NCBI GenBank assembly: GCA_964017235.1
Contig: OZ024936.1
Coordinates: forward strand, 49,155,028-49,219,027
DNA: 64,000 nt
From: Sabellastarte sp. h YS-2021
Taxonomy: Eukaryota; Annelida; Polychaeta; Sabellida; Sabellidae
Direction of reading: 5' to 3'
The notes under the pieces were generated by a model. It did not search any database, had not been told where the DNA came from, and saw only the letters and a list, made by a program, of their open reading frames with translations. The position numbers and the translations under genes were made by a program. This document shows, in pieces, positions 1 through 64,000 of this stretch. Numbering within the stretch: the stretch's first letter is position 1; each line of letters opens with the position of its first letter.

Positions 1-320
1 GATTTTTTTTTTTTTTTTGGTTGGATGTCAAGAAACACACCATGAATATATTATTTAACCTAAATAACAATAGTTTCAAATTTTCATTGTTTTGATGATA
101 AAAGTATCAATTGGATACCTGGAATATGACAGCAAAACAGGTAGGAAATAGAATATAACTGATAAATCTACACACATATGGTTTAGCATTAAATGGGTTG
201 ATTTTTTTATGTTTTTTCAGTGTTGTGTATAAACACAGAAACATGATATTTGGGAGGCATGTAAAATAAAGTATATAATCTTTTCATACAGATTTAAATT
301 TTAATGTCTTAAGCACTAAC

Positions 321-521
321 CTGATTCCAGAAGGTTAGGTACTTGAACTTTCCAGGCCATCCCCTGTAGTAGAACATCCCTTCCCCTTCTTCAGACACAA
401 ACATAATGCCATAGAACAGTCCAAACCCATTGATAGCAAAACCCAGGATATTTACAACATGCTCATAAGGAGAGTCTTTTCCATGTTCCAAGTGTTCTTT
501 TTCAGTTGTTTGAAGTTTCAT
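321..521 (-). CDS. First coding exon of an AIG1/ADTRP-like membrane protein (partial gene)
   Basis: The exon reads from an ATG at 521 for 67 codons and ends at 321 with a CAG|GTTAGT donor, so it continues to the left, outside the window. It has a hydrophobic segment (ILGFAINGFGLFYGIMF, about residues 25-41) followed by a glycine/tryptophan stretch ending GKFKYLTFWNQ. Vertebrate AIG1 and ADTRP have a first membrane helix, then a G-x-(W/F)-K-(Y/F)-(L/M)-T motif at the same place; members of this family are multi-pass membrane hydrolases of fatty-acid esters of hydroxy fatty acids. The catalytic residues would be in later exons that are not visible. Identification rests on this one motif plus the helix. 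Another small multi-pass protein is possible. Confidence 0.55.
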
Positions 522-880
522 GTTTAATGTAAGTCAAATGTAAATGGTTAATAAAATTTGCATTTAGAATAATTATGGACAGACGTATAGAGAGGTTTTT
601 GAGATCACAATCTATATATGCTAAAACAGATGTTTGTGTTGTATTATCTTAATTCTTCAACATCAACTGTGGTCAGCATATTGTTATGATATCCTTTTGG
701 TTTTCAATCTGAAAATATATGAAATGTTTGACATTAATAACAAATGAAAATAAATTTTATAATAAATACCTCTTGATCAGACCAAGTTCTCATCACTGTA
801 CAGCCACTTTAGCCAAATATCTGCACATGCATCAGTGTCAAAAATTAAGGCTGTAAGTATGCTGAGAGAAACTCTGTCTA
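522..880. other. AT-rich sequence upstream of the AIG1-like exon
   Basis: I see no conserved coding segment. It should hold the 5' UTR or first intron of the minus-strand gene, but no promoter element can be assigned. Confidence 0.4.
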
Positions 881-1630
881 TTGACCCTTTGCATCTTACG
901 TCACAATGTTACGGATCATCATTTGGACAGCAAAACATCACGCTCGAACGAACATGTCTGTGTAACGCATACGGGATATATTGGAAGAGATACCTTATTT
1001 TTAAAATGAATTATAAAATAAATATGCATCTTATTGACTTCAAAATTGCACACATAAAAGTACAAGCATTAGCCTATCTGGTACTGTTTGCAAAATAACA
1101 TTAGGATGCATAATTGTCGAGATATAGAATATTAAACTTGTAGTAAAATGCAAAATATCCGTTTTTCTGTGATGTCTGTTGCAAGTACAGACAGATATGA
1201 AAATGTTAGGCCATAAAATAATTATTTATTTTCATTTTAACGAATTGTTGATTTCCTTCTCATCAATATACTTTTTACAGAACAAAAATGGACAAATTAT
1301 TCAAAGAGAAATTTTCATTTAATTGTTGTGTACTTTCGACAGATATATTTTTGTGTAAAGTTTTTTGATTGTCAGTGAAATCTAACAAATATTCGCATAA
1401 AATATCAAAATGGTAATTAATAATTTTAAAAGCTGTACCTTCATAAAGGAAATATATTTAGTATTATTTCCATCTTTACAGAATTCAAATATATGATTTA
1501 TAAAAGACATAAGTTTATTTTTTTTGTCAAAGTACAACACTAATAATCTGTGTTTTGCCATCCAAAATGGATGTTGTTCACTGAAAACGTCATCCTGACG
1601 TCACATAATGACGTCGATGCAAAGGGTCAA
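881..1630. mobile_element. 750-bp MITE with TA target duplication
   Basis: The ends are inverted: TTGACCCTTTGCATC at 881 and its complement ending at 1630, each flanked by TA (879-880, 1631-1632). Inverted similarity continues inward for roughly 60-80 bp, to GGCAAAACA or GCAAAACA. There is no coding capacity. The right terminal region carries a palindromic TGACGTCA (CRE-type) near 1597. A TA duplication fits a Tc1/mariner-type or other TA-targeting family; the superfamily is not determined. Confidence 0.7.
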
Positions 1631-1632
1631 TA

Positions 1633-4240
1633 TTTTGACATGTTCACTTTGATAGTACACAATGGTCAACAACACAATTTCATGGATACAATGTTTTACA
1701 AATTTATACTACCATCCAGTCCACCCTCCCACCCCCACTCAAAAAAAATTTTTTTTAAAAATTCAAATGCAAATTCAAAAGCAGCCTATATATAACACTA
1801 AGTTTTTCCACACCCAGATAGTACTAATAAAGCAAAACATTGTGTATGTACAGTATAGCGCAGTATACTGCGGTAAATATTCTGAATATTATTTGAAAGT
1901 GGCTTAAGCTACTCCCTGTGTATAGTAACTTGCCATTCACACGAAAACTGTTCTCTGTGTTATGTAAAATGTTCTGTTCAGTCACTTCATCCACTTTTCT
2001 CAGTAAAACTGACAACCACCCGTACTGAGTATGCATGAATACTGAGTAAATACATATAACATAGCCAATATATAATGAAATATATAAACGCAGTGGCCTT
2101 AAAACGACCTTTATTTATCAACTGATACTGTTGCATAAACAAAAACCTGGTCGATTTTCTTTCAATTCAAACTGAATGTACAGTACAACTCACTCTTTGT
2201 TTAGTGTACTTGGATTTCTGTCAAACTTCTCTATGTAAACAAAGAGCACGTGCTTTTATTGACGAATTCAACTTAACGAAGACTGGAGATACTAGCCTTC
2301 TTTGGCCGTGGATATGTTGATTGTTTAAAGGAGATAGGAAAAGAAAATTTATGAAACTCAATAATATACCCCCACAGATTGTTTTGTGTACTGAAACACA
2401 TTTATAAAGTTCTTTCTTGAAGAGAGTACACAATACAGCACATAATTAGCTTTTCATTTCCACTGCAGAGAAGGTGTGTATGTTTCTGTGTGAAATCCCA
2501 GTTGAACTATGTCACTGTAGATAATGCACAGTGATCCTGTTTATCTCAGTACACAACTCTACATTTACACAAGTCCCCCTTGTGTTTTAACAAACATTAA
2601 AGCTTATATGCAAGTTTTATGTTTAGAATATTTATCATTTTTTGGGACCAATAAAGCTTATTATTCCTACAGATTTAAAAGTTAGTCTAATGATCTACGG
2701 ATAAAAGTAGGAGTTCTGATTTGGCATATAGTTAAAAGAATTTCCATTAACTTTCAAAACTCTTTTGAACCACAAAGATCTTCTGATACATTTGATGAAA
2801 AATATTCAGGAAGTAGTCAAGAAAATAGGTCCTAGCTGATTTATTTATGGTACATTGGTGAAAGACAAATAAATATAAACTAAAATTTAGCAAAATTCTT
2901 ACTTCAGTGTTGTAAACTTAACTTACTTTTTGTACAATTAGAACCATATAGGTACAAGGTTGACAATTTGTAACTTTTTATCATCTGTTCACCATTGTAT
3001 TCATTTCAATGAGCTGAATTAAACCATAGTGTGGTTGTTTTATGATCTTGTAATATAGCTATAATCTATTACTCAAAAACAAACACTCACCTGTGTAAAT
3101 TTATTGAATTTGAAGTGGCAGAATTTTTGTCCAATTTTAATGCCAAATGTGACATTTTTGAGGACCCATTTTTGATGTCATAAACATTGCGCCAAAAAAC
3201 ACTTTCAGAATAATAAATATTTGGAAAATTTATGTTTCAAGTCAACTGCTTCAACAGAAAACACCTTTATTCACTGCTACCTGTAACCAAAATATGTAGT
3301 TGTGAGTCCGTCACTGATGGTAGCCCAGCCACCTCTTACATAATTACAATTTAGATATTCCAATAAGATTTTTTTTTCATTCTGAACTAAAAGTAATAAA
3401 CTTGATGCAAAAAAAAAACAAAGTCTAAACTGAAGATGCCTGATCTGAATGTGATAATTTGCATATCTTTCATACAATAATTTGTTGCTTATTAATGGCT
3501 GCAGTCCTTTAAGAGACCTATAGAATCTACTAGTTCTGGCATTTTATTGAAAGTATCAGAACTAAATTAGTCATAACAAAATGAATTGACTGTATTTTCA
3601 AAGTCCCTTTGCCTTTTATATTGCACTAGCTATCCATTTATTTCTCAAAACAGTACCTCTTACTTGATGAAGCCAAAATCATTTTAAACTCAGATTTATA
3701 AACTAATTTTATAGATAGAATGTGCATGGAAAAGTTTAAAATCTGATTTAAAACATTACTGGTTTTCAAATGAGACATGTAACCTTTTAATGTGAAAGAA
3801 ATAAAACTGTGAAATTATTGCCTCAGAATTTAAGAAACAGTGTATCCATTCACAGCTAGTGTGGGAGACTCTGAAAATAGTGATGTCATTATTTCCATCT
3901 TGGCAGTTGTGTATGGAGAAAGGGATTGTTTTTCAGAGCAGAGATAAAAAGCTGTGTATTACACATAACACAGCCTGCTGTGTGCTGTTTTTATGTGCAT
4001 TCATCACAACTCCCTCTATACTTTCAAATATCTTTAAATAAATTTCTTTGCCTATCTCCTTTAAATACACATGTGTATTGCAGACTAATTAATTGTAACA
4101 CCCGCCCTTTTCTTGAAATCATTTCATAATAACCTAACCACAGTTTCAAAAAGTTGAGTGAGGCCATATAAGTATATTGTCTCAATCAGTCATGTATGAA
4201 ACCTAGTTAGACAGGGAAGGCGTGAAGTGAGATCATTAAG
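1633..4240. other. AT-rich intergenic or intronic DNA, nothing recognised
   Basis: Only short, unconserved reading frames are present, and I found no repeat with recognisable ends. The strand and gene membership are unknown. Confidence 0.4.
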
Positions 4241-4245
4241 ACAAA

Positions 4246-4637
4246 CAAGAGCACTCAGAGAGTGCAGACCACCACCAAGGGAGCTCAATCTGGATCACTC
4301 CCAATATATTTTTCATGGATCCAGACAGTGATCCAGATCACTCCCAAAATCTAATCACTTGTTCCTTGTCCCATTTAGGACATATCCTGAAAATTTCATC
4401 AAAATCAGTCCATAACTTTTTGTGTTATCTGCCTTTAAAAATTACATTTCCTGGATTCAGAAGATCTAGATAGTGATCCGGATCACTCCCAAAATTGAAT
4501 CATTTTTTTCCTTTTACCTTTTCAGACATATCCTGAAAATTTCATCAAAATCTGTCCTTAACTTTTTGAGTTATCTTGTTCACAAACAAACTCACAAACA
4601 AACCCAGGTGAAAACATAACCTCCTTGGCGGAGGTAA
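4246..4637 (-). mobile_element. Short Helentron-like interspersed repeat
   Basis: Read on the minus strand it begins with the palindrome ACCTCC-gccaa-GGAGGT (4635-4619). GTTTGTTTGT-type repeats and an AACTCAAAAAGTT box follow, then two copies of a unit containing GATCCGGATCACT or a close variant and CCTGAAAATTTCATCAAAAT on the plus strand. It ends with the hairpin GCACTC-tct-GAGTGC (4265-4251) followed by TCTTGTTTG. From memory, repeats with the CTTGGCGGAGGTAA end are widespread in aquatic invertebrates. It is a compact version of the plan seen in the large elements of this window. Confidence 0.65.
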
Positions 4638-4639
4638 TT

Positions 4640-5667
4640 AAAGGGGAAAAGGAAGAATACAACATGATAGTCACAGTGAGAGGCTCCTTTTAAATTTCAA
4701 GCAAATCAAACAATGATGCATCTGTGACAAGATACATTACATTCTGGGTGGTTGTTTTTTTTCATTGTTTTTTTATTCACTTTTTTTTTACTGTCTCTGC
4801 AACAGCCACTTCCCTGTATCCAACCTTTTTGCTAAGGTTTTGCAAAATTTTGGAGTGACTCAGTTTTGCATTTCTCTCAATCCCACCTTTCTCAGGCCAG
4901 ACCTTCTCTCTTTATATGTTAACTTGCCTTTCATAGTTTGCTGTGACTGCACTTCATATTTACATTCCCAGGAGCAAAGTCATTGGTCTAACAGAATTCA
5001 CCCCGTATGTTTTTTTGTCTCATTGTACAGCTGATTTCTGTAACTGTATGGATTCCACCTTTTCTCAAGCTACATATGCCACATGGCATATTCAACATTG
5101 TCAATGAAATGGAAAGTCTTTATCTTCTTTTGTGTTATCAGTTTTGTGTTCTGATAACACAACAAATAAGCATCCTCTCAAGTCTCAGTACTGGAAACTC
5201 CCTTTCCACTGTATCAGATGTTCCTGTCTCAGGATTGCTGTAACCTTGCTTTCAGAGAAGAACCAAACTCCATGATACAGAAACTGGGTCTTGTCGTATT
5301 GGTTATTTACTAAGCCAAAGAGTTAAATACAGGGGATAAAATAAATTTAGACTGGTTTGAGGTTAACATAACCAGAGGTAAAATAACCAGACTACACCTG
5401 AAAAAGTGACACCCTATTGAACAAATATTAAAAGAAAATTGATAGAAAATAGCTATTATTTGTGATAGGTTTGTAATCCCGTTGGAAACAACAGAAATAT
5501 AAAACAACAAATATATATACATTTTATTGTGAATCCTGAGAACACCTTCTGGACTAGAAACATAAAGCAAGCTTATATATTTTATCAAAACTATATGCTT
5601 TGATAAAGTGAGGTGAATAAACATAATGTGAAAATATAATAACATATTTATTTGTCAATAAAATATG
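4640..5667. other. AT-rich sequence, nothing recognised
   Basis: No conserved coding sequence, RNA gene or element boundary is visible. Confidence 0.35.
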
Positions 5668-5675
5668 CTATCTTT

Positions 5676-7213
5676 CAGGGTTGGGGTCAAAGTACTTTGT
5701 ACTTAAGTAAGTTTGTACTTAAGTACATTTTTCAAAGTACTAAAATGTACTTAAGTACATTTTCAAATTCCAAGTACATGTACTTGAATTGTACTTAAGT
5801 ACATCTTAAATTTGATGTACTTACAAGTACATTTAAATCCTTTTTAAGTACTTTTAGTTTAAGTAAATTTTTATTAATTTTTCAAAAGTTTGTGTATTAT
5901 ATAATCATTACAACTGAATTGAGCTTTTTCCATATCTTTATTGATAACCATTCATTTAGATTAAATTTTCATAAAATTTTCACTGATATATCTGATTCAA
6001 TTTGGTAATTATGTTTCTTTAAAAAGTAGTATAATTGATAATAATAATGAATCAAATTATTTAAGTTTCAATTCAATAAGCCAATCACATCTTAAAAAGA
6101 GGGACAATTGTTCCAAGATTGCATATTACTCCCCTTCTTTAATCCTCTTATAACTGTCTACTTTGAACTTGCCTGATCTCAGTTAATAATATCTACCCTG
6201 GTATGAGTATTCTTTGTAAATTGCACCTGGGCATTTAAGAGCTTTCAATTGGTCCAAGAAAATCACAAGGACCAGATTAACACAGTCTCTGTGATATAAT
6301 TGCTCAGGAATGACTTTTTTTCAACGTATGAATACAGATCAGAAGATTGTTGGAGTAGGTAAGACTGTTGATTACAGAAAAAAGATTATTTCTTTGACTG
6401 GCCATGATCTTGTCTGACCACTCTAAATACTAGGACAGGGGGATTGACAAACCACTCACTTTTATGGTAATCACATTGTGTTAGCACAATGGCTGCTGTT
6501 TTAAAGCATTTTGAGATTCCAGCTAATACTGAAGGGAGTGTCACAGAAAAAGTGTAAACAATGTACTCAGATTATAGCAGGAAGCACAAAAGTCACTTCA
6601 ATTTCTGTCAAACATTTGAAGGTGAGGATTAGTTCATTGTTTACTTGTCACTTTTATTGAATATCAATTGTGGGTGATAACATTGTATTCAAAAGAAAAA
6701 CACCTATTTCTTAAAGGAGAATGTAATACACAGCATGCTTTCTACTTTTCTACTTTCAATTTACAAAGACTAGTTAACATAAAACTTATTATGTATAGTA
6801 TTATTGTATTAGATTAACTAATTTTCCATCATCACAACACTTAATTAATTTCTAACTTAAAGTGATTTATAAGCCCAATAGCAGGCTGGGTATTTTTTTA
6901 TATGTTGTATCTGTTGTTTTGTGAAATATTGGTAGTCACTAAAATAGAATAAACAATAATAACAGTGGGCCTTTTAATGTTATAAAGATAGTAATAAATG
7001 GATAACAACCAATTAGTGTATAATTGTAAATTTTGAATATATGTTTGAATAAACTTGGTGGTGTTTTTTTTTTTTTTTAATTTACTTCGTCATTCACGGG
7101 TGATAAGTACTTGTACTTAAGTACTTTGAGGAAAAAAGGACTTGTATTTGTACTTAAAAATTAACAAAGTACTTGTACTTAAGTACATTTCAATGTACTT
7201 GACCCCAACCCTG
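5676..7213. mobile_element. Non-autonomous hAT-like transposon, 1.54 kb
   Basis: The terminal inverted repeats are CAGGGTTGGGGTCAA (left) and TTGACCCCAACCCTG (right). They are flanked by a perfect 8-bp duplication, CTATCTTT (5668-5675 and 7214-7221), which is diagnostic of the hAT superfamily. Both subterminal zones (5690-5860 and 7105-7200) are packed with AAGTACTTGTACTTAAGTAC-like words, including the palindrome GTACTTAAGTAC. In hAT elements such clusters are transposase-binding sites. The interior is AT-rich with no transposase remnant. Confidence 0.85.
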
Positions 7214-7221
7214 CTATCTTT

Positions 7222-7729
7222 AATTGAGACAATATGATATCGTCACCAAATATAACAAGATGAGGAGGCAAAAATTAATTAAGTTTTGATACAGAAAGCC
7301 TTGAAAAAGTTCAATAGATATCACATGTAGGTCTTATATAAATGTCTCCAGCGTACCAGGATCAACGAATAACTGAAGAACGCTTCAATCAAATTATGGC
7401 GTGGCTAAGTAAAGAATATTTTCCGAAATATAAAAGTTATTTAGTATGCACCTTGAATGAACACATTCTGATGACGTAGAGCACATTAGCTGTCATGAAA
7501 AATTAAAAACACTTTGAAAATTTACGTTAGAGGTATATGTTGTGGCTATTTTGATAGTAGTACAATGTTGTCAATGAGAGTTGTTGTTATTTGTCTCGAT
7601 TTTGGTAGCTGAAGATACCTCTGCTCATTTTGTTGCCTTGCAAGACGAACCTCCACCGCCCTTCAGTTGTCCACTGTTAACCCATACTGTACTGGACCTC
7701 GTAGGAACTGATTTTGTATTACAGGAGAA
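7222..7729. other. Unassigned unique-looking sequence
   Basis: A short open frame (about 7590-7735) reads through residues such as VAEDTSAHFVALQDEPPPP but matches no family I know. It has no clear splice pair, so I do not call an exon. Confidence 0.3.
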
Positions 7730-7737
7730 CTCATGTC

Positions 7738-8369
7738 GGAGCGACTGTAGAATCCCCCTGACGGAAGTGAAAATATGATAATAAGGAAGTGTATAGGAAA
7801 AGAGAAATAATAATTCTTGCAATTATGCTAATTAGGTAATATTATGAAATAGATAGGGCAGACATGGTCGACAGAGTCGACAGCATAATTTCCAATAAAT
7901 CAAGGTCGACAAACAGATACACATTAATATATATCAGTAATTGGTCGACAGGTCGACAAAGTTGACAAAATGCAGTTAATATTAAGAGACCTGAAAGCTT
8001 ACAGGAATTGGTCGACAGGTCGACAAAATTCTGTAAATAGTAGATCTAAGAACCCTGAAAGCTTGTCAACCTTTATAAAAGTTGACAAAAATGGACAAGA
8101 ACATGTGTATATAGTATATAAAATATACTAAGATACATATAAAGCTATTAGCAATTGGTCGACAAAGTCGACAAAATGTAATAAATATTAAGAAATCTGA
8201 GAGCTACTTTATATTGTTGACTTTGTCGACCTTGTCGACCAAATGTACGTGTACCTTGGTGAGTTTGTAATTTATATTCATGTCTTCATATACATAAATA
8301 TTAATTAGTTTTATTTTACACAAAATTACCATATTTCTACTTCCGTCAGGGGGATTCTGCAGTTCAGCC
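7738..8369. mobile_element. TIR element with GGTCGACA subterminal repeats, 632 bp
   Basis: The inverted ends share AGAATCCCCCTGACGGAAGT at 7749 and its complement ending about 8358, extending outward to GG...ACTG(T/C)AG. An 8-bp direct repeat, CTCATGTC, flanks the element (7730-7737 and 8370-8377), suggesting a hAT-type or other 8-bp-duplicating family. The interior has many GGTCGACA/TGTCGACC words, often doubled (for example near 7865, 7945, 8010, 8158 and 8225), in both orientations. There is no coding capacity. Confidence 0.7.
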
Positions 8370-8639
8370 CTCATGTCTCACACTAATGGAGAAACGACCG
8401 TATTTTGGTGAATGCAAAACTGTACTGGTAGTAGTGGTGGACCAATTCACGCCCGGGTACCAATTCACACCCACCCCTCAATTTATCCAAAACAATCACA
8501 GTTAAACAAAATACAAATGTAAATGATCCATTTGGTGATTATCTATGATGTGGTTAACATCTTCTCTGTGAAAAATTATCGAAGTGGTTACAGATCCGAT
8601 TTTTCTCGGAACTAGAAGCAATCTGTTAGAAATCCGTGT

Positions 8640-8785
8640 ACAATAAATATCGGAAAACGGAACCGCAAAATATGACAAATGAAATGATGTATTACAGACA
8701 CTCTTTAGGTTGTTACAATAAATATCGGAAAACGGAACCGCAAAATATGACAAATGAAATGATGTATTACAGACACTCTTTAGGG
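8640..8785. repeat. Two-copy 75-bp tandem duplication
   Basis: A unit starting CAATAAATATCGGAAAACGG at 8641 is repeated at 8716 almost without change, inside the left terminal region of the Mutator-like element. Confidence 0.85.
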
Positions 8786-8981
8786 TTGATAACCAAAGTG
8801 ATGAAAAATGGAAGTGGCAAAGATTTTTTTTTATTGACCATTAATATCTACATTATAATGCTAACAACAGATAAGTTCCTAATGATTCACAGTCCTAATG
8901 ATTCACAACTAATAACACAGGTAGGTGCATCATTACACATGATTTAAAAGCACATGATTTTTAAAGGCAAACACAGGCAAA

Positions 8982-11817
8982 TCACTTACAGGAAGTGCAG
9001 TAACAGAACTTTGTCCTGGGGACTTTCTTTAATCTTGCACATTCTAGATGCACCCATTCCATACAGCTATCACATCCTATTGACTGCTTTTCACTTATGT
9101 CTCTTCCACATTGGCAACACAACCATGGGAGTTTTTTTCTTTCTTCAATTACTGACTGTACAGCCACCCATGCCTCAGCTGTGAAGAAAGGCTTAATCAA
9201 ATTTAAATCCAGCTGAGGTTCCAGAAGACTAGATGGAAGGTTATGTGGAATTTGTTCCACTTCAGTCTCACGGATCAGATTTCCAGCCAGTGCACTTTCA
9301 ATGACCCTCACCTCCACAAACCAAGCCAACATGTTTCTTTGCCTTGTCCTTAAATTCTTCTTGAAGAAGGGCATCCCACCAGTTCTTTGTTTCTTTTGTT
9401 TTGGCAATCCAATGGCTGATGTTGTACTTCCTTTTGGGCGCCCTCTTTTCCTTTGAATAGTGGGGAGTGTGGCTGCATGAATCAGTGTTTCATCTTCTTG
9501 CCTTTCATCCTCTTCTCTTTCATCATGTGTCTTATCCTCTTTTCTTTCATCTTCATGTCTTTCATCTACTTGTCTTTCATCTCCTTGTCTATCCTCTTCT
9601 CTTTCAATCTCAGTCTGTTCAGTGAGTAACATGTCCTCAACCTCCACCCTGTTTTCCAATACCAGTTCCGGTTGTGATTCTGGTGACTCTGCCTCAATTA
9701 CTTGACACCTGTCATTCTCCTGTATTGACTCTCCAGATTCAATAACCCCAATGACAGCACACTTCTGACCATTTTTCCAAAGAAGTTGGGTCAAAGTACT
9801 AATTTTTGATTCAAATTCGTTCATGCCCATTTGTGAGATGACGGAGGCTATTTTTTGAGTGATTGTGGATGCCCACTTAAACTTTTCATTGGGATTGAGT
9901 ATTCGCCTGGGTGTGCTTGGTAGTACTGATACATTTCTTGTAGGTGTGCTTATGGGCGTTGATACTGTCATGAAGCCTTTCTTCCATTGTGAGTGGATTA
10001 GTTCAGGTGCATACAAAGGCAAATCAAAATGACTCCGCATGGCCAGTATGTGCCTACATGGTATTTTCATACTTGAATGTGTGGAACATTCACATGTTGT
10101 AGCGGTGGTTTTTCTCCTACCATTTTCTGTCTCTGTGGTTTCGTCATCAATAATGGTCACCTTTTGTCTCTGGTTTATTTCCTTTTGGACACGCTGGAAG
10201 GCATACTCAGTCAGCACTGAGGAATACTCTGCTGTAATGGCACTTTGTGGCTTTGTTGATACATGGGTTGCCCTCCTTATTGATCTATACCTTCTTTCTT
10301 TTCTAAGTGTGGATAGAAGCCCCATGAATGCTGTAATAATTCCTGTAAAGTGTTCCTGTAGTTGACACATGATTTTAATTTGCCAAAGAAACTCTCAATC
10401 CTGTTGTTTGTTCTTTCACCCAGATTCATTGATTTCTTTTTCAATCCTTCAACCCATTCCTCTTTGATGTTGTGCCATTGCTTATTGTAATAGGAGGCAA
10501 CCCTTGGTGGCATCACTGACACAAGATGGTTATACTGCATTTCATAGTCATCAGTGGATTTAGCATACGCTATCTTCTGGAGAAGTTCTAATATAGTCTG
10601 TTTTTCACCACTTGTAATTCCTAGCTTCTCAACAGACACCTCACGGGAAAATGTTCTCATCACATGATACAAACATATCTGCAAATGTATCTGGGGTAGT
10701 TCACTCTTTACCACATTTCATTCAACCATATCTTTGTCAGTAATCACTACCTCTATATCCTGCCATTGTGGGTTCCAGGCTTTGAAGATTTGAACCATCT
10801 TTCGGATGGATTGCTCATCTTCATGTTCAACAAAAAATGCAGCCGCAACTTGAGATTCCCCTTCACCATCTACAACCAACAGGGCATAGAATGGCATCCC
10901 ATTGACTTTAGTCTTGTGTGTTGCATCACATAAAAGCAGCTGAGGATACATGGAAAATGTTGACATCATTTCTTTGTCCTGAAAAAATAACCCTGTCATC
11001 ACATTTGATTCACTTAGGACGAATTCTGTTTTGAGGTAAGGATATTCCTCTTTCATCCAGGAAGATAGGTCACTCACAGCACCATTTTCTGAGGGCAATG
11101 TGGCATTCATCTGCTTTGCTTTGGATGCTATGTTATGAATGTCTCTCATCAACAATGGTTTCCCAGTTTTCTCAGAGTAGTGATGCTGAAGTAGTTTCCT
11201 ATCTGCTTTTAGTTGACACAGGTCTCCAATCTCCTTTGCTGTTGGACTGCCCACTCCCCTGCGATGGTATCTATAAGTAAAAAGATAACACCAAATTAAT
11301 CCCTTAGATTTAAGTAATTTCCTCAATTTACTCAATTAACTTGATTTACTCAACTTGATTTACTCAACTTGATTTACTCAACATGATTTGCTCAACTTGA
11401 TTTACTCGAATTGATTTAATCAGGAATGATATAAGGAACATACCTATACTCCATTTCAGTGACAGGGTGATTGTACTCTCCAGTGACAGATTTCACCTGT
11501 AATTGTTTTCCATCTTTTGTAGATCTGATGTTAATGGTGAAGGGGCAGTCAATCTTGGCTGTTTTCTCATGCTTTCTTATGTTATTGGATTTTGATTTAA
11601 ATTTTTTGCCACCATGATAACACTTCAACTGAATGAAGTCATACTTTAACTCTGACTTGTAATTCTTCCCAGTATGTTTTGCAGCTGTCTCAGTTTTCTT
11701 ACTGTCCTTCATGTGTATCATCTGAAAAGTTTTCTCTTCAAAATCTTGTTTTGTCCTCTGCACCTCATCAAAGCTATTGAAACACCTCCCCAAAGCAAAA
11801 TGATCAGAATTTTCCAT
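8982..11817 (-). pseudogene. Mutator-like transposase with SWIM, AT-hook and PHD-like finger (broken)
   Basis: Exon 1 (11817-11444) encodes an N-terminal basic, FAR1/ZSWIM-like DNA-binding region and ends AG|GTATGT. The intron runs to a TTATAG acceptor at 11271, and phase is kept across the junction. The main part carries the MULE DDE core: D in LLCDATHKTK, D in VVITDKD, E in NNRIESFFGKLK. Downstream come a SWIM finger (CEC...CRH), an acidic E/D/R repeat, an AT-hook (KRGRPKG) and a C-terminal Cys/His cluster of PHD type (CCQCG, GCDSC, HLEC, CYCTSC). Two lesions break it. One is an in-frame TGA at 10720-10718, just after the second Asp, where an Arg CGA is the likely ancestor. The other is a one-base frameshift near 10335-10345, after the catalytic Glu. 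It lies within matching TIRs, so it is the element's own gene and not a domesticated one. Confidence 0.85.
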
Positions 11818-12218
11818 CTTCCAAGTACTAGTGTTTACTCTAGAGACTCTAGATGTATACTGACATTGATGAAAATGACAGGGGTATTTATACTCAAAGA
11901 CCAGGTAAAGTTAGCATTAAGTGAAGTGCAATTCAAAGTAGTTGATGTAGAAGTGCCACATTTACTCATAACCAATAATTGCTTTAACCTACAGTGGAGA
12001 CCCAATTGAAATTCAGGGAGGGAGAGTAAAAGCAATTGGGTTTAGTCCCTACCACTTGTATGCTAACAAATCAATTGCCATTAGTCACATGTCAGTACAT
12101 GTTGTCTGCTGCTTCAAAACAAGGATATACTGGATGCAATTGAGGTATTTTGAATTTATGACAAGTGAAAGGTCTACTAAGAGTGCTTTTTATTGTTTAT
12201 TTAATGTTTTTCTTCAAT

Positions 12219-12282
12219 CGGAACTCTAGTGTGTGCACTAGAAATCCGACCGCGGATTTCTAAGAAAAACGTTAGAGTTCCG
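12219..12282. repeat. Nested double palindrome (potential cruciform)
   Basis: Outer arms CGGAACTCTA (12219-12228) and TAGAGTTCCG (12273-12282) enclose inner arms AGAAATCCG (12240-12248) and CGGATTTCT (12253-12261) with a four-base loop. Both pairs are perfect. It lies in the inner right TIR of the Mutator-like element; the left counterpart is more decayed. Confidence 0.8.
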
Positions 12283-12346
12283 ATGACGGATCTGTAAGCT
12301 CGTCCAAAAATTATAAATCTTCAAGAAAATTGAGGGTGGGCCTGAA

Positions 12347-12750
12347 TTTTTTTTTTTTTTTTTTAGATAGATAGATAGAGTTTATTTCCAAATTCATATT
12401 TAATATGTATAATATTTATAAATTATTGATATATATATAGAACTTATATGAAAAAAATAATACAATAATCAAGCTATGATACACTAATACAATAACATCA
12501 GAATCAAAGTCAATAATATAAGAATCATTGTTTTAATATTAAAGCTGTTAGTAATGTATTTTTTATGAACCTGTAATGAAAAGGGAGTGGAAGAAGTATA
12601 CTCAAATACTTATGTAATTACCACCCCCAAAATACTTCCATAATAGATTGTGAATATATATTTACATATGATTCAAAATTATTTAATACTTTCAAGTAAT
12701 TATTTAAAAATTATATTAGTCCTATACTACATATTTATTATTAGACAAAA
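12347..12750 (-). mobile_element. Probable 5'-truncated non-LTR retrotransposon or SINE tail
   Basis: Read on the minus strand, this AT-rich insert ends in AAATAAACTCTATCTATC and a run of about 18 A. That is the tail form common in invertebrate LINEs. It interrupts the right TIR of the Mutator-like transposon. No coding sequence remains. Confidence 0.45.
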
Positions 12751-12785
12751 TTGGTACCCGGGCGTGAATTGGTCCACCACCACTA

Positions 12786-13290
12786 TACATTCAGAATGAA
12801 ACAATCAAAAAAATTATGGCCACCACTATAAACCAAATCACAGTTTCGTCTGCACATGCTTTCGCAAACGTCCTTCAAGGGTCAAGTGGGTAAAGCAAAC
12901 GTAGGAAACGAAACCAGGAAGTGATTTTTAAATTGTGAAAAAAGACAACAATATATGATTCCTTTCATAACACGTACATAGGTATATGAGCATATCGCCG
13001 ACAAGACAACTCACAGACATCAACTCGCCGACAAATTATAGATAAATTAATGACACATTATTACCCCATTTTTTTGTCATTTTTTAACTGAAAAGACATT
13101 ACAATATTCAAATAATGATTTATACATGTCTTCAAAGCAGGCAAATCACATTTTTACTTGAGAAGTTTCATTACATTTTCATAGTATAACATGTTTTAGT
13201 GAAGGGAAATGAATTATTGCAGATATATAATACATTATAAAACAATTTATGGCAATATTTTAGTGTTATAAAAGCTGCAAGGGTCTTTTT
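12786..13290. other. Unassigned sequence between elements
   Basis: It contains ACCAGGAAGTGATT (about 12913), a good ETS-type binding word, near several CG dinucleotides. It could be upstream regulatory DNA of MFF, but I cannot show that. Confidence 0.25.
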
Positions 13291-13689
13291 TATGTCAGCT
13301 GACTTGTCAGTCAGCTGGCATTATGTCGTCACTCTGCGGCGTGGGCGTACGCGTACGCGTCCGCGTGAACAACTTCTCCTCCAAAACTACAAGGCCTAGA
13401 GACGTGCTGTTTTTTTTAAAAGATACCTTATCTATCGAGGATGAAAAATTGTTCAAGGCATGCAAATCTGTCTGTTCGTCTGTTTGCTAGAGACATTACA
13501 AGGGGGGTACCCCCACCAAAAGTGTGAAAATTTCAACTTTTTATCACAATTTTCTCAGTGACTATTGCAGGGATTTCTCTCATATCTTGCATATATGTAC
13601 TAGGCCAGAGGTAGATTCTCTTGTGTGAGTATGAGACCTGGATCTCTCTTACTTTTTTTTTAATAATTTTTTTTAATAATTTTTAATGC

Positions 13690-16600
13690 ATTAACATTCA
13701 TGAAATCATGCACAAAATCATTTATAACTTGAAAACTGTTGCATCTAGAGCATTTTGTTAAAATATGTTATTCAGCTACTTTTTTCATAGCTACAATATG
13801 GTGAGTAAGTTGGGTGCCTGTCTCAATAGCTAAGTGAGTAATAGCTACTTTTGGGCTTTTCAGTAACTTCCATCATGAGTAGAATCACTTGTAACTTAAA
13901 AACTATTGCATTTAGAGAATTTCGTATAAATATGTTATTCAGCTACTTTTGGGTCAGCTATAACATAGTAAAATTTTAGACCTGTAGCTCATGGCATAGC
14001 TGAGTAATAGCTACTTTTAGGTTATCACTGTTGAGTAAATTGCTTATAACTTCAAAAGTATTGCATTTAGAGAATTTCGTATAAATATGTTATTCAGCTA
14101 CTTTTGGGTCAGCTATAACATAGTAAAATTTCAGACCTGTAGCTCATGGCATAGCTGAGTAATAGCTACTTTTAGGTTATCACTGTTGAGTAAATCGCTT
14201 ATAACTTGGAAACTATTGCATTTAGAGTATTTTGTTTCAATATGTTATTCACCTATTTTGGGATCAGCTATAACATAGTGAAGTTTCAGATCTGTGGCTC
14301 ATTGCATAGCTGAGTAATAGCTACTTTGAAGTTCTCACTATTGAGTAAATCAGTTGTAATTGGAAAACTATTGCATTTAGAGAATTTCGTATAAATATGT
14401 TATTCAGCTACTTTTGGGTCAGCTATAACATAGTAAAATTTCAGACCTGTAGCTCATGGCATAGCTGAGTAATAGCTACTTTTAGGTCATCACTATTGAG
14501 TAAATCAGTTGTAACTTGAAAACTATTGCATTTACAGTATTTTGCTTAAATATGTTGTTCACCTACTTTTGGGTCAGCTATAACATAGTAAAATTTCAGA
14601 CCTGTAGCTCATGGCATAGCTGAGTAATAGCTACTTTTAGGTCATCACTATTGAGTAAATCAGTTGTAACTTGAAAACTATTGCACTTACAGTATTTTGC
14701 TTTAATATGTTGTTCACCTACTTTTGGGTCAGCTATAACATAGTGAAATTTCAGACCTGTAGCTCATTGCATAGCTGAGTAATAACTACTTTGAGGTTCT
14801 CACTATTGAGTAAATCAGTTGTAATTGGAAAATTATTGCATTTAGAGAATTTAGTATAAATATGTTATTCAGCTACTTTTGGGTCAACTATAACATAGTA
14901 AAATTTCAGACCTGTAGCTCATGGCATAGCTGAGTAATAGCTACTTTTAGGTCATCATTATTGAGTAAATCAGTTGTAACTTGAAAACTATTGCATTTAC
15001 AGTATTTTGCTTAAATATGTTGTTCACCTACTTTTGGGTCAGCTATAACATAGTAAAATTTCAGACCTGTAGCTCATGGCATAGCTGAGTAATAGCTACT
15101 TTTAGGTCATCACTATTGAGTAAATCAGTTGTAACTTGAAAACTATTGCATTTACAGTATTTTGCTTAAATATGTTGTTCACCTACTTTTGGGTCAGCTA
15201 TAACATAGTAAAATTTCAGACCTGTAGCTCATGGCATAGCTGAGTAATAGCTACTTTGAGGTTATCACTGTTGAGTAAATCAGTTGTAATTGGAAAACTA
15301 TTGCATTTAGAGAATTTAGTATAAATATGTTATTCAGCTACTTTTGGGTCAACTATAACATAGTAAAATTTCAGACCTGTAGCTCATGGCATAGCTGAGT
15401 AATAGCTACTTTTAGGTCATCACTATTGAGTAAATCAGTTGTAACTTGAAAACTATTGCATTTACAGTATTTTGCTTAAATATGTTGTTCACCTACTTTT
15501 GGGTCAGCTATAACATAGTAAAATTTCAGACCTGTAGCTCATGGCATAGCTGAGTAATAGCTACTTTTAGGTCATCACTATTGAGTAAATCAGTTGTAAC
15601 TTGAAAACTATTGCATTTACAGTATTTTGCTTAAATATGTTGTTCACCTACTTTTGGGTCAGCTATAACATAGTAAAATTTCAGACCTGTAGCTCATGGC
15701 ATAGCTGAGTAATAGCTACTTTTAGGTCATCAATATTGAGTAAATCAGTTGTAACTTGAAAACTATTGCATTTACAGTATTTTGCTTAAATATGTTGTTC
15801 GCCTACTTTTGGGTCAGCTATAACATAGTAAAATTTCAGACCTGTAGCTCATGGCATAGCTGAGTAATAGCTACTTTTAGGTTATCACTGTTGAGTAAAT
15901 CGCTTATAACTTGGAAATTATTGCATTTAGAGTATTTTGTTTCAATATGTTATTCACCTATTTTGGGGTCAGCTATAACATAGTGAAGTTCCAGACCCGT
16001 GACTCATTGCATAGCTGAGTAATAGCTACTTTTAGGTTATCACTGTTGAGTAAATCGCTTATAACTTGGAAACTATTGCATTTAGAGTATTTTGTTTCCA
16101 TATGTTATTCACCTATTTTGGGATCAGCTATAACATAGTGAAGTTTCAGATCTGTGGCTCATTGCATAGCTGAGTAATAGCTACTTTGAAGTTCTCACTA
16201 TTGAGTAAATCAGTTGTAATTGGAAAACTATTGCATTTAGAGAATTTCGTATAAATATGTTATTCAGCTACTTTTGGGTCAGCTATAACATAGTGAAATT
16301 ACAGACCTGTAGCTCATGGCATAGCTGAGTAATAGCTACTTTTAGGTCATCACTATTGAGTAAATCAGTTGTAACTTGAAAACTATTGCATTTACAGTAT
16401 TTTGCTTAAATATGTTGTTCACCTACTTTTGGGTTAGCTATAACATAGTAAAATTTCAGACCTGTAGCTCATGGCATAGCTGAGTAATAGCTACTTTTAG
16501 GTCATCACTATTGAGTAAATCAGTTGTAACTTGAAAACTATTGCATTTACAGTATTTTGCTTTAATATGTTGTTCACCTATTTTTGGGTCAGCTATAACA

Positions 16601-18075
16601 TAGTGAAATTTCAGACCTGTAGCTCATTGCATAGCTGAGTAATAACTACTTTGAGGTTCTCACTATTGAGTAAATCAGTTGTAATTGGAAAACTATTGCA
16701 TTTAGAGAATTTAGTATAAATATGTTATTCAGCTACTTTTGGGTCAACTATAACATAGTAAAATTTCAGACCTGTAGCTCATGGCATAGCTGAGTAATAG
16801 CTACTTTTAGGTCATCACTATTGAGTAAATCAGTTGTAACTTGAAAACTATTGCATTTACAGTATTTTGCTTAAATATGTTGTTCACCTACTTTTGGGTC
16901 AGCTATAACATAGTAAAATTTCAGACCTGTAGCTCATGGCATAGCTGAGTAATAGCTACTTTTAGGTTATCACTGTTGAGTAAATCGCTTATAACTTGGA
17001 AATTATTGCATTTAGAGTATTTTGTTTCAATATGTTATTCACCTATTTTTGGGTCAGCTATAACATAGTGAAGTTCCAGACCCGTGACTCATTGCATAGC
17101 TGAGTAATAGCTACTTTGAAGTTCTCAATGTTGAGTAAATCACTTGTAATTTGAAAACTATTGCATTTAGAGAATTTAGTATAAATATGTTATTCAGCTA
17201 CTTTTGGGTCAGCTATAACATTGTAAAATTTCAGACCTGTAGCTCATGGCATAGCTGAGTAATAGCTACTTTTAGGCTATCACTGTTGAGTAAATCACTT
17301 ATAACTTGAAAACTATTGCATTTAGAGTATTTTGTTTCCAATATGTTATTCACCTATTTTGGGGTCAGCTATAACATAGTGAAGTTCCAGACCTGTGGCT
17401 CATTGCATAGCTGAGTAATAGCTACTTTGAAGTTCTCACTGTTGAGTAAATCAGTTGTAATTGGAAAACTATTGCATTTACATATATTTGTGCAAATATG
17501 TTATTCAGCTACTTTTGGGTCAGCTATAACATAGTGAAATTACAGACCTGTAGCTCATGGCACAACTGAGCAATAGCTGTTCTCAGGCACTGACTGTTGA
17601 GTAAATCAGCTATAACTTGAAAAATATTGCATTTGGAGTATTTTGTTAAAATATATTGTTCACCTACTTTTGGGTTAGCTATAACATAGTGAAATTACAG
17701 ACCTATAGCTCATGGCATAGCGGAGCAATAGCTATTTTCTGGTTCTCACTATTGAGTAAATCAGTTGTAACTTGAAAACTATTGCATTTACAGTATTTTG
17801 CTTAAATATGTTGTTCAGCTACTTTTAGGTCAGCTATAACAGAGCAAAAATTCAGACATGTAGCTCATTGCATAGCTGAGTAATAGTTACTTTGAGGTTC
17901 TCACTCTTGAGTAAATCAGTTGTAACTTGAAAATTATTACATTTAGAGTATTTTGTTAAATATGTTATTCACAGACGTTTTGGTCAGCTATAACATAGTG
18001 AAATTGCAGACCTCTATGTCATGGGATAGCTGAGCAATAGCTTCTTTCAGGTTCTCACTGTTGAGTAAATCATTG
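13690..18075 (+). repeat. 155-bp tandem array (about 28 units)
   Basis: The word TGAGTAATAGCT recurs every 155 bp (for example 14001, 14156, 14311, 14466). Units share GAGTAAATC, AACTATTGCATTTA, CTACTTTTGGGTCAGCTATAACATAGT and TTTCAGACCTGTAGCTCATGG. Variants recur in blocks: the text at 14281 is repeated at 16141, 1860 bp or 12 units away. Frames through it are short or broken. Confidence 0.95.
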
Positions 18076-18079
18076 TATC

Positions 18080-19040
18080 CAACCTGTAGGAAATCATGGG
18101 CTGGGAATCTGTTAATATGGTCCGATTTGACCTTGGAACCCTCCTTCAAGGTCAAATGAGGATAGCCAAACATAAAAGTGCTTATAACTCGCTTATTATT
18201 GGTCCCAGAGGTTGGAATGAAAACCAACCTATAGAAAATCATGAGCTGGGAATTTTTTGGTGTGGTCGGATTTCACCTTGGACCCCTCCTTCAAGGTCAA
18301 ATGAGGATAGCCAAACTTAAAAGTGCTTATAACTCACTTATTATTGGTCCTAGAGGTTTCGAATGGAAAACCAACCTATAGAAAATCATGGGCTGGGAAT
18401 CTTTTGGTGTGGTCGGATTTGACCTGGGACCCCTCCTTCAAGGGCAGTTGAGGATAGCCAAACTTACAATTGCTTAGAACTCGCTTATTATTGGTCCTAC
18501 AAGTTTCGGATGGTAAACAAGCTACAGGAAATCATGGGCTGGGAATTTTTTTGTGTGGTCGGATTTGACCTTGGACCCCCTCCTTCCAGGTCAAACGAAG
18601 ATAGCCAAACTTAAAGTGCTTATAACTCGCGTATTATTGGTCTTGGAGGTTTGGGATGGTAAACCAACATATAGGAAATCATGGGCTGGGATTCTTTTGG
18701 TGTGGTCAGATTTGACCTGGGACCCCTCCTTCAAGGGCAGTTGAGGATAGCCAAACTTACAATTGCTTAGAACTCGCTTATTATTGGTCCTACAAGTTTG
18801 GGATGGTAAACAAGCTACAGGAAATCATGGGCTGGGAATTTTTTTGTGTGGTCGGATTTGACCTTGGACCCCCTCCTTCAAGGTCAAACAAGGATAGCCA
18901 AATTTAAAAAGTGCCTATAACTCACTTATTATTGGTCCGAGAGGTTTGGGATGGTAAACCATCCTAAATTCTTTGGCTGGGAATCTTTTGGTATGGTCAG
19001 ATTTGACCTTTGGACCCCTTCTTCATGGTGGAACGAGGAT
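18080..19040 (+). repeat. 146-bp tandem array
   Basis: About six units carry TTATTATTGGTCCTAGAGG, AAATCATGGGCTGGGAAT, GGTCGGATTTGACCTTGGA and CTCCTTCAAGGTCAAA. Spacing is about 146 bp. The unit joins the 155-bp array directly at about 18075. Confidence 0.9.
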
Positions 19041-19321
19041 ATTGCATTTATAGTATTTCTTTAAATATTTTTAACCTACTTTTTACCCTTAAACAATTAC
19101 CTTGTTACTTTATTTCATAATACCATTTGCAGGGCACAACTTTTTTGTCGTTTTCTTCTGTCAGCTTCGGAATATCTTTCGAACATGTGTTCAGTTACCA
19201 TTTACTGTATTTCTGTACAGCCCTTTCCCTGATAATTATGCTTTCCTCTCATTATCACCATCACAAATCAAAAACATTCAGTCAGCTGACACAGTGCCCG
19301 TTCACGGGCACTCTCCTCTTG

Positions 19322-20080
19322 TTTATATAAATAATCTGTCGGCAACTTGCAGGTAATTCAACACATATTAAAGTAAATTTAAAAAAAATTTACATATGGA
19401 TGTACGAAATAGTGTTTTACAATCAAGAAAAGATATTTTAAAATATTGTTTTAAGCCATCTAAGGTTGGCGAAAATAGGGGGTTCCAACAGCATTAGAAA
19501 TACGTGAACAGGCATTCTTTTTAGTTTAGGCTTAATTATGAAGAAAATATCCACTAAAATGCTGAAATATATTTGTATCATTCATTAATGTCACAGGATT
19601 TTTGTGGTATAATTGATGCAATTATGTTAAGTCAATTACAGTGATCTCATAGGAGGTGAAGTTGTTTTTAAAGTTTTATAGTAAAAATTTTATTATTGGA
19701 TTTGTCAGTACATGCGCTGATCAAGTGGTGTTATAGTATAAAATCATAAATAATTGAATATGCATGAGTTTTGGTCTGGTGCCATTGTTGTGAGGAGCTT
19801 TCATAGAATGAACTAATCAATATTCATGAAAGCCATGTTGATTTGTGGCTTGAATAATTTAACTTGGGTGTATGAATGTTCCTAGTTATGCAGAGAAGGT
19901 TTATTCTATTCAGACACATGCACGGCGAAGATTTACCCACCCACCCTGTAACCCATATTTTTTTTTTCAAAAAATATTTTATTGTTGGGAACAGTCCCAT
20001 ATATTTCTGAACCATATTTGTAAATATGTACTAATTTTACTAAAATATCTAATATGTTGGTTAGTAGAAAAAAATGGCCA
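19322..20080. other. AT-rich sequence, nothing recognised
   Basis: No conserved coding segment or element ends are seen. It is probably intronic or 5'-flanking DNA of MFF. Confidence 0.35.
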
Positions 20081-20094
20081 AAGAAACCACATGC

Positions 20095-20640
20095 AGAGAG
20101 TCTAGAAAACCGGTCAGATTTACCCCCTGCCCCCTCCCCGGTGAGTCGATATGGGTCATAAAATTGCAGATTCTGTGTTTTTGACTTTTATCTTCTTTAT
20201 TATTGCTTTAAGAGTTTTTGAATGTGTTGGTAGGTAAAAGGAAAACATATACAGGGAGTCTAGAAAGCAGGTCAGAATTTATCCCCTGTCCCCCCTTTTG
20301 GATCACACAAGGGTCACAGATTGTGTTTTTGGCTTTTATATCCTTTATTACTGCTTTTAGAGTTTTTGAATGGAGGTAATAGAAAACTGTAAGCTGGGAT
20401 TCTGGAAAGCCATTCAGATTTACCCCATGCCCCCCTCCCCCATAATGTATCAAACTGGGATCATAAAATCACAGATTTGTTTTTGGCTTTTATCTCCTTT
20501 ATTACTGTTTTTAGAGCTTTTGAAAGTATTGTGAGGTAATGAGAAACCATATAAAGAGAATCCAGCTTGCCATTCAGATTTACTGCCTGGCCCCTTAAGG
20601 GTCAAACTGAGGTCATAAAATTACAGATGTTGTGCTTTTT
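20095..20640 (+). repeat. Diverged tandem array of about 150 bp (four units)
   Basis: TCAGATTTACCCC-like words recur at about 20115, 20272, 20415 and 20574, with CTTTATTATTGCTTTTAGAG between them. The order of words matches the 146-bp family (TTATTATTGGTCC...GTCGGATTTGACC...CCTCC...GGTCA), so it is an older relative. It ends about 300 bp before the MFF start codon. Confidence 0.75.
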
Positions 20641-20942
20641 GGCTCACAATATTTACCTCAAATAGTCAAATACAGATCTTTGCAATATCTGTTCTACTCT
20701 TTAGTATTTAACAATAACTTTAAAATAGTGTTTTTGTCAGGATTACTTCTGTATGAGAATATTTTTGACAGCATTCTTTTCCTTTTTTCCCCATTATTTA
20801 AATTTCAGCATGTTTTCATTTTCAACTTATTGGGATGCTCTGTTTTTGTTTTCAAAAAGCCTTTTCTAGTTGGGTATAGTGCTTTGAAAAAAATGAACCT
20901 GCTTTTAAATGTAAAAACGTGGCATTTTTACATGTATTTCAG

Positions 20943-21063
20943 ATGTCCAGTAACCCTGCAAACACCTTGCCCCCTCAGTATGATGAAGCCCTTCCCAACG
21001 ATTATGACCCTGAATTTACTGCAGATATTAGCACAAAGATGAGAGTACCTGAAAGGATAGGAG
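20943..21063 (+). CDS. MFF: Mitochondrial fission factor, first coding exon
   Basis: MFF is a tail-anchored outer-membrane protein of mitochondria and peroxisomes that recruits the dynamin GTPase Drp1 for fission. This exon starts at an ATG directly after a TATTTCAG acceptor, so an upstream non-coding exon is expected. It encodes 40 codons plus one base, including YDPEFTADISTKMRVPERI. Vertebrate MFF begins with Y-x-x-x-(F/Y)-T-x-x-I-S-x-(R/K)-M-R-V-P-E-(K/R), the Drp1-binding first motif. The donor is GAG|GTATGT (phase 1), matching the next exon. Orthologues in protostomes are called Tango11. Confidence 0.88.
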
Positions 21064-21978
21064 GTATGTTGATGACTGAATTCTAATCAAATCTACTGCT
21101 TTGCAGGCACAGTATGTTACCCACAATGGGAAACTCAGTGTGCAAAACTAAACAAAAAAGAAAAATTTTGAAAACAGGATACCCAAGGGACTATCTAGGT
21201 CAGTAATCTAGGGTTGTGGCAGTGAATGGAAGTAAGACTACTAAAAGGGGAAGCTTGAGTTGACAAGCTGCGTGATAAGATGTGTCTTCAAGGATATGAT
21301 TGAGGGTGCTGTTTCTTATGTGGGACAGAAATCCAGAAGGTTGGTACATAATGGCTGAAGGAGTTGAAGAACTGTTGTTATTATTTGTGATCTTTACATT
21401 TGATAGAGGGAATTAAGTTTCATATTTGCTGACTGCTCTTATTCGAAATCTAACTTGGTTCTTTGTTTACTTTCTTTATGCTATATATCTGAATTATTTT
21501 GCTATTTTTTTATCAAAAGTTATATTGTAAAAAAAACCTTTAGACTTTCTTTGCGAAACATGTATTTATGTTATAAACATCGTTTTTTGTTTACTTTTGT
21601 GAATGAATATGGTGTCAGTGACATTTGTAGTTGTGTAATAACAATTCTAAATCTAGTAGTACTTTTATAGCGCTTAATATCTAATCTATTGACAGACTCT
21701 AAGGCGCATAATGCCAGAAATCTGAGATCATAATCATAAAATCAATACATTGAAGAGGATGAAATACAATAAAAATATTTACATGTACTTATTTCTTTTG
21801 TATTCTGTATTGTTTGACATTATAACTTAAAATCATTTTTTAATTAAATTAAAAATAGTTTGTTTTAGCTTTAATGACTACATGTGTTAAATGTCAAAGC
21901 AGGTTCTACTTAGAAGAAAACTCTGTGTACATTAATTACACTAAGAATGCACTTTATTTTTTTTGCACAAATATTTAG
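21064..21978 (+). other. MFF: MFF intron 1
   Basis: This 915-bp intron runs from GTATGT to ATATTTAG. Text near 21655-21715 (TATAGCGCTTAATATC ... TCTAAGGCGC) resembles the 3' tail of tRNA-type SINEs, but there is too little to call one. Confidence 0.7.
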
Positions 21979-22065
21979 GCAATGAACATGGGGAGTCTGC
22001 AACACATCCATCATGGGTGCCACACTCTGCAAACATGAATGTTCCAGAGAAAATAGTGCTTGCAG
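21979..22065 (+). CDS. MFF: Mitochondrial fission factor, second coding exon
   Basis: The 87-bp exon has an acceptor ATATTTAG and a donor GCAG|GTACAG, phase 1 at both sides, so it joins exon 1 in frame. It encodes a segment ending NMNVPEKIVLAG. This corresponds to the second conserved short repeat of MFF, (M/V)-x-V-P-E-(R/K)-I-V-(V/L)-A-G, which with the first repeat binds Drp1. Both repeats are intact, so the Drp1-recruiting end of the protein should be functional. Confidence 0.88.
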
Positions 22066-22468
22066 GTACAGATATTAAACTTATTTTCAATGGAGTATTT
22101 GGTTTTTGGCACTGGAAATTTGAACTATTCCTACTCTTTCATGTTTCAAAAGGTGACTTAAAACCTGCCTATTTCAGAATTCTTTTCATCCCTAGTCTCT
22201 GAACTATTCAACATCGATGGTCTCCATGTTCACAACCATTATCTTGTTCAATGACTCTTATTTATGTCTTATGTTTTTGGATGGTGTTAGTTCGGAGATT
22301 AAGCACTTGGATACTTTGATGTAAAACCCAAACTTAGGGTATTAAACCTCATGTCTTCCATTGTCTTTTTGATTACCACTAGGTTCTCTTGCTACACACA
22401 TATTAAGGATGCATGGGCCTGATTGGGCCATGAATATTTCTCCGGTCTCAGTGCTAACTATTTTTTTT

Positions 22469-23100
22469 AAGAGCCAGCTCTAGCGAGGCTCTGCTTCTAC
22501 GGATCACTTTTTTTTATGTCAACTGACTTGTCAGTCATCTGACATTATGGCATCACTCTACGTTGTCCATGTGAACAATTTATCCTCCATAACTACAAGG
22601 CCCAGAGACATGCTGTTTTTTTAAATAAAAAGATACCTTATCTATCGAGGATGAAAAATTGTTCAAGGCATGCAAATCTCCTTGTTCATCTGTTCTCCAG
22701 AGCCATTACAAGTGAGGTACCCCCACCCAAAGTGTGAAAATTTCAACACTTTCATCACTCTGTGGTGTCTGTGTCTGCGTCCTCTTGAACAACTTCTCCA
22801 AAAGTAGAATGCCCAGAGACATGCTGTTTCTTTGAATAGGTACCTTCTCTATCATAAGGAAGGACCTTGCACAAGGTCTCATATCTATCAAGGATAAAAA
22901 ATTGTTAAAGACATATAGATCTGTTGTTTCCCAGAGCCACAGAAGCAAGCTACCACCACCCAAAGTGTGAAAGCTTCAACACATTATCACAATTTTCTCA
23001 TTTGACTGTTGCAGGGATTTCTCTCATATCTTGCATATACGTACTAGACCACAAGTAGATTACCTTGTGAGGGTATCAGACCTGGATCTTTTATTATTTT
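22469..23100 (+). mobile_element. Broken left ends of Helentron-like elements
   Basis: Three 5' ends lie in a row. First is a palindrome AGAGCC...GGCTCT (22470-22492) of another family. Next comes a family-1 left end (about 22515-22740) with TGTCAACTGAC and CTCCATAACTAC. Then follows a second family-1-like left segment (22755-23095) starting at CATCACTCTGTGG. None has an array or 3' end. They look like stalled or truncated insertions just upstream of copy 2. Confidence 0.6.
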
Positions 23101-23559
23101 TATGTCAGCTGACTTGTCAGTCGGCTGACATTATGTCGTCACTCTGCGGCGTGGGCGTACGCGTCCGCGTGAACAACTTCTCCTCCAAAACTACAAGGCC
23201 TAGAGACGTGCTGTTTTTTTTAAAAGATACCTTATCTATCGAGGATGAAAAATTGTTCAAGGCATGCAAATCTGTCTGTTCGTCTGTTTGCTAGAGACAT
23301 TACAAGGGGGGTACCCCCACCAAAAGTATGAAAATTTCAACACTTAATCACAATTTTCTCAGTGACTATTGCAGGGATTTCTCTCATATCTTGCATATAT
23401 GTACTAGGCCACAGGTAGATTCTCTTGTGTGAGTATGAGACCTGGATCTGTCTTACTTTTTTTTAATAAATTTTTTTAATAATTTTTAATGCATTAAAAT
23501 TCATGAAATCATGCACAAAATCATTTATAACTTGAAAAGTGTTGCATTTTGTTAAAATA

Positions 23560-26470
23560 TGTTATTCAGCTACTTTTTTCATAGCTACAATATGGTGAGT
23601 AAGTTGGGTGCCTGTCTCAATAGCTAAGTGAGTAATAGCTACTTTTGGGCTTTTCAGTAACTTCCATCATGAGTAAAATCACTTGTAACTTAAAAACTAT
23701 TGCATTTAGAGAATTTCGTATAAATATGTTATTCAGCTACTTTTGGGTCAGCTATAACATAGTAAAATTTTAGACCTGTAGCTCATGGCATAGCTGAGTA
23801 ATAGCTACTTTTAGGTTATCACTGTTGAGTAAATCGCTTATAACTTCAAAACTATTGCATTTAGAGAATTTCGTATAAATATGTTATTCAGCTACTTTTG
23901 GGTCAGCTATAACATAGTAAAATTTCAGACCTGTAGCTCATGGCATAGCTGAGTAATAGCTACTTTTAGGTTATCACTGTTGAGTAAATCGCTTATAACT
24001 TGGAAACTATTGCATTTACAGTATTTTGTTTCAATATGTTATTCACCTATTTTGGGATCAGCTATAACATAGTGAAGTTTCAGATCTGTGGCTCATTGCA
24101 TAGCTGAGTAATAGCTACTTTGAAGTTCTCACTATTGAGTAAATCACTTGTAACTTAAAACCTATTGCATTTAGAGAATTTCGTATAAATATGTTATTCA
24201 GCTACTTTTGGGCCAGCTATAACATAGTGAAATTTCAGATCTGTAGGTCATGGCATAGCTGAGTAATAGCTACTTTAAAGTTCTCACTATTGAGTAAATC
24301 AGTTGTAATTGGAAAACTATTGCATTTAGAGAATTTCGTATAAATATGTTATTCAGCTACTTTTGGGTCAGCTATAACATAGTAAAATTTCAGACTTGTA
24401 GCTCATGGCATAGCTGAGTAATAGCTACTTTTAGGTCATCACTATTGAGTAAATCAGTTGTAACTTGAAAACTATTGCATTTACAGTATTTTGCTTAAAT
24501 ATGTTGTTCACCTACTTTTGGGTCAGCTATAACATAGTGAAATTTCAGACCTGTAGCTCATTGCATAGCTGAGTAATAACTACTTTGAGGTTCTCACTAT
24601 TGAGTAAATCAGTTGTAATTGCAAAACTATTGCATTTAGAGAATTTCGTATAAATATGTTATTCAGCTACTTTTGGGCCAGCTATAACATAGTGAAATTT
24701 CAGATTTGTAGGTCATGGCATAGCTGAGTAATAGCTACTTTGAAGTTCTCACTATTGAGTAAATCAGTTGTAATTGGAAAACTATTGCATTTAGAGAATT
24801 TCGTATAAATATGTTATTCAGCTACTTTTGGGTCAGCTATAACATAGTAAAATTTCAGACCTGTAGGTCATGGCATAGCTGAGTAATAGCTACTTTTAGG
24901 TTATCACTATTGAGTAAATCAGTTGTAACTTGAAAACTATTGCATTTACAGTATTTTGCTTAAATATGTTGTTCACCTACTTTTGGGTCAGCTATAACAT
25001 AGTAAAATTTCAGACCTGTAGCTCATTGCATAGCTGAGTAATAGCTACTTTGAGGTTCTCACTATTGAGTAAATCAGTTGTAATTGGAAAACTATTGCAT
25101 TTAGAGAATTTAGTATAAATATGTTATTCAGCTACTTTTGGGTCAGCTATAACATAGTAAAATTTCAGACCTGTAGCTCATGGTATAGCTGAGTAATAGC
25201 TACTTTTAGGTCATCACTATTGAGTAAATCAGTTGTAACTTGAAAACTATTGCATGTACAGTATTTTGCTTAAATATGTTGTTCACCTACTTTTGGGTCA
25301 GCTATAACATAGTAAAATTTCAGACCTGTAGCTCATGGCATAGCTGAGTAATAGCTACTTTGAGGTTATCACTGTTGAGTAAATCGCTTATAACTTGGAA
25401 ATTATTGCATTTAGAGTATTTTGTTTCAATATGTTATTCACCTATTTTGGGGTCAGCTATAACATAGTGAAGTTCCAGACCTGTGACTCATTGCATAGCT
25501 GAGTAATAGCTACTTTGAAGTTCTCAATGTTGAGTAAATCACTTATAATTTGAAAACTATTGCATTTAGAGAATTTAGTATAAATATGTTATTCAGCTAC
25601 TTTTGGGTCAGCTATAACATAGTAAAATTTCAGACCTGTAGCTCATGGCATAGCTGAGTAATAGCTACTTTTAGGTTATCACTGTTGAGTAAATCACTTA
25701 TAACTTGGAAACTATTGCATTTAGAGTATTTTGTTTCAATATGTTATTCACCTATTTTGGGGTCAGCTATAACATAGTGAAGTTCCAGACCTGTGGCTCA
25801 TTGCATAGCTGAGTAATAGCTACTTTGAAGTTCTCACTGTTGAGTAAACCAGTTGTAATTGGAAAACTATTGCCTTTACAGAAATTTGTGCAAATATGTT
25901 ATTCAGCTACTTTTGGGTCAGCTATAACATAGTGAAATTACAGACCTGTAGCTCATGGCACAACTGAGCAATAGCCATTCTCAGGCACTGACTGTTGAGT
26001 AAATCGGCTATAACTTGAAAAATATTGCATTTGGAGTATTTTGTTAAAATATATTGTTCACCTACTTTTGGGTTAGCTATAACATAGTGAAATTACAGAC
26101 CTATAGCTCATGGCATAGCGGAGCAATAGCTATTTTCAGGTTCTCACTATTGAGTAAATCAGTTGTAACTTGAAAACTATTGCATTTACAGTATTTTGCT
26201 TAAATATGTTGTTCACCTACTTTTAGGTCAGCTATAACAGAGCAAAAATTCAGACTTGTAGCTCATTGCATAGCTGAGTAATAGTTACTTTGAGGTTCTC
26301 ACTCTTAAGTAAATCAGTTGTAACTTGAAAACTATTACATTTAGAGTATTTTGTTAAATATGTTATTCACAGACGTTTTGGTCAGCTATAACATAGTGAA
26401 ATTGCAGACCTCTATGTCATGGCATAGCTGAGCAATAGCTTCTTTCAGGTTCTCACTGTTGAGTAAATCA
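23560..26470 (+). repeat. 155-bp tandem array (about 19 units)
   Basis: This is the same unit as in copy 1. The first and last few units match the first and last of copy 1 more closely than the middle ones, which suggests expansion or contraction inside the array. Confidence 0.93.
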
Positions 26471-26474
26471 TTGT

Positions 26475-27295
26475 ATCCAACCTGTAGGAAATCATGGGCT
26501 GGGAATCTGTTAATATGGTCCGATTTGACCTTGGAACCCTCCTTCAAGGTCAAATGAGGATAGCCAAACATAAAAGTGCTTATAACTCGCTTATTGTTGG
26601 TCCTAGAGGTTTGGAATGAAAACCAACCTATAGAAAATCATGAGCTGGGAATTTTTTGGTGTGGTCGGATTTCACCTTGGACCCCTCCTTCAAGGTCAAA
26701 TGAGGATAGCCAAACTTAAAAGTGCTTATAACTCGCTTATTATTGGTCCTAGAGGTTTGGAATGGAAAACCAACCTATAGAAAATCATGGGCTGGGAATC
26801 TTTTGGTGTGGTCGGATTTCACCTTAGACCCCTCCTTCCAAGTCAAACGAAGATAGCCAAACTTAAAGTGCTTATAACTCGCGTATTATTGGTCTTGGAG
26901 GTTTGGGATGGTAAACCAACATATAGGAAATCATGGGCTGGGATTCTTTTGGTGTGGTCAGATTTGACCTGGGACCCCTCCTTCAAGGTCAATTGAGGAT
27001 AGCCAAACTTACAATTGCTTAGAACTCGCTTATTATTGGTCCTACAGGTTTGGGATGGTAAACAAGCTACAGGAAATCATGGGCTGGGAATTTTTTTGTG
27101 TGGTCTGATTTGACCTTGGACCCCTCCGTCAAGGTCAAACAAGGATAGCCAAACTTAAAAAGTGCCTATGACTCACTTATTATTGGTCCGAGAGGTTTGG
27201 GATGGTAAACCATCCTAAATTCTTTGGCTGGGAATCTTTTGGTATGGTCAGATTTGACCTTTGGACCCCTTCTTCATGGTCGAACGAGGATATTG
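26475..27295 (+). repeat. 146-bp tandem array, copy 2
   Basis: About five to six units, close in sequence to the array at 18080-19040, with one unit fewer. Confidence 0.88.
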
Positions 27296-27570
27296 CATTT
27301 ATAGTATTTCTTTAAATATTTTTAACCTACTTTTTACACTTAAACAATTACCTTGTTACTTTATTTCATAATACCATTTGCAGGGCACAACTTTTTTGTC
27401 CTTTTCTTCTGTCAGCTTCGGAATATCTTTCGAACATGCTGTTCAGTTACCATTTACTGTATTTCTGTACAGCCCTTTCCCAGATAATTATGCTTTCCTC
27501 TCATTATCACCATCACAAATCAAAAACATTCAGTCAGCTGACACAGTGCCCGTTGACGGGCACTCTCTTG

Positions 27571-29281
27571 TTTTATGAATGTTTTAAATAATTTTAAATG
27601 CATTAAAATTCGTGAAATTATGCACTAAATCACTTATTTTGTCATTGACTATTGCAGGGATTTCTCTCTTATCTGGCATATATGTACTAGACCACTAGTA
27701 GATTCCCTTGTGCAAGTCTCAGGCCTGGATTTTTAAAATTATTTTTTAATGAATTTTTAAAATTATTCTTCATCCATTAAAATTCATGAAATGATGCATT
27801 AAATCACCTATAACTTGAAAAGTATTTCATCTAGAGCATTTTTTTAAAAATATGTTATTTAGCTACTTTTTCCATAGCTACAACATGGTGAGTAACTTGA
27901 GTGTCTATCCCAATAGCTAAGTGAGTAATGGCTACTTTCTGACTTTTCACTACCTTCCATAATGAGTAAAATCACTTGTAACTCGAAAACAATTGCATTG
28001 AGAGAATTTTGTGTAAATATGTTATTCAGCTACTTTTGGGTCAGCTATAACATAGTAAAATTGCAGACCTGTAGCTCATTGCACAGCTGAGTTATAGCTA
28101 CTTTGAGGTTTTCTCTGTTGAGTAAATCAGTTATAACTTGAAAACTATTGCATGTACAGTATTTTGTTTAAATATGTTGTTAACCTACTTTTGGGTCAGC
28201 TATAACTAGGGCAGGGTCGGTAACACCGGTATCGAGACCAATTCACTTCAACACCATGGTGACACGTTACAGCCGGTATTTCGAATGTCAGCATATAATA
28301 TTGTGAGAAAACGTAAAGTATAAGAAACTAACCTCAAATCTGAAGAAATTATAAACTTTTATCCAATATTTTTACATATTTTAGCACTTTTATAGTGATT
28401 TCCCTAAGAACTTCAATGTTTTCTTTTCACGAAACTTATTACCCGTTGGTGGGCCTATTCGATTGGGAATATGTTAGAACGCAATTTCTTCTTTCGGTAT
28501 CCCGGAATCGGTACGGTTTTACACTGGCGGGATACCGAAATGAAAAATCTGCTACAGACCCTGCCCTAGCTATAACATAGTAAAATTGCAGAACTGTAGC
28601 TCATTGCACAGCTGAGTTATAGCTACTTTGAGGTTTTCTCTGTTGAGTAAATCAGTTATAACTTGAAAACTATTGCATGTACAGTATTTTGTTTAAATAT
28701 GTTGTTAACCTACTTTTGGGTCAGCTATAACATAGTAAAATGGCAGACCTGCAGGTCATGGCATAGCTGAGTAATAGCTACTTTGAGGTTCTCACTTTTG
28801 AGTAAATCATTTGTAAATTGAAAACTATTGCATTTAGAGTATTTTCTCTAAATATGTCGTTCACCTACTTTTGGGTCGGCTATAACATAGTAAAATGGCA
28901 GACCTGCAGGTCATGGCATAGCTGAGTAATAGCTACTTTGAGGTTCTCACTTTTGAGTAAATCATTTGTAAATTGAAAACTATTGCATTTAGAGTATTTT
29001 CTCTAAATATGTCGTTCACCTACTTTTGGGTCGGCTATAACATAGTAAAGTTCAGACCTGTAGGTCACTGCATAGCTGAGCAAAAGCTACTTTGAGGTTT
29101 TCTCTGTTGTGTAAATCAGTTGTAACTTGAAAATATTGCATTTAGAGAATTTTGTTTAATATCTTCTGAATACCATTTGCAGGGCACAACTTTTGTGTCC
29201 TTTTCTTCTGTCACTTCTACTCTGAAACTCAAAACACACAGTCAGCTGACACAGAGCCCGTTCACGGGCACTGATTGCTTG
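27571..29281 (+). mobile_element. Helentron-like family 1, left-truncated copy
   Basis: It starts directly after the 3' end of copy 2 with sequence internal to the left flank (GACTATTGCAGGGATTTCTCTC). It has about six 155-bp units interrupted by a hAT MITE, lacks the 146-bp array, and ends with the hairpin GCCCGT-tc-ACGGGC and GCTTG before TTTT. Confidence 0.65.
28207..28568. mobile_element. 362-bp hAT MITE inside the 155-bp array
   Basis: Perfect terminal inverted repeats TAGGGCAGGGTC and GACCCTGCCCTA are flanked by the 8-bp duplication GCTATAAC (28199-28206, 28569-28576) taken from the array unit. The interior has a second inverted motif, ACCGGTATC / GGTATCCCG. It is non-coding. TIR type and duplication length identify hAT. 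Confidence 0.9.
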
Positions 29282-29316
29282 TTTTCTTTTTTTTTTTATT
29301 CTTTTACTTTTTTTCT

Positions 29317-29437
29317 GTCTCCGGACTTTCATGAAGTGTGGCATTGTGTGATGAGTACATCTCTGATCCCTGAATTTAAGCAGCAATGGGTTACCTTAGT
29401 ACTTGGATAGGTGACCGCCTCGGTGATGTATTCAGTG
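29317..29437 (+). ncRNA. 5S rRNA-derived pseudogene or SINE head
   Basis: The text follows 5S rRNA in order: GTCTCCGG at the start, CTCTGATCCCTGAA, TTTAAGCAGC (box A region), then TTAGTACTTGGATAGGTGACCGCCT (29396-29420), which is the box C region of animal 5S genes. The middle is diverged and the 3' end does not pair well with the start, so it is not a working rRNA gene. It could be the head of a 5S-derived (SINE3-type) SINE. Confidence 0.65.
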
Positions 29438-29661
29438 AAAGTATAAAGTTAAATGCTCTTTGCCAATGAAAAATATACATTTTGGCTTTTTGAGAAATAA
29501 GCCTTCTTTGCATAATTAAATAGTGTATCAAATGTGTTCAGAGACTAAGGTAGGTTCACTGTATATGTCTTTATGGCCTTCCTTCAATGTTATATTTGCC
29601 AATAGTGTCTCAATTTTGTTCCTTTTACTGATACATTTACTGTAACATGTTTTTTTATAGC

Positions 29662-29845
29662 GAAATACCCTTACCAATTCCTAACAGTAGCTATTTGTTG
29701 GAGCCATCCAACCCAATGGCCAAAGCAGAGATGCGATTTTAAGGTTATGTAACAACCTTAACCAAGCCATTGGGTTATAGTAGTCCGTGCTCCCGCCAAT
29801 TAGGTCACATGACCACATTGTTTACTTCATTATTTTTGTTGGCCA
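29662..29845 (+). repeat. Left inverted terminal repeat of old DIRS element
   Basis: Shares, in inverted form, AGTAGCTATTTGTTGGAGCC, CCATCCAACCCAATGGCCAA and CCGCCAATTAGGTCACATGA with 38105-38279. Confidence 0.85.
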
Positions 29846-30369
29846 TCATCAGTATGGACGTCTTTGGAAATTAGGACAAGTTTTGTCAGGGTTTTATTTA
29901 TTTTTTGAGATTTTACTGTTAATCTCACTTCATTTTTTATGTCAGCTGACTTGTCAGTCAGCTGACATTATGTCATCACTCTGCGGCGTGGGCGTCCGCG
30001 TCCGCGTCCGCGTGAACAACTTCTTCTCCAAAACTACAAGGCCTAGAGACATGCTGTTTTTTTTTAAAAGATACCTTATCTATCGAGGATGAAAAATTGT
30101 TCAAGGCATGCAAATCTGTCTGTTCGTCTGTTTGCTAGAGACATTACAAGGGGGGGGTACCCCCACCAAAAGTGTGAAAATTTCAACTTTTTATCACAAT
30201 TTTCTCAGTGACTATTGCAGGGATTTCTCTCATATCTTGCATATATGTACTAGGCCAGAGGTAGATTCTCTTGTGTGAGTATGAGACCTGGATCTGTCTT
30301 ACTTTTTTTTTAATAAATTTTTTAATAATTTTTAATGCATTAAAATTCATGAAATCATGCACTAAATCA

Positions 30370-31950
30370 CTTATAACTTCAAAAGTGTTGCATTTACAGC
30401 ATTTTGTGAAAATATGTTGTTCAGCTACTTTTTTCATAGCTACAATATGGTGAGTAAGTTGGGTGTCTGTCTCAATAGCTAAGTGAGTAATAGCTACTTT
30501 TGGGCTTTTCAGTAACTTCCATTATGAGTAAAATCACTTGTAACTTAAAAACTATTGCATTTAGAGAATTTTGTATAAATATGTTATTCAGCTACTTTTG
30601 GGCCAGCTATAACATAGTGAAATTTCAGACCTGTAGCTCATGGCATAGCTGAGTAATAGCTACTTTTAGGTTATCACTGTTGAGTAAATCGCTTATAACT
30701 TGAAAACTATTGCATTTAGAGAATTTCGCATTAAATATGTTATTCAGCTACTTTTGGGTCAGCTATAACATAGTAAAATTTCAGACCTGTAGCTCATGGC
30801 ATAGCCGAGTAATAGCAACTTTTAGGTTATCACTGTTGAGTAAATCACTTATAACTTGAAAAGTGTTGCATTTAGAGCATTTTGTTAAAATATGTTATTC
30901 AGCTACTTTTTTCATAGCTACAATATGGTGAGTAAGTTGGGTGTCTGTCTCAATAGGTAAGTGAGTAATAGCTACTTTTGGGCTTTTCAGTAACTTCCAT
31001 CATGAGTAAAATCACTTGTAACTTAAAAACTATTGCATTTAGAGAATTTCGTATAAATATGTTATTCAGCTACTTTTGGGCCAGCTATAACATAGTGAAA
31101 TTTCAGACCTGTACCTCATGGCATAGCTGAGTAATAGCTACTTTTAGGTTATCACTGTTGAGTAAATCAGTTGTAACTTGAAAACTATTGCATTTAGAGT
31201 ATTTTGTTTCAATATGTTATTCACCTATTTTGGGGTCAGCTATAACATAGTGAAGTTTCAGACCTGTGGCTCATTTCATAGCTGAGTAATAGCTACTTTG
31301 AAGTTCTCACTGTTGAGTAAATCAGTTATAATTGGAAAACTATTGCATTTACAGAAATTTGTGCAAATATGTTATTCAGCTACTTTTGGGTCAGCTATAA
31401 CATAGTGAAATTATAGACCTATAGCTCATGGCACAACTGAGCAATAGCTATTCTCAGGTACTGACTGTTGAGTAAATCAGCTATAACTTGAAAAATATTG
31501 CATTTGGAGTATTTTGTTAAAATATATTGTTCACCTACTTTTGGGTCAGCTATAACATAGTGAAATTACAGACCTATAGCTCATGGCATAGCGGAGCAAT
31601 AGCTATTTTCAGGTTCTCACTATTGAGTAAATCAGTTGTAGCTTGAAAACTATTGCATTTACAGTAGTTTGCTTAAATATGTTGTTCACCTACTTTTGGG
31701 TTAGCTATAACATAGTAAAATTTCAGACATGTAGCTCATTGCATAGCTGAGTAATAGTTCCTTTGAGGTTCTCACTGTTGAGTAAATCAGTTGTAACTTG
31801 AAAACTATTACATTTAGAGTAATTTGTTAAATATGTTATTCACAGAATTTTTGGTCAGCTATAACATAGTGAAATTGCAGACCTCTATGTCATGGTATAG
31901 CTGAGCAATAGCTACTTTCAGGTTCTCACTGTTGAGTAAATCATTGTATC
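30370..31950 (+). repeat. 155-bp tandem array (about 10 units)
   Basis: Same monomer as the arrays at 13690 and 23560. One stretch of left-flank sequence (TTTTTTCATAGCTACAATATGG) recurs at 30905, so flank and array have been duplicated together here. Confidence 0.9.
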
Positions 31951-31952
31951 CA

Positions 31953-32120
31953 CTGGATAGCCGCAGTGTGTAGAGAGAGATTTCACCATTACTGCTCTGA
32001 TGAAAAAAAATATTATAGCTAGCTTTCTTAAGTTTGCAGTATATATTAATAACCATAAAATGTTGTCTGGGAATATTTTTGGCCTCATTTTGAGAAACAA
32101 GATGGCCGCCACAGGTGTTT
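31953..32120 (+). repeat. Family-2 module inserted in a family-1 element
   Basis: GTATCCACTGGATAGCCGCAG, GTGTGTAGAGA, AACCATAAAATGTTGTCTGG, TTTTTGGCCTCATTTTGAG and AACAAGATGGCCGCCA are found in the same order in the family-2 element at 56628-56850. Copies 1 and 2 of family 1 lack this block. Confidence 0.8.
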
Positions 32121-32124
32121 TTTG

Positions 32125-32740
32125 TCAGTCATGAAAAGTGCTTATATCTCCCTTATTATTGATCCTAGAGGTTTGGGATGATAAACCAACCTGTAGGAAA
32201 TCATGGGGTGGGAATCTTTTGGTGTGGTCAGATTTGACCTTCAATGACCCTTCTTCAATGACCCTCCTTCAAGGTCAAACAAGGATAGCCAAACTTAAAA
32301 GTGCTTATAACTCGCTTATTATTGGTCCCAGAGGTTTGGGATGGTAAACAGACAGGAAATCATGGGCTGTGAATCTGTTGATATGGTCCGATTTGACCTT
32401 GGAACCCTCCTTCAAGGTCAAATGAGGATAGCGAAAATTGAAAGTGCCTACAACTCGCTTATTATTGGTGACAGAGATTTGGGATGGTAAACCATCCCAT
32501 AGGAAATCATTGGCTCGGAATCTTTTGGTATGGTCAGATTTGACCTTTGGACCCCTCCTTCAAGGTCAAATGAGGACAGCCAAGCTTAAAAGTGCTTATA
32601 ACTCATTTATAATTGGTTTTTATAAGAGGTTTGGAATGGTAAACCATAGGAAATCATGGGCTGGGAATGTATTTGTGTGGTTAGATTTGACCTTGGACCC
32701 CTTCTTCAAGGTCGAACGAGGATATTGCATTTGTAGTATT
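32125..32740 (+). repeat. 146-bp tandem array, copy 3
   Basis: About four diverged units of the same family as 18080-19040. Confidence 0.85.
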
Positions 32741-33299
32741 TCTTTAAATATGTTTTAACCTATTTTTTACACTTAAACAATTACCTTGTTATTTTCCTTC
32801 ATAATACCATTTACAGGGCACAACTTTTTTATCCTTTTCTTCTGTCAGCTTCGGAATTTCTTTCGAACTTGCTGTTCAGTTACCATTTACTGTATTTCTG
32901 TACAGCCCTTTTCCTGATAATTATTCTGTCCTCTAATCACCTTCACAAATCAAAAACACTCAGTCAGCTGACACAGTGCCCGTTCACGGGCATTCTCCTC
33001 TTGTTATATGTATATGATACAGAACTGATTCATTTATTGAATCTTCGAAGGTATGCATTATATTATGCAAATAAAGGACTTTTTGGATGGTGACATCGAA
33101 AGTTCGATCGTCTTCAACCTCGAGGAAATAAGTCTTCTGTGCTAATTCTACAATAATATTATTATACAGCTTGCCAGTCGTTTGGTTCAGTTTGCTGGAC
33201 GTTGGAAGCTATAATTTTGCAGCATACAATTATAGAAAGAATGTATTCTTCAATAACAGAAGCTATCTGGACGACGCCATCTTGGATGAGAATGACAAT

Positions 33300-34345
33300 T
33301 CGAGTGGCCGTTATTGCTGTTCACGTCGGGTTCTAATAGCCAGGCGTTGAAAGCAATTTCTTATCACAGTATACATCCCAGTCGAATAGTTTGTCGACGT
33401 TGCAGTAGAAGGAATCTCCCTTGGGGGCAGCCATTTACGTTGCCGTGGACACTGCATCGTGGAGGAGTTTTGAATGCAGGAAAGACTACCCCTTCGGAAA
33501 ACTCTTCCGTCGAGGTCCAGTCAAAACATTCATCAGAGGAAAATACCTTTCTGACGTCATCCATTCACAATCGAGTATTCTATACCTCTCAAAAGGTTTA
33601 GATTCGGGTTGTCAGATGATGGGTAGTCTCATTCATATCTACAACCATGGCATCTACAAGCAAGGCATTTCATTTACTAATACAAAAATACAAATATTTT
33701 TTGAGGTTTAGAATCAGGTTGTCAGGTGATGGGGATTATGATTCATCTCAAGAATACAAGGAATCTATTCCTTATTTTCAGATATTTGGCTCACTGTTAT
33801 TGAGTGGCTAGGGATTGATTTAACAGACTCAGATTCTGTGAATGCTCCCTCATTTTGTCACATTTACCTACATCTTGAAATTCCCACATTCCTTGGGTGA
33901 ACAGCCAGCATTGAATGTGGCCTTTATGTTGGGTTTCAAGGAGTTTGAAGCCTCTGATGTTGTTTTAAAAATAGCACTTATGCAGGAAGAAGTTTTTGCT
34001 TGGACTTCCTTACATGAATCACTTTCCTGGACAGCTCCTTAGTTGCATGAGGTCTGCAGGAAGTTCACTTTCTGATACTTTAGGAACAAATTCCCTTGTA
34101 GAAGACCGTAGCAGAGACCAAAGTGTATTGATTTGTCAATTCAGGTCTAATTTAAAGGATCTTAGGGATCACTATAGAAGATATAGACTTCAATAATGCT
34201 TTGGACTGGATGCAATGTGTTGCATTTCAGTCCAGTCATCCAGTTTGTCTTCAAATCTTCTTGTTGGAGTTGACCATGTCTAAGAACATGTGACTCAAAA
34301 GAAGGGATGTAACTTAGAATGCCTTAAAGTTTAGAAAACCTACAA
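33300..34345 (+). pseudogene. Decayed gag-like region of old DIRS element
   Basis: Fragments in shifting frames resemble the gag-like protein of the intact element at 57181. A Cys/Arg-rich patch (RIVCRRCSRRNLPWG, near 33380-33420) matches its N-terminal Cys cluster. LKRRD near 34295-34310 matches its C-terminal LLRRDSYLD. Stops and frameshifts are frequent. A poly-A run and a TTTGATAAA/TTTATCAAA hairpin (34627-34690) look like a later small insertion. Confidence 0.55.
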
Positions 34346-34849
34346 TGCATTTTTTCGCAGCTGAGAGGTTCTCTTGCTGCACATATTTCAGATGTTCAGA
34401 GGATTTTTATCCAGTGTTTTCAAGACAATAAGGATGATTATTAAGTCTGGAAATGAACATGCTCCTAGGCTGGACTAGGAAAGGGACACCAGGTCTCAGA
34501 GAAGATCTTTTTTGTCCCTATCAGTTTCCCTTTAAATAGAGTTACCTCTACCTCTAGAGTGCCTCCTACTCCTCTGCTAGTTAAAAGGGGAGAGGATCTT
34601 ACTTATATAGGCCCATGGCAGAAGTAAAAAAAAAAAAAAAAAGCACGAGACACACAGCAGTTTTGATAAAAGCTGTTTATCAAATGATCGGCAAAAGGGC
34701 GATAACACCAGTTAAGTGTCACATCGCTTGAGTTTTACAGTTTATTTCTTGTGACAAGCAAGGAAGAAATGGCAGCCAGTAGTAGTTAAGGGCAGGTAAC
34801 AAGCTTGCATGTACCTAACTTAATATGAATTGTTTAGTATTTGGAATTC

Positions 34850-35700
34850 GTCTATAGAAGGCGAGTGGATGGCGTCACTCGACCTTTATGGGTACACACT
34901 CGTCACCGGTACACTCCGCTAACATAAGTATCTTCGCTTTATTGGAGGCTACAGATTCTACCAGTTCACTGCCTTACCCTTCAGTATTGCTACAGTTTTT
35001 CTCAAGTTCACCAAGGTAGTAAAGGAGGTGAAGCTGATGGCGCTCGCAGAAGGCATCAGTATTCACCAGTATATAGACGGTTGGATAATGACAACAACTC
35101 AAAGCAGCAATGCCAAGAAAACACCTACTGGTTGGTGCATCTTGTTGAAAGCCTGGGTTGGATCACAAATTTCTAAAAATCAGATTTATTTCCAACTCCT
35201 GTAATCGAATTTTTGGTTTACAATTCAACCTCAGGGTAGGGCTAGTCTTCACAACTCAAGGGAAATCTTCCTGGAAAGACAGTTCACCATGTTGGAAGCT
35301 TCTCACTCATCTACAGGGAACCTCATGTCACTTTGAAAGCATGACTTCAATGGAGAAGACTACTCCATTGGGATGTCTGCACATGGAGTCACTCCAATGG
35401 TATCCGGAAACACTGTGGATATCCTTAGTTTCTGGATATCCCACTTCTTGTTTTCTCTGATTCACAGGGATCATCTTCAATGGTCGACCAATCATTCAAT
35501 TTCGAAGGAGGACTCCCCACTGCTTCGGTAGGAGCTCAGTCGCTCTCCTTTCACAGAAGCTTCCCCAAAGGGTTGGGGTTCTCTCTTGAAGCATCCACAG
35601 CCATTGTCTGTGGAGTCGGGAAGAGTCAAGACGCAACATAACATAACATTATACAGCTGGAAGCAATGTTGGTACATGTGTATCTTAAAAATGATTTAGA
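34850..35700 (+). pseudogene. Decayed reverse transcriptase of old DIRS element
   Basis: The DNA aligns with the intact RT at about 60240-60700: GGCGAGTGGATGGCGTCACT, CTACCAGTTCACTGCCTTAC, AAGTTCACCAAGGTAGTAAA and CACCAGTATATAGACGGTTGG. In the last word the catalytic Tyr-Leu-Asp-Asp of the intact copy has become Tyr-Ile-Asp-Gly. Several stops and frameshifts are present. It is not functional. Confidence 0.8.
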
Positions 35701-35719
35701 AATCAGTTTCTGAGTTGAA

Positions 35720-36240
35720 ATCAGTTGATTTTCACAGACAACTCATTTGTGTTTGTCTATATGAACAGCCAGGGAGGCATCCACTCTCAGGTCATATGTA
35801 CCTTAATCTGTAAAATCATGGTTTAGTCGAATGCCAGAATGATTCAGATTCAGGAATGTACAGCCCAGGGAATCTAGATGTTCTGGCAGATTTCTTGTCT
35901 AGAGATTAGACATTATTCAAGTCAAAGGGGCTCTGAATTGTCAGGTTTTCAATCAATTAGACATTGCTGCCATCAATCAGTGGTTGATGTGTTTGCAGCA
36001 AAGATGAATCCACAAGCTTCCTATGTAGGTCGCCTGTCAGGCTCGGGAAACAGGTGCTTGGACATCTGTTGTGAAGGTTTGGACAGACATGTGCTTTGCC
36101 CAGGGTCTTGGTCCTGCAGTAATGTAAAGATGTATGTGTCTCATGTCCCAGACAGTCAGGCTTGGGAAACAGATGCATTGAATGTCTCTGGGGAGGGTCT
36201 GGTCAGTCGTGTCCCGTGGCCCTCATCCCTCAGGTGATTC
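35720..36240 (+). pseudogene. Decayed RNase H and following domain of old DIRS element
   Basis: Readable fragments follow the intact protein in order: TDNSFVFVYMNSQGGIHS (35737), PGNLDVLADFLSR (35867), VDVFAAKMNP (35980) and PDSQAWETDALNV (36150). A segment containing GGGAAACAG(A/G)TGC is partly duplicated (36040 and 36160). Confidence 0.7.
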
Positions 36241-36289
36241 AACAGATGACCACCTATAGGTGCAGAATCATCATGATTGGGCGGCCAGG

Positions 36290-36900
36290 GATTTCTTGCT
36301 TTTGATTTTTTGATTCAAAACTTCTTTTAAGACTTCCCTTGGGGTGAATCTGTTGACTCAACCATTCAGCAACAGTCTTCACAAGTTAGCTTACTTGAAT
36401 TTTTATGTTTGGGATCTGGAGTCAGACATTAATATTAAGGAAGATTCCCAGAGGAAGTTGTAAAGCAATTAAGGAGCACTCCTCAAGGAGGATCTGTGAA
36501 TGAATTGGTCTATTCTGGGAGGTGGCATGAATAGAGCCAGGTATATATCTCATACCCCACTTTTTGCAGATGGAGCAATTTTCCTTAGCTACTAGTTTAA
36601 GGAAACATCCTAATACTATCCACTATTGCGGGCTATAGAACAGCAATTGCAGATTGTTTTTTGGGGCTTAAAGGCTCAAGAAGTGTCTAAAGAAGTGTCT
36701 AAAAGTTGACATGAATAAGATTTAGCAACTTTTAAGTAAGAGACAAACCAATGGTTTTGGATTTTGTCATTGGTTCTACATGCCCTTATCAAACAACCTT
36801 TGAGCTTGTGAGGAAGGTTTTCTTGAAATTATTACCTTTCAAGATGGTCTTTGGTTTTGGCTTCAGGTAAAGTAGTGACATTCATGTTTGGACCCTTCCC
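36290..36900 (+). pseudogene. Decayed tyrosine recombinase region of old DIRS element
   Basis: CTGTTGACTCAACCATTCAGC (36350) and GGCTATAGAACAGCAATTGCAG (36631) match the intact element at 61660 and 61949. The catalytic part is not recognisable. Confidence 0.6.
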
Positions 36901-37929
36901 TTAGTTATAGGGAGAATGGGTCACAAGTAACTTTGGCCCATTGACTGCCTTTTTGGCCATGAACCAGTTGGCTTCAGATAGGCCTACTGCAATTACTGCA
37001 ACTGAGCCAGTGGTCTTTGTCTCTGTGGATTACAGAGTCATGGTAAAGGAGTGACATTAATGCTTGGACATATTCTTCCTTTAGTTATAAGGAGACTTGG
37101 TCACAAGTAACTCTGGCCCCATCAATTGCCAGATCCAGTTTGCTTTGTATGGGCCTACTGCAATTAAGCCTGTGGTCGCGCCAGCTCTTAGCCTCTTTGG
37201 ACAACAGTTTGATTCAATGTGGGTCTGTCGTTCCTGTTAGGGGTTTGGTAATCAAAAGGTTTGGGATAGAACAAAATCTTTTGTTTTTACTGCCATTAAG
37301 AAAGTTTCTTAATAAGACTTATCTTTTGGCACCTATTTCATCTTGATTGAGTCAAGATTGAGTCATGGAAGCTATTGATGTATGTTTTGATTGCATCTTT
37401 AGTTTTTATAGGTGATTTCCTTACATAGTTTCTTGATACTTGTATTGGAAGTTCCATTGTATGTATACCAATTTCTGTCTTAAAACCTCTGTTGTCATAA
37501 AGTCAGATTTGAAGTTGGGTCCTCCAGTTTATGCTCAGCATTTTTGTTACTTTATAAGTAGGTGTTTCATACTTATATTTGTACATTTGCAGGTTGTGGC
37601 TGGTATGTCTGCAATGCTGGATGTATTTGTGGTAGACATCAATGTTGCCTAAATCTGCCTTAGAAAGGATTAGGCATTACCCTGAGGACACTTTCAGGTT
37701 GGTTTGACCTTGTCTTGGGGTCGGATGTTACAATATAGATGGCTTATCTATTTATGATATCCAATTGCAGCACCAATAGTGTCAACATTTGTGAGAACTA
37801 CAGCTACATACTGCCATTTTTGGGAGTTGTATGTTGTGAATGTTTGGAAGTTTATATGTTAATGCATTAATGCATGTAATTCCATTGAGAAGTTCTCATT
37901 ATGTTGTAGGTTAGGTAGTGGTTTTCTTA

Positions 37930-38085
37930 AAATAATTCCCTCCATCCAACAAGGCTGGATTCAGCTAATGTTAGGAAATGGTAAGGGTATTTCGCTATAA
38001 AATTGGAAAATTTTATAGTAATTTAAATTTTTATTAGAAATACTTACCATTTCCTAACACTCAAATTTCCCTCCCGCCTCCCTGC
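37930..38085. repeat. Internal complementary region of old DIRS element
   Basis: GGTAAGGGTATTTCGCTATA complements the left end (29660) and runs straight into TAGTAATTTAAATTTTTATT, which complements the right end (about 38285-38315). Confidence 0.75.
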
Positions 38086-38104
38086 AAGTCATTCTTTTAC
38101 TTGC

Positions 38105-38279
38105 AACAAAAATAATGAAGTAAACAATGTGGTCATGTGACCTAATTGGCGGGAGGATGGACTACTATAACCCAATGGCTTGGTTAAGGTTGTTATATAA
38201 CCTTAAAAATCGCATCCCTGTGTTGGCCATTGGGTTGGATGGCTCCAACAAATAGCTACTGTTTGGAAATGGTAAGTAT
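38105..38279 (-). repeat. Right inverted terminal repeat of old DIRS element
   Basis: Inverted partner of 29662-29845. I count roughly nine differences over about 175 bp, so the element is old compared with the one at 56863. Confidence 0.85.
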
Positions 38280-38318
38280 TTCAAATAAAAATTTAAATTA
38301 CTATAAAATTTTCCAATT

Positions 38319-38984
38319 CTATGTGATTGTATATTCATAAAGACTTAGTTTATGTTGTAACCATTTATTAACATATTTTCAAAATACAGATGTACAGTTA
38401 TTTGAATAATCCTTGTAGTGTGATTCAAGCTTATATTAGAGACTCTATTCTTGCCAGCATATTTATCAATGGATCTTCATTCATCAGGTTTGTACTTGAG
38501 ATATTCATCTTGTGCACTTTGCTGTTTTTTTTTCTTTTTTTGTACATATTGAATATTTAACTGTGGCTCAGGCATTGATATCATTTTTCAGATTTTAATA
38601 AGCAGACATTAATTTGAAAAAAAAAAACAACAATTTTTTCCTTAATCAAAAATTCAGCATCTGTGAAATGGCGGTTTCTCAGCTGACACAGTTGACATTG
38701 TTGTAGATGACTGAAAAAACAAAATTAAAGACAAGTCAGATATTAATTATCCTTTTTCTTGTCATTTTTATGATATAGGTGCCACAGAGCCGATATAGAT
38801 TAAAAAAAATCATACATTTTAATTTTAAGGTCTTAATCCTAAACCAGTGGTCATCTATGCTTCATTTGTTCAGGTACTTTGTTTCTGTGTACTATAATAT
38901 TAATAAAATTATTTAATTTGTGCACTCTTGTTTTTTAAACATGTAACATATTGTACAAATAATTTTGTTTGTAAATACACCCAT
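38319..38984. other. AT-rich intronic DNA, nothing recognised
   Basis: No exon, RNA gene or element ends are visible. Confidence 0.35.
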
Positions 38985-39178
38985 CAAAAGGACATGGGTT
39001 CGATCTCAGGTACAACAGCAGATACTTAGGGACCACTTAGACTATCATTACTTCACTGTTGTGTGCTGTCACCTGTAACATGCTAAGCAGCCCCAGGGAG
39101 GGTGATAAATGGTCATTGGTGAGACTCTGTCTTTCAGTTAGGAGCGTGTTGGTCACTAGAGAGCTTGGGCTGTACTTT
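38985..39178 (+). mobile_element. Possible tRNA-derived SINE, 5' part
   Basis: GGGTTCGATCTCAGG (38997-39011) is a good tRNA box B. Text such as CTGTAACATGCTAAGCAGCC and AGGGAGGGTGATAAATGG resembles the body of invertebrate tRNA SINEs. No box A is recognisable. The likely 3' part lies at 46523-46600, on the other side of the hAT insertion. Confidence 0.4.
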
Positions 39179-39659
39179 GTTTTAGTAAGTGGGTGGACGA
39201 TTAGACGTGTGCTCGATTAATCGTCGGTGACAGTGTAGAATCGCGGTCGGTCACTGACGTTTTCTAATGATCGATTATTAAGCGTCCCGCAAGGGACGCT
39301 TGTTTGTGTATGGGAGAGCTTCAGGCTCCGGCGGCTCCGCCGGCTCCGCATTTTGTTTTCCTTATAACTCTGTAACCGTTAGGCGGATTCTTTTCAAATT
39401 TGGCAGGTTTAGGCAGTAGCCTTGGGGAATTTTTTTGAATATGCTGCAGTGACATTTCAACCAATCAGAGAGGTCACAGGACCAAAAATGTCTTTTTTCG
39501 GTGGGGAAGCTTGTCCGGATGATAACTTGAAAGGAATTTTATCAATTCACCTGAAACTTGGCAAATACATTCATTCTATTAAAATCTGGAAATCATTAGA
39601 TTTTGGCATTGATTGGTCAAGAAATGGCCCAGTAATTAATGATTAATTAATCATTACGA

Positions 39660-40280
39660 ATTTTCCAAATAAGGAAAACACAAAAATGCTTATATCTCGA
39701 AAACCGTGCTAGATAGAGCGATTTCGGCGAAATTTTTGACCCACAGGGTATCTCTGCGGAGTAGTTTTCCCAATTTTCAAAAAATTTTTGTCTCGCCCAA
39801 AATGGCGGCCATTTTGAATTTTCGAAATTTTCGCAAAAATTGCAAAACACAAAAATGCTTATATCTCAAAAACCGTGCTAGATAGAGCAATTTCGACAAA
39901 ATTTTTGACCCACAGGGTATCTCTGCAGAGTAGTTATCCCAATTTTGAAAAAAATTTTGTCTCACCAAAAATGGCGGCCATTTTGAATTTTCGAATTTTT
40001 CGCAAAAATTGCAAAACATAAAAATGCTTATATCTTGAAAACCGTGCTAGATAGAGCGATTTCGACGAAATTTTTGACCCACAGGGTATCTCTGCAGAGT
40101 AGCCATGCCAATTTTCAAAAAAATTTTGTCTCGCCAAAAATGTCGGCCATTTTGAATTTTCGAATTTTTCGCAAAATTGCAAAACACAAAAATGCTTATA
40201 TCTCGAAAACCGTGCTAGATAGAGCGATTTCGACGAAATTTTTGACCCACAGGGTATCTCTGCAGAGTAGCCATGCCAAT
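39660..40280 (+). repeat. 169-bp tandem array with YY1-like core
   Basis: AAAAATGCTTATATCT recurs at 39681, 39851, 40020 and 40188 (steps of 170, 169 and 168). Each unit has CCGTGCTAGATAGAGC, TTTTTGACCCACAGGGTATC and most have AAAATGGCGGCCATTTTGAA, which contains the YY1-type word AAATGGCGGCC. Confidence 0.93.
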
Positions 40281-43200
40281 GAGTAAATGCTAATTATCTG
40301 TAAAAGTATTGCGGATACCCAATTTTTATCAAATAACTCATTCATCTACTTGTGGGAGAGCTTTCACATGGTGAAGTTTCAGACCCATAGCTAATTACTC
40401 ACCTACTCAAAATGAGTAAATGCGTATTATCTCTAAAAGTATTGCAGATAGCCAATTTTTCTCAAATAAATCATTCACCTACTTTTGGGAGAGCTTTCAC
40501 TTGGTGAAGTTTCAGACCCATAGCTAATTACTCACCTACTCAAAATGAGTAAATGCGAATTATCTCTAAAAGTATTGCAGTTAGCCAATTTTTCTCAAAT
40601 AACTCATTCACCTACTTTTGGGAGAGCTTTCACTTGGTGAAGTTTCAGACCCATAGCTAATTACTCACCTACTCAAAATGAGTAAATGCGAATTATCTCT
40701 AAAAGTATTGCAGATAGCCAATTTTTGTCAAATTAATCATTCACCTACTTTTGGGAGAGCTTTCACTTGGTGAAGTTTCAGAACCATAGCTAATTACTCA
40801 CCTACTCAAAATGAGTAAATGCGAACTATCTCTAAAAGTATTGCAGATAGCCAATTTTTCTCAAATAACTCATTCACCTAGTTTTGGGAGAGCTTTCACT
40901 CTGTGAAGTTTCAGACCCATAGCTAATTACTCACCTACTCAAAATGAGTAAATGCGAATTATCTCTAAAAGTATTGCAGATAGCCAATTTTTCTCAAATA
41001 ACTCATTCACCTACTTTTGGGAGAGCTTTCACTCTGTGAAGTTTCAGACCCATAGCTAATTACTCACCTACTCAAAATGAGTAAATGCGAATTATCTCTA
41101 AAAGTATTGCAGATAGCCAATTTTTCTCAAATAACTCATTCACCTACTTTTGTGAGAGCTTTCACTTGGTGAAGTTTCAGACCCATAGCTAATTACTCAC
41201 CTACTCAAAATGAGTAAATGCGAATTATCTCTAAAAGTATTGCAGATAGCCAATTTTTCTCAAATTAATCATTCACCTACTTTTGGGAGAGCTTTCACTT
41301 GGTGAAGTTTCAGACCCATAGCTAATTACTCACCTACTCAAAATGAGTAAATGCGAATTATCTCTAAAAGTATTGCAGATAGCCAATTTTTCTCAAATAA
41401 CTCATTCACCTACTTTTGGGAGAGCTTTCACTTGGTGAAGTTTCAGACCCATAGCTAATTACTCACCTACTCAAAATGAGTAAATGCGAATTATCTCTAA
41501 AAGTATTGCAGTTAGCCAATTTTTCTCAAATAACTCATTCACCTACTTTTGGGAGAGCTTTCACTTGGTGAAGTTTCAGACCCATAGCTAATTACTCACC
41601 TACTCAAAATGAGTAAATGCGAATTATCTCTAAAAGTATTGCAGATAGCCAATTTTTGTCAAATTAATCATTCACCTACTTTTGGGAGAGCTTTCACTTG
41701 GTGAAGTTTCAGAACCATAGCTAATTACTCACCTACTCAAAATGAGTAAATGCGAACTATCTCTAAAAGTATTGCAGATAGCCAATTTTTCTCAAATAAC
41801 TCATTCACCTAGTTTTGGGAGAGCTTTCACTCTGTGAAGTTTCAGACCCATAGCTAATTACTCACCTACTCAAAATGAGTAAATGCGAATTATCTCTAAA
41901 AGTATTGCAGATAGCCAATTTTTCTCAAATAACTCATTCACCTACTTTTGGGAGAGCTTTCACTCTGTGAAGTTTCAGACCCATAGCTAATTACTCACCT
42001 ACTCAAAATGAGTAAATGCGAATTATCTCTAAAAGTATTGCAGATAGCCAATTTTTCTCAAATAACTCATTCACCTACTTTTGTGAGAGCTTTCACTTGG
42101 TGAAGTTTCAGACCCATAGCTAATTACTCACCTACTCAAAATGAGTAAATGCGAATTATCTCTAAAAGTATTGCAGATAGCCAATTTTTCTCAAATTAAT
42201 CATTCACCTACTTTTGGGAGAGCTTTCACTTGGTGAAGTTTCAGACCCATAGCTAATTACTCACCTACTCAAAATGAGTAAATGCGAATTATCTCTAAAA
42301 GTATTGCAGATAGCCAATTTTTCTCAAATAACTCATTCACCTACTTTTGGGAGAGCTTTCACTTGGTGAAGTTTCAGACCCATAGCTAATTACTCACCTA
42401 CTCAAAATGAGTAAATGCGAATTATCTCTAAAAGTATTGCAGATAGCCAATTTTTCTCAAATTAATCATTCACCTACTTTTGGGAGAGCTTTCACTTGGT
42501 GAAGTTTCAGACCCATAGCTAATTACTCACCTACTCAAAATGAGTAAATGCGAATTATCTCTAAAAGTATTGCAGATAGCCAATTTTTCTCAAATAACTC
42601 ATTCACCTACTTTTGGGAGAGCTTTCACTTGGTGAAGTTTCAGACCCATAGTTAATTACTCACCTACTCAAAATGAGTAAATGCGAATTATCTCTAAAAG
42701 TATTGCAGATAGCCAATTTTTGTCAAATAACTCATTCACCTACTTTTGGCAGAGCTTTCACTTGGTGAAGTTTCAGACCCATAGCTAATTATTCACCTAC
42801 TCAAAATGAGTAAATGTGAATTATCTCTAAAAGTATTGCAGATAGCCAATTTTTCTCAAATAACTCATTCACCTACTTTTGGGAGAGCTTTCACTCTGTG
42901 AAGTTTCAGAACCATAGCTATTTATTCACCTACTCAAAATGAGTAAATGCTAATTATCTGTAAAAGTATTGCGGATACCCAATTTTTATCAAATACTCAT
43001 TCATCTACTTGTGGGAGAGCTTTCACATGGTGAAGTTTCAGACCCATAGCTAATTACTCACCTACTCAAAATGAGTAAATGCGAATTATCTCTAAAAGTA
43101 TTGCAGATAGCCAATTTTTCTCAAATTAATCATTCACCTACTTTTGGGAGAGCTTTCACTTGGTGAAGTTTCAGACCCATAGCTAATTACTCACCTACTC

Positions 43201-45690
43201 AAAATGAGTAAATGCGAATTATCTCTAAAAGTATTGCAGATAGCCAATTTTTCTCAAATAACTCATTCACCTACTTTTGGGAGAGCTTTCACTTGGTGAA
43301 GTTTCAGACCCATAGCTAATTACTCACCTACTCAAAATGAGTAAATGCGAATTATCTCTAAAAGTATTGCAGATAGCCAATTTTTCTCAAATTAATCATT
43401 CACCTACTTTTGGGAGAGCTTTCACTTGGTGAAGTTTCAGACCCATAGCTAATTACTCACCTACTCAAAATGAGTAAATGCGAATTATCTCTAAAAGTAT
43501 TGCAGATAGCCAATTTTTCTCAAATAACTCATTCACCTACTTTTGGGAGAGCTTTCACTTGGTGAAGTTTCAGACCCATAGTTAATTACTCACCTACTCA
43601 AAATGAGTAAATGCGAATTATCTCTAAAAGTATTGCAGATTGCCAATTTTTGTCAAATAACTCATTCACCTACTTTTGGCAGAGCTTTCACTTGGTGAAG
43701 TTTCAGACCCATAGCTAATTATTCACCTACTCAAAATGAGTAAATGTGAATTATCTCTAAAAGTATTGCAGATAGCCAATTTTTCTCAAATAACTCATTC
43801 ACCTACTTTTGGGAGAGCTTTCACTCTGTGAAGTTTCAGAACCATAGCTATTTATTCACCTACTCAAAATGAGTAAATGCTAATTATCTGTAAAAGTATT
43901 GCGGATACCCAATTTTTATCAAATACTCATTCATCTACTTGTGGGAGAGCTTTCACATGGTGAAGTTTCAGACCCATAGCTAATTACTCACCTACTCAAA
44001 ATGAGTAAATGCGAATTATCTCTAAAAGTATTGCAGATAGCCAATTTTTCTCAAATAACTCATTCACCTACTTTTGGCAGAGCTTTCACTTGGTGAAGTT
44101 TCAGACCCATAGCTAATTATTCACCTACTCAAAATGAGTAAATGTGAATTATCTCTTAAAAGTATTGCAGATAGCCAATTTTTCTCAAATAACTCATTCA
44201 CCTACTTTTGGGAGAGCTTTCACTTGGTGAAGTTTCAGACCCATAGCTAATTATTCACCTACTCAAAATGAGTAAATGCGAATTATCTCTAAAAGTATTG
44301 CAGATAGCCAATTTTTCTCAAATAAGTCATTCACCTACTTTTGGGAGAGCTTTCACTTGGTGAAGTTTCAGACCCATAGCTAATTACTCACCTACTCAAA
44401 ATGAGTAAATGCGAATTATCTCTAAAAGTATTGCAGATAGCCAATTTTTCTCAAATTAATCATTCACCTACTTTTGGGAGAGCTTTCACTTGGTGAAGTT
44501 TCAGACCCATAGCTAATTACTCACCTACTCAAAATGAGTAAATGCGAATTATCTCTAAAAGTATTGCAGATAGCCAATTTTTCTCAAATAACTCATTCAC
44601 CTACTTTTGGGAGAGCTTTCACTTGGTGAAGTTTCAGACCCATAGCTAATTACTCACCTACTCCAAATGAGTAAATGCGAATTATCTCTAAAAGTATTGC
44701 AGATAGCCAATTTTTGTCAAATAACTCATTCACCTACTTTTGGCAGAGCTTTCACTTGGTGAAGTTTCAGACCCATAGCTAATTATTCACCTACTCAAAA
44801 TGAGTAAATGCGAATTATCTCTAAAAGTATTGCAGATAGCCAATTTTTCTCAAATAACTCATTCACCTACTTTTGGGAGAGCTTTCACTCTGTGAAGTTT
44901 CAGAACCATAGCTATTTATTCACCTACTCAAAATGAGTAAATGCGAATTATCTGTAAAAGTATTGCGGATACCCAATTTTTATCAAATACTCATTCATCT
45001 ACTTGTGGGAGAGCTTTCACATGGTGAAGTTTCAGACCCATAGCTAATTACTCACCTACTCAAAATGAGTAAATGCGAATTATCTCTAAAAGTATTGCAG
45101 ATAGCCAATTTTTCTCAAATAACTCATTCACCTACTTTTGGCAGAGCTTTCACTTGGTGAAGTTTCAGACCCATAGCTAATTATTCACCTACTCAAAATG
45201 AGTAAATGTGAATTATCTCTAAAAGTATTGCAGATAGCCAATTTTTCTCAAATAACTCATTCACCTACTTATGGGAGAGCTTTCACTCTGTGAAGTTTTA
45301 GAACCATAGCTATTTATTCACCTACTCAAAATGAGTAAATGCTAATTATCTGTAAAAGTATTGCGGATACCCAATTTTTATCAAATACTCATTCATCTAC
45401 TTGTGGGAGAGCTTTCACATGGTGAAGTTTCAGACCCATAGCTAATTACTCACCTACTCAAAATGAGTAAATGCGAATTATCTCTAAAAGTATTGCAGAT
45501 AGCCAATTTTTCTCAAATAACTCATTCACCTACTTTTGGGAGAGCTTTCACTTGGTGAAGTTTCAGACCCATAGCTAATTATTCACCTACTCAAAATGAG
45601 TAAATGTGAATTATCTCTTAATAGTATTGCAGATAGCCAATTTTTCTCAAATAACTCATTCACCTACTTTTGGCAGAGCTTTCACACACG
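40280..45690 (+). repeat. 133-bp tandem array (about 40 units) with higher-order structure
   Basis: GAGTAAATGCGAATTATCTC recurs every 133 bp (40547, 40680, 40813). Rare variants repeat at multiples of the unit. GCAGTTAGCC at 40577 and 41508 is 931 bp, or seven units, apart. GCGGATACCC at 42971, 43901, 44964 and 45363 is spaced by seven, eight and three units (less one base where one unit has a deletion). The array is homologous to the 155-bp unit, sharing TATTGCA, TTCACCTACTTTTGGG and AAGTTTCAGACC. Confidence 0.95.
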
Positions 45691-46060
45691 AAAATGAAAA
45701 ATTGTGAATATCTCGGAAAAGCTATTTCTTTTGCTTTAATGCTCGGCGGGAGATACACACCGCGGCAGTGGTTTTGACAAAAATTTTTGTCTCCCCAAAA
45801 ATGGTGGCCATTTTGAATTTTCAAAGTTTTTGCAAAACACAAAAATGCTTATATCTCGAGAACCGTGCTATATGGAGCGAACTCAACAAAATTTTAGACC
45901 TGCTGGGTATCTCTGCAGAGTAGCCATGCCAATTTTCAAAATATTTTTGTCTCGCCAAATATAGCGGACATTTTTAATTTTTTTATTTTTTGCAAAACAC
46001 AAAAATGCTTATATCTTGAAAACTGTGCTAGATAGAGCAGACTGCGCTGACTTTGGTTGC
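45690..46060 (+). repeat. 169-bp units on the right side of the 133-bp array
   Basis: Two diverged copies of the 169-bp unit (AATGGTGGCCATTTTGAATT at 45801; AAAAATGCTTATATCT at 45841 and 46001) bracket the 133-bp array. Confidence 0.85.
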
Positions 46061-46522
46061 CACAACAGTATAAGGCTAGAAACGAAGCATTTCTTAATAC
46101 TTTAGCACTCACCTTTATATCCTTTTCGGGACGCTTTGTTTTTGCTATGCAAAAACATCTTTTTTTTTGCGAGCGATCCTCTAGTTAAGCTTATATCTTA
46201 CCTTTCCTGATTTATATCAATATCCACGTACTTTAAAAATATATTAGGTGTTTTTACTTAATAAACTGACAGTTTTGTCTTGAATTTCAAGTTTGTTTAC
46301 GTCTACCGCCATATTTACAGGAAGTGGGTGCTTTTGGTAGATTCTAAATACCGGAACACCGTTATTTTTACCGTATTGATCTATACTTTATCCCGGAAGG
46401 TGTTTCTTAAATAATAAACAATAATGGAGTAAAATAATCGATTATGGGTCGATCATCACTCGGAAAAATGGACGAATAATCGACCATGAAAATTGGAGGC
46501 GATTCCCAACACTAGTTTTAGT

Positions 46523-46600
46523 TAAGATGGGTCAGATAGCACTTTGAGTCCTGTAGGAAAGGAGATATTGCCCTGAGTGTAAATACAACATAATACAATC
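46523..46600 (+). mobile_element. Possible 3' part of the split SINE
   Basis: GATAGCACTTTGAGTCC directly after the hAT duplication resembles SINE 3' tails. It continues 38985-39186 if the hAT element is removed. Confidence 0.35.
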
Positions 46601-46603
46601 TGT

Positions 46604-46806
46604 CCCGTAAATTTCCAAAATTCCAAAAAAACGCCCAGGTTCAAATAAACGCCTGGTTCAAATTAACGCCTGGTACCAAGCACACTGTTTGCAATTTATA
46701 ACACTGTTTTTTGTATTTCAAAAGAATGCCTGGTTCTATTTAACGTCTGGTCTGATGCCATTGAAAATAATTAACGCCTGGGCCATATTTTGAAAAAAAA
46801 TACGGT
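46604..46806. mobile_element. Palindromic MITE with CCGTAAATTTCC / TACGGTA ends, copy 1
   Basis: It begins CCGTAAATTTCCAAAA and ends GGCCATATTTTGAAAAA...TACGGTA, imperfect inverted ends. AACGCC(T/C)GG words repeat inside. A second copy lies at 55762-55954 in the same orientation. Confidence 0.65.
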
Positions 46807-48003
46807 ACATATATAAAATAAATCTAACAAATATTTATGTTAATGGCATGTATAAATATATTGTTGCCAACAAAAAATCTTTCTTTTGGGTGTAAAGCTA
46901 AACAATCTGAATAAGATGTAGAGTAAGAAATCTAAAATTTGAAATTGTCTTTTGTTATGTTTACATGAGGGATGACTAAACGCTGCCAGTATCCTTATTC
47001 TGAAACCAAATATTGGTCAGCAAACTTAGAATATTGGTCACAGTCTATAAAGCTGATAAAATTATAAACTTTTATCATACACTTTTGTAGATATTTTGGC
47101 CTTCATATGGGTGTATTTGAGTGGAACATGCCTGTTATGATTTTATTCACTTCTGAATTCTGTTGATGGTTTTCTGAAGAATATGAAGTATTGGTATTAG
47201 TGGGTAAAATGTTTATTGATATTGCCGATATTTATTGTTTTGGTACTGGGCTCCCGATATCAAGATCTAAACACATATCTCAGTATTGCCATTTTAAGTG
47301 AAATTGTAAACTTACCCTGCATATATTTGAAATAAAGCCTAATTCTGAAGAAATTGTACACTTTTATCTCACATTTGTTAAGTTTTTAATGCTTCTTTTA
47401 TGAAAAAGTGCAATGTAGTTCAGGATATACTAAATTAAAAATAAAATGTTTTCGGTTTCCCAAATTTGTACTGTTTGGTAGACAATATCACCCACCCCCA
47501 CCCCCGATATTGCCCGATATATTGAAATATTTTTATGTTTAATATCGTTATCCACACAGCCAAATGATTCACACACTAATTGGTGTTAATCAGAACCTTT
47601 ACTTGCACTATGAGCAGTGGAAAATACAAATTGATTATTTATATGAGGGTAAGAAAAAACAAAATGCTCAGAGTATGTTAAATTTACTACTGAGGCCACT
47701 GTCTTACTTTGTATTTATAGAAAATCTTCAGAAAGTCTGAAATGAATGATTTTTTTGTTCTTTTAGGGCAGTTATTTTATACCTTGCTGACATTAAATGA
47801 ATTTTACTCCATGCTGTTATTTCAGGGGTACCCTTAGCAGTGAAACTTACTGTTCTACAGTGATTTTCAGTTTAGTTTTACTTTGATAAATTTCTCATTT
47901 GTAACAAGTTTGCTGAGAAACCAAGTGAAAAATTAATAAAATATCTAACTGCACAACTATTAAAACATTGTCACATCCCTAGCTTCACTATATCTTTCAT
48001 CAG
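46807..48003 (+). other. End of MFF intron 2, no elements recognised
   Basis: AT-rich unique-looking DNA. It ends in a TCTTTCATCAG acceptor. Confidence 0.5.
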
Positions 48004-48144
48004 GTCAGGAGTCGAGTGTTGGTATGAAAGATGACCCAAAGTTACACTACGAGCCACTAGAGGTCTCCTCACATGTGGGTTTGCAGACTCCTCCCCGAGT
48101 ACTTACACTAGACACCCAGTCATTCCCAGTTGTGGAGGAAAAAG
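48004..48144 (+). CDS. MFF: Mitochondrial fission factor, third coding exon
   Basis: The 141-bp exon has acceptor CATCAG|GT and donor AAAG|GTAAGA, phase 1 at both sides, and joins exon 2 in frame. It encodes a segment containing LQTPPRVLTLDTQSFPVVEE. Vertebrate MFF has LKTPPRVLTL at the same distance after its second Drp1-binding repeat. This TPPRVLTL motif is the clearest signature of the family in the window. The downstream coiled coil and tail anchor are not in the window. Confidence 0.9.
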
Positions 48145-48978
48145 GTAAGAATTACATTATTTGTCTGAAAAACCTCTGTGTTCACGACCGATGGAGAGAC
48201 TCAACAGCTGTAAAACAGTTGAGTGTAATGGATAAATTCTGGAGATGCAATTTGTTAGGGTTGTAAACCAATATTGGTTTTGCTTTTTGTTTTGGCAGAA
48301 ACAACAAACTCCGCAAAAAATATTTGGGAACCAGTTCAAAAACATTATTTTAAGTTTTTTAATGCCTGATACTTCATCGAAACAATAGAAAATGTACACA
48401 TTTTGTGAAATATGTCACATCTTTATTTTATACTGGGTAATAATAATGTTTACTCACTTTGTAATATCTCACGAAAGCCAACTCCAGTTGTAATTTATGG
48501 CTTATGTATGTTTCGGGTTTAATTATCACCATATCAATGACAAGTGTATGAAATACAGGCTTTCATTCATTTCAAAGTCCTTGTAACCTATATTGATTTT
48601 TGTAAACAATGCCACCACTACTGGTTGTTACTTTTTAAAGTAAAGAATAGTAGTAAATTTACCTGTTCTGTAATCTTGAGTGCCCAGTCAACAATAACTT
48701 TGAGCCAGACGAACTTCTGGGGTGCTCTATACAAATCCAGTGTCCCCTCTGAACCCCCAAGTGGATGTGAATAGCCAAATAGCAAATAGCCAAATAAAGT
48801 CTAAACTGGACTTAATATTCAAATTTCACAGTCGAACCCCCATTGGCTATCAACCAATTGCTATAATACTGAGTGGACATTTTTGAGCTATCAGGCACTC
48901 GATGGTTCACCACAATCTCCCTTTCTCTCAAGTCATAACCTTAGTATACTGTTTGTATGTTGTTTTCAGTTTTTTTTA
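48145..48978 (+). other. MFF: MFF intron 3, left part
   Basis: The intron starts with GTAAGA. There is no coding sequence. It ends at a TTGTTTTCAG-like word and a T run where the family-4 element begins. Confidence 0.5.
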
Positions 48979-49017
48979 TCTCCCGCCGGGCTTTAGCCCG
49001 GGAGGGAGATTATGAAA

Positions 49018-49060
49018 TGATGTCTGTGTGTGCGTGCGTGCGTGTGTGCGTGCGTTAGTC
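49018..49060 (+). repeat. GTGC-type microsatellite
   Basis: Repeats of TGTG/GTGC/GCGT just inside the left palindrome. They correspond in position to the GCGTCCGCG stretch of family 1. Confidence 0.8.
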
Positions 49061-49159
49061 ACGCAGATTTCTCCAAAACTACTACAGCTACAGATTTTTT
49101 GTAAATTAATTGTCCCAATGAATTTTCATGCCCTTTAAAAAATTTTTGGTTTTATTGAC

Positions 49160-52100
49160 TTAGGCCTAAAGATAAGTGAGTAATAGCAATCTTAGCTACT
49201 TTGAGTAAAGGGCTCATAACTCAAAAACTATTGCAGTAACAACTTTTTCTTCAAATATGTTGTTCAGCTACTTTGTCCTTAGCTATAAGATGGTACATAG
49301 TTTGGGGTCCCATTGCATGCCATAAGTGAGTAATAGCTATTTTCTCATTTGTAGCTAAATAACAGAAGAAGTCAATGTCAAATATCTTCAAAAGTATTGA
49401 AGTTAGGGAAATCTTTTCAAATATGTTGTCCATCTACTTTTTGGTAAGCTATGACATAGTAAAGTTTCAGACCTCTTGCACCTTGGATAGCTGAGTAATA
49501 GCTACTTTGAAATTCTGACTGTTGAGTAAAGCTATTGTAACTAAAAAAGTGTTGCAGTTAGAGTGTTTTCCTAAAATATGTTGTTCAGCTACTTTGTTCT
49601 TAGCTATAAGATGGTACATAGTTTGGGGTTCTATTGCTTGCCATAAGTGAGTAATAGCTATTTCCTCATTTGTAGCTAAATAACAGAAGAAGTAAATGTC
49701 AAATATCTTCAAAAGTATTAAAGTTAGGGAAATCTTTTCCAATATGTTTTCCATCTACTTTTTGGTAAGCTATGACATAGTAAAGTTTCAGACCTCTTGC
49801 ACCTTGGATAGCTGAGTAATAGCTACTTTGAAATTCTGACTGTTGAGTAAAGCTATTGTAACTAAAAAAGTGTTGCAGTTAGAGTGTTTTCCTAAAATAT
49901 GTTGTTCAGCTACTTTGTTCTTAGCTATAAGATGGTACATAGTTTGGGGTTCTATTGCTTGCCATAAGTGAGTAATAGCTATTTCCTCATTTGTAGCTAA
50001 ATAACAGAAGAAGTAAATGTCAAATATCTTCAAAAGTATTAAAGTTAGGGAAATCTTTTCCAATATGTTTTCCATCTACTTTTTGGTAAGCTATGACATA
50101 GTAAAGTTTCAGACCTGTTGCACCTTGGATAGCTGAGTAATAGCTACTTTGAAATTCTGACTGTTGAGTAAAGCTATTGTAACTAAAAAAGTATTGCAGT
50201 TAGAGTGTTTTCCTAAAATATGTTGTTCAGCTACTTTGTTCTTAGCTATAAGATGGTATATACTTTGGGGTTCTATTGCTTGCCATAAGTGAGTAATAGC
50301 TATTTCCTCATTTGTAGCTAAATAACAGAAGAAGTAAATGTCAAATATCTTCAAAAGTATTAAAGTTAGGGAAATCTTTTCAAATATGTTGTCCATCTAC
50401 TTTTTGGTAAGCTATGACATAGTAAAGTTTCAGACCTGTTGTACCTTGGATAGCTGAGTAATAGCTACTTTGAAATTCTGACTGTTGAGTAAAGCTATTG
50501 TAACTAAAAAAGTATTGCAGTTAGAGTGTTTTCCTAAAATATGTTGTTCAGCTACTTTGTTCTTAGCTATAAGATGGTACATAGTTTGGGGTTCTATTGC
50601 TTGCCATAAGTGAGTAATAGCTATTTCCTCATTTGTAGCTAAATAACAGAAGAAGTAAATGTCAAATATCTTCAAAAGTATTAAAGTTAGGGAAATCTTT
50701 TCAAATATGTTGTCCATCTACTTTTTGGTAAGCTATGACATAGTAAAGTTTCAGACCTGTTGCACCTTGGATAGCTGAGTAATAGCTACTTTGAAATTCT
50801 GACTGTTGAGTAAAGCTATTGTAACTCCAAAACTATTGCAGTTGGAGTATTTTCCTAAAATATGTTGTTCAGCTATTTTGTTCTTAGCTATAAGATGGTA
50901 CATAGTTTGGGGTTCTATTGCTTGCCATAAGCGAGTAATAGCTATTTTCTCATTTGTAGCTAAATAACAGAAGAAGTAAATGTCAAATATCTTCAAAAGT
51001 ATTGAAGTTAGGGAAATCTTTTCAAATATGTTGTCCATCTACTTTTTGGTAAGCTATAACATAGTAAAGTTTCAGACCTGTTGCACCTTGGATAGCTGAG
51101 TTATAGCTACTTTGAAATTCTGACTGTTGAGTAAAGCCATTGTAACTCCAAAACTATTGTAGTTAGAGTATTTTCCTAAAATATGTTGTTCAGCTACTTT
51201 GTCCTAAGCTATAAGATGGTACATAGTTTGGGGTTCTGTTGCATGCCATAAGTGAGTAATAGCTATTTTGTTATTTGTAGCAAAATCATGACATAAGTAA
51301 ATGTCAAATATCTTCAAAAGTATTAAAGTTAGGGAATTCTTTTCAAATATGTTATCCATCTACTTTTTCATAAGCTATCACATAGTAAAGTTTCAGATCT
51401 GTTGCACATTGGATAGCTGAGTAATAGCTACTTTGAAATTCTACAGTTGAGTAAATCCATTGTAACTCCAAAACTATTGCAGTTACAATATTTTCGTAAA
51501 ATATGTTGTTCACCTACTTTGTCCTTAGCTATAAGCTGGCATGTAGTTTGGGGTTCTATTGCATGCCATAAGTGAGTAATACCTATTTTCTTATTAGTAG
51601 CAAAATAATGACATAAGTAAATGTCAAATATCTTCAGAAGTATTAAAGTTACGGAATTCTTTTCAAATATGTCATTCATCTACTTTTTTGTAAGCTATCA
51701 CATAGTAAAGTTTCAGACCTGTTGCACATTGCACAGCTAAGTAATAGCTACTTTGAAATTGTGACTGTTGAGTAAATCCATTGTAACTCCAAAACTATTG
51801 CAGTTACAGCTTTTTCTTCAAATATGGTGTTCAGCTAATTTGTCCTTAACTATAAGATGGTATATTTTTGGGGGTTGTATTGCATGCCATAAGTGAGTAA
51901 TAGCTATTTTCTTATTTGTAGCAAAATAACGACATAAGTAAATGTCAAATATCTTCAAAAGTATTAAAGTTAGGGAAATATTTTCAAATATGTTATTCAT
52001 CTAGTTTTTGATAACCTATCACATAGTAAAGTTTCAGACCTGTTGCACATTGGATAGCCGAGTAATACCTACTTTGAAATTGTGACTGTAGGGTAAATGC

Positions 52101-52160
52101 ATATAGTTTGGGGTTCTATTGCATGCCATAAGTAAGTAATAGCTATTTTCTTATTTGTGG
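49160..52160 (+). repeat. 321-bp dimeric tandem array
   Basis: Units repeat every 321 bp (49467, 49788, 50109, 50430 and 50751 are equivalent points). Each is made of two diverged halves of about 155-166 bp, marked by TGAGTAATAGCTACTTTGAA and AAGTGAGTAATAGCTATTT. The halves are homologous to the 155-bp unit. The middle units are nearly identical and the outer ones diverge, as expected for homogenisation in the centre. Confidence 0.93.
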
Positions 52161-52164
52161 CAAA

Positions 52165-53850
52165 ATAATGACATAATTTTTCTCAAATAACTGCTTCATC
52201 TACTTTTGGGAGAGCTTTCACATGGTGAACTTTCAGACCCGTAGCTAATTATTCACCTACTCAAAATGAGTAAATGATAATTATCTCTAAAAGTATTGCG
52301 GATATCCAATTTTTATCAAATAACTCATTCATCTACTTTTGGGAGAGCTTTCACATGGTGAAGTTCCAGACCCGTAGCTAATTACTCACCTACTCAAAAT
52401 GAGTAAATGTGAATTATCCCTAAAAGTATTGGGGATATCCAATTTTCCTTAAATAACTCATTCACCTACTCTTGCAAGAGCTTTCACGTGGTAAAGTTTC
52501 AGACCCGTAGCTAATTATTCACCTACTCAAAATGAGTAAATGCTAATTATCTCTAAAAGTATAGTGGATATCCAATTTTTATCAAATTACTCGTTCATCT
52601 ACTTTTGGGAGAGCTTTCACATGGTGAAGTTCCAGACCCGTAGCTAATTACTCACCTACTCAAAATGAGTAAATGTGAAGTATCTGTAAAAGTATTGCAG
52701 ATATCCAATTTTTCTCAAATAACTCATTCACCTACTTTTGGGAGAGCTTTTACTTGGTGAGATTTCAGACCCATAGCTAATTATTCACCTACTCAAAATG
52801 AGTAAATGCTAATTATCTCTAAAAGTATTGTGGATATCCAATTTTTATCAAATTACTCGTTCATCTACTTTTGGGAGAGCTTTCACATGGTGAAGTTCCA
52901 GACCCGTAGCTAATTACTCACCTACTCAAAATGAGTAAATGTGAATTATCTGTAAAAGTATTGCAGATATCCAATTTTTCTCAAATAACTCATTCACCTA
53001 CTTTTGGGAGAGCTTTTACTTGGTGAGGTTTCAGACCCGTAGCTAATTATTCACCTACTCAAAATGAGTAAATGTGAATTATCTCTAAAAGTATTGCGGA
53101 TATCCAATTTTTATCAAATAACTCATTCATCTACTTTTGGGAGGGCTTTCACATGGTGAAGTTCCAGACCCGTAGCTAATTACTCACCTACTCAAAATGA
53201 GTAAATGTGAATTATCTCTAAAAGTATTGCAGATAGCCAATTTTTATCAAATAACTCATTCACGTACTTTTGGGAGAGCTTTCACTTGGTGAATTTTCAG
53301 AGCCGTAGCTAGTTATTCACCTCCTCAAAATGAGTAAATGCTAATTATCTCTAAAAGTATTGCGGGTATCCAATTTTTATCAAATTGCTCGTTCATCTAC
53401 TTTTGGGAGAGCTTTCACGTGGTTAAGTTCCAGACCCGTAGCTAATTACTCACCTAATCAAAATGAGTAAATGTGAATTATCTGTAAAAGTATTGCAGAT
53501 AGCCAATTTTTCTCAAATAACTCATTCACCTACTTTTGGGAGAGCTTTCACTTGGTGAAGTTTCACACCAGTAGTTAATTATTCACCTACTGAAAATGAG
53601 TAAATGCGAATTATCTCTACAAGTATTGCAGATAGCCAGTATTTCTGAAATAACTCATTCACATACATTTTGGAGAGCTTTCAATTAGTGAATTTTCAGA
53701 TCCGTAGCTAATTACTCACCTACTCAAAATGAATAACTGCCTATTATCACTAAAAGTATTGCAGATATAGCCAATATTTCTCAAATAACTCATTCACCTA
53801 CATTTTGGAGAGCTTTCACATGCTAAATTTTTTTAATGAATTTTTTAAAT
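52165..53850 (+). repeat. 133-bp tandem array, second locus (about 12 units)
   Basis: Same monomer as 40280-45690 (TACTCAAAATGAGTAAATG, TTTTGGGAGAGCTTTCAC). Units are more diverged from each other and alternate between a GCTAATTATC and a GTGAATTATC form, suggesting a two-unit repeat. Confidence 0.92.
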
Positions 53851-54014
53851 AATTTTTAATGCATTAAAATTCATGAAATCATGCACTAAATCGATTATAA
53901 CTTGAAAAGTATTACATTTACAGCACCTTGTTAAAATATGTTATCTTTAGTACATCTAATTTATATGGCGGGAGATAAATGCATGCGTCAGAATGCTTGT
54001 TTGTTTTTTTTCAG

Positions 54015-54117
54015 TTGAAGAAGATGAGTATTTGGTCTGGTCTCAAGGTAACAAATCCAGACAAGACACCCCATTACAGAATGGCTTCATCAGCCCCTCC
54101 CCTGCAAAACACTCCAG
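54015..54117 (+). CDS. MFF: Mitochondrial fission factor, fourth coding exon
   Basis: The acceptor is TTTTTTTTCAG|TT and the donor CCAG|GTACCA. The start phase matches exon 3, giving Val-Glu-Glu-Asp-Glu at the junction, and the exon ends in phase 2. It encodes 34 residues, including WSQGNKSRQDTPLQNGF, rich in Ser, Gln and Pro as in the variable, alternatively spliced middle of vertebrate MFF. No strong motif is present, so support comes from phase, splice sites and position. The rest of the protein lies beyond the window or in exons I cannot identify. Confidence 0.7.
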
Positions 54118-54383
54118 GTACCAATAGTTTTATAATCTTGGTGTTTGTTTTTAACCTGCGTTAACTCCCCAAATTAACTTTCAATATCTTATAATATAAT
54201 TTTCAATACATAATACCTAGGTCACATCTTCCTGTGCTGGGGTTGTTGAGTTACAGTTGAATGGACTCGTCTACCTTGTGGTTGTGCTTCAGTCCGCCTC
54301 GTGTTTGGGTAGAACACATTTAGTGTGATTTGGTAGGGTTCACATTTGGGTAGAATGTGTTAGGGGATATATATTTTGTGGTT

Positions 54384-55330
54384 ATGTCCACCCCACAGGG
54401 TGGACATATTATTTTTGCTTTTTCTGGCATCAGCCATCTGGCATCCGCCGTCTGTCACGCTTGGTTTCCGGTCATTTCAAGGGAAAGTATTCATCCTATC
54501 TTTACCAAATTTGGTATGGGTGTTTATTGGGTTAATAGCTTGCACGGGATTGCTTTTGGTGAAGATAGCTCTATAGCTAACTGAGTAATAGCTACTTAGC
54601 TACTTTTGTGTACTTCTTTTGTTTCCGGGCATTTTATGGAAAAATATTTGACATCTCTTAACCAAATTTGGTATGAGCAATAGTTAGGTCAATAGCTTGC
54701 TTGGGATTGCTTTTAGTGATAATTGCTAAAAACTGACTGAGTAATAGCTACTTAGCTACTTTGAGTAGCTTTTTTATTTTAAGCATTTTAAAGGACAACT
54801 ATTGCCAAAAATGCAAAAACACTAATTTGCTTCTATCTCCTTAATCGTGAGAGATAGAACGATTTTGTCGAAATTTTCGACACACAGCCGTCACAGCGTA
54901 TCTTGCCAATCTACTGTATGCAATTTCAAAAAAAATTTTACTCTCTTCAAAAATGGCGGCCATTTTGAATTTTCAATTGTTGCGAAAAATGCAAAAGCAC
55001 AAATTTGCTTCTATCTCCTTAACTGTGCATGATAGAGCAATTTTGTGGAAATTTCAAACCACAGAGTGTCTTAGCAAACTACTCAATGCAATTTCCAAAA
55101 AATTTTACTCCTCAAAAATGGTGGCCTTTTTTGCCAAAAATGCAAAAACGCAAATCTGTTTCTATCTCCGTAACCGCACTAGATAAAGGGAACTGTCGAA
55201 ATTTTTGACCCCCAGGTTGTCTAAGTAATCTACTTTTGCCAATTTTTAAAAGATTTTCCTCTCCCTAAAAATGAGGCCATTTTGAATTTTGGCCGAAAAT
55301 GGAAAAACACAAATTGGCTTCTATATCCTA
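54384..55330 (+). mobile_element. Helentron-like fragment, family 5
   Basis: It starts with the perfect palindrome ATGTCCACCC-caca-GGGTGGACAT (54384-54407), then GGCATCCGCCGTCTGTCACGC. Next come two units with CTGAGTAATAGCTACTTAGC and four diverged units of the 169-bp type (AAATTTGCTTCTATCTCC; AAAATGGCGGCCATTTTGAA at 54950). No 3' hairpin end was found. Confidence 0.65.
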
Positions 55331-56627
55331 AACCAATGCAAAAAGGCATGAAGCTGAAATAATTTACATGTATACTAATAAATATTTAAGCATCATTGAT
55401 ATATTTTACAAACAAAACAGAGTCTTGTAAGACTACTGTACAATTGCTGTAAAACATTCATGTGGTGGACATTACACATGATAATGTGTTCTCTTCTATG
55501 CTATCCTGTTTCTTTCATATGTTGCAGATACTCTTGACAGGGCGTCCTATTTCTAGTTTGCATTTGGAACTGTATTATTTAAGATGTTTGAAAAACCTCC
55601 TGCGACCTCTCACAAGGTTTACTGCAATATACACGCTAGAGGCATGAATCAGGGTGGAGGGGGATGGATATATGGAATGGCTGGGTCTTCAACAGACACT
55701 AGCCAGATTCAAGGTCTTTTTTTCAGAGGAACAGGGATGACGTTAGATAGTAGAATTCAAATACCGTAAATTTCCAAAATAACGCCCAGGTTCAAATAAA
55801 CGCCTGGTTCAAATTAACGTCTGGTACCAAGCACAATGTTTACAATTTTACACTGTTTTTGTATTTCAAAATAACGCCCGGTTCAATTTAACTCCTGGTC
55901 TGATGCCATTTGAAAATAATTAATGCCCGGGCCATATTTTGAAAAATTACAGTAGGTACAGAAACAATGGCCCAGAAAGGTGTGATCAGAGCATTAGATT
56001 CTGTGTAACACCTGTAAGGGGAATATTCTTACAAGTGAAATTAGTTCTGCTATCACTGCACTAGAAAAAGAATGGTGTTCATTTGTAGGTGTAAATGGAC
56101 ATACAGACCTGTTCATACCATTACATGCTGTTGTAACAACTCGTGTTTTAATTTTTTAATTTCTGAAATTGGAACAGTTTTATTTCAGTATGGAAAATGT
56201 GTAGCTGACTTATCCTTAATGAAACTAGTAATCAAATTGGAAATGATATATTTTCTGAATGCTAGTTAAATGTAATGTTTCTTTTATATCTTTTATTTTC
56301 TTTCTGTAAAATTTTATGATGTGATCAAACTAAATTTGACTAACTCTTTAGACTCATTTACTAATAAAACTTTGTTTACTAGTAATATCCTTGTAATATT
56401 CTAATTGTTTCATTATTTTTGCAACCAGCAAAATTCACAGAAAGAGTTAATATACACACATTTGACAATGATTGTTTTTGTAGATTATTCCATATTTTTT
56501 TTCTTTTGAAAGCTACTTTGTAATCTTACAGTTTCTTAATTACATATCCTTGTCCAATGAATTTGGCAGACTTTAATTCATGTTTCCGTGTAATAATGTA
56601 GATCCTTAAGACCTTAACATATTTTTG
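55331..56627 (+). other. MFF intron sequence, with one MITE
   Basis: Mostly unique AT-rich DNA plus the MITE at 55762-55954. Possible exons near 55527-55713 were not accepted. Confidence 0.4.
55762..55954. mobile_element. Palindromic MITE, copy 2
   Basis: It begins TACCGTAAATTTCCAAAATA and ends TTTTGAAAAATTACAGTA, imperfect inverted ends starting and ending in TA. Closely related to 46604-46806. Confidence 0.7.
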
Positions 56628-56862
56628 TATCCACCGGATGCGATCCGGTGTATACTATGGATTACGCATGAGTACGCCGCTGCCGCCGCTGCAGTGTGTA
56701 GAGATTTTCTCGTTACCCCTCTAGAGGCCAGGGTATTATAGGTAGACTTCTCAAATTTTCAGGTTAAATTCATAACCATAAAATCTTGCCTGGGAATATT
56801 TTTGGCCTCATTTTGAAAAACAAGATGGCTGCCACGGGCATTTTTCAACTTTCAGAAAGGAG
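56628..56862 (+). mobile_element. Helentron-like element, family 2, left part
   Basis: The palindrome CACCGGAT-gcg-ATCCGGTG (56632-56650) follows a T run. After it come GCCGCTGCCGCCGCTGCAGTG and a unit with TTTTTGGCCTCATTTTGAA and AACAAGATGGCTGCCA. The DIRS element at 56863 interrupts it; it resumes at 63560. Confidence 0.7.
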
Positions 56863-56882
56863 TTTTTATTGCGTTAATACAA

Positions 56883-57063
56883 CTTACCTAGTGGACAGAT
56901 GCATTTGTCCGGCGCTCTGCCGGTCACGCCAAACGTTAGAAAAAAACGTCCTGAGCTGGGCTCTGGCCAGGACCGGTAGTGTCCTGTTCACTCGCCAGGT
57001 GGCTGTACAGCCTACCTGCCGGTATACTGCGCATGCGTGCGCATGCGCTCTTCCTCTTTTTGT
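56883..57063 (+). repeat. Left inverted terminal repeat of young DIRS
   Basis: Contains CTTACCTAGTGGACAGATGC and GCATGCGTGCGCATGCG, the last being a 10-bp duplication missing from the right copy. It likely holds the promoter, but no TATA box is evident. Confidence 0.9.
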
Positions 57064-57180
57064 TTGGCGCCATTTTAAAAAAGTTGTCAAGAAAGATTTA
57101 TAGAGACGTTTTTCAGTTTTAGTGTTGGATATACATTTTAAAGTTACATCAATTTTATATCAAGTTATCACTGAATATTC

Positions 57181-59388
57181 ATGGCATCCCCTGGAGATTT
57201 TAAAGGGCAGCGCAGAGGCGCGTGCGGACATATAATGGCTGCGTTTGATCTTCACGAACGTTGTGCAAGATGTAGGGAGAAGAAGTTGGGGGAGGACCCA
57301 TGTGTTAAGGACAAACCTTGCTCATTATGTGATCAATTTTCAGATACTCAAAAGGAAACTTTGTCTACTCCATCTTATAGAATAAGAAAGGAAAGGAAAG
57401 CAGGATTGCTAGTGTCCCCCAAGGAGGTGACAGTTATTTCTCCGGTGGAAGACTTGTTGTCTGCTAACGCTCCGACAGATAATTCTTCTGCGCATCCTTC
57501 TGCGCATCTAGTGCCGGAATCTCAGCCCTCTGCGCAGCCTGCCGCGCAGGCACCTGCCGCGTCTTCTGCTTCTACTTCAGACGCCTCTTATGTCACTTCT
57601 GATCAGTTAGTTGCATTATCTGACAAGATGTCTGAGCAGTTTGCCAGATTTGAGGCTCTTCTCTCAAGAGGTAACATTTTTACTGCTCCTTCTATGCCTG
57701 TTAAACCAGTTTCTGCTCAAAAGGTACTATCAGATACTCCTTTCCTTGACCCTTCTTCTGCCCGACCCACCGGTCCGGTGTGGCCTCCGGCAGAATCTGT
57801 AGATGATAACGGGTCTGATGTTAAACCGGACAAGAAAAAACCTCACAAACACAAGAAATCTGATAAGAAGACTCACCGACACTCCGGTAAACATTCTGAA
57901 AAACCCACCGACAGGCAAAAGCTTACAGCTGAATTAAATCCGGTCGGTGCAAAACCACTAACCACAAGTTCATCACAGGCACCCGCCGAAGACATGACCG
58001 ACACCGGCTCTCAAGCTCTTCCATCCAAAGCACCTGTCTCTCAGCCGGCTGGCCAGTCAACCGGTCCACCGACAAAGGAACTGTCAGCTACCGGTCCGGC
58101 TCCCTGTTACTCTCAGGCCAGTGCTAATTACAGAACAACCGGTCCGGAAGATTATTCACAGGCTAGTGTATTTTCTGATCTACCATATGAACCGGAAGAC
58201 AGTGAGCGTTATTCAGCTTCTGAACCTGATGAAGGGGAACTGTCGGATACTGGTGAAAAACAAGAAGTTACAGAGGATATGAACTACCGTGAGACAGTCC
58301 GGTCTGTTAGATCCTTTATGGGATGGAATCATATCCCGGTTTTTGAGGCTGATTTTAGTGAGCCCGACAAAAGTAACAACCCTTGGAAAGGGAAGGTTCC
58401 CAGGAGACCGTCTCGTGTGTCTGTAGCTATGCCACCAGACGACTGGTTATGTCAAAAACTTGAGCGTCTCAATACCACGGTGGCTGAGGGTTATCCCTCT
58501 AGGAGTCAAGACTCAAGTGGTCTGAAGAAGGACCAATTCATTAAGATGCCGAAATCGCAAGCACATTGGTACCAGATGCACACCCTCAAACCTGACACTA
58601 CTCCTCGCCCTGGCAAGTCCGTGTTTAGTTGGAGGAATACCGAGGCAAAAGTAAATTCACAATTTCCACGTATTACCAAGGCCTCTTCCTACCCGCCTTC
58701 TGGTCCTGTCTCACGACCTATTTCCCAAGAATATCTACGTCGATGGGAACGGAATGCCAAAGAAGGCAGCTACATTGTCAACCAGGCGGCAGGCTTTAAC
58801 AGATGTGCTAGTGAACTGCAGGACCGGATGAATCAGAGCTTAGTGTGCCTTCAGTCAAACTTCAATAAAGGAAAGGCCCCCAAAGAAGTTTCAGAGGCTC
58901 TTCACGACCTGAAAGACTACCTAGCCTTCCATCAAAATGTCTCCATTGCCATGGGAACTTCATTGCAGCATCTGGCTGACAGCCTTTTCGTCAACATGGC
59001 AAATCTTGTGCTTCTTAGACGTGACTCTTATTTAGACCATGTCAAGTCTGGAGTAAAGTCTGACACCTGGAATCGGCTCAGGAATGCCCCATTGTTCAAT
59101 TACGGTCTCTTCCCTGATGACCTGATATGCATTGCAGAACAGGATATTACTAAGTCTGAAACCACCAGTGCTGCTCCAAGGCCCGGTCCGGGTGCTATGC
59201 AGCGCACTGGGTGGCGAAACCAGAATAGGTTCCAACCCTATGATCGCCGGGATTCTAGAAATGCAGCTTCAGCTGAACCTACCCAGCCATGGCGACAGTT
59301 TGCTCGGGGCAGGGGCAGATCAAGAGGAAGGGGTCGTAGTAGTAACCCCCGTTTCTCTCACTCCCGTGGATTTAAACAACAAAAATGA
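57181..59388 (+). CDS. DIRS gag-like protein (735 aa)
   Basis: The frame is open from ATG 57181 to TGA 59386-59388. The N-terminus has a Cys/His cluster (CGH, ERCARCREKK, CVKDKPCSLC, residues 16-54), a feature I associate with DIRS first ORFs. Residues about 75-360 are low-complexity, rich in Ser, Pro, Ala, Thr and Lys, with a basic stretch (KPDKKKPHKHKKSDKK). A conserved-looking helical part follows (about 400-640), including DDWLCQKLERLN and NMANLVLLRRDSYLDH. The C-terminus is an RGRGRSRGRGR arginine-glycine tail, probably RNA-binding. By analogy it packages element RNA; this is inference. The gene's 3' end overlaps the RT frame by about 257 bp. Confidence 0.85.
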   Translation: MASPGDFKGQRRGACGHIMAAFDLHERCARCREKKLGEDPCVKDKPCSLCDQFSDTQKETLSTPSYRIRKERKAGLLVSPKEVTVISPVEDLLSANAPTDNSSAHPSAHLVPESQPSAQPAAQAPAASSASTSDASYVTSDQLVALSDKMSEQFARFEALLSRGNIFTAPSMPVKPVSAQKVLSDTPFLDPSSARPTGPVWPPAESVDDNGSDVKPDKKKPHKHKKSDKKTHRHSGKHSEKPTDRQKLTAELNPVGAKPLTTSSSQAPAEDMTDTGSQALPSKAPVSQPAGQSTGPPTKELSATGPAPCYSQASANYRTTGPEDYSQASVFSDLPYEPEDSERYSASEPDEGELSDTGEKQEVTEDMNYRETVRSVRSFMGWNHIPVFEADFSEPDKSNNPWKGKVPRRPSRVSVAMPPDDWLCQKLERLNTTVAEGYPSRSQDSSGLKKDQFIKMPKSQAHWYQMHTLKPDTTPRPGKSVFSWRNTEAKVNSQFPRITKASSYPPSGPVSRPISQEYLRRWERNAKEGSYIVNQAAGFNRCASELQDRMNQSLVCLQSNFNKGKAPKEVSEALHDLKDYLAFHQNVSIAMGTSLQHLADSLFVNMANLVLLRRDSYLDHVKSGVKSDTWNRLRNAPLFNYGLFPDDLICIAEQDITKSETTSAAPRPGPGAMQRTGWRNQNRFQPYDRRDSRNAASAEPTQPWRQFARGRGRSRGRGRSSNPRFSHSRGFKQQK

Positions 59389-61882
59389 CAGTTACCATTA
59401 CAACCCAACCTCTGTAGTCAAGACATTAAATCGGTTGGGCAGAAAACAGACTCTAAACTTAGTCAAGAAAGTTTGTCACAAACCAGTTCTTTGTTCAAAG
59501 TTAAGTCCAGTTCCACCGGAAATGGCCGGTTCCAGTATTCAAGAGACAGTAAAAGACATGTTAACAAAAAGTTCGGGTCCATTACTGGCTTCAGTTCAGA
59601 CAGGTTCAAGACCCCACACATCTCAGAATCCAGACTTTCCCATGAGGCAAGTAGATCATGTAAATCAGGATGTGTTCTTTCATGTTGCAACTCATGCTCC
59701 TTCTGTAGCTACCACCGGGCTTCCGCAAAAGAAAGGTCTAAGTCCCGTACCAGTGTTGAGAAAAATAAAGCATGTGAACAGTGTTTCTTGTGTCGATCCA
59801 TGTCTTTTTGTCCAAAATGCTCAAGGTGTCCCCACTGTTGTGAACGATGGTCCTGTAGGGGGCCGTTTTCAAAAGTTTTGGCAAGTTTGGCAAGGGTTAG
59901 GCGCAAACCCTCGGGCAGTTTCCATTTTAAAGGAGGGTTACAGCCTACCTTTCAAATTAAGACCTCCTCTCACCAGGGTTCCAATCATTCAGAGCAGTTA
60001 TGCCAATCCGGTCAAAAGCCGTTTCCTCAAAGAGGCACTGATCTCTCTCCAAGGAAAGTTGGTAGTGGAACCAGTCCTGGTCCGGTCTTCTCTCGCCTTC
60101 TACAACCGGCTGTTTTTAGTACCCAAACCGGAAAACAAGTGGCGGCCTATTTTAGATCTGAGTCGGTTGAACAAGTTCCTCAAAACCGGAACATTCAAGA
60201 TGGAAACTCCGGAAACCATCCGGACCTCACTACAGAAAGGGGAGTGGGTGACCTCGCTGGATTTCAGCGACGCATACTTTCACATCCCTATTCACCCCCG
60301 GTCGAGGAAGTACATGCGATTCTTCCTCAACAAAAGAGCGTACCAGTTCACTGCCCTTCCCTTCGGGTTGGCTACGGCTCCTCTAGAGTTCACCAAGATA
60401 GTCAAGGAGGTGAAACTTATGGCTCAGAACAGGGGTATAAGAATCCACCAGTACCTAGACGACTGGTTACTGAGAGCCCCTTCGAGGGAAATTGGTCTCC
60501 TTCACACCCAAGTTCTTTTGTCGCTTTGCCACGAACTGGGCTGGCTGGTCAACCTCAAAAAGTCGGAGTTGAATCCTCAACAGGTCTTTACCTTCGTCTG
60601 TTACCGGTTCGACCTGTTGACGGGTCGGGTTTTACCAACTCAAGAAAGATGGGCAAGCTTGCGTCAGAAGCTGTTGTTTTTAAAGGCTCGGGACAGTTGC
60701 ACGGTAAGGCAGTTCATGTCCTTGATAGGACTCTTGACAGCCACCGAGAAACAGGTCAGGTCAGGTCGTCTCCACATGCGTCCCATTCAGTGGCACCTAA
60801 AAAGACACTGGCAGGTACCCGAGGTCCTAGAGAAAGTCATTCCGCTACCTCCCTCTCTGCAACCTCACCTAGATTGGTGGTTAGACGAGGAAAATGTGTT
60901 AAGGGGCCAACCCTTACATCCATTAAGTCACGCCCTTCAACTGTTTACCGACGCATCAAACGAAGGTTGGGGCGCTCACTTAGGGGACTCTACGGCAAGA
61001 GGAGTTTGGTCAGAAGTAGAAGGTCAACTTCATATCAACTTTTTGGAACTCAAGGCAGTCTTTCTGGCCCTCAAGAGTTTCGAGCCTCTCTGTCTGAACC
61101 AGATTGTCTTGGTGGCGACCGACAACACAACTGTGGTCGCCTATATCAACAAACAGGGGGGTGTGAGATCAGGCTCTCTTTGTGCCCTCCTCTGGAGACT
61201 CCTTTCCTGGTGCCACCCCAGAGGAATAGTTCTGAGAGCCAGGCACATTCCGGGTCGGTTGAATGTCATAGCAGACAAGCTGTCCCGGCACAATCAGGTG
61301 ATCCAGACCGAGTGGTGCCTGTCCCAACAGGTGTTCAATCGCTTGTGTTCCAACTGGGGCCAGCCGCAGATAGATCTTTTTGCCACCAGATTCAATCACA
61401 AGCTTCCCAAGTTTGTCTCTCCAGTTCCGGACTCGACAGCTTGGGCGGTGGATGCTCTCAGCCTTCCATGGGGCAACCTGAATGTGTACGCCTTTCCCCC
61501 AGTCTCCCTGCTCAGTCAGGTCACATCCAAACTGGTGAATCAAGAATTTCACAGAATGATCTTAATCACTCCGGGTTGGCCCAACATGTCTTGGTTTTGG
61601 GACCTGATCAGTCTATCAAGTCAAATTCCCTTCAGTCTTCCCTTAGAGAGGAACCTGTTGACTCAACCGTTCAACGGCCTTCTCCACAGGAACTTGAATC
61701 ATCTGAATCTGCATGCTTGGCTCCTAGAGCCTCGTCCATCAGGCGACAAGGGTTCTCTGAGGAGGTGGCAGCAAGAATTGAGGCTCCTCAGAGTTCAACC
61801 AGAGCGGTCTATAAGTCAAAGTGGGCCATTTTTGTTAAGTGGTGCGAATCCAGCCAGGTGGACTTCAGGGCGCCCTCTCTAA
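59132..61882 (+). CDS. DIRS reverse transcriptase-RNase H polyprotein
   Basis: The frame is +1 relative to gag and open for 916 codons, so the true start lies in or after the overlap (ATG at 59522 is one candidate). RT motifs: WRPILDLSRLN (about residue 330), LDFSDAYFHIPI (about 372), LPFGLATAP (about 410) and the catalytic YLDDW (about 442). RNase H: LFTDASNEGWG (about 602), the Glu in INFLELKAV, ATDNTT (about 662) and RHIPGRLNVIADKLSRH (about 705). A conserved tail with QIDLFATRFN and PDSTAWAVDALSLPW follows, as in other DIRS polyproteins. All catalytic acids are present. It overlaps the recombinase frame at its 3' end. Confidence 0.92.
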   Translation: MQNRILLSLKPPVLLQGPVRVLCSALGGETRIGSNPMIAGILEMQLQLNLPSHGDSLLGAGADQEEGVVVVTPVSLTPVDLNNKNDSYHYNPTSVVKTLNRLGRKQTLNLVKKVCHKPVLCSKLSPVPPEMAGSSIQETVKDMLTKSSGPLLASVQTGSRPHTSQNPDFPMRQVDHVNQDVFFHVATHAPSVATTGLPQKKGLSPVPVLRKIKHVNSVSCVDPCLFVQNAQGVPTVVNDGPVGGRFQKFWQVWQGLGANPRAVSILKEGYSLPFKLRPPLTRVPIIQSSYANPVKSRFLKEALISLQGKLVVEPVLVRSSLAFYNRLFLVPKPENKWRPILDLSRLNKFLKTGTFKMETPETIRTSLQKGEWVTSLDFSDAYFHIPIHPRSRKYMRFFLNKRAYQFTALPFGLATAPLEFTKIVKEVKLMAQNRGIRIHQYLDDWLLRAPSREIGLLHTQVLLSLCHELGWLVNLKKSELNPQQVFTFVCYRFDLLTGRVLPTQERWASLRQKLLFLKARDSCTVRQFMSLIGLLTATEKQVRSGRLHMRPIQWHLKRHWQVPEVLEKVIPLPPSLQPHLDWWLDEENVLRGQPLHPLSHALQLFTDASNEGWGAHLGDSTARGVWSEVEGQLHINFLELKAVFLALKSFEPLCLNQIVLVATDNTTVVAYINKQGGVRSGSLCALLWRLLSWCHPRGIVLRARHIPGRLNVIADKLSRHNQVIQTEWCLSQQVFNRLCSNWGQPQIDLFATRFNHKLPKFVSPVPDSTAWAVDALSLPWGNLNVYAFPPVSLLSQVTSKLVNQEFHRMILITPGWPNMSWFWDLISLSSQIPFSLPLERNLLTQPFNGLLHRNLNHLNLHAWLLEPRPSGDKGSLRRWQQELRLLRVQPERSISQSGPFLLSGANPARWTSGRPL

Positions 61883-62791
61883 AACAAGTGGCCGATTTCT
61901 TGTTGTATCTCTTTAAGGAGAGACAGTTACAACCCAGTACTATAGAAGGCTACAGAACAGCTATTGCCGATATGTTGGGTAACGACCCGGTTCATTTTGG
62001 CAAGGATGAAAGTCTGACTCGCTTGTTGGACAGTTTCCATAGAGACAAGCCGAAAGGCAGGTGGGGAGTCCCTGCGTGGAATCTTTCATTAGTTCTCCAT
62101 CAGTTGACCAAAGCTCCTTTCGAAACCCATGCGGAAGGCCTCGCTTAAACATTTGACCTTTAAGACGGTTTTCCTATTGGCTTTGGGTTCCGGCAAAAGG
62201 CGGAGCGAAATCCATGCATGGTTATACCGCAACATCAGGCATCAGGAGAATTGGAGTCAGGTCTCATTATATCCCTCTCCCAGTTTTCTATCTAAGAATC
62301 AACTAGCGCGGGACGGCCCAGCTGCTGTGGCACCGGTTGTCATTCCCGCGTTGGCTCCATCATTGGACAGGTCCCTCAAGGAAGACAAGTCACTTTGCCC
62401 GGTCAGGGCCTTGCGTTACTATTTAGACAGGACCAAGGACTTACGCTCGGGCAAAGATCTGGTGTTTGTTTCTTTCCGGAAGAGTTTTCAGAAGGACATT
62501 GTTCCGGCCACTGTTTCTTCCTGGATCAAGCAAACTGTGTTGTTGTGCTATCAGCTTTCCGATCAGGAGGCTCAAACTATACATCAAGTTCGGGCTCATG
62601 ATGTGCGGGCCTTTGCCGCATCCAAAGCCTTTCAGGGCGGGGTTTCCTTGGATCAGATCCTATCAGCTTGCCATTGGAAGGCCCACAACACTTTTACACA
62701 ATTCTACCTGAAGGACCTAGCCTGGGCAGATTCAGAGTTGTACCACCTAGGTCCTGTGGTAGCTGCTCAGCAGATCCACGAACATCAGTAA
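61690..62791 (+). pseudogene. DIRS tyrosine recombinase, one frameshift
   Basis: The N-terminal (SAM-like) part is in one frame (about 61690-62146): VYKSKWAIFVKWC and STIEGYRTAIADML. The catalytic part is in another (62129-62791): Arg in LALGSGKRRSEIH, His-x-x-Arg in RAHDVRAFAA, CHWKAHNTFTQFY with the nucleophilic Tyr. The full R-H-R-(H/W)-Y set is therefore present but split by one extra base near 62118-62125, at GAAACCC. The shift lies next to a short A run, so it may be a real mutation or a consensus error. The recombinase inserts the circular cDNA into the host genome. The start codon is not obvious; the frame overlaps the RT gene. Confidence 0.85.
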
Positions 62792-63184
62792 TAGTCTTAT
62801 TACTGACTGTATATAGTGTACACATGTTTTTTGGGTTTAGTGTATATATATATAAAAAAAAAAAAAAAAAAAAAACCTCCACTATCCTTTGCTACTGGAT
62901 TGCCATGATCCAAGTGGATCCAGGAGCTTCTCAAGGATGGTGTTTCTTTGCTCCTGTTCTTCTTCCTCATTCATGAATTTGTTAGTTCATGCCCTCATTA
63001 GTCTTCCTGCACCTTCGGCTCGAATTGGTGCACAGGCTGTTTCCGCTTAGGAAAAATCAGGGGGGGGGGAAGGGTGTTTTGGTCCTTAGAGGTTGGTTTA
63101 TTTAACCAGTACCGGACACACCCGTTATACTATTGTCTATATGGGTTCCCCTTGTTTGGCTACCCCCCCATCCAATGGGTAGTC
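62792..63184 (+). other. 3' non-coding region of young DIRS
   Basis: Contains a run of A (62855-62875) after TATATATATA and a G run at 63060. No open frame or hairpin of note. Confidence 0.6.
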
Positions 63185-63290
63185 ATTCTGCATCTGTCCA
63201 CTAGGTAAGTTGTATTAACGCAATAAAATAGAAAATTTAATAGTAAATTAAATTTTTATAAGTTAATACCTTACCTAGTGGACAGGGGGA
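63185..63290. repeat. Internal complementary region of young DIRS
   Basis: CTAGGTAAGTTGTATTAACG complements the left end (56867-56890) and continues into AAATTTAATAGTAAATTAAA, which complements the right end (63525-63556). This is the template for closing the circular intermediate. Confidence 0.88.
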
Positions 63291-63339
63291 GTCCCACCCT
63301 ACCTTCCCCGCTATCATAACCAACAAGGGGTCATAAGGT

Positions 63340-63512
63340 AGACAACAAAAAGAGGAAGAACGCATGCGCAGTATACCGGCAGGTAGGCTGTACAGCCACC
63401 TGGCGAGTGAACAGGACACTACCGGTCCCGGCCAGAGCCCAGCTCAGGACGTTTTTTTCTAACGTTTGGCGTGACCGGCAGAGCGCCGGACAAATGCATC
63501 TGTCCACTAGGT
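63340..63512 (-). repeat. Right inverted terminal repeat of young DIRS
   Basis: Inverted partner of 56883-57063. One substitution (AGGACCGG versus GGGACCGG) and a missing 10-bp repeat are the only differences I see. Confidence 0.9.
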
Positions 63513-63559
63513 AAGGTATTAACTTATAAAAATTTAATTTACTATTAAATTTTCTATTT

Positions 63560-64000
63560 GTTGGCTTTCTAGAACAAAGGGAATTATAGGTAGAGATCTC
63601 AAATTCGCAGGATATGTTCATCATTACAAAATCTTGACTGGGAATATTTTTGGCCTCATTTTGAAAAACAAGATGGCCGCCATGGGCGTTTCTTTTCCAG
63701 TATATCTCCCTTATTATTGGTCCTAGAGGTTAAGAATGTCAAACCAACATACAGGAAATCATGGGCTGCGAATCTTCTGGTGTGGTCGGATTTGACCTTG
63801 GGCCGCCCCTTCAAGGTCAAACGAGGATAGGCAAACTTAAAAGTGCTTATAACTCGCTTATTATTGGTCCTAGATGTTTGGGATGGTAAACCAACTTATA
63901 GGAAATCATGGGCTGTGAGTCTTCTGATAGGGTCAGATTTGACCTTGGATCCCTTCTTCAAGGTCAAATGAGGATAGCCAAACTTAAAAGTGCTTATAAC
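63560..64000 (+). repeat. Family-2 Helentron-like element, right part with 146-bp array
   Basis: It resumes with a second copy of the GGCCTCATTTTGAAAAACAAG / ATGGCCGCCA unit, then 146-bp units (TTATTATTGGTCCTAGAGG, ATCATGGGCTG, GGTCGGATTTGACC) that run off the end of the window. Confidence 0.8.

Follow-up and report, generated by a model that had tools for sequence, protein, structure and literature searches.

Repeat families of dissimilar sequence that share one layout raise the question of whether they are moved by the same machinery, and of what that machinery recognizes. Such a case is found in a 64,000-nucleotide stretch of the genome of the annelid Sabellastarte sp. h YS-2021 (contig OZ024936.1, positions 49,155,028 to 49,219,027; hereafter, the window). 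A first-pass annotation of this sequence described a Helentron-like architecture, and proposed that all families are mobilised by one type of Helentron Rep-helicase that reads structure more than sequence. Non-autonomous Helentrons, known as HINEs, have been described in mites, flies and oyster (available text of PMC4067079 and PMC7492417).

End structure and repeat bodies

Six HINE families, with kilobases of satellite-like arrays, lie within the window (Table 1). The palindrome annotated at the start of eight elements was found in all eight as an inverted repeat complementary to the 5' subTIR; the match is exact over 13 bases in E3, and shorter or mismatched in the others. The T run said to precede every start is present in five of the eight, while 39280, 54384 and 4637 are preceded by TT in mixed sequence. 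A GC-, GT- or GCC-rich run follows most 5' ends. Family starts had been described as completely different; however, six of the nine 5' ends compared fit the pattern TTRTNTC, noticed post hoc (13291, 48979, 54384, 56628, the insertion in locus H4 and element B, the latter two described below).

Table 1. Elements delimited in the window.
Feature	Position	Strand	Description
E1, family 1 HINE	13290..19323	+	5' subTIR hairpin, then GC-rich microsatellite
E1, inner arrays	13715-18077; 18079-19041		155-bp array; 147-bp array
E1, 3' end	19281 (3' subTIR)		3' subTIR, hairpin, CTTGTT
E2, family 1 HINE	23100..27572	+	Nested inside Eold
Eold, older family 1 HINE	22514..29283	+	Split by E2 within T-rich stretch
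E3, family 1 HINE	29937..33005	+	
Family 2 element (39280)	39273..46186	+	AAGCGTCCCG arm; 169- and 133-bp arrays
Family 2, 3' end			CGGGACGCTT, hairpin, CTAGTT; host is another repeat, target TT
Family 4 HINE (48979)	48976..54001	+	TTATCTCCCGCC; 321/166- and 133-bp arrays
Family 4, 3' end	limit 54001-54004		GGCGGGAGATAA, hairpin, CTTGTT
Family 54384 element	54382..55334	+	5' end and repeat body TTATGTCCACCC; right limit approximate
Family 56628 element	56622..64000	+	TTGTATCCACCGG; 5' end like that of element B
Family 4637 short HINE	4244..4637	-	ACCTCCGCCAAGG arm; 3' CCTTGGTGGTGGT, hairpin GCACTCTCTGAGTGC, CTCTTGTT

Intact 3' ends had been described as finishing in a hairpin plus CTTGTT. This is the case in family 1, where three copies and Eold end in GTCAGCTGACAC..GCCCGTT(C/G)ACGGGC..CTTGTT, in family 48979 (GGCGGGAGAT..hairpin..CTTGTT, at 54001-54004) and in element 4637 (ending at 4244), but not in 39280, which has CTAGTT at 46186. 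The seven end families with a readable 3' end have a matching subterminal repeat, a hairpin and CT(T/A)GTT; the palindrome is weak in one, lineage A (see below), where automatic search detected none. No 3' end of 54384 was found in the window or in the fetched loci, and none of 56628 in the window. In the fetched loci, the 56628 arm marks two 3' ends with at most two mismatches (L009, positions 164 and 2157); a further candidate, in L012, looks like chance. The 56628 element is interrupted by a DIRS-like retrotransposon, and its 147-bp array continues past the window edge. As a side observation, the first seven bases of the family 2 element, from 39273, may be host sequence.

The bulk of the long element bodies is made of tandem arrays (detected with TRF), and array modules are common to elements with different subTIRs; element 4637 carries no long array. 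The arms, in turn, pair within families: in five of six representative families the 5' arm has an exact match of 10-13 bases (10 in family 2) to the 3' end of its own family only. The arms of 4637 match at 11 of 13 bases, with two mismatches, those of Eold are decayed, and in element B a single-base insertion distinguishes the 5' arm from the 3' subTIR.

Boundaries, empty sites and targets

A strict scan of the window with the whole end grammar yielded three pairs of ends, one of them spurious, versus none in 40 dinucleotide shuffles. Because the strict scan missed E2 and 48979, a looser version was used, which gave seven pairs on the plus strand (four real, two cross-pairs within family 1 and one, at 57756, probably due to chance) and none on the minus strand. 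In 100 shuffles the loosened scan gave a mean of 0.04 pairs and a maximum of one, reached in four shuffles.

Boundaries were then compared with those of 39 other copies per search, among the matches listed, and these genome-wide copies stop at the ends that had been predicted. Copies of 54384 start at query positions 50-60 in 38 of 39 cases and at 78 in the other, and 30 of them start at query 59, which corresponds to TTATGTCC at 54382. All 39 copies start at query 45-56 (56614-56625) for 56628 and at query 56-65 for 4637, and for 48979 the 3' limit falls at query 74-87 in all 39. The 154-bp 5' end of family 1 occurs unchanged in at least 40 copies, so that this family was recently active, with no visible partner.

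Empty sites, a check suggested by the annotation, were obtained at base level in three cases. In each, the target is TT or a run of T, and no duplication is seen apart from a TT that may be either a duplicate or part of the element:

(i). A 4.05-kb HINE with a TATCCCC start lies inside a lineage A element (H4), and the site is empty in three relatives. The insertion site can alternatively be read as A|TTTT.

(ii). A lineage A HINE inserted in a 133-bp array has an empty site; its two ends come from separate fetches and are assumed to belong to a single element.

(iii). In family 2, all 40 matches listed for the joined flanks run across the junction, and the four fetched read CGATTATTAAGC. The sites of family 2 and of the lineage A HINE are TT or T runs.

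At frame level, the joined flanks of element B keep one retrotransposon frame open in two of four join variants. Among the window's own families, targets were tested in family 2 at base level and, roughly, for E2 in Eold.

These data bear on three classifications. Canonical Helitrons (Helitron1) are recognized by A/T insertion and a lack of subTIRs, whereas subTIRs are present here. Cut-and-paste MITEs or foldback elements might be suspected from the near-terminal inverted repeats and the internal tandem repeats, the more so as Pearl elements were initially named MITE-like (available text of PMC7492417); however, the ends are asymmetric and the target duplication expected of MITEs is absent from the three base-level sites, so that this origin is highly improbable. 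If the repeats were satellite arrays containing palindromes by chance, and not mobile elements, it would be clear why long bodies are mostly arrays, but this accounts neither for a grammar far above shuffles nor for dispersed copies with sharp ends and empty sites; the latter refute this reading for family 2, and its overall probability is next to nil.

Coding relatives in the same genome

Relatives with matches to the PF14214 Rep, PIF1 and Exo_endo_phos were found in the same genome. The search for an autonomous Helentron with matching ends was successful in part: two Rep lineages with readable ends, A and B, were identified, but none, in the loci read, for five of the window families. These loci represent 12 of 24 Rep matches (10 on both sides and two on the 3' side only), and none of them has a Rep bounded by ends of family 1, 2, 4, 54384 or 4637.

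Lineage A elements are 12-13 kb long, and one copy has an open frame of 2245 aa. Their ends, AGGCGGGTTGCG, define a family other than those of the window, and are common to short copies with internal deletions; four complete HINEs of the A type, 591-1147 bp long, carry the ends of the parent. The 97-bp 3' end is unchanged at 35 of 40 scored places, including H7, whose endonuclease match falls under the Pfam cut-off (22.5 vs 24.5 bits).

The lineage B copy is 20.7 kb long, with broken frames, an antisense Rep and TATCC ends. On its flanks are the 155-, 133- and 147-bp repeats also found in the window elements; matches between its repeats and the window reach 91.6% (1104 bp), 88.0% (1085 bp) and 80.6% (155 bp). 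Its 5' end resembles that of 56628 (77% over 39 bases, E 0.20). Frames are broken in both B copies, by a reverse-transcriptase-like insert in H8 and by stops in H2, as judged by eye. Each lineage has its own end sequence, common to many copies among the matches listed. The ten Rep pieces that were fetched fall into six groups at 97% identity or more, and these reduce to three when joined at about 57%.

Automatic search detected clear Rep-spanning ends in H6, H7 and H9 only; the ends of B were located by reading the extended locus. A looser search of both strands gave four Rep-spanning hits (H5, H6, H8 and H10), which inspection by eye dismissed as spurious, since they are located inside arrays or do not show the 3' layout. 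Near the decayed Rep of H5 there are a 3' end of family 1 and a 5' end of the TATCCCC type, neither of which spans Rep. No ends were found for H1, H3, H5 and H10, L056 has decayed, and for the L057/L063 element no end could be read within 8.4 kb downstream of Rep. Reading covered five of the eight fetched family 1 loci and seven of the 12 lineage A loci, the others being on the opposite strand.

A proposed model for mobilisation

Three observations bear out the Helentron-like architecture: the structure of the ends, insertion at TT or T runs with no target duplication, and Rep/helicase/endonuclease relatives with the same end grammar. What the sequence shows directly is these ends and target sites, the presence of all three domains in relatives A and B, and a B body with the same satellite-like repeats. 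The proposal of a single Rep type fares differently. That one Rep would mobilise all families through hairpin shape and the common TT and CTWGTT, mostly ignoring subTIR sequence, agrees with the terminal motif common to all seven end families read, with the start pattern of six of nine 5' ends, with the sharing of array modules, and with the many unchanged but partnerless 5' ends of family 1. This idea is nevertheless unlikely: exact arm matches occur only inside a family, the six Rep groups represent three deep lineages among ten pieces, and A and B have end sequences of their own, with the 97-bp 3' end of A recurring unchanged.

In our opinion, the repeats are probably HINEs of six families moved by coding Helentrons that read a family address by sequence. 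Coding Helentrons would supply a Rep-helicase-endonuclease that nicks at TT at the 5' end; one strand would be peeled off by rolling-circle replication as far as the 3' hairpin and CT(T/A)G|TT, where the process would end. The strand would be joined into a TT or T-run site with no target duplication. The 5' arm of about 12 bases and its 3' complement may serve as the family-specific address, and CTWGTT and TT as the sites cut in all families. Bodies of the family 1 kind may have arisen from B-like elements that lost the coding block lying between the 155/133-bp repeats on one side and the 147-bp repeats on the other.

The resemblance of the coding relatives to the window elements, in ends and in repeat-filled bodies, hints that recognition depends on end sequences specific to each family and not just on shape. 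Because no coding partner was found for five window families, cross-mobilisation may also occur. A possible, if doubtful, variant is that B-like Helentrons have repeatedly swapped the address of about 12 bases (5' arm, local complement and 3' arm) as a unit while keeping the TTRTNTC start, the CTWGTT end, the Rep lineage and a body of satellite-like repeats; in that case a single Rep lineage would mobilise several addresses, reading the pairing of the ends and not their sequence.

Comparison with known systems

In invertebrates, HINEs disperse satellite-like repeats across the genome. The kind of element found here, Helentron HINEs, is already known and the families are new members; the value of the case is in their link to coding elements. 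With two lineages that combine Rep and readable ends, one of them with window-type arrays, partner choice and end recognition become testable.

The comparisons below concern the available text of each report. The Helentrons and HINEs of Metaseiulus occidentalis, Culex and Drosophila (Thomas et al. 2014, PMC4067079) share palindromic subTIRs of 12-15 bp, a 3' palindrome, a T-rich or TT target without modification, microsatellites, tandem repeats and a Rep/helicase/endonuclease partner of which HINEs are deletion derivatives; a Drosophila ananassae element has Rep in opposite orientation, as in B. Here, in contrast, six families occur in 64 kb with kilobases of satellite-like arrays, and the 20.7-kb antisense relative has those arrays within its own body. 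Helitron2/FoHeli of Fusarium oxysporum (PMC5148889) shares asymmetric terminal inverted repeats, hairpins and group-specific ends, and some subgroups have the opposite ORF orientation, like the lineage B Rep; the endonuclease domain is absent from FoHeli, whereas Exo_endo_phos matches are present here.

Bivalve Pearl elements, later reclassified as non-autonomous Helentrons (PMC7492417), share central tandem repeats, a likeness drawn from their description. Module shuffling between oyster Helitrons and satellites (PMC12628747) involves the same array type across elements, mixed array orientation, and nested or truncated elements; base-level empty sites and a coding partner are described here and not in the available part of that report. 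Cg_HINE of Crassostrea gigas (PMC7492417) shares a 5' subTIR, a complementary inverted repeat, a microsatellite, a satellite-like centre, and a 3' subTIR with palindrome. Its 11 elements are in some cases related by ends or repeats and in others not, and ten Repbase autonomous elements could not be related to them; as far as their available text goes, the oyster HINE reports (PMC7492417, PMC7992393) link no coding partner. In the present genome, by contrast, two Rep lineages are linked to HINEs, A by its ends and B by its body repeats and 56628-like ends.

Element ends in the window

An inverted repeat is present at all eight places named in the first-pass annotation. Its further claim, that intact 3' ends finish in a hairpin plus CTTGTT, held for family 1, family 48979 (family 4) and the 4637 element, but not for family 39280 (family 2), which finishes in CTAGTT. 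Family 1 has four copies in the window (E1, E2, E3 and the older Eold, which hosts E2, inserted in a T-rich stretch). Its 5' arm, TGTCAGCTGAC, has its 3' counterpart in GTCAGCTGACA, after which come a GCCCGTT(C/G)ACGGGC hairpin and CTTGTT. The 3' end is GGCGGGAGATAA, a GCAT/ATGC hairpin and CTTGTT in 48979; CCTTGGTGGTGGT, GCACTCTCTGAGTGC and CTTGTT in 4637, read on its own strand; and CGGGACGCTT, a hairpin and CTAGTT in 39280. The family 2 body also holds a family-4-like GGCGGGAGAT at 45745, and a 133-bp satellite-like repeat (40278-45685 and 52175-53822) is common to elements with unrelated ends.

A first end-grammar scan of the window gave three pairs, one spurious, versus none in 40 shuffles. 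After this version missed E2 and 48979, the grammar was relaxed post hoc; seven pairs were then found on the plus strand (four real, two cross-pairs and one probably due to chance) and none on the minus strand, with a shuffle mean of 0.04 (100 shuffles). Domain matches of the DIRS-like retrotransposon to RNase H and a phage-type integrase were under cut-off.

Features of the window and lineage A elements (coding Helentrons of the same genome)
Feature	Coordinates or length	Strand	Remarks
Family 1, E1	13290-19323	+	
Family 1, E2	23100-27572	+	
Family 1, E3	29937-33005	+	
Family 1, Eold	22514-29283	+	
Family 2 (39280)	39273-46186	+	
Family 4 (48979)	48976-54001	+	
DIRS-like retrotransposon	56863-63532		nested in 56628 element; reverse transcriptase, inverted terminal repeats
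FAR1, ZSWIM, MULE transposase domain fragments	8982-11910 (part of stretch)	-	
H6 element	12,545 bp		lineage A
H7 element	12,269 bp		lineage A
H9 element	12,828 bp		lineage A

Genome-wide copies and boundaries

The genome searched comprises 1.786 Gb, the window included. Candidate totals are first-look figures, with about 40 matches scored per search, and are unvalidated as copy numbers: 870 for the family 1 5' end, 1162 and 203 for the 5' and 3' ends of 48979, 1845 for 54384, 1439 for 39280, 2819 for 56628 and 1461 for 4637. All 40 scored matches among the 870 family 1 candidates are identical over 154 bases, and hence this family was recently active.

Boundaries were examined with queries that included flank, counting the 39 other copies among the matches listed. 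All 39 halt near the predicted end for 56628, 4637 and the 48979 3' end, as do 38 of 39 for 54384, in which one begins later. The matches listed for the 48979 3' end are the longest, with ends at least two bases beyond CTTGTT, and set the limit at 54001-54004. Among the other listed copies of 39280, 35 of 39 begin at query 47-54, 29 of 39 precisely at 54 (GATTATT, seven bases ahead of the palindrome), and four of 39 have the whole or almost the whole flank in common. GATTATT (39273-39279) coincides with the bases of the host repeat at the insertion (loci L059-L062); a possible explanation is a master copy lying within this repeat, whose host bases were carried over. At C2:118.18 Mb (L052-L054), three family 4 3' ends are spaced by exactly 3379 bp, each abutting sequence found after an internal T run of the element, without the 5' hairpin. 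These are tandem units, formed either by rolling-circle or by unequal exchange.

Coding Helentrons in the same genome

A profile search with PF14214 (Rep) matched 24 places, ten of which (H1-H10) were fetched with flanks. Two lineages, A (H6, H7 and H9 among them) and B (H2 and H8), carry Rep, helicase and endonuclease domains. In H6, H7 and H9 the 5' end is TTTTTAGG(C/T)GGGTTGCG and the 3' end CGCAACCCGCCT..CTCTTGTT (variant CTCTTGTA in H6), with two 5' ends apiece, 600-768 bp apart. H7 has an open 2245-aa frame which, scanned as two pieces, exceeds the Pfam cut-offs for DUF6570, Helitron_like_N and PIF1; an Exo_endo_phos match lies under cut-off. The 97-bp 3' end has 1043 first-look candidates; 35 of the 40 scored, H7 among them, are identical over 97 bases and five over 96. 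Seven loci read of 12 fetched included four whole non-autonomous derivatives (HINEs) of 591, 767, 1046 and 1147 bp, whose ends are still those of the parent. At about 18.2 kb, the H6 locus (L020) also harbors a family 1 5' end, downstream of the lineage A element and not spanning Rep.

The H2 and H8 Reps share 99% identity, versus 34-37% with lineage A. The H8 element extends from TATCCCCGACGCAAAGCGGGGATACTATGGATT (coordinate 2155) to CGGTGGATACATCCTGCATCTGTCCGCAGATGCGTCCTTTTTCTAGTT (22824), 20,670 bp on the strand opposite to Rep, and consists, from its 5' end, of 155- and 133-bp arrays, an antisense coding block, other inserts, 147-bp-type repeats and the 3' end. Identity between its repeats and the window is 91.6% at 30841-31943 (1104 bp), 88.0% at 52860-53944 (1085 bp) and 80.6% at 26589-26742 (155 bp). 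PIF1 and Exo_endo_phos are present in H2. By eye, frames are broken in both copies, by stops in H2 and by a reverse transcriptase-like insert in the H8 endonuclease. The first lineage B frame (L023, 4874-7102) matches DUF6570 and, under cut-off, a herpes tegument N-terminal domain. The 3' end has 880 first-look candidates, and all 39 other listed copies halt at query 125-138, 125 being the last T of CTAGTT. Of four variants of the joined H8 flanks, two preserved a single open retrotransposon frame; in one of this pair the host is GCTAATT joined to CTTC and the element start is GTATCC. The 5' end of the 56628 element resembles that of lineage B (77% over 39 bases, E 0.20), with the same motif order, TACTATGGATT included. 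CGGTGGATA, located within the B 3' subterminal inverted repeat (subTIR), and TATCCACCG of 56628 are exact complements.

Insertion targets

At each of three empty sites the ambiguity is TT alone. A 4.05-kb HINE with ends ATATCCCCAGAC and GTCTGGGGATAT, plus CTAGTT, breaks the lineage A element of H4; H6, H7 and H9 are empty at that point and read ATTTTGG. For a lineage A HINE in a 133-bp array, whose two ends were fetched separately, intact units read CCAATTTTTCTCAAA. For 39280, which lies within another repeat, 40 of 40 listed joined-flank matches cross the junction, and the four sites fetched all read CGATTATTAAGC.

End recognition: sequence or structure

The ten Rep pieces form six groups at ≥97% identity (A; B; H1; H3; H5; H10) and three when joined at about 57%. 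In a comparison of all 5' arms with all 3' ends across six representative families, five own-family pairings gave an exact complement of 10-13 bases, as did none of the 30 other pairings; the own-family arms of 4637, with two mismatches, failed this exact test. The longer exact complement is the 3' arm in E1, E2, 39280, 48979, lineage A and the H4 insertion, and the local hairpin in E3 (13 versus 12); Eold has neither. CT(T/A)GTT terminates all seven end families read (1, 2, 4, 4637, A, the H4 insertion and B), with CTTGTA instead in one lineage A copy, and TTRTNTC, a pattern spotted post hoc, fits six of nine 5' ends.

Judging from sequence, we read the ends as a putative common cleavage sequence combined with a family-specific address. 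The first-pass annotation had proposed that all families are mobilised by one type of Rep that reads structure more than sequence. We regard this as unlikely; it retains some weight because no partner was found for families 1, 2, 4, 54384 and 4637 in the loci examined and because family 1 was recently active. About 400 bp past the endonuclease frame of H1 (L010), just downstream of the coding region, a relic like the family 4 5' end was noticed by eye.

Comparison with known systems

In the portions consulted, Thomas et al. 2014 describe palindromic subTIRs, a 3' palindrome, TT targets and tandem repeats, as well as deletion-derived HINEs and antisense Rep (PMC4067079). Arrays common to different elements are reviewed, in the part consulted, in PMC12628747. 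A partial coverage of the literature yielded no report in which mollusc HINEs that bear arrays were tied to a coding Helentron. In the sections consulted, the oyster genome paper of 2021 did not detect an autonomous element (PMC7992393). From excerpts, oyster Cg_HINEs have the same parts as the elements described here and differ in subTIRs, and their partners are unresolved there (PMC7492417); Fusarium Helitron2 has hairpins and group-specific termini (PMC5148889). Since its parts have been described for published Helentrons, HINEs and Helitron2, this kind of element is already known.
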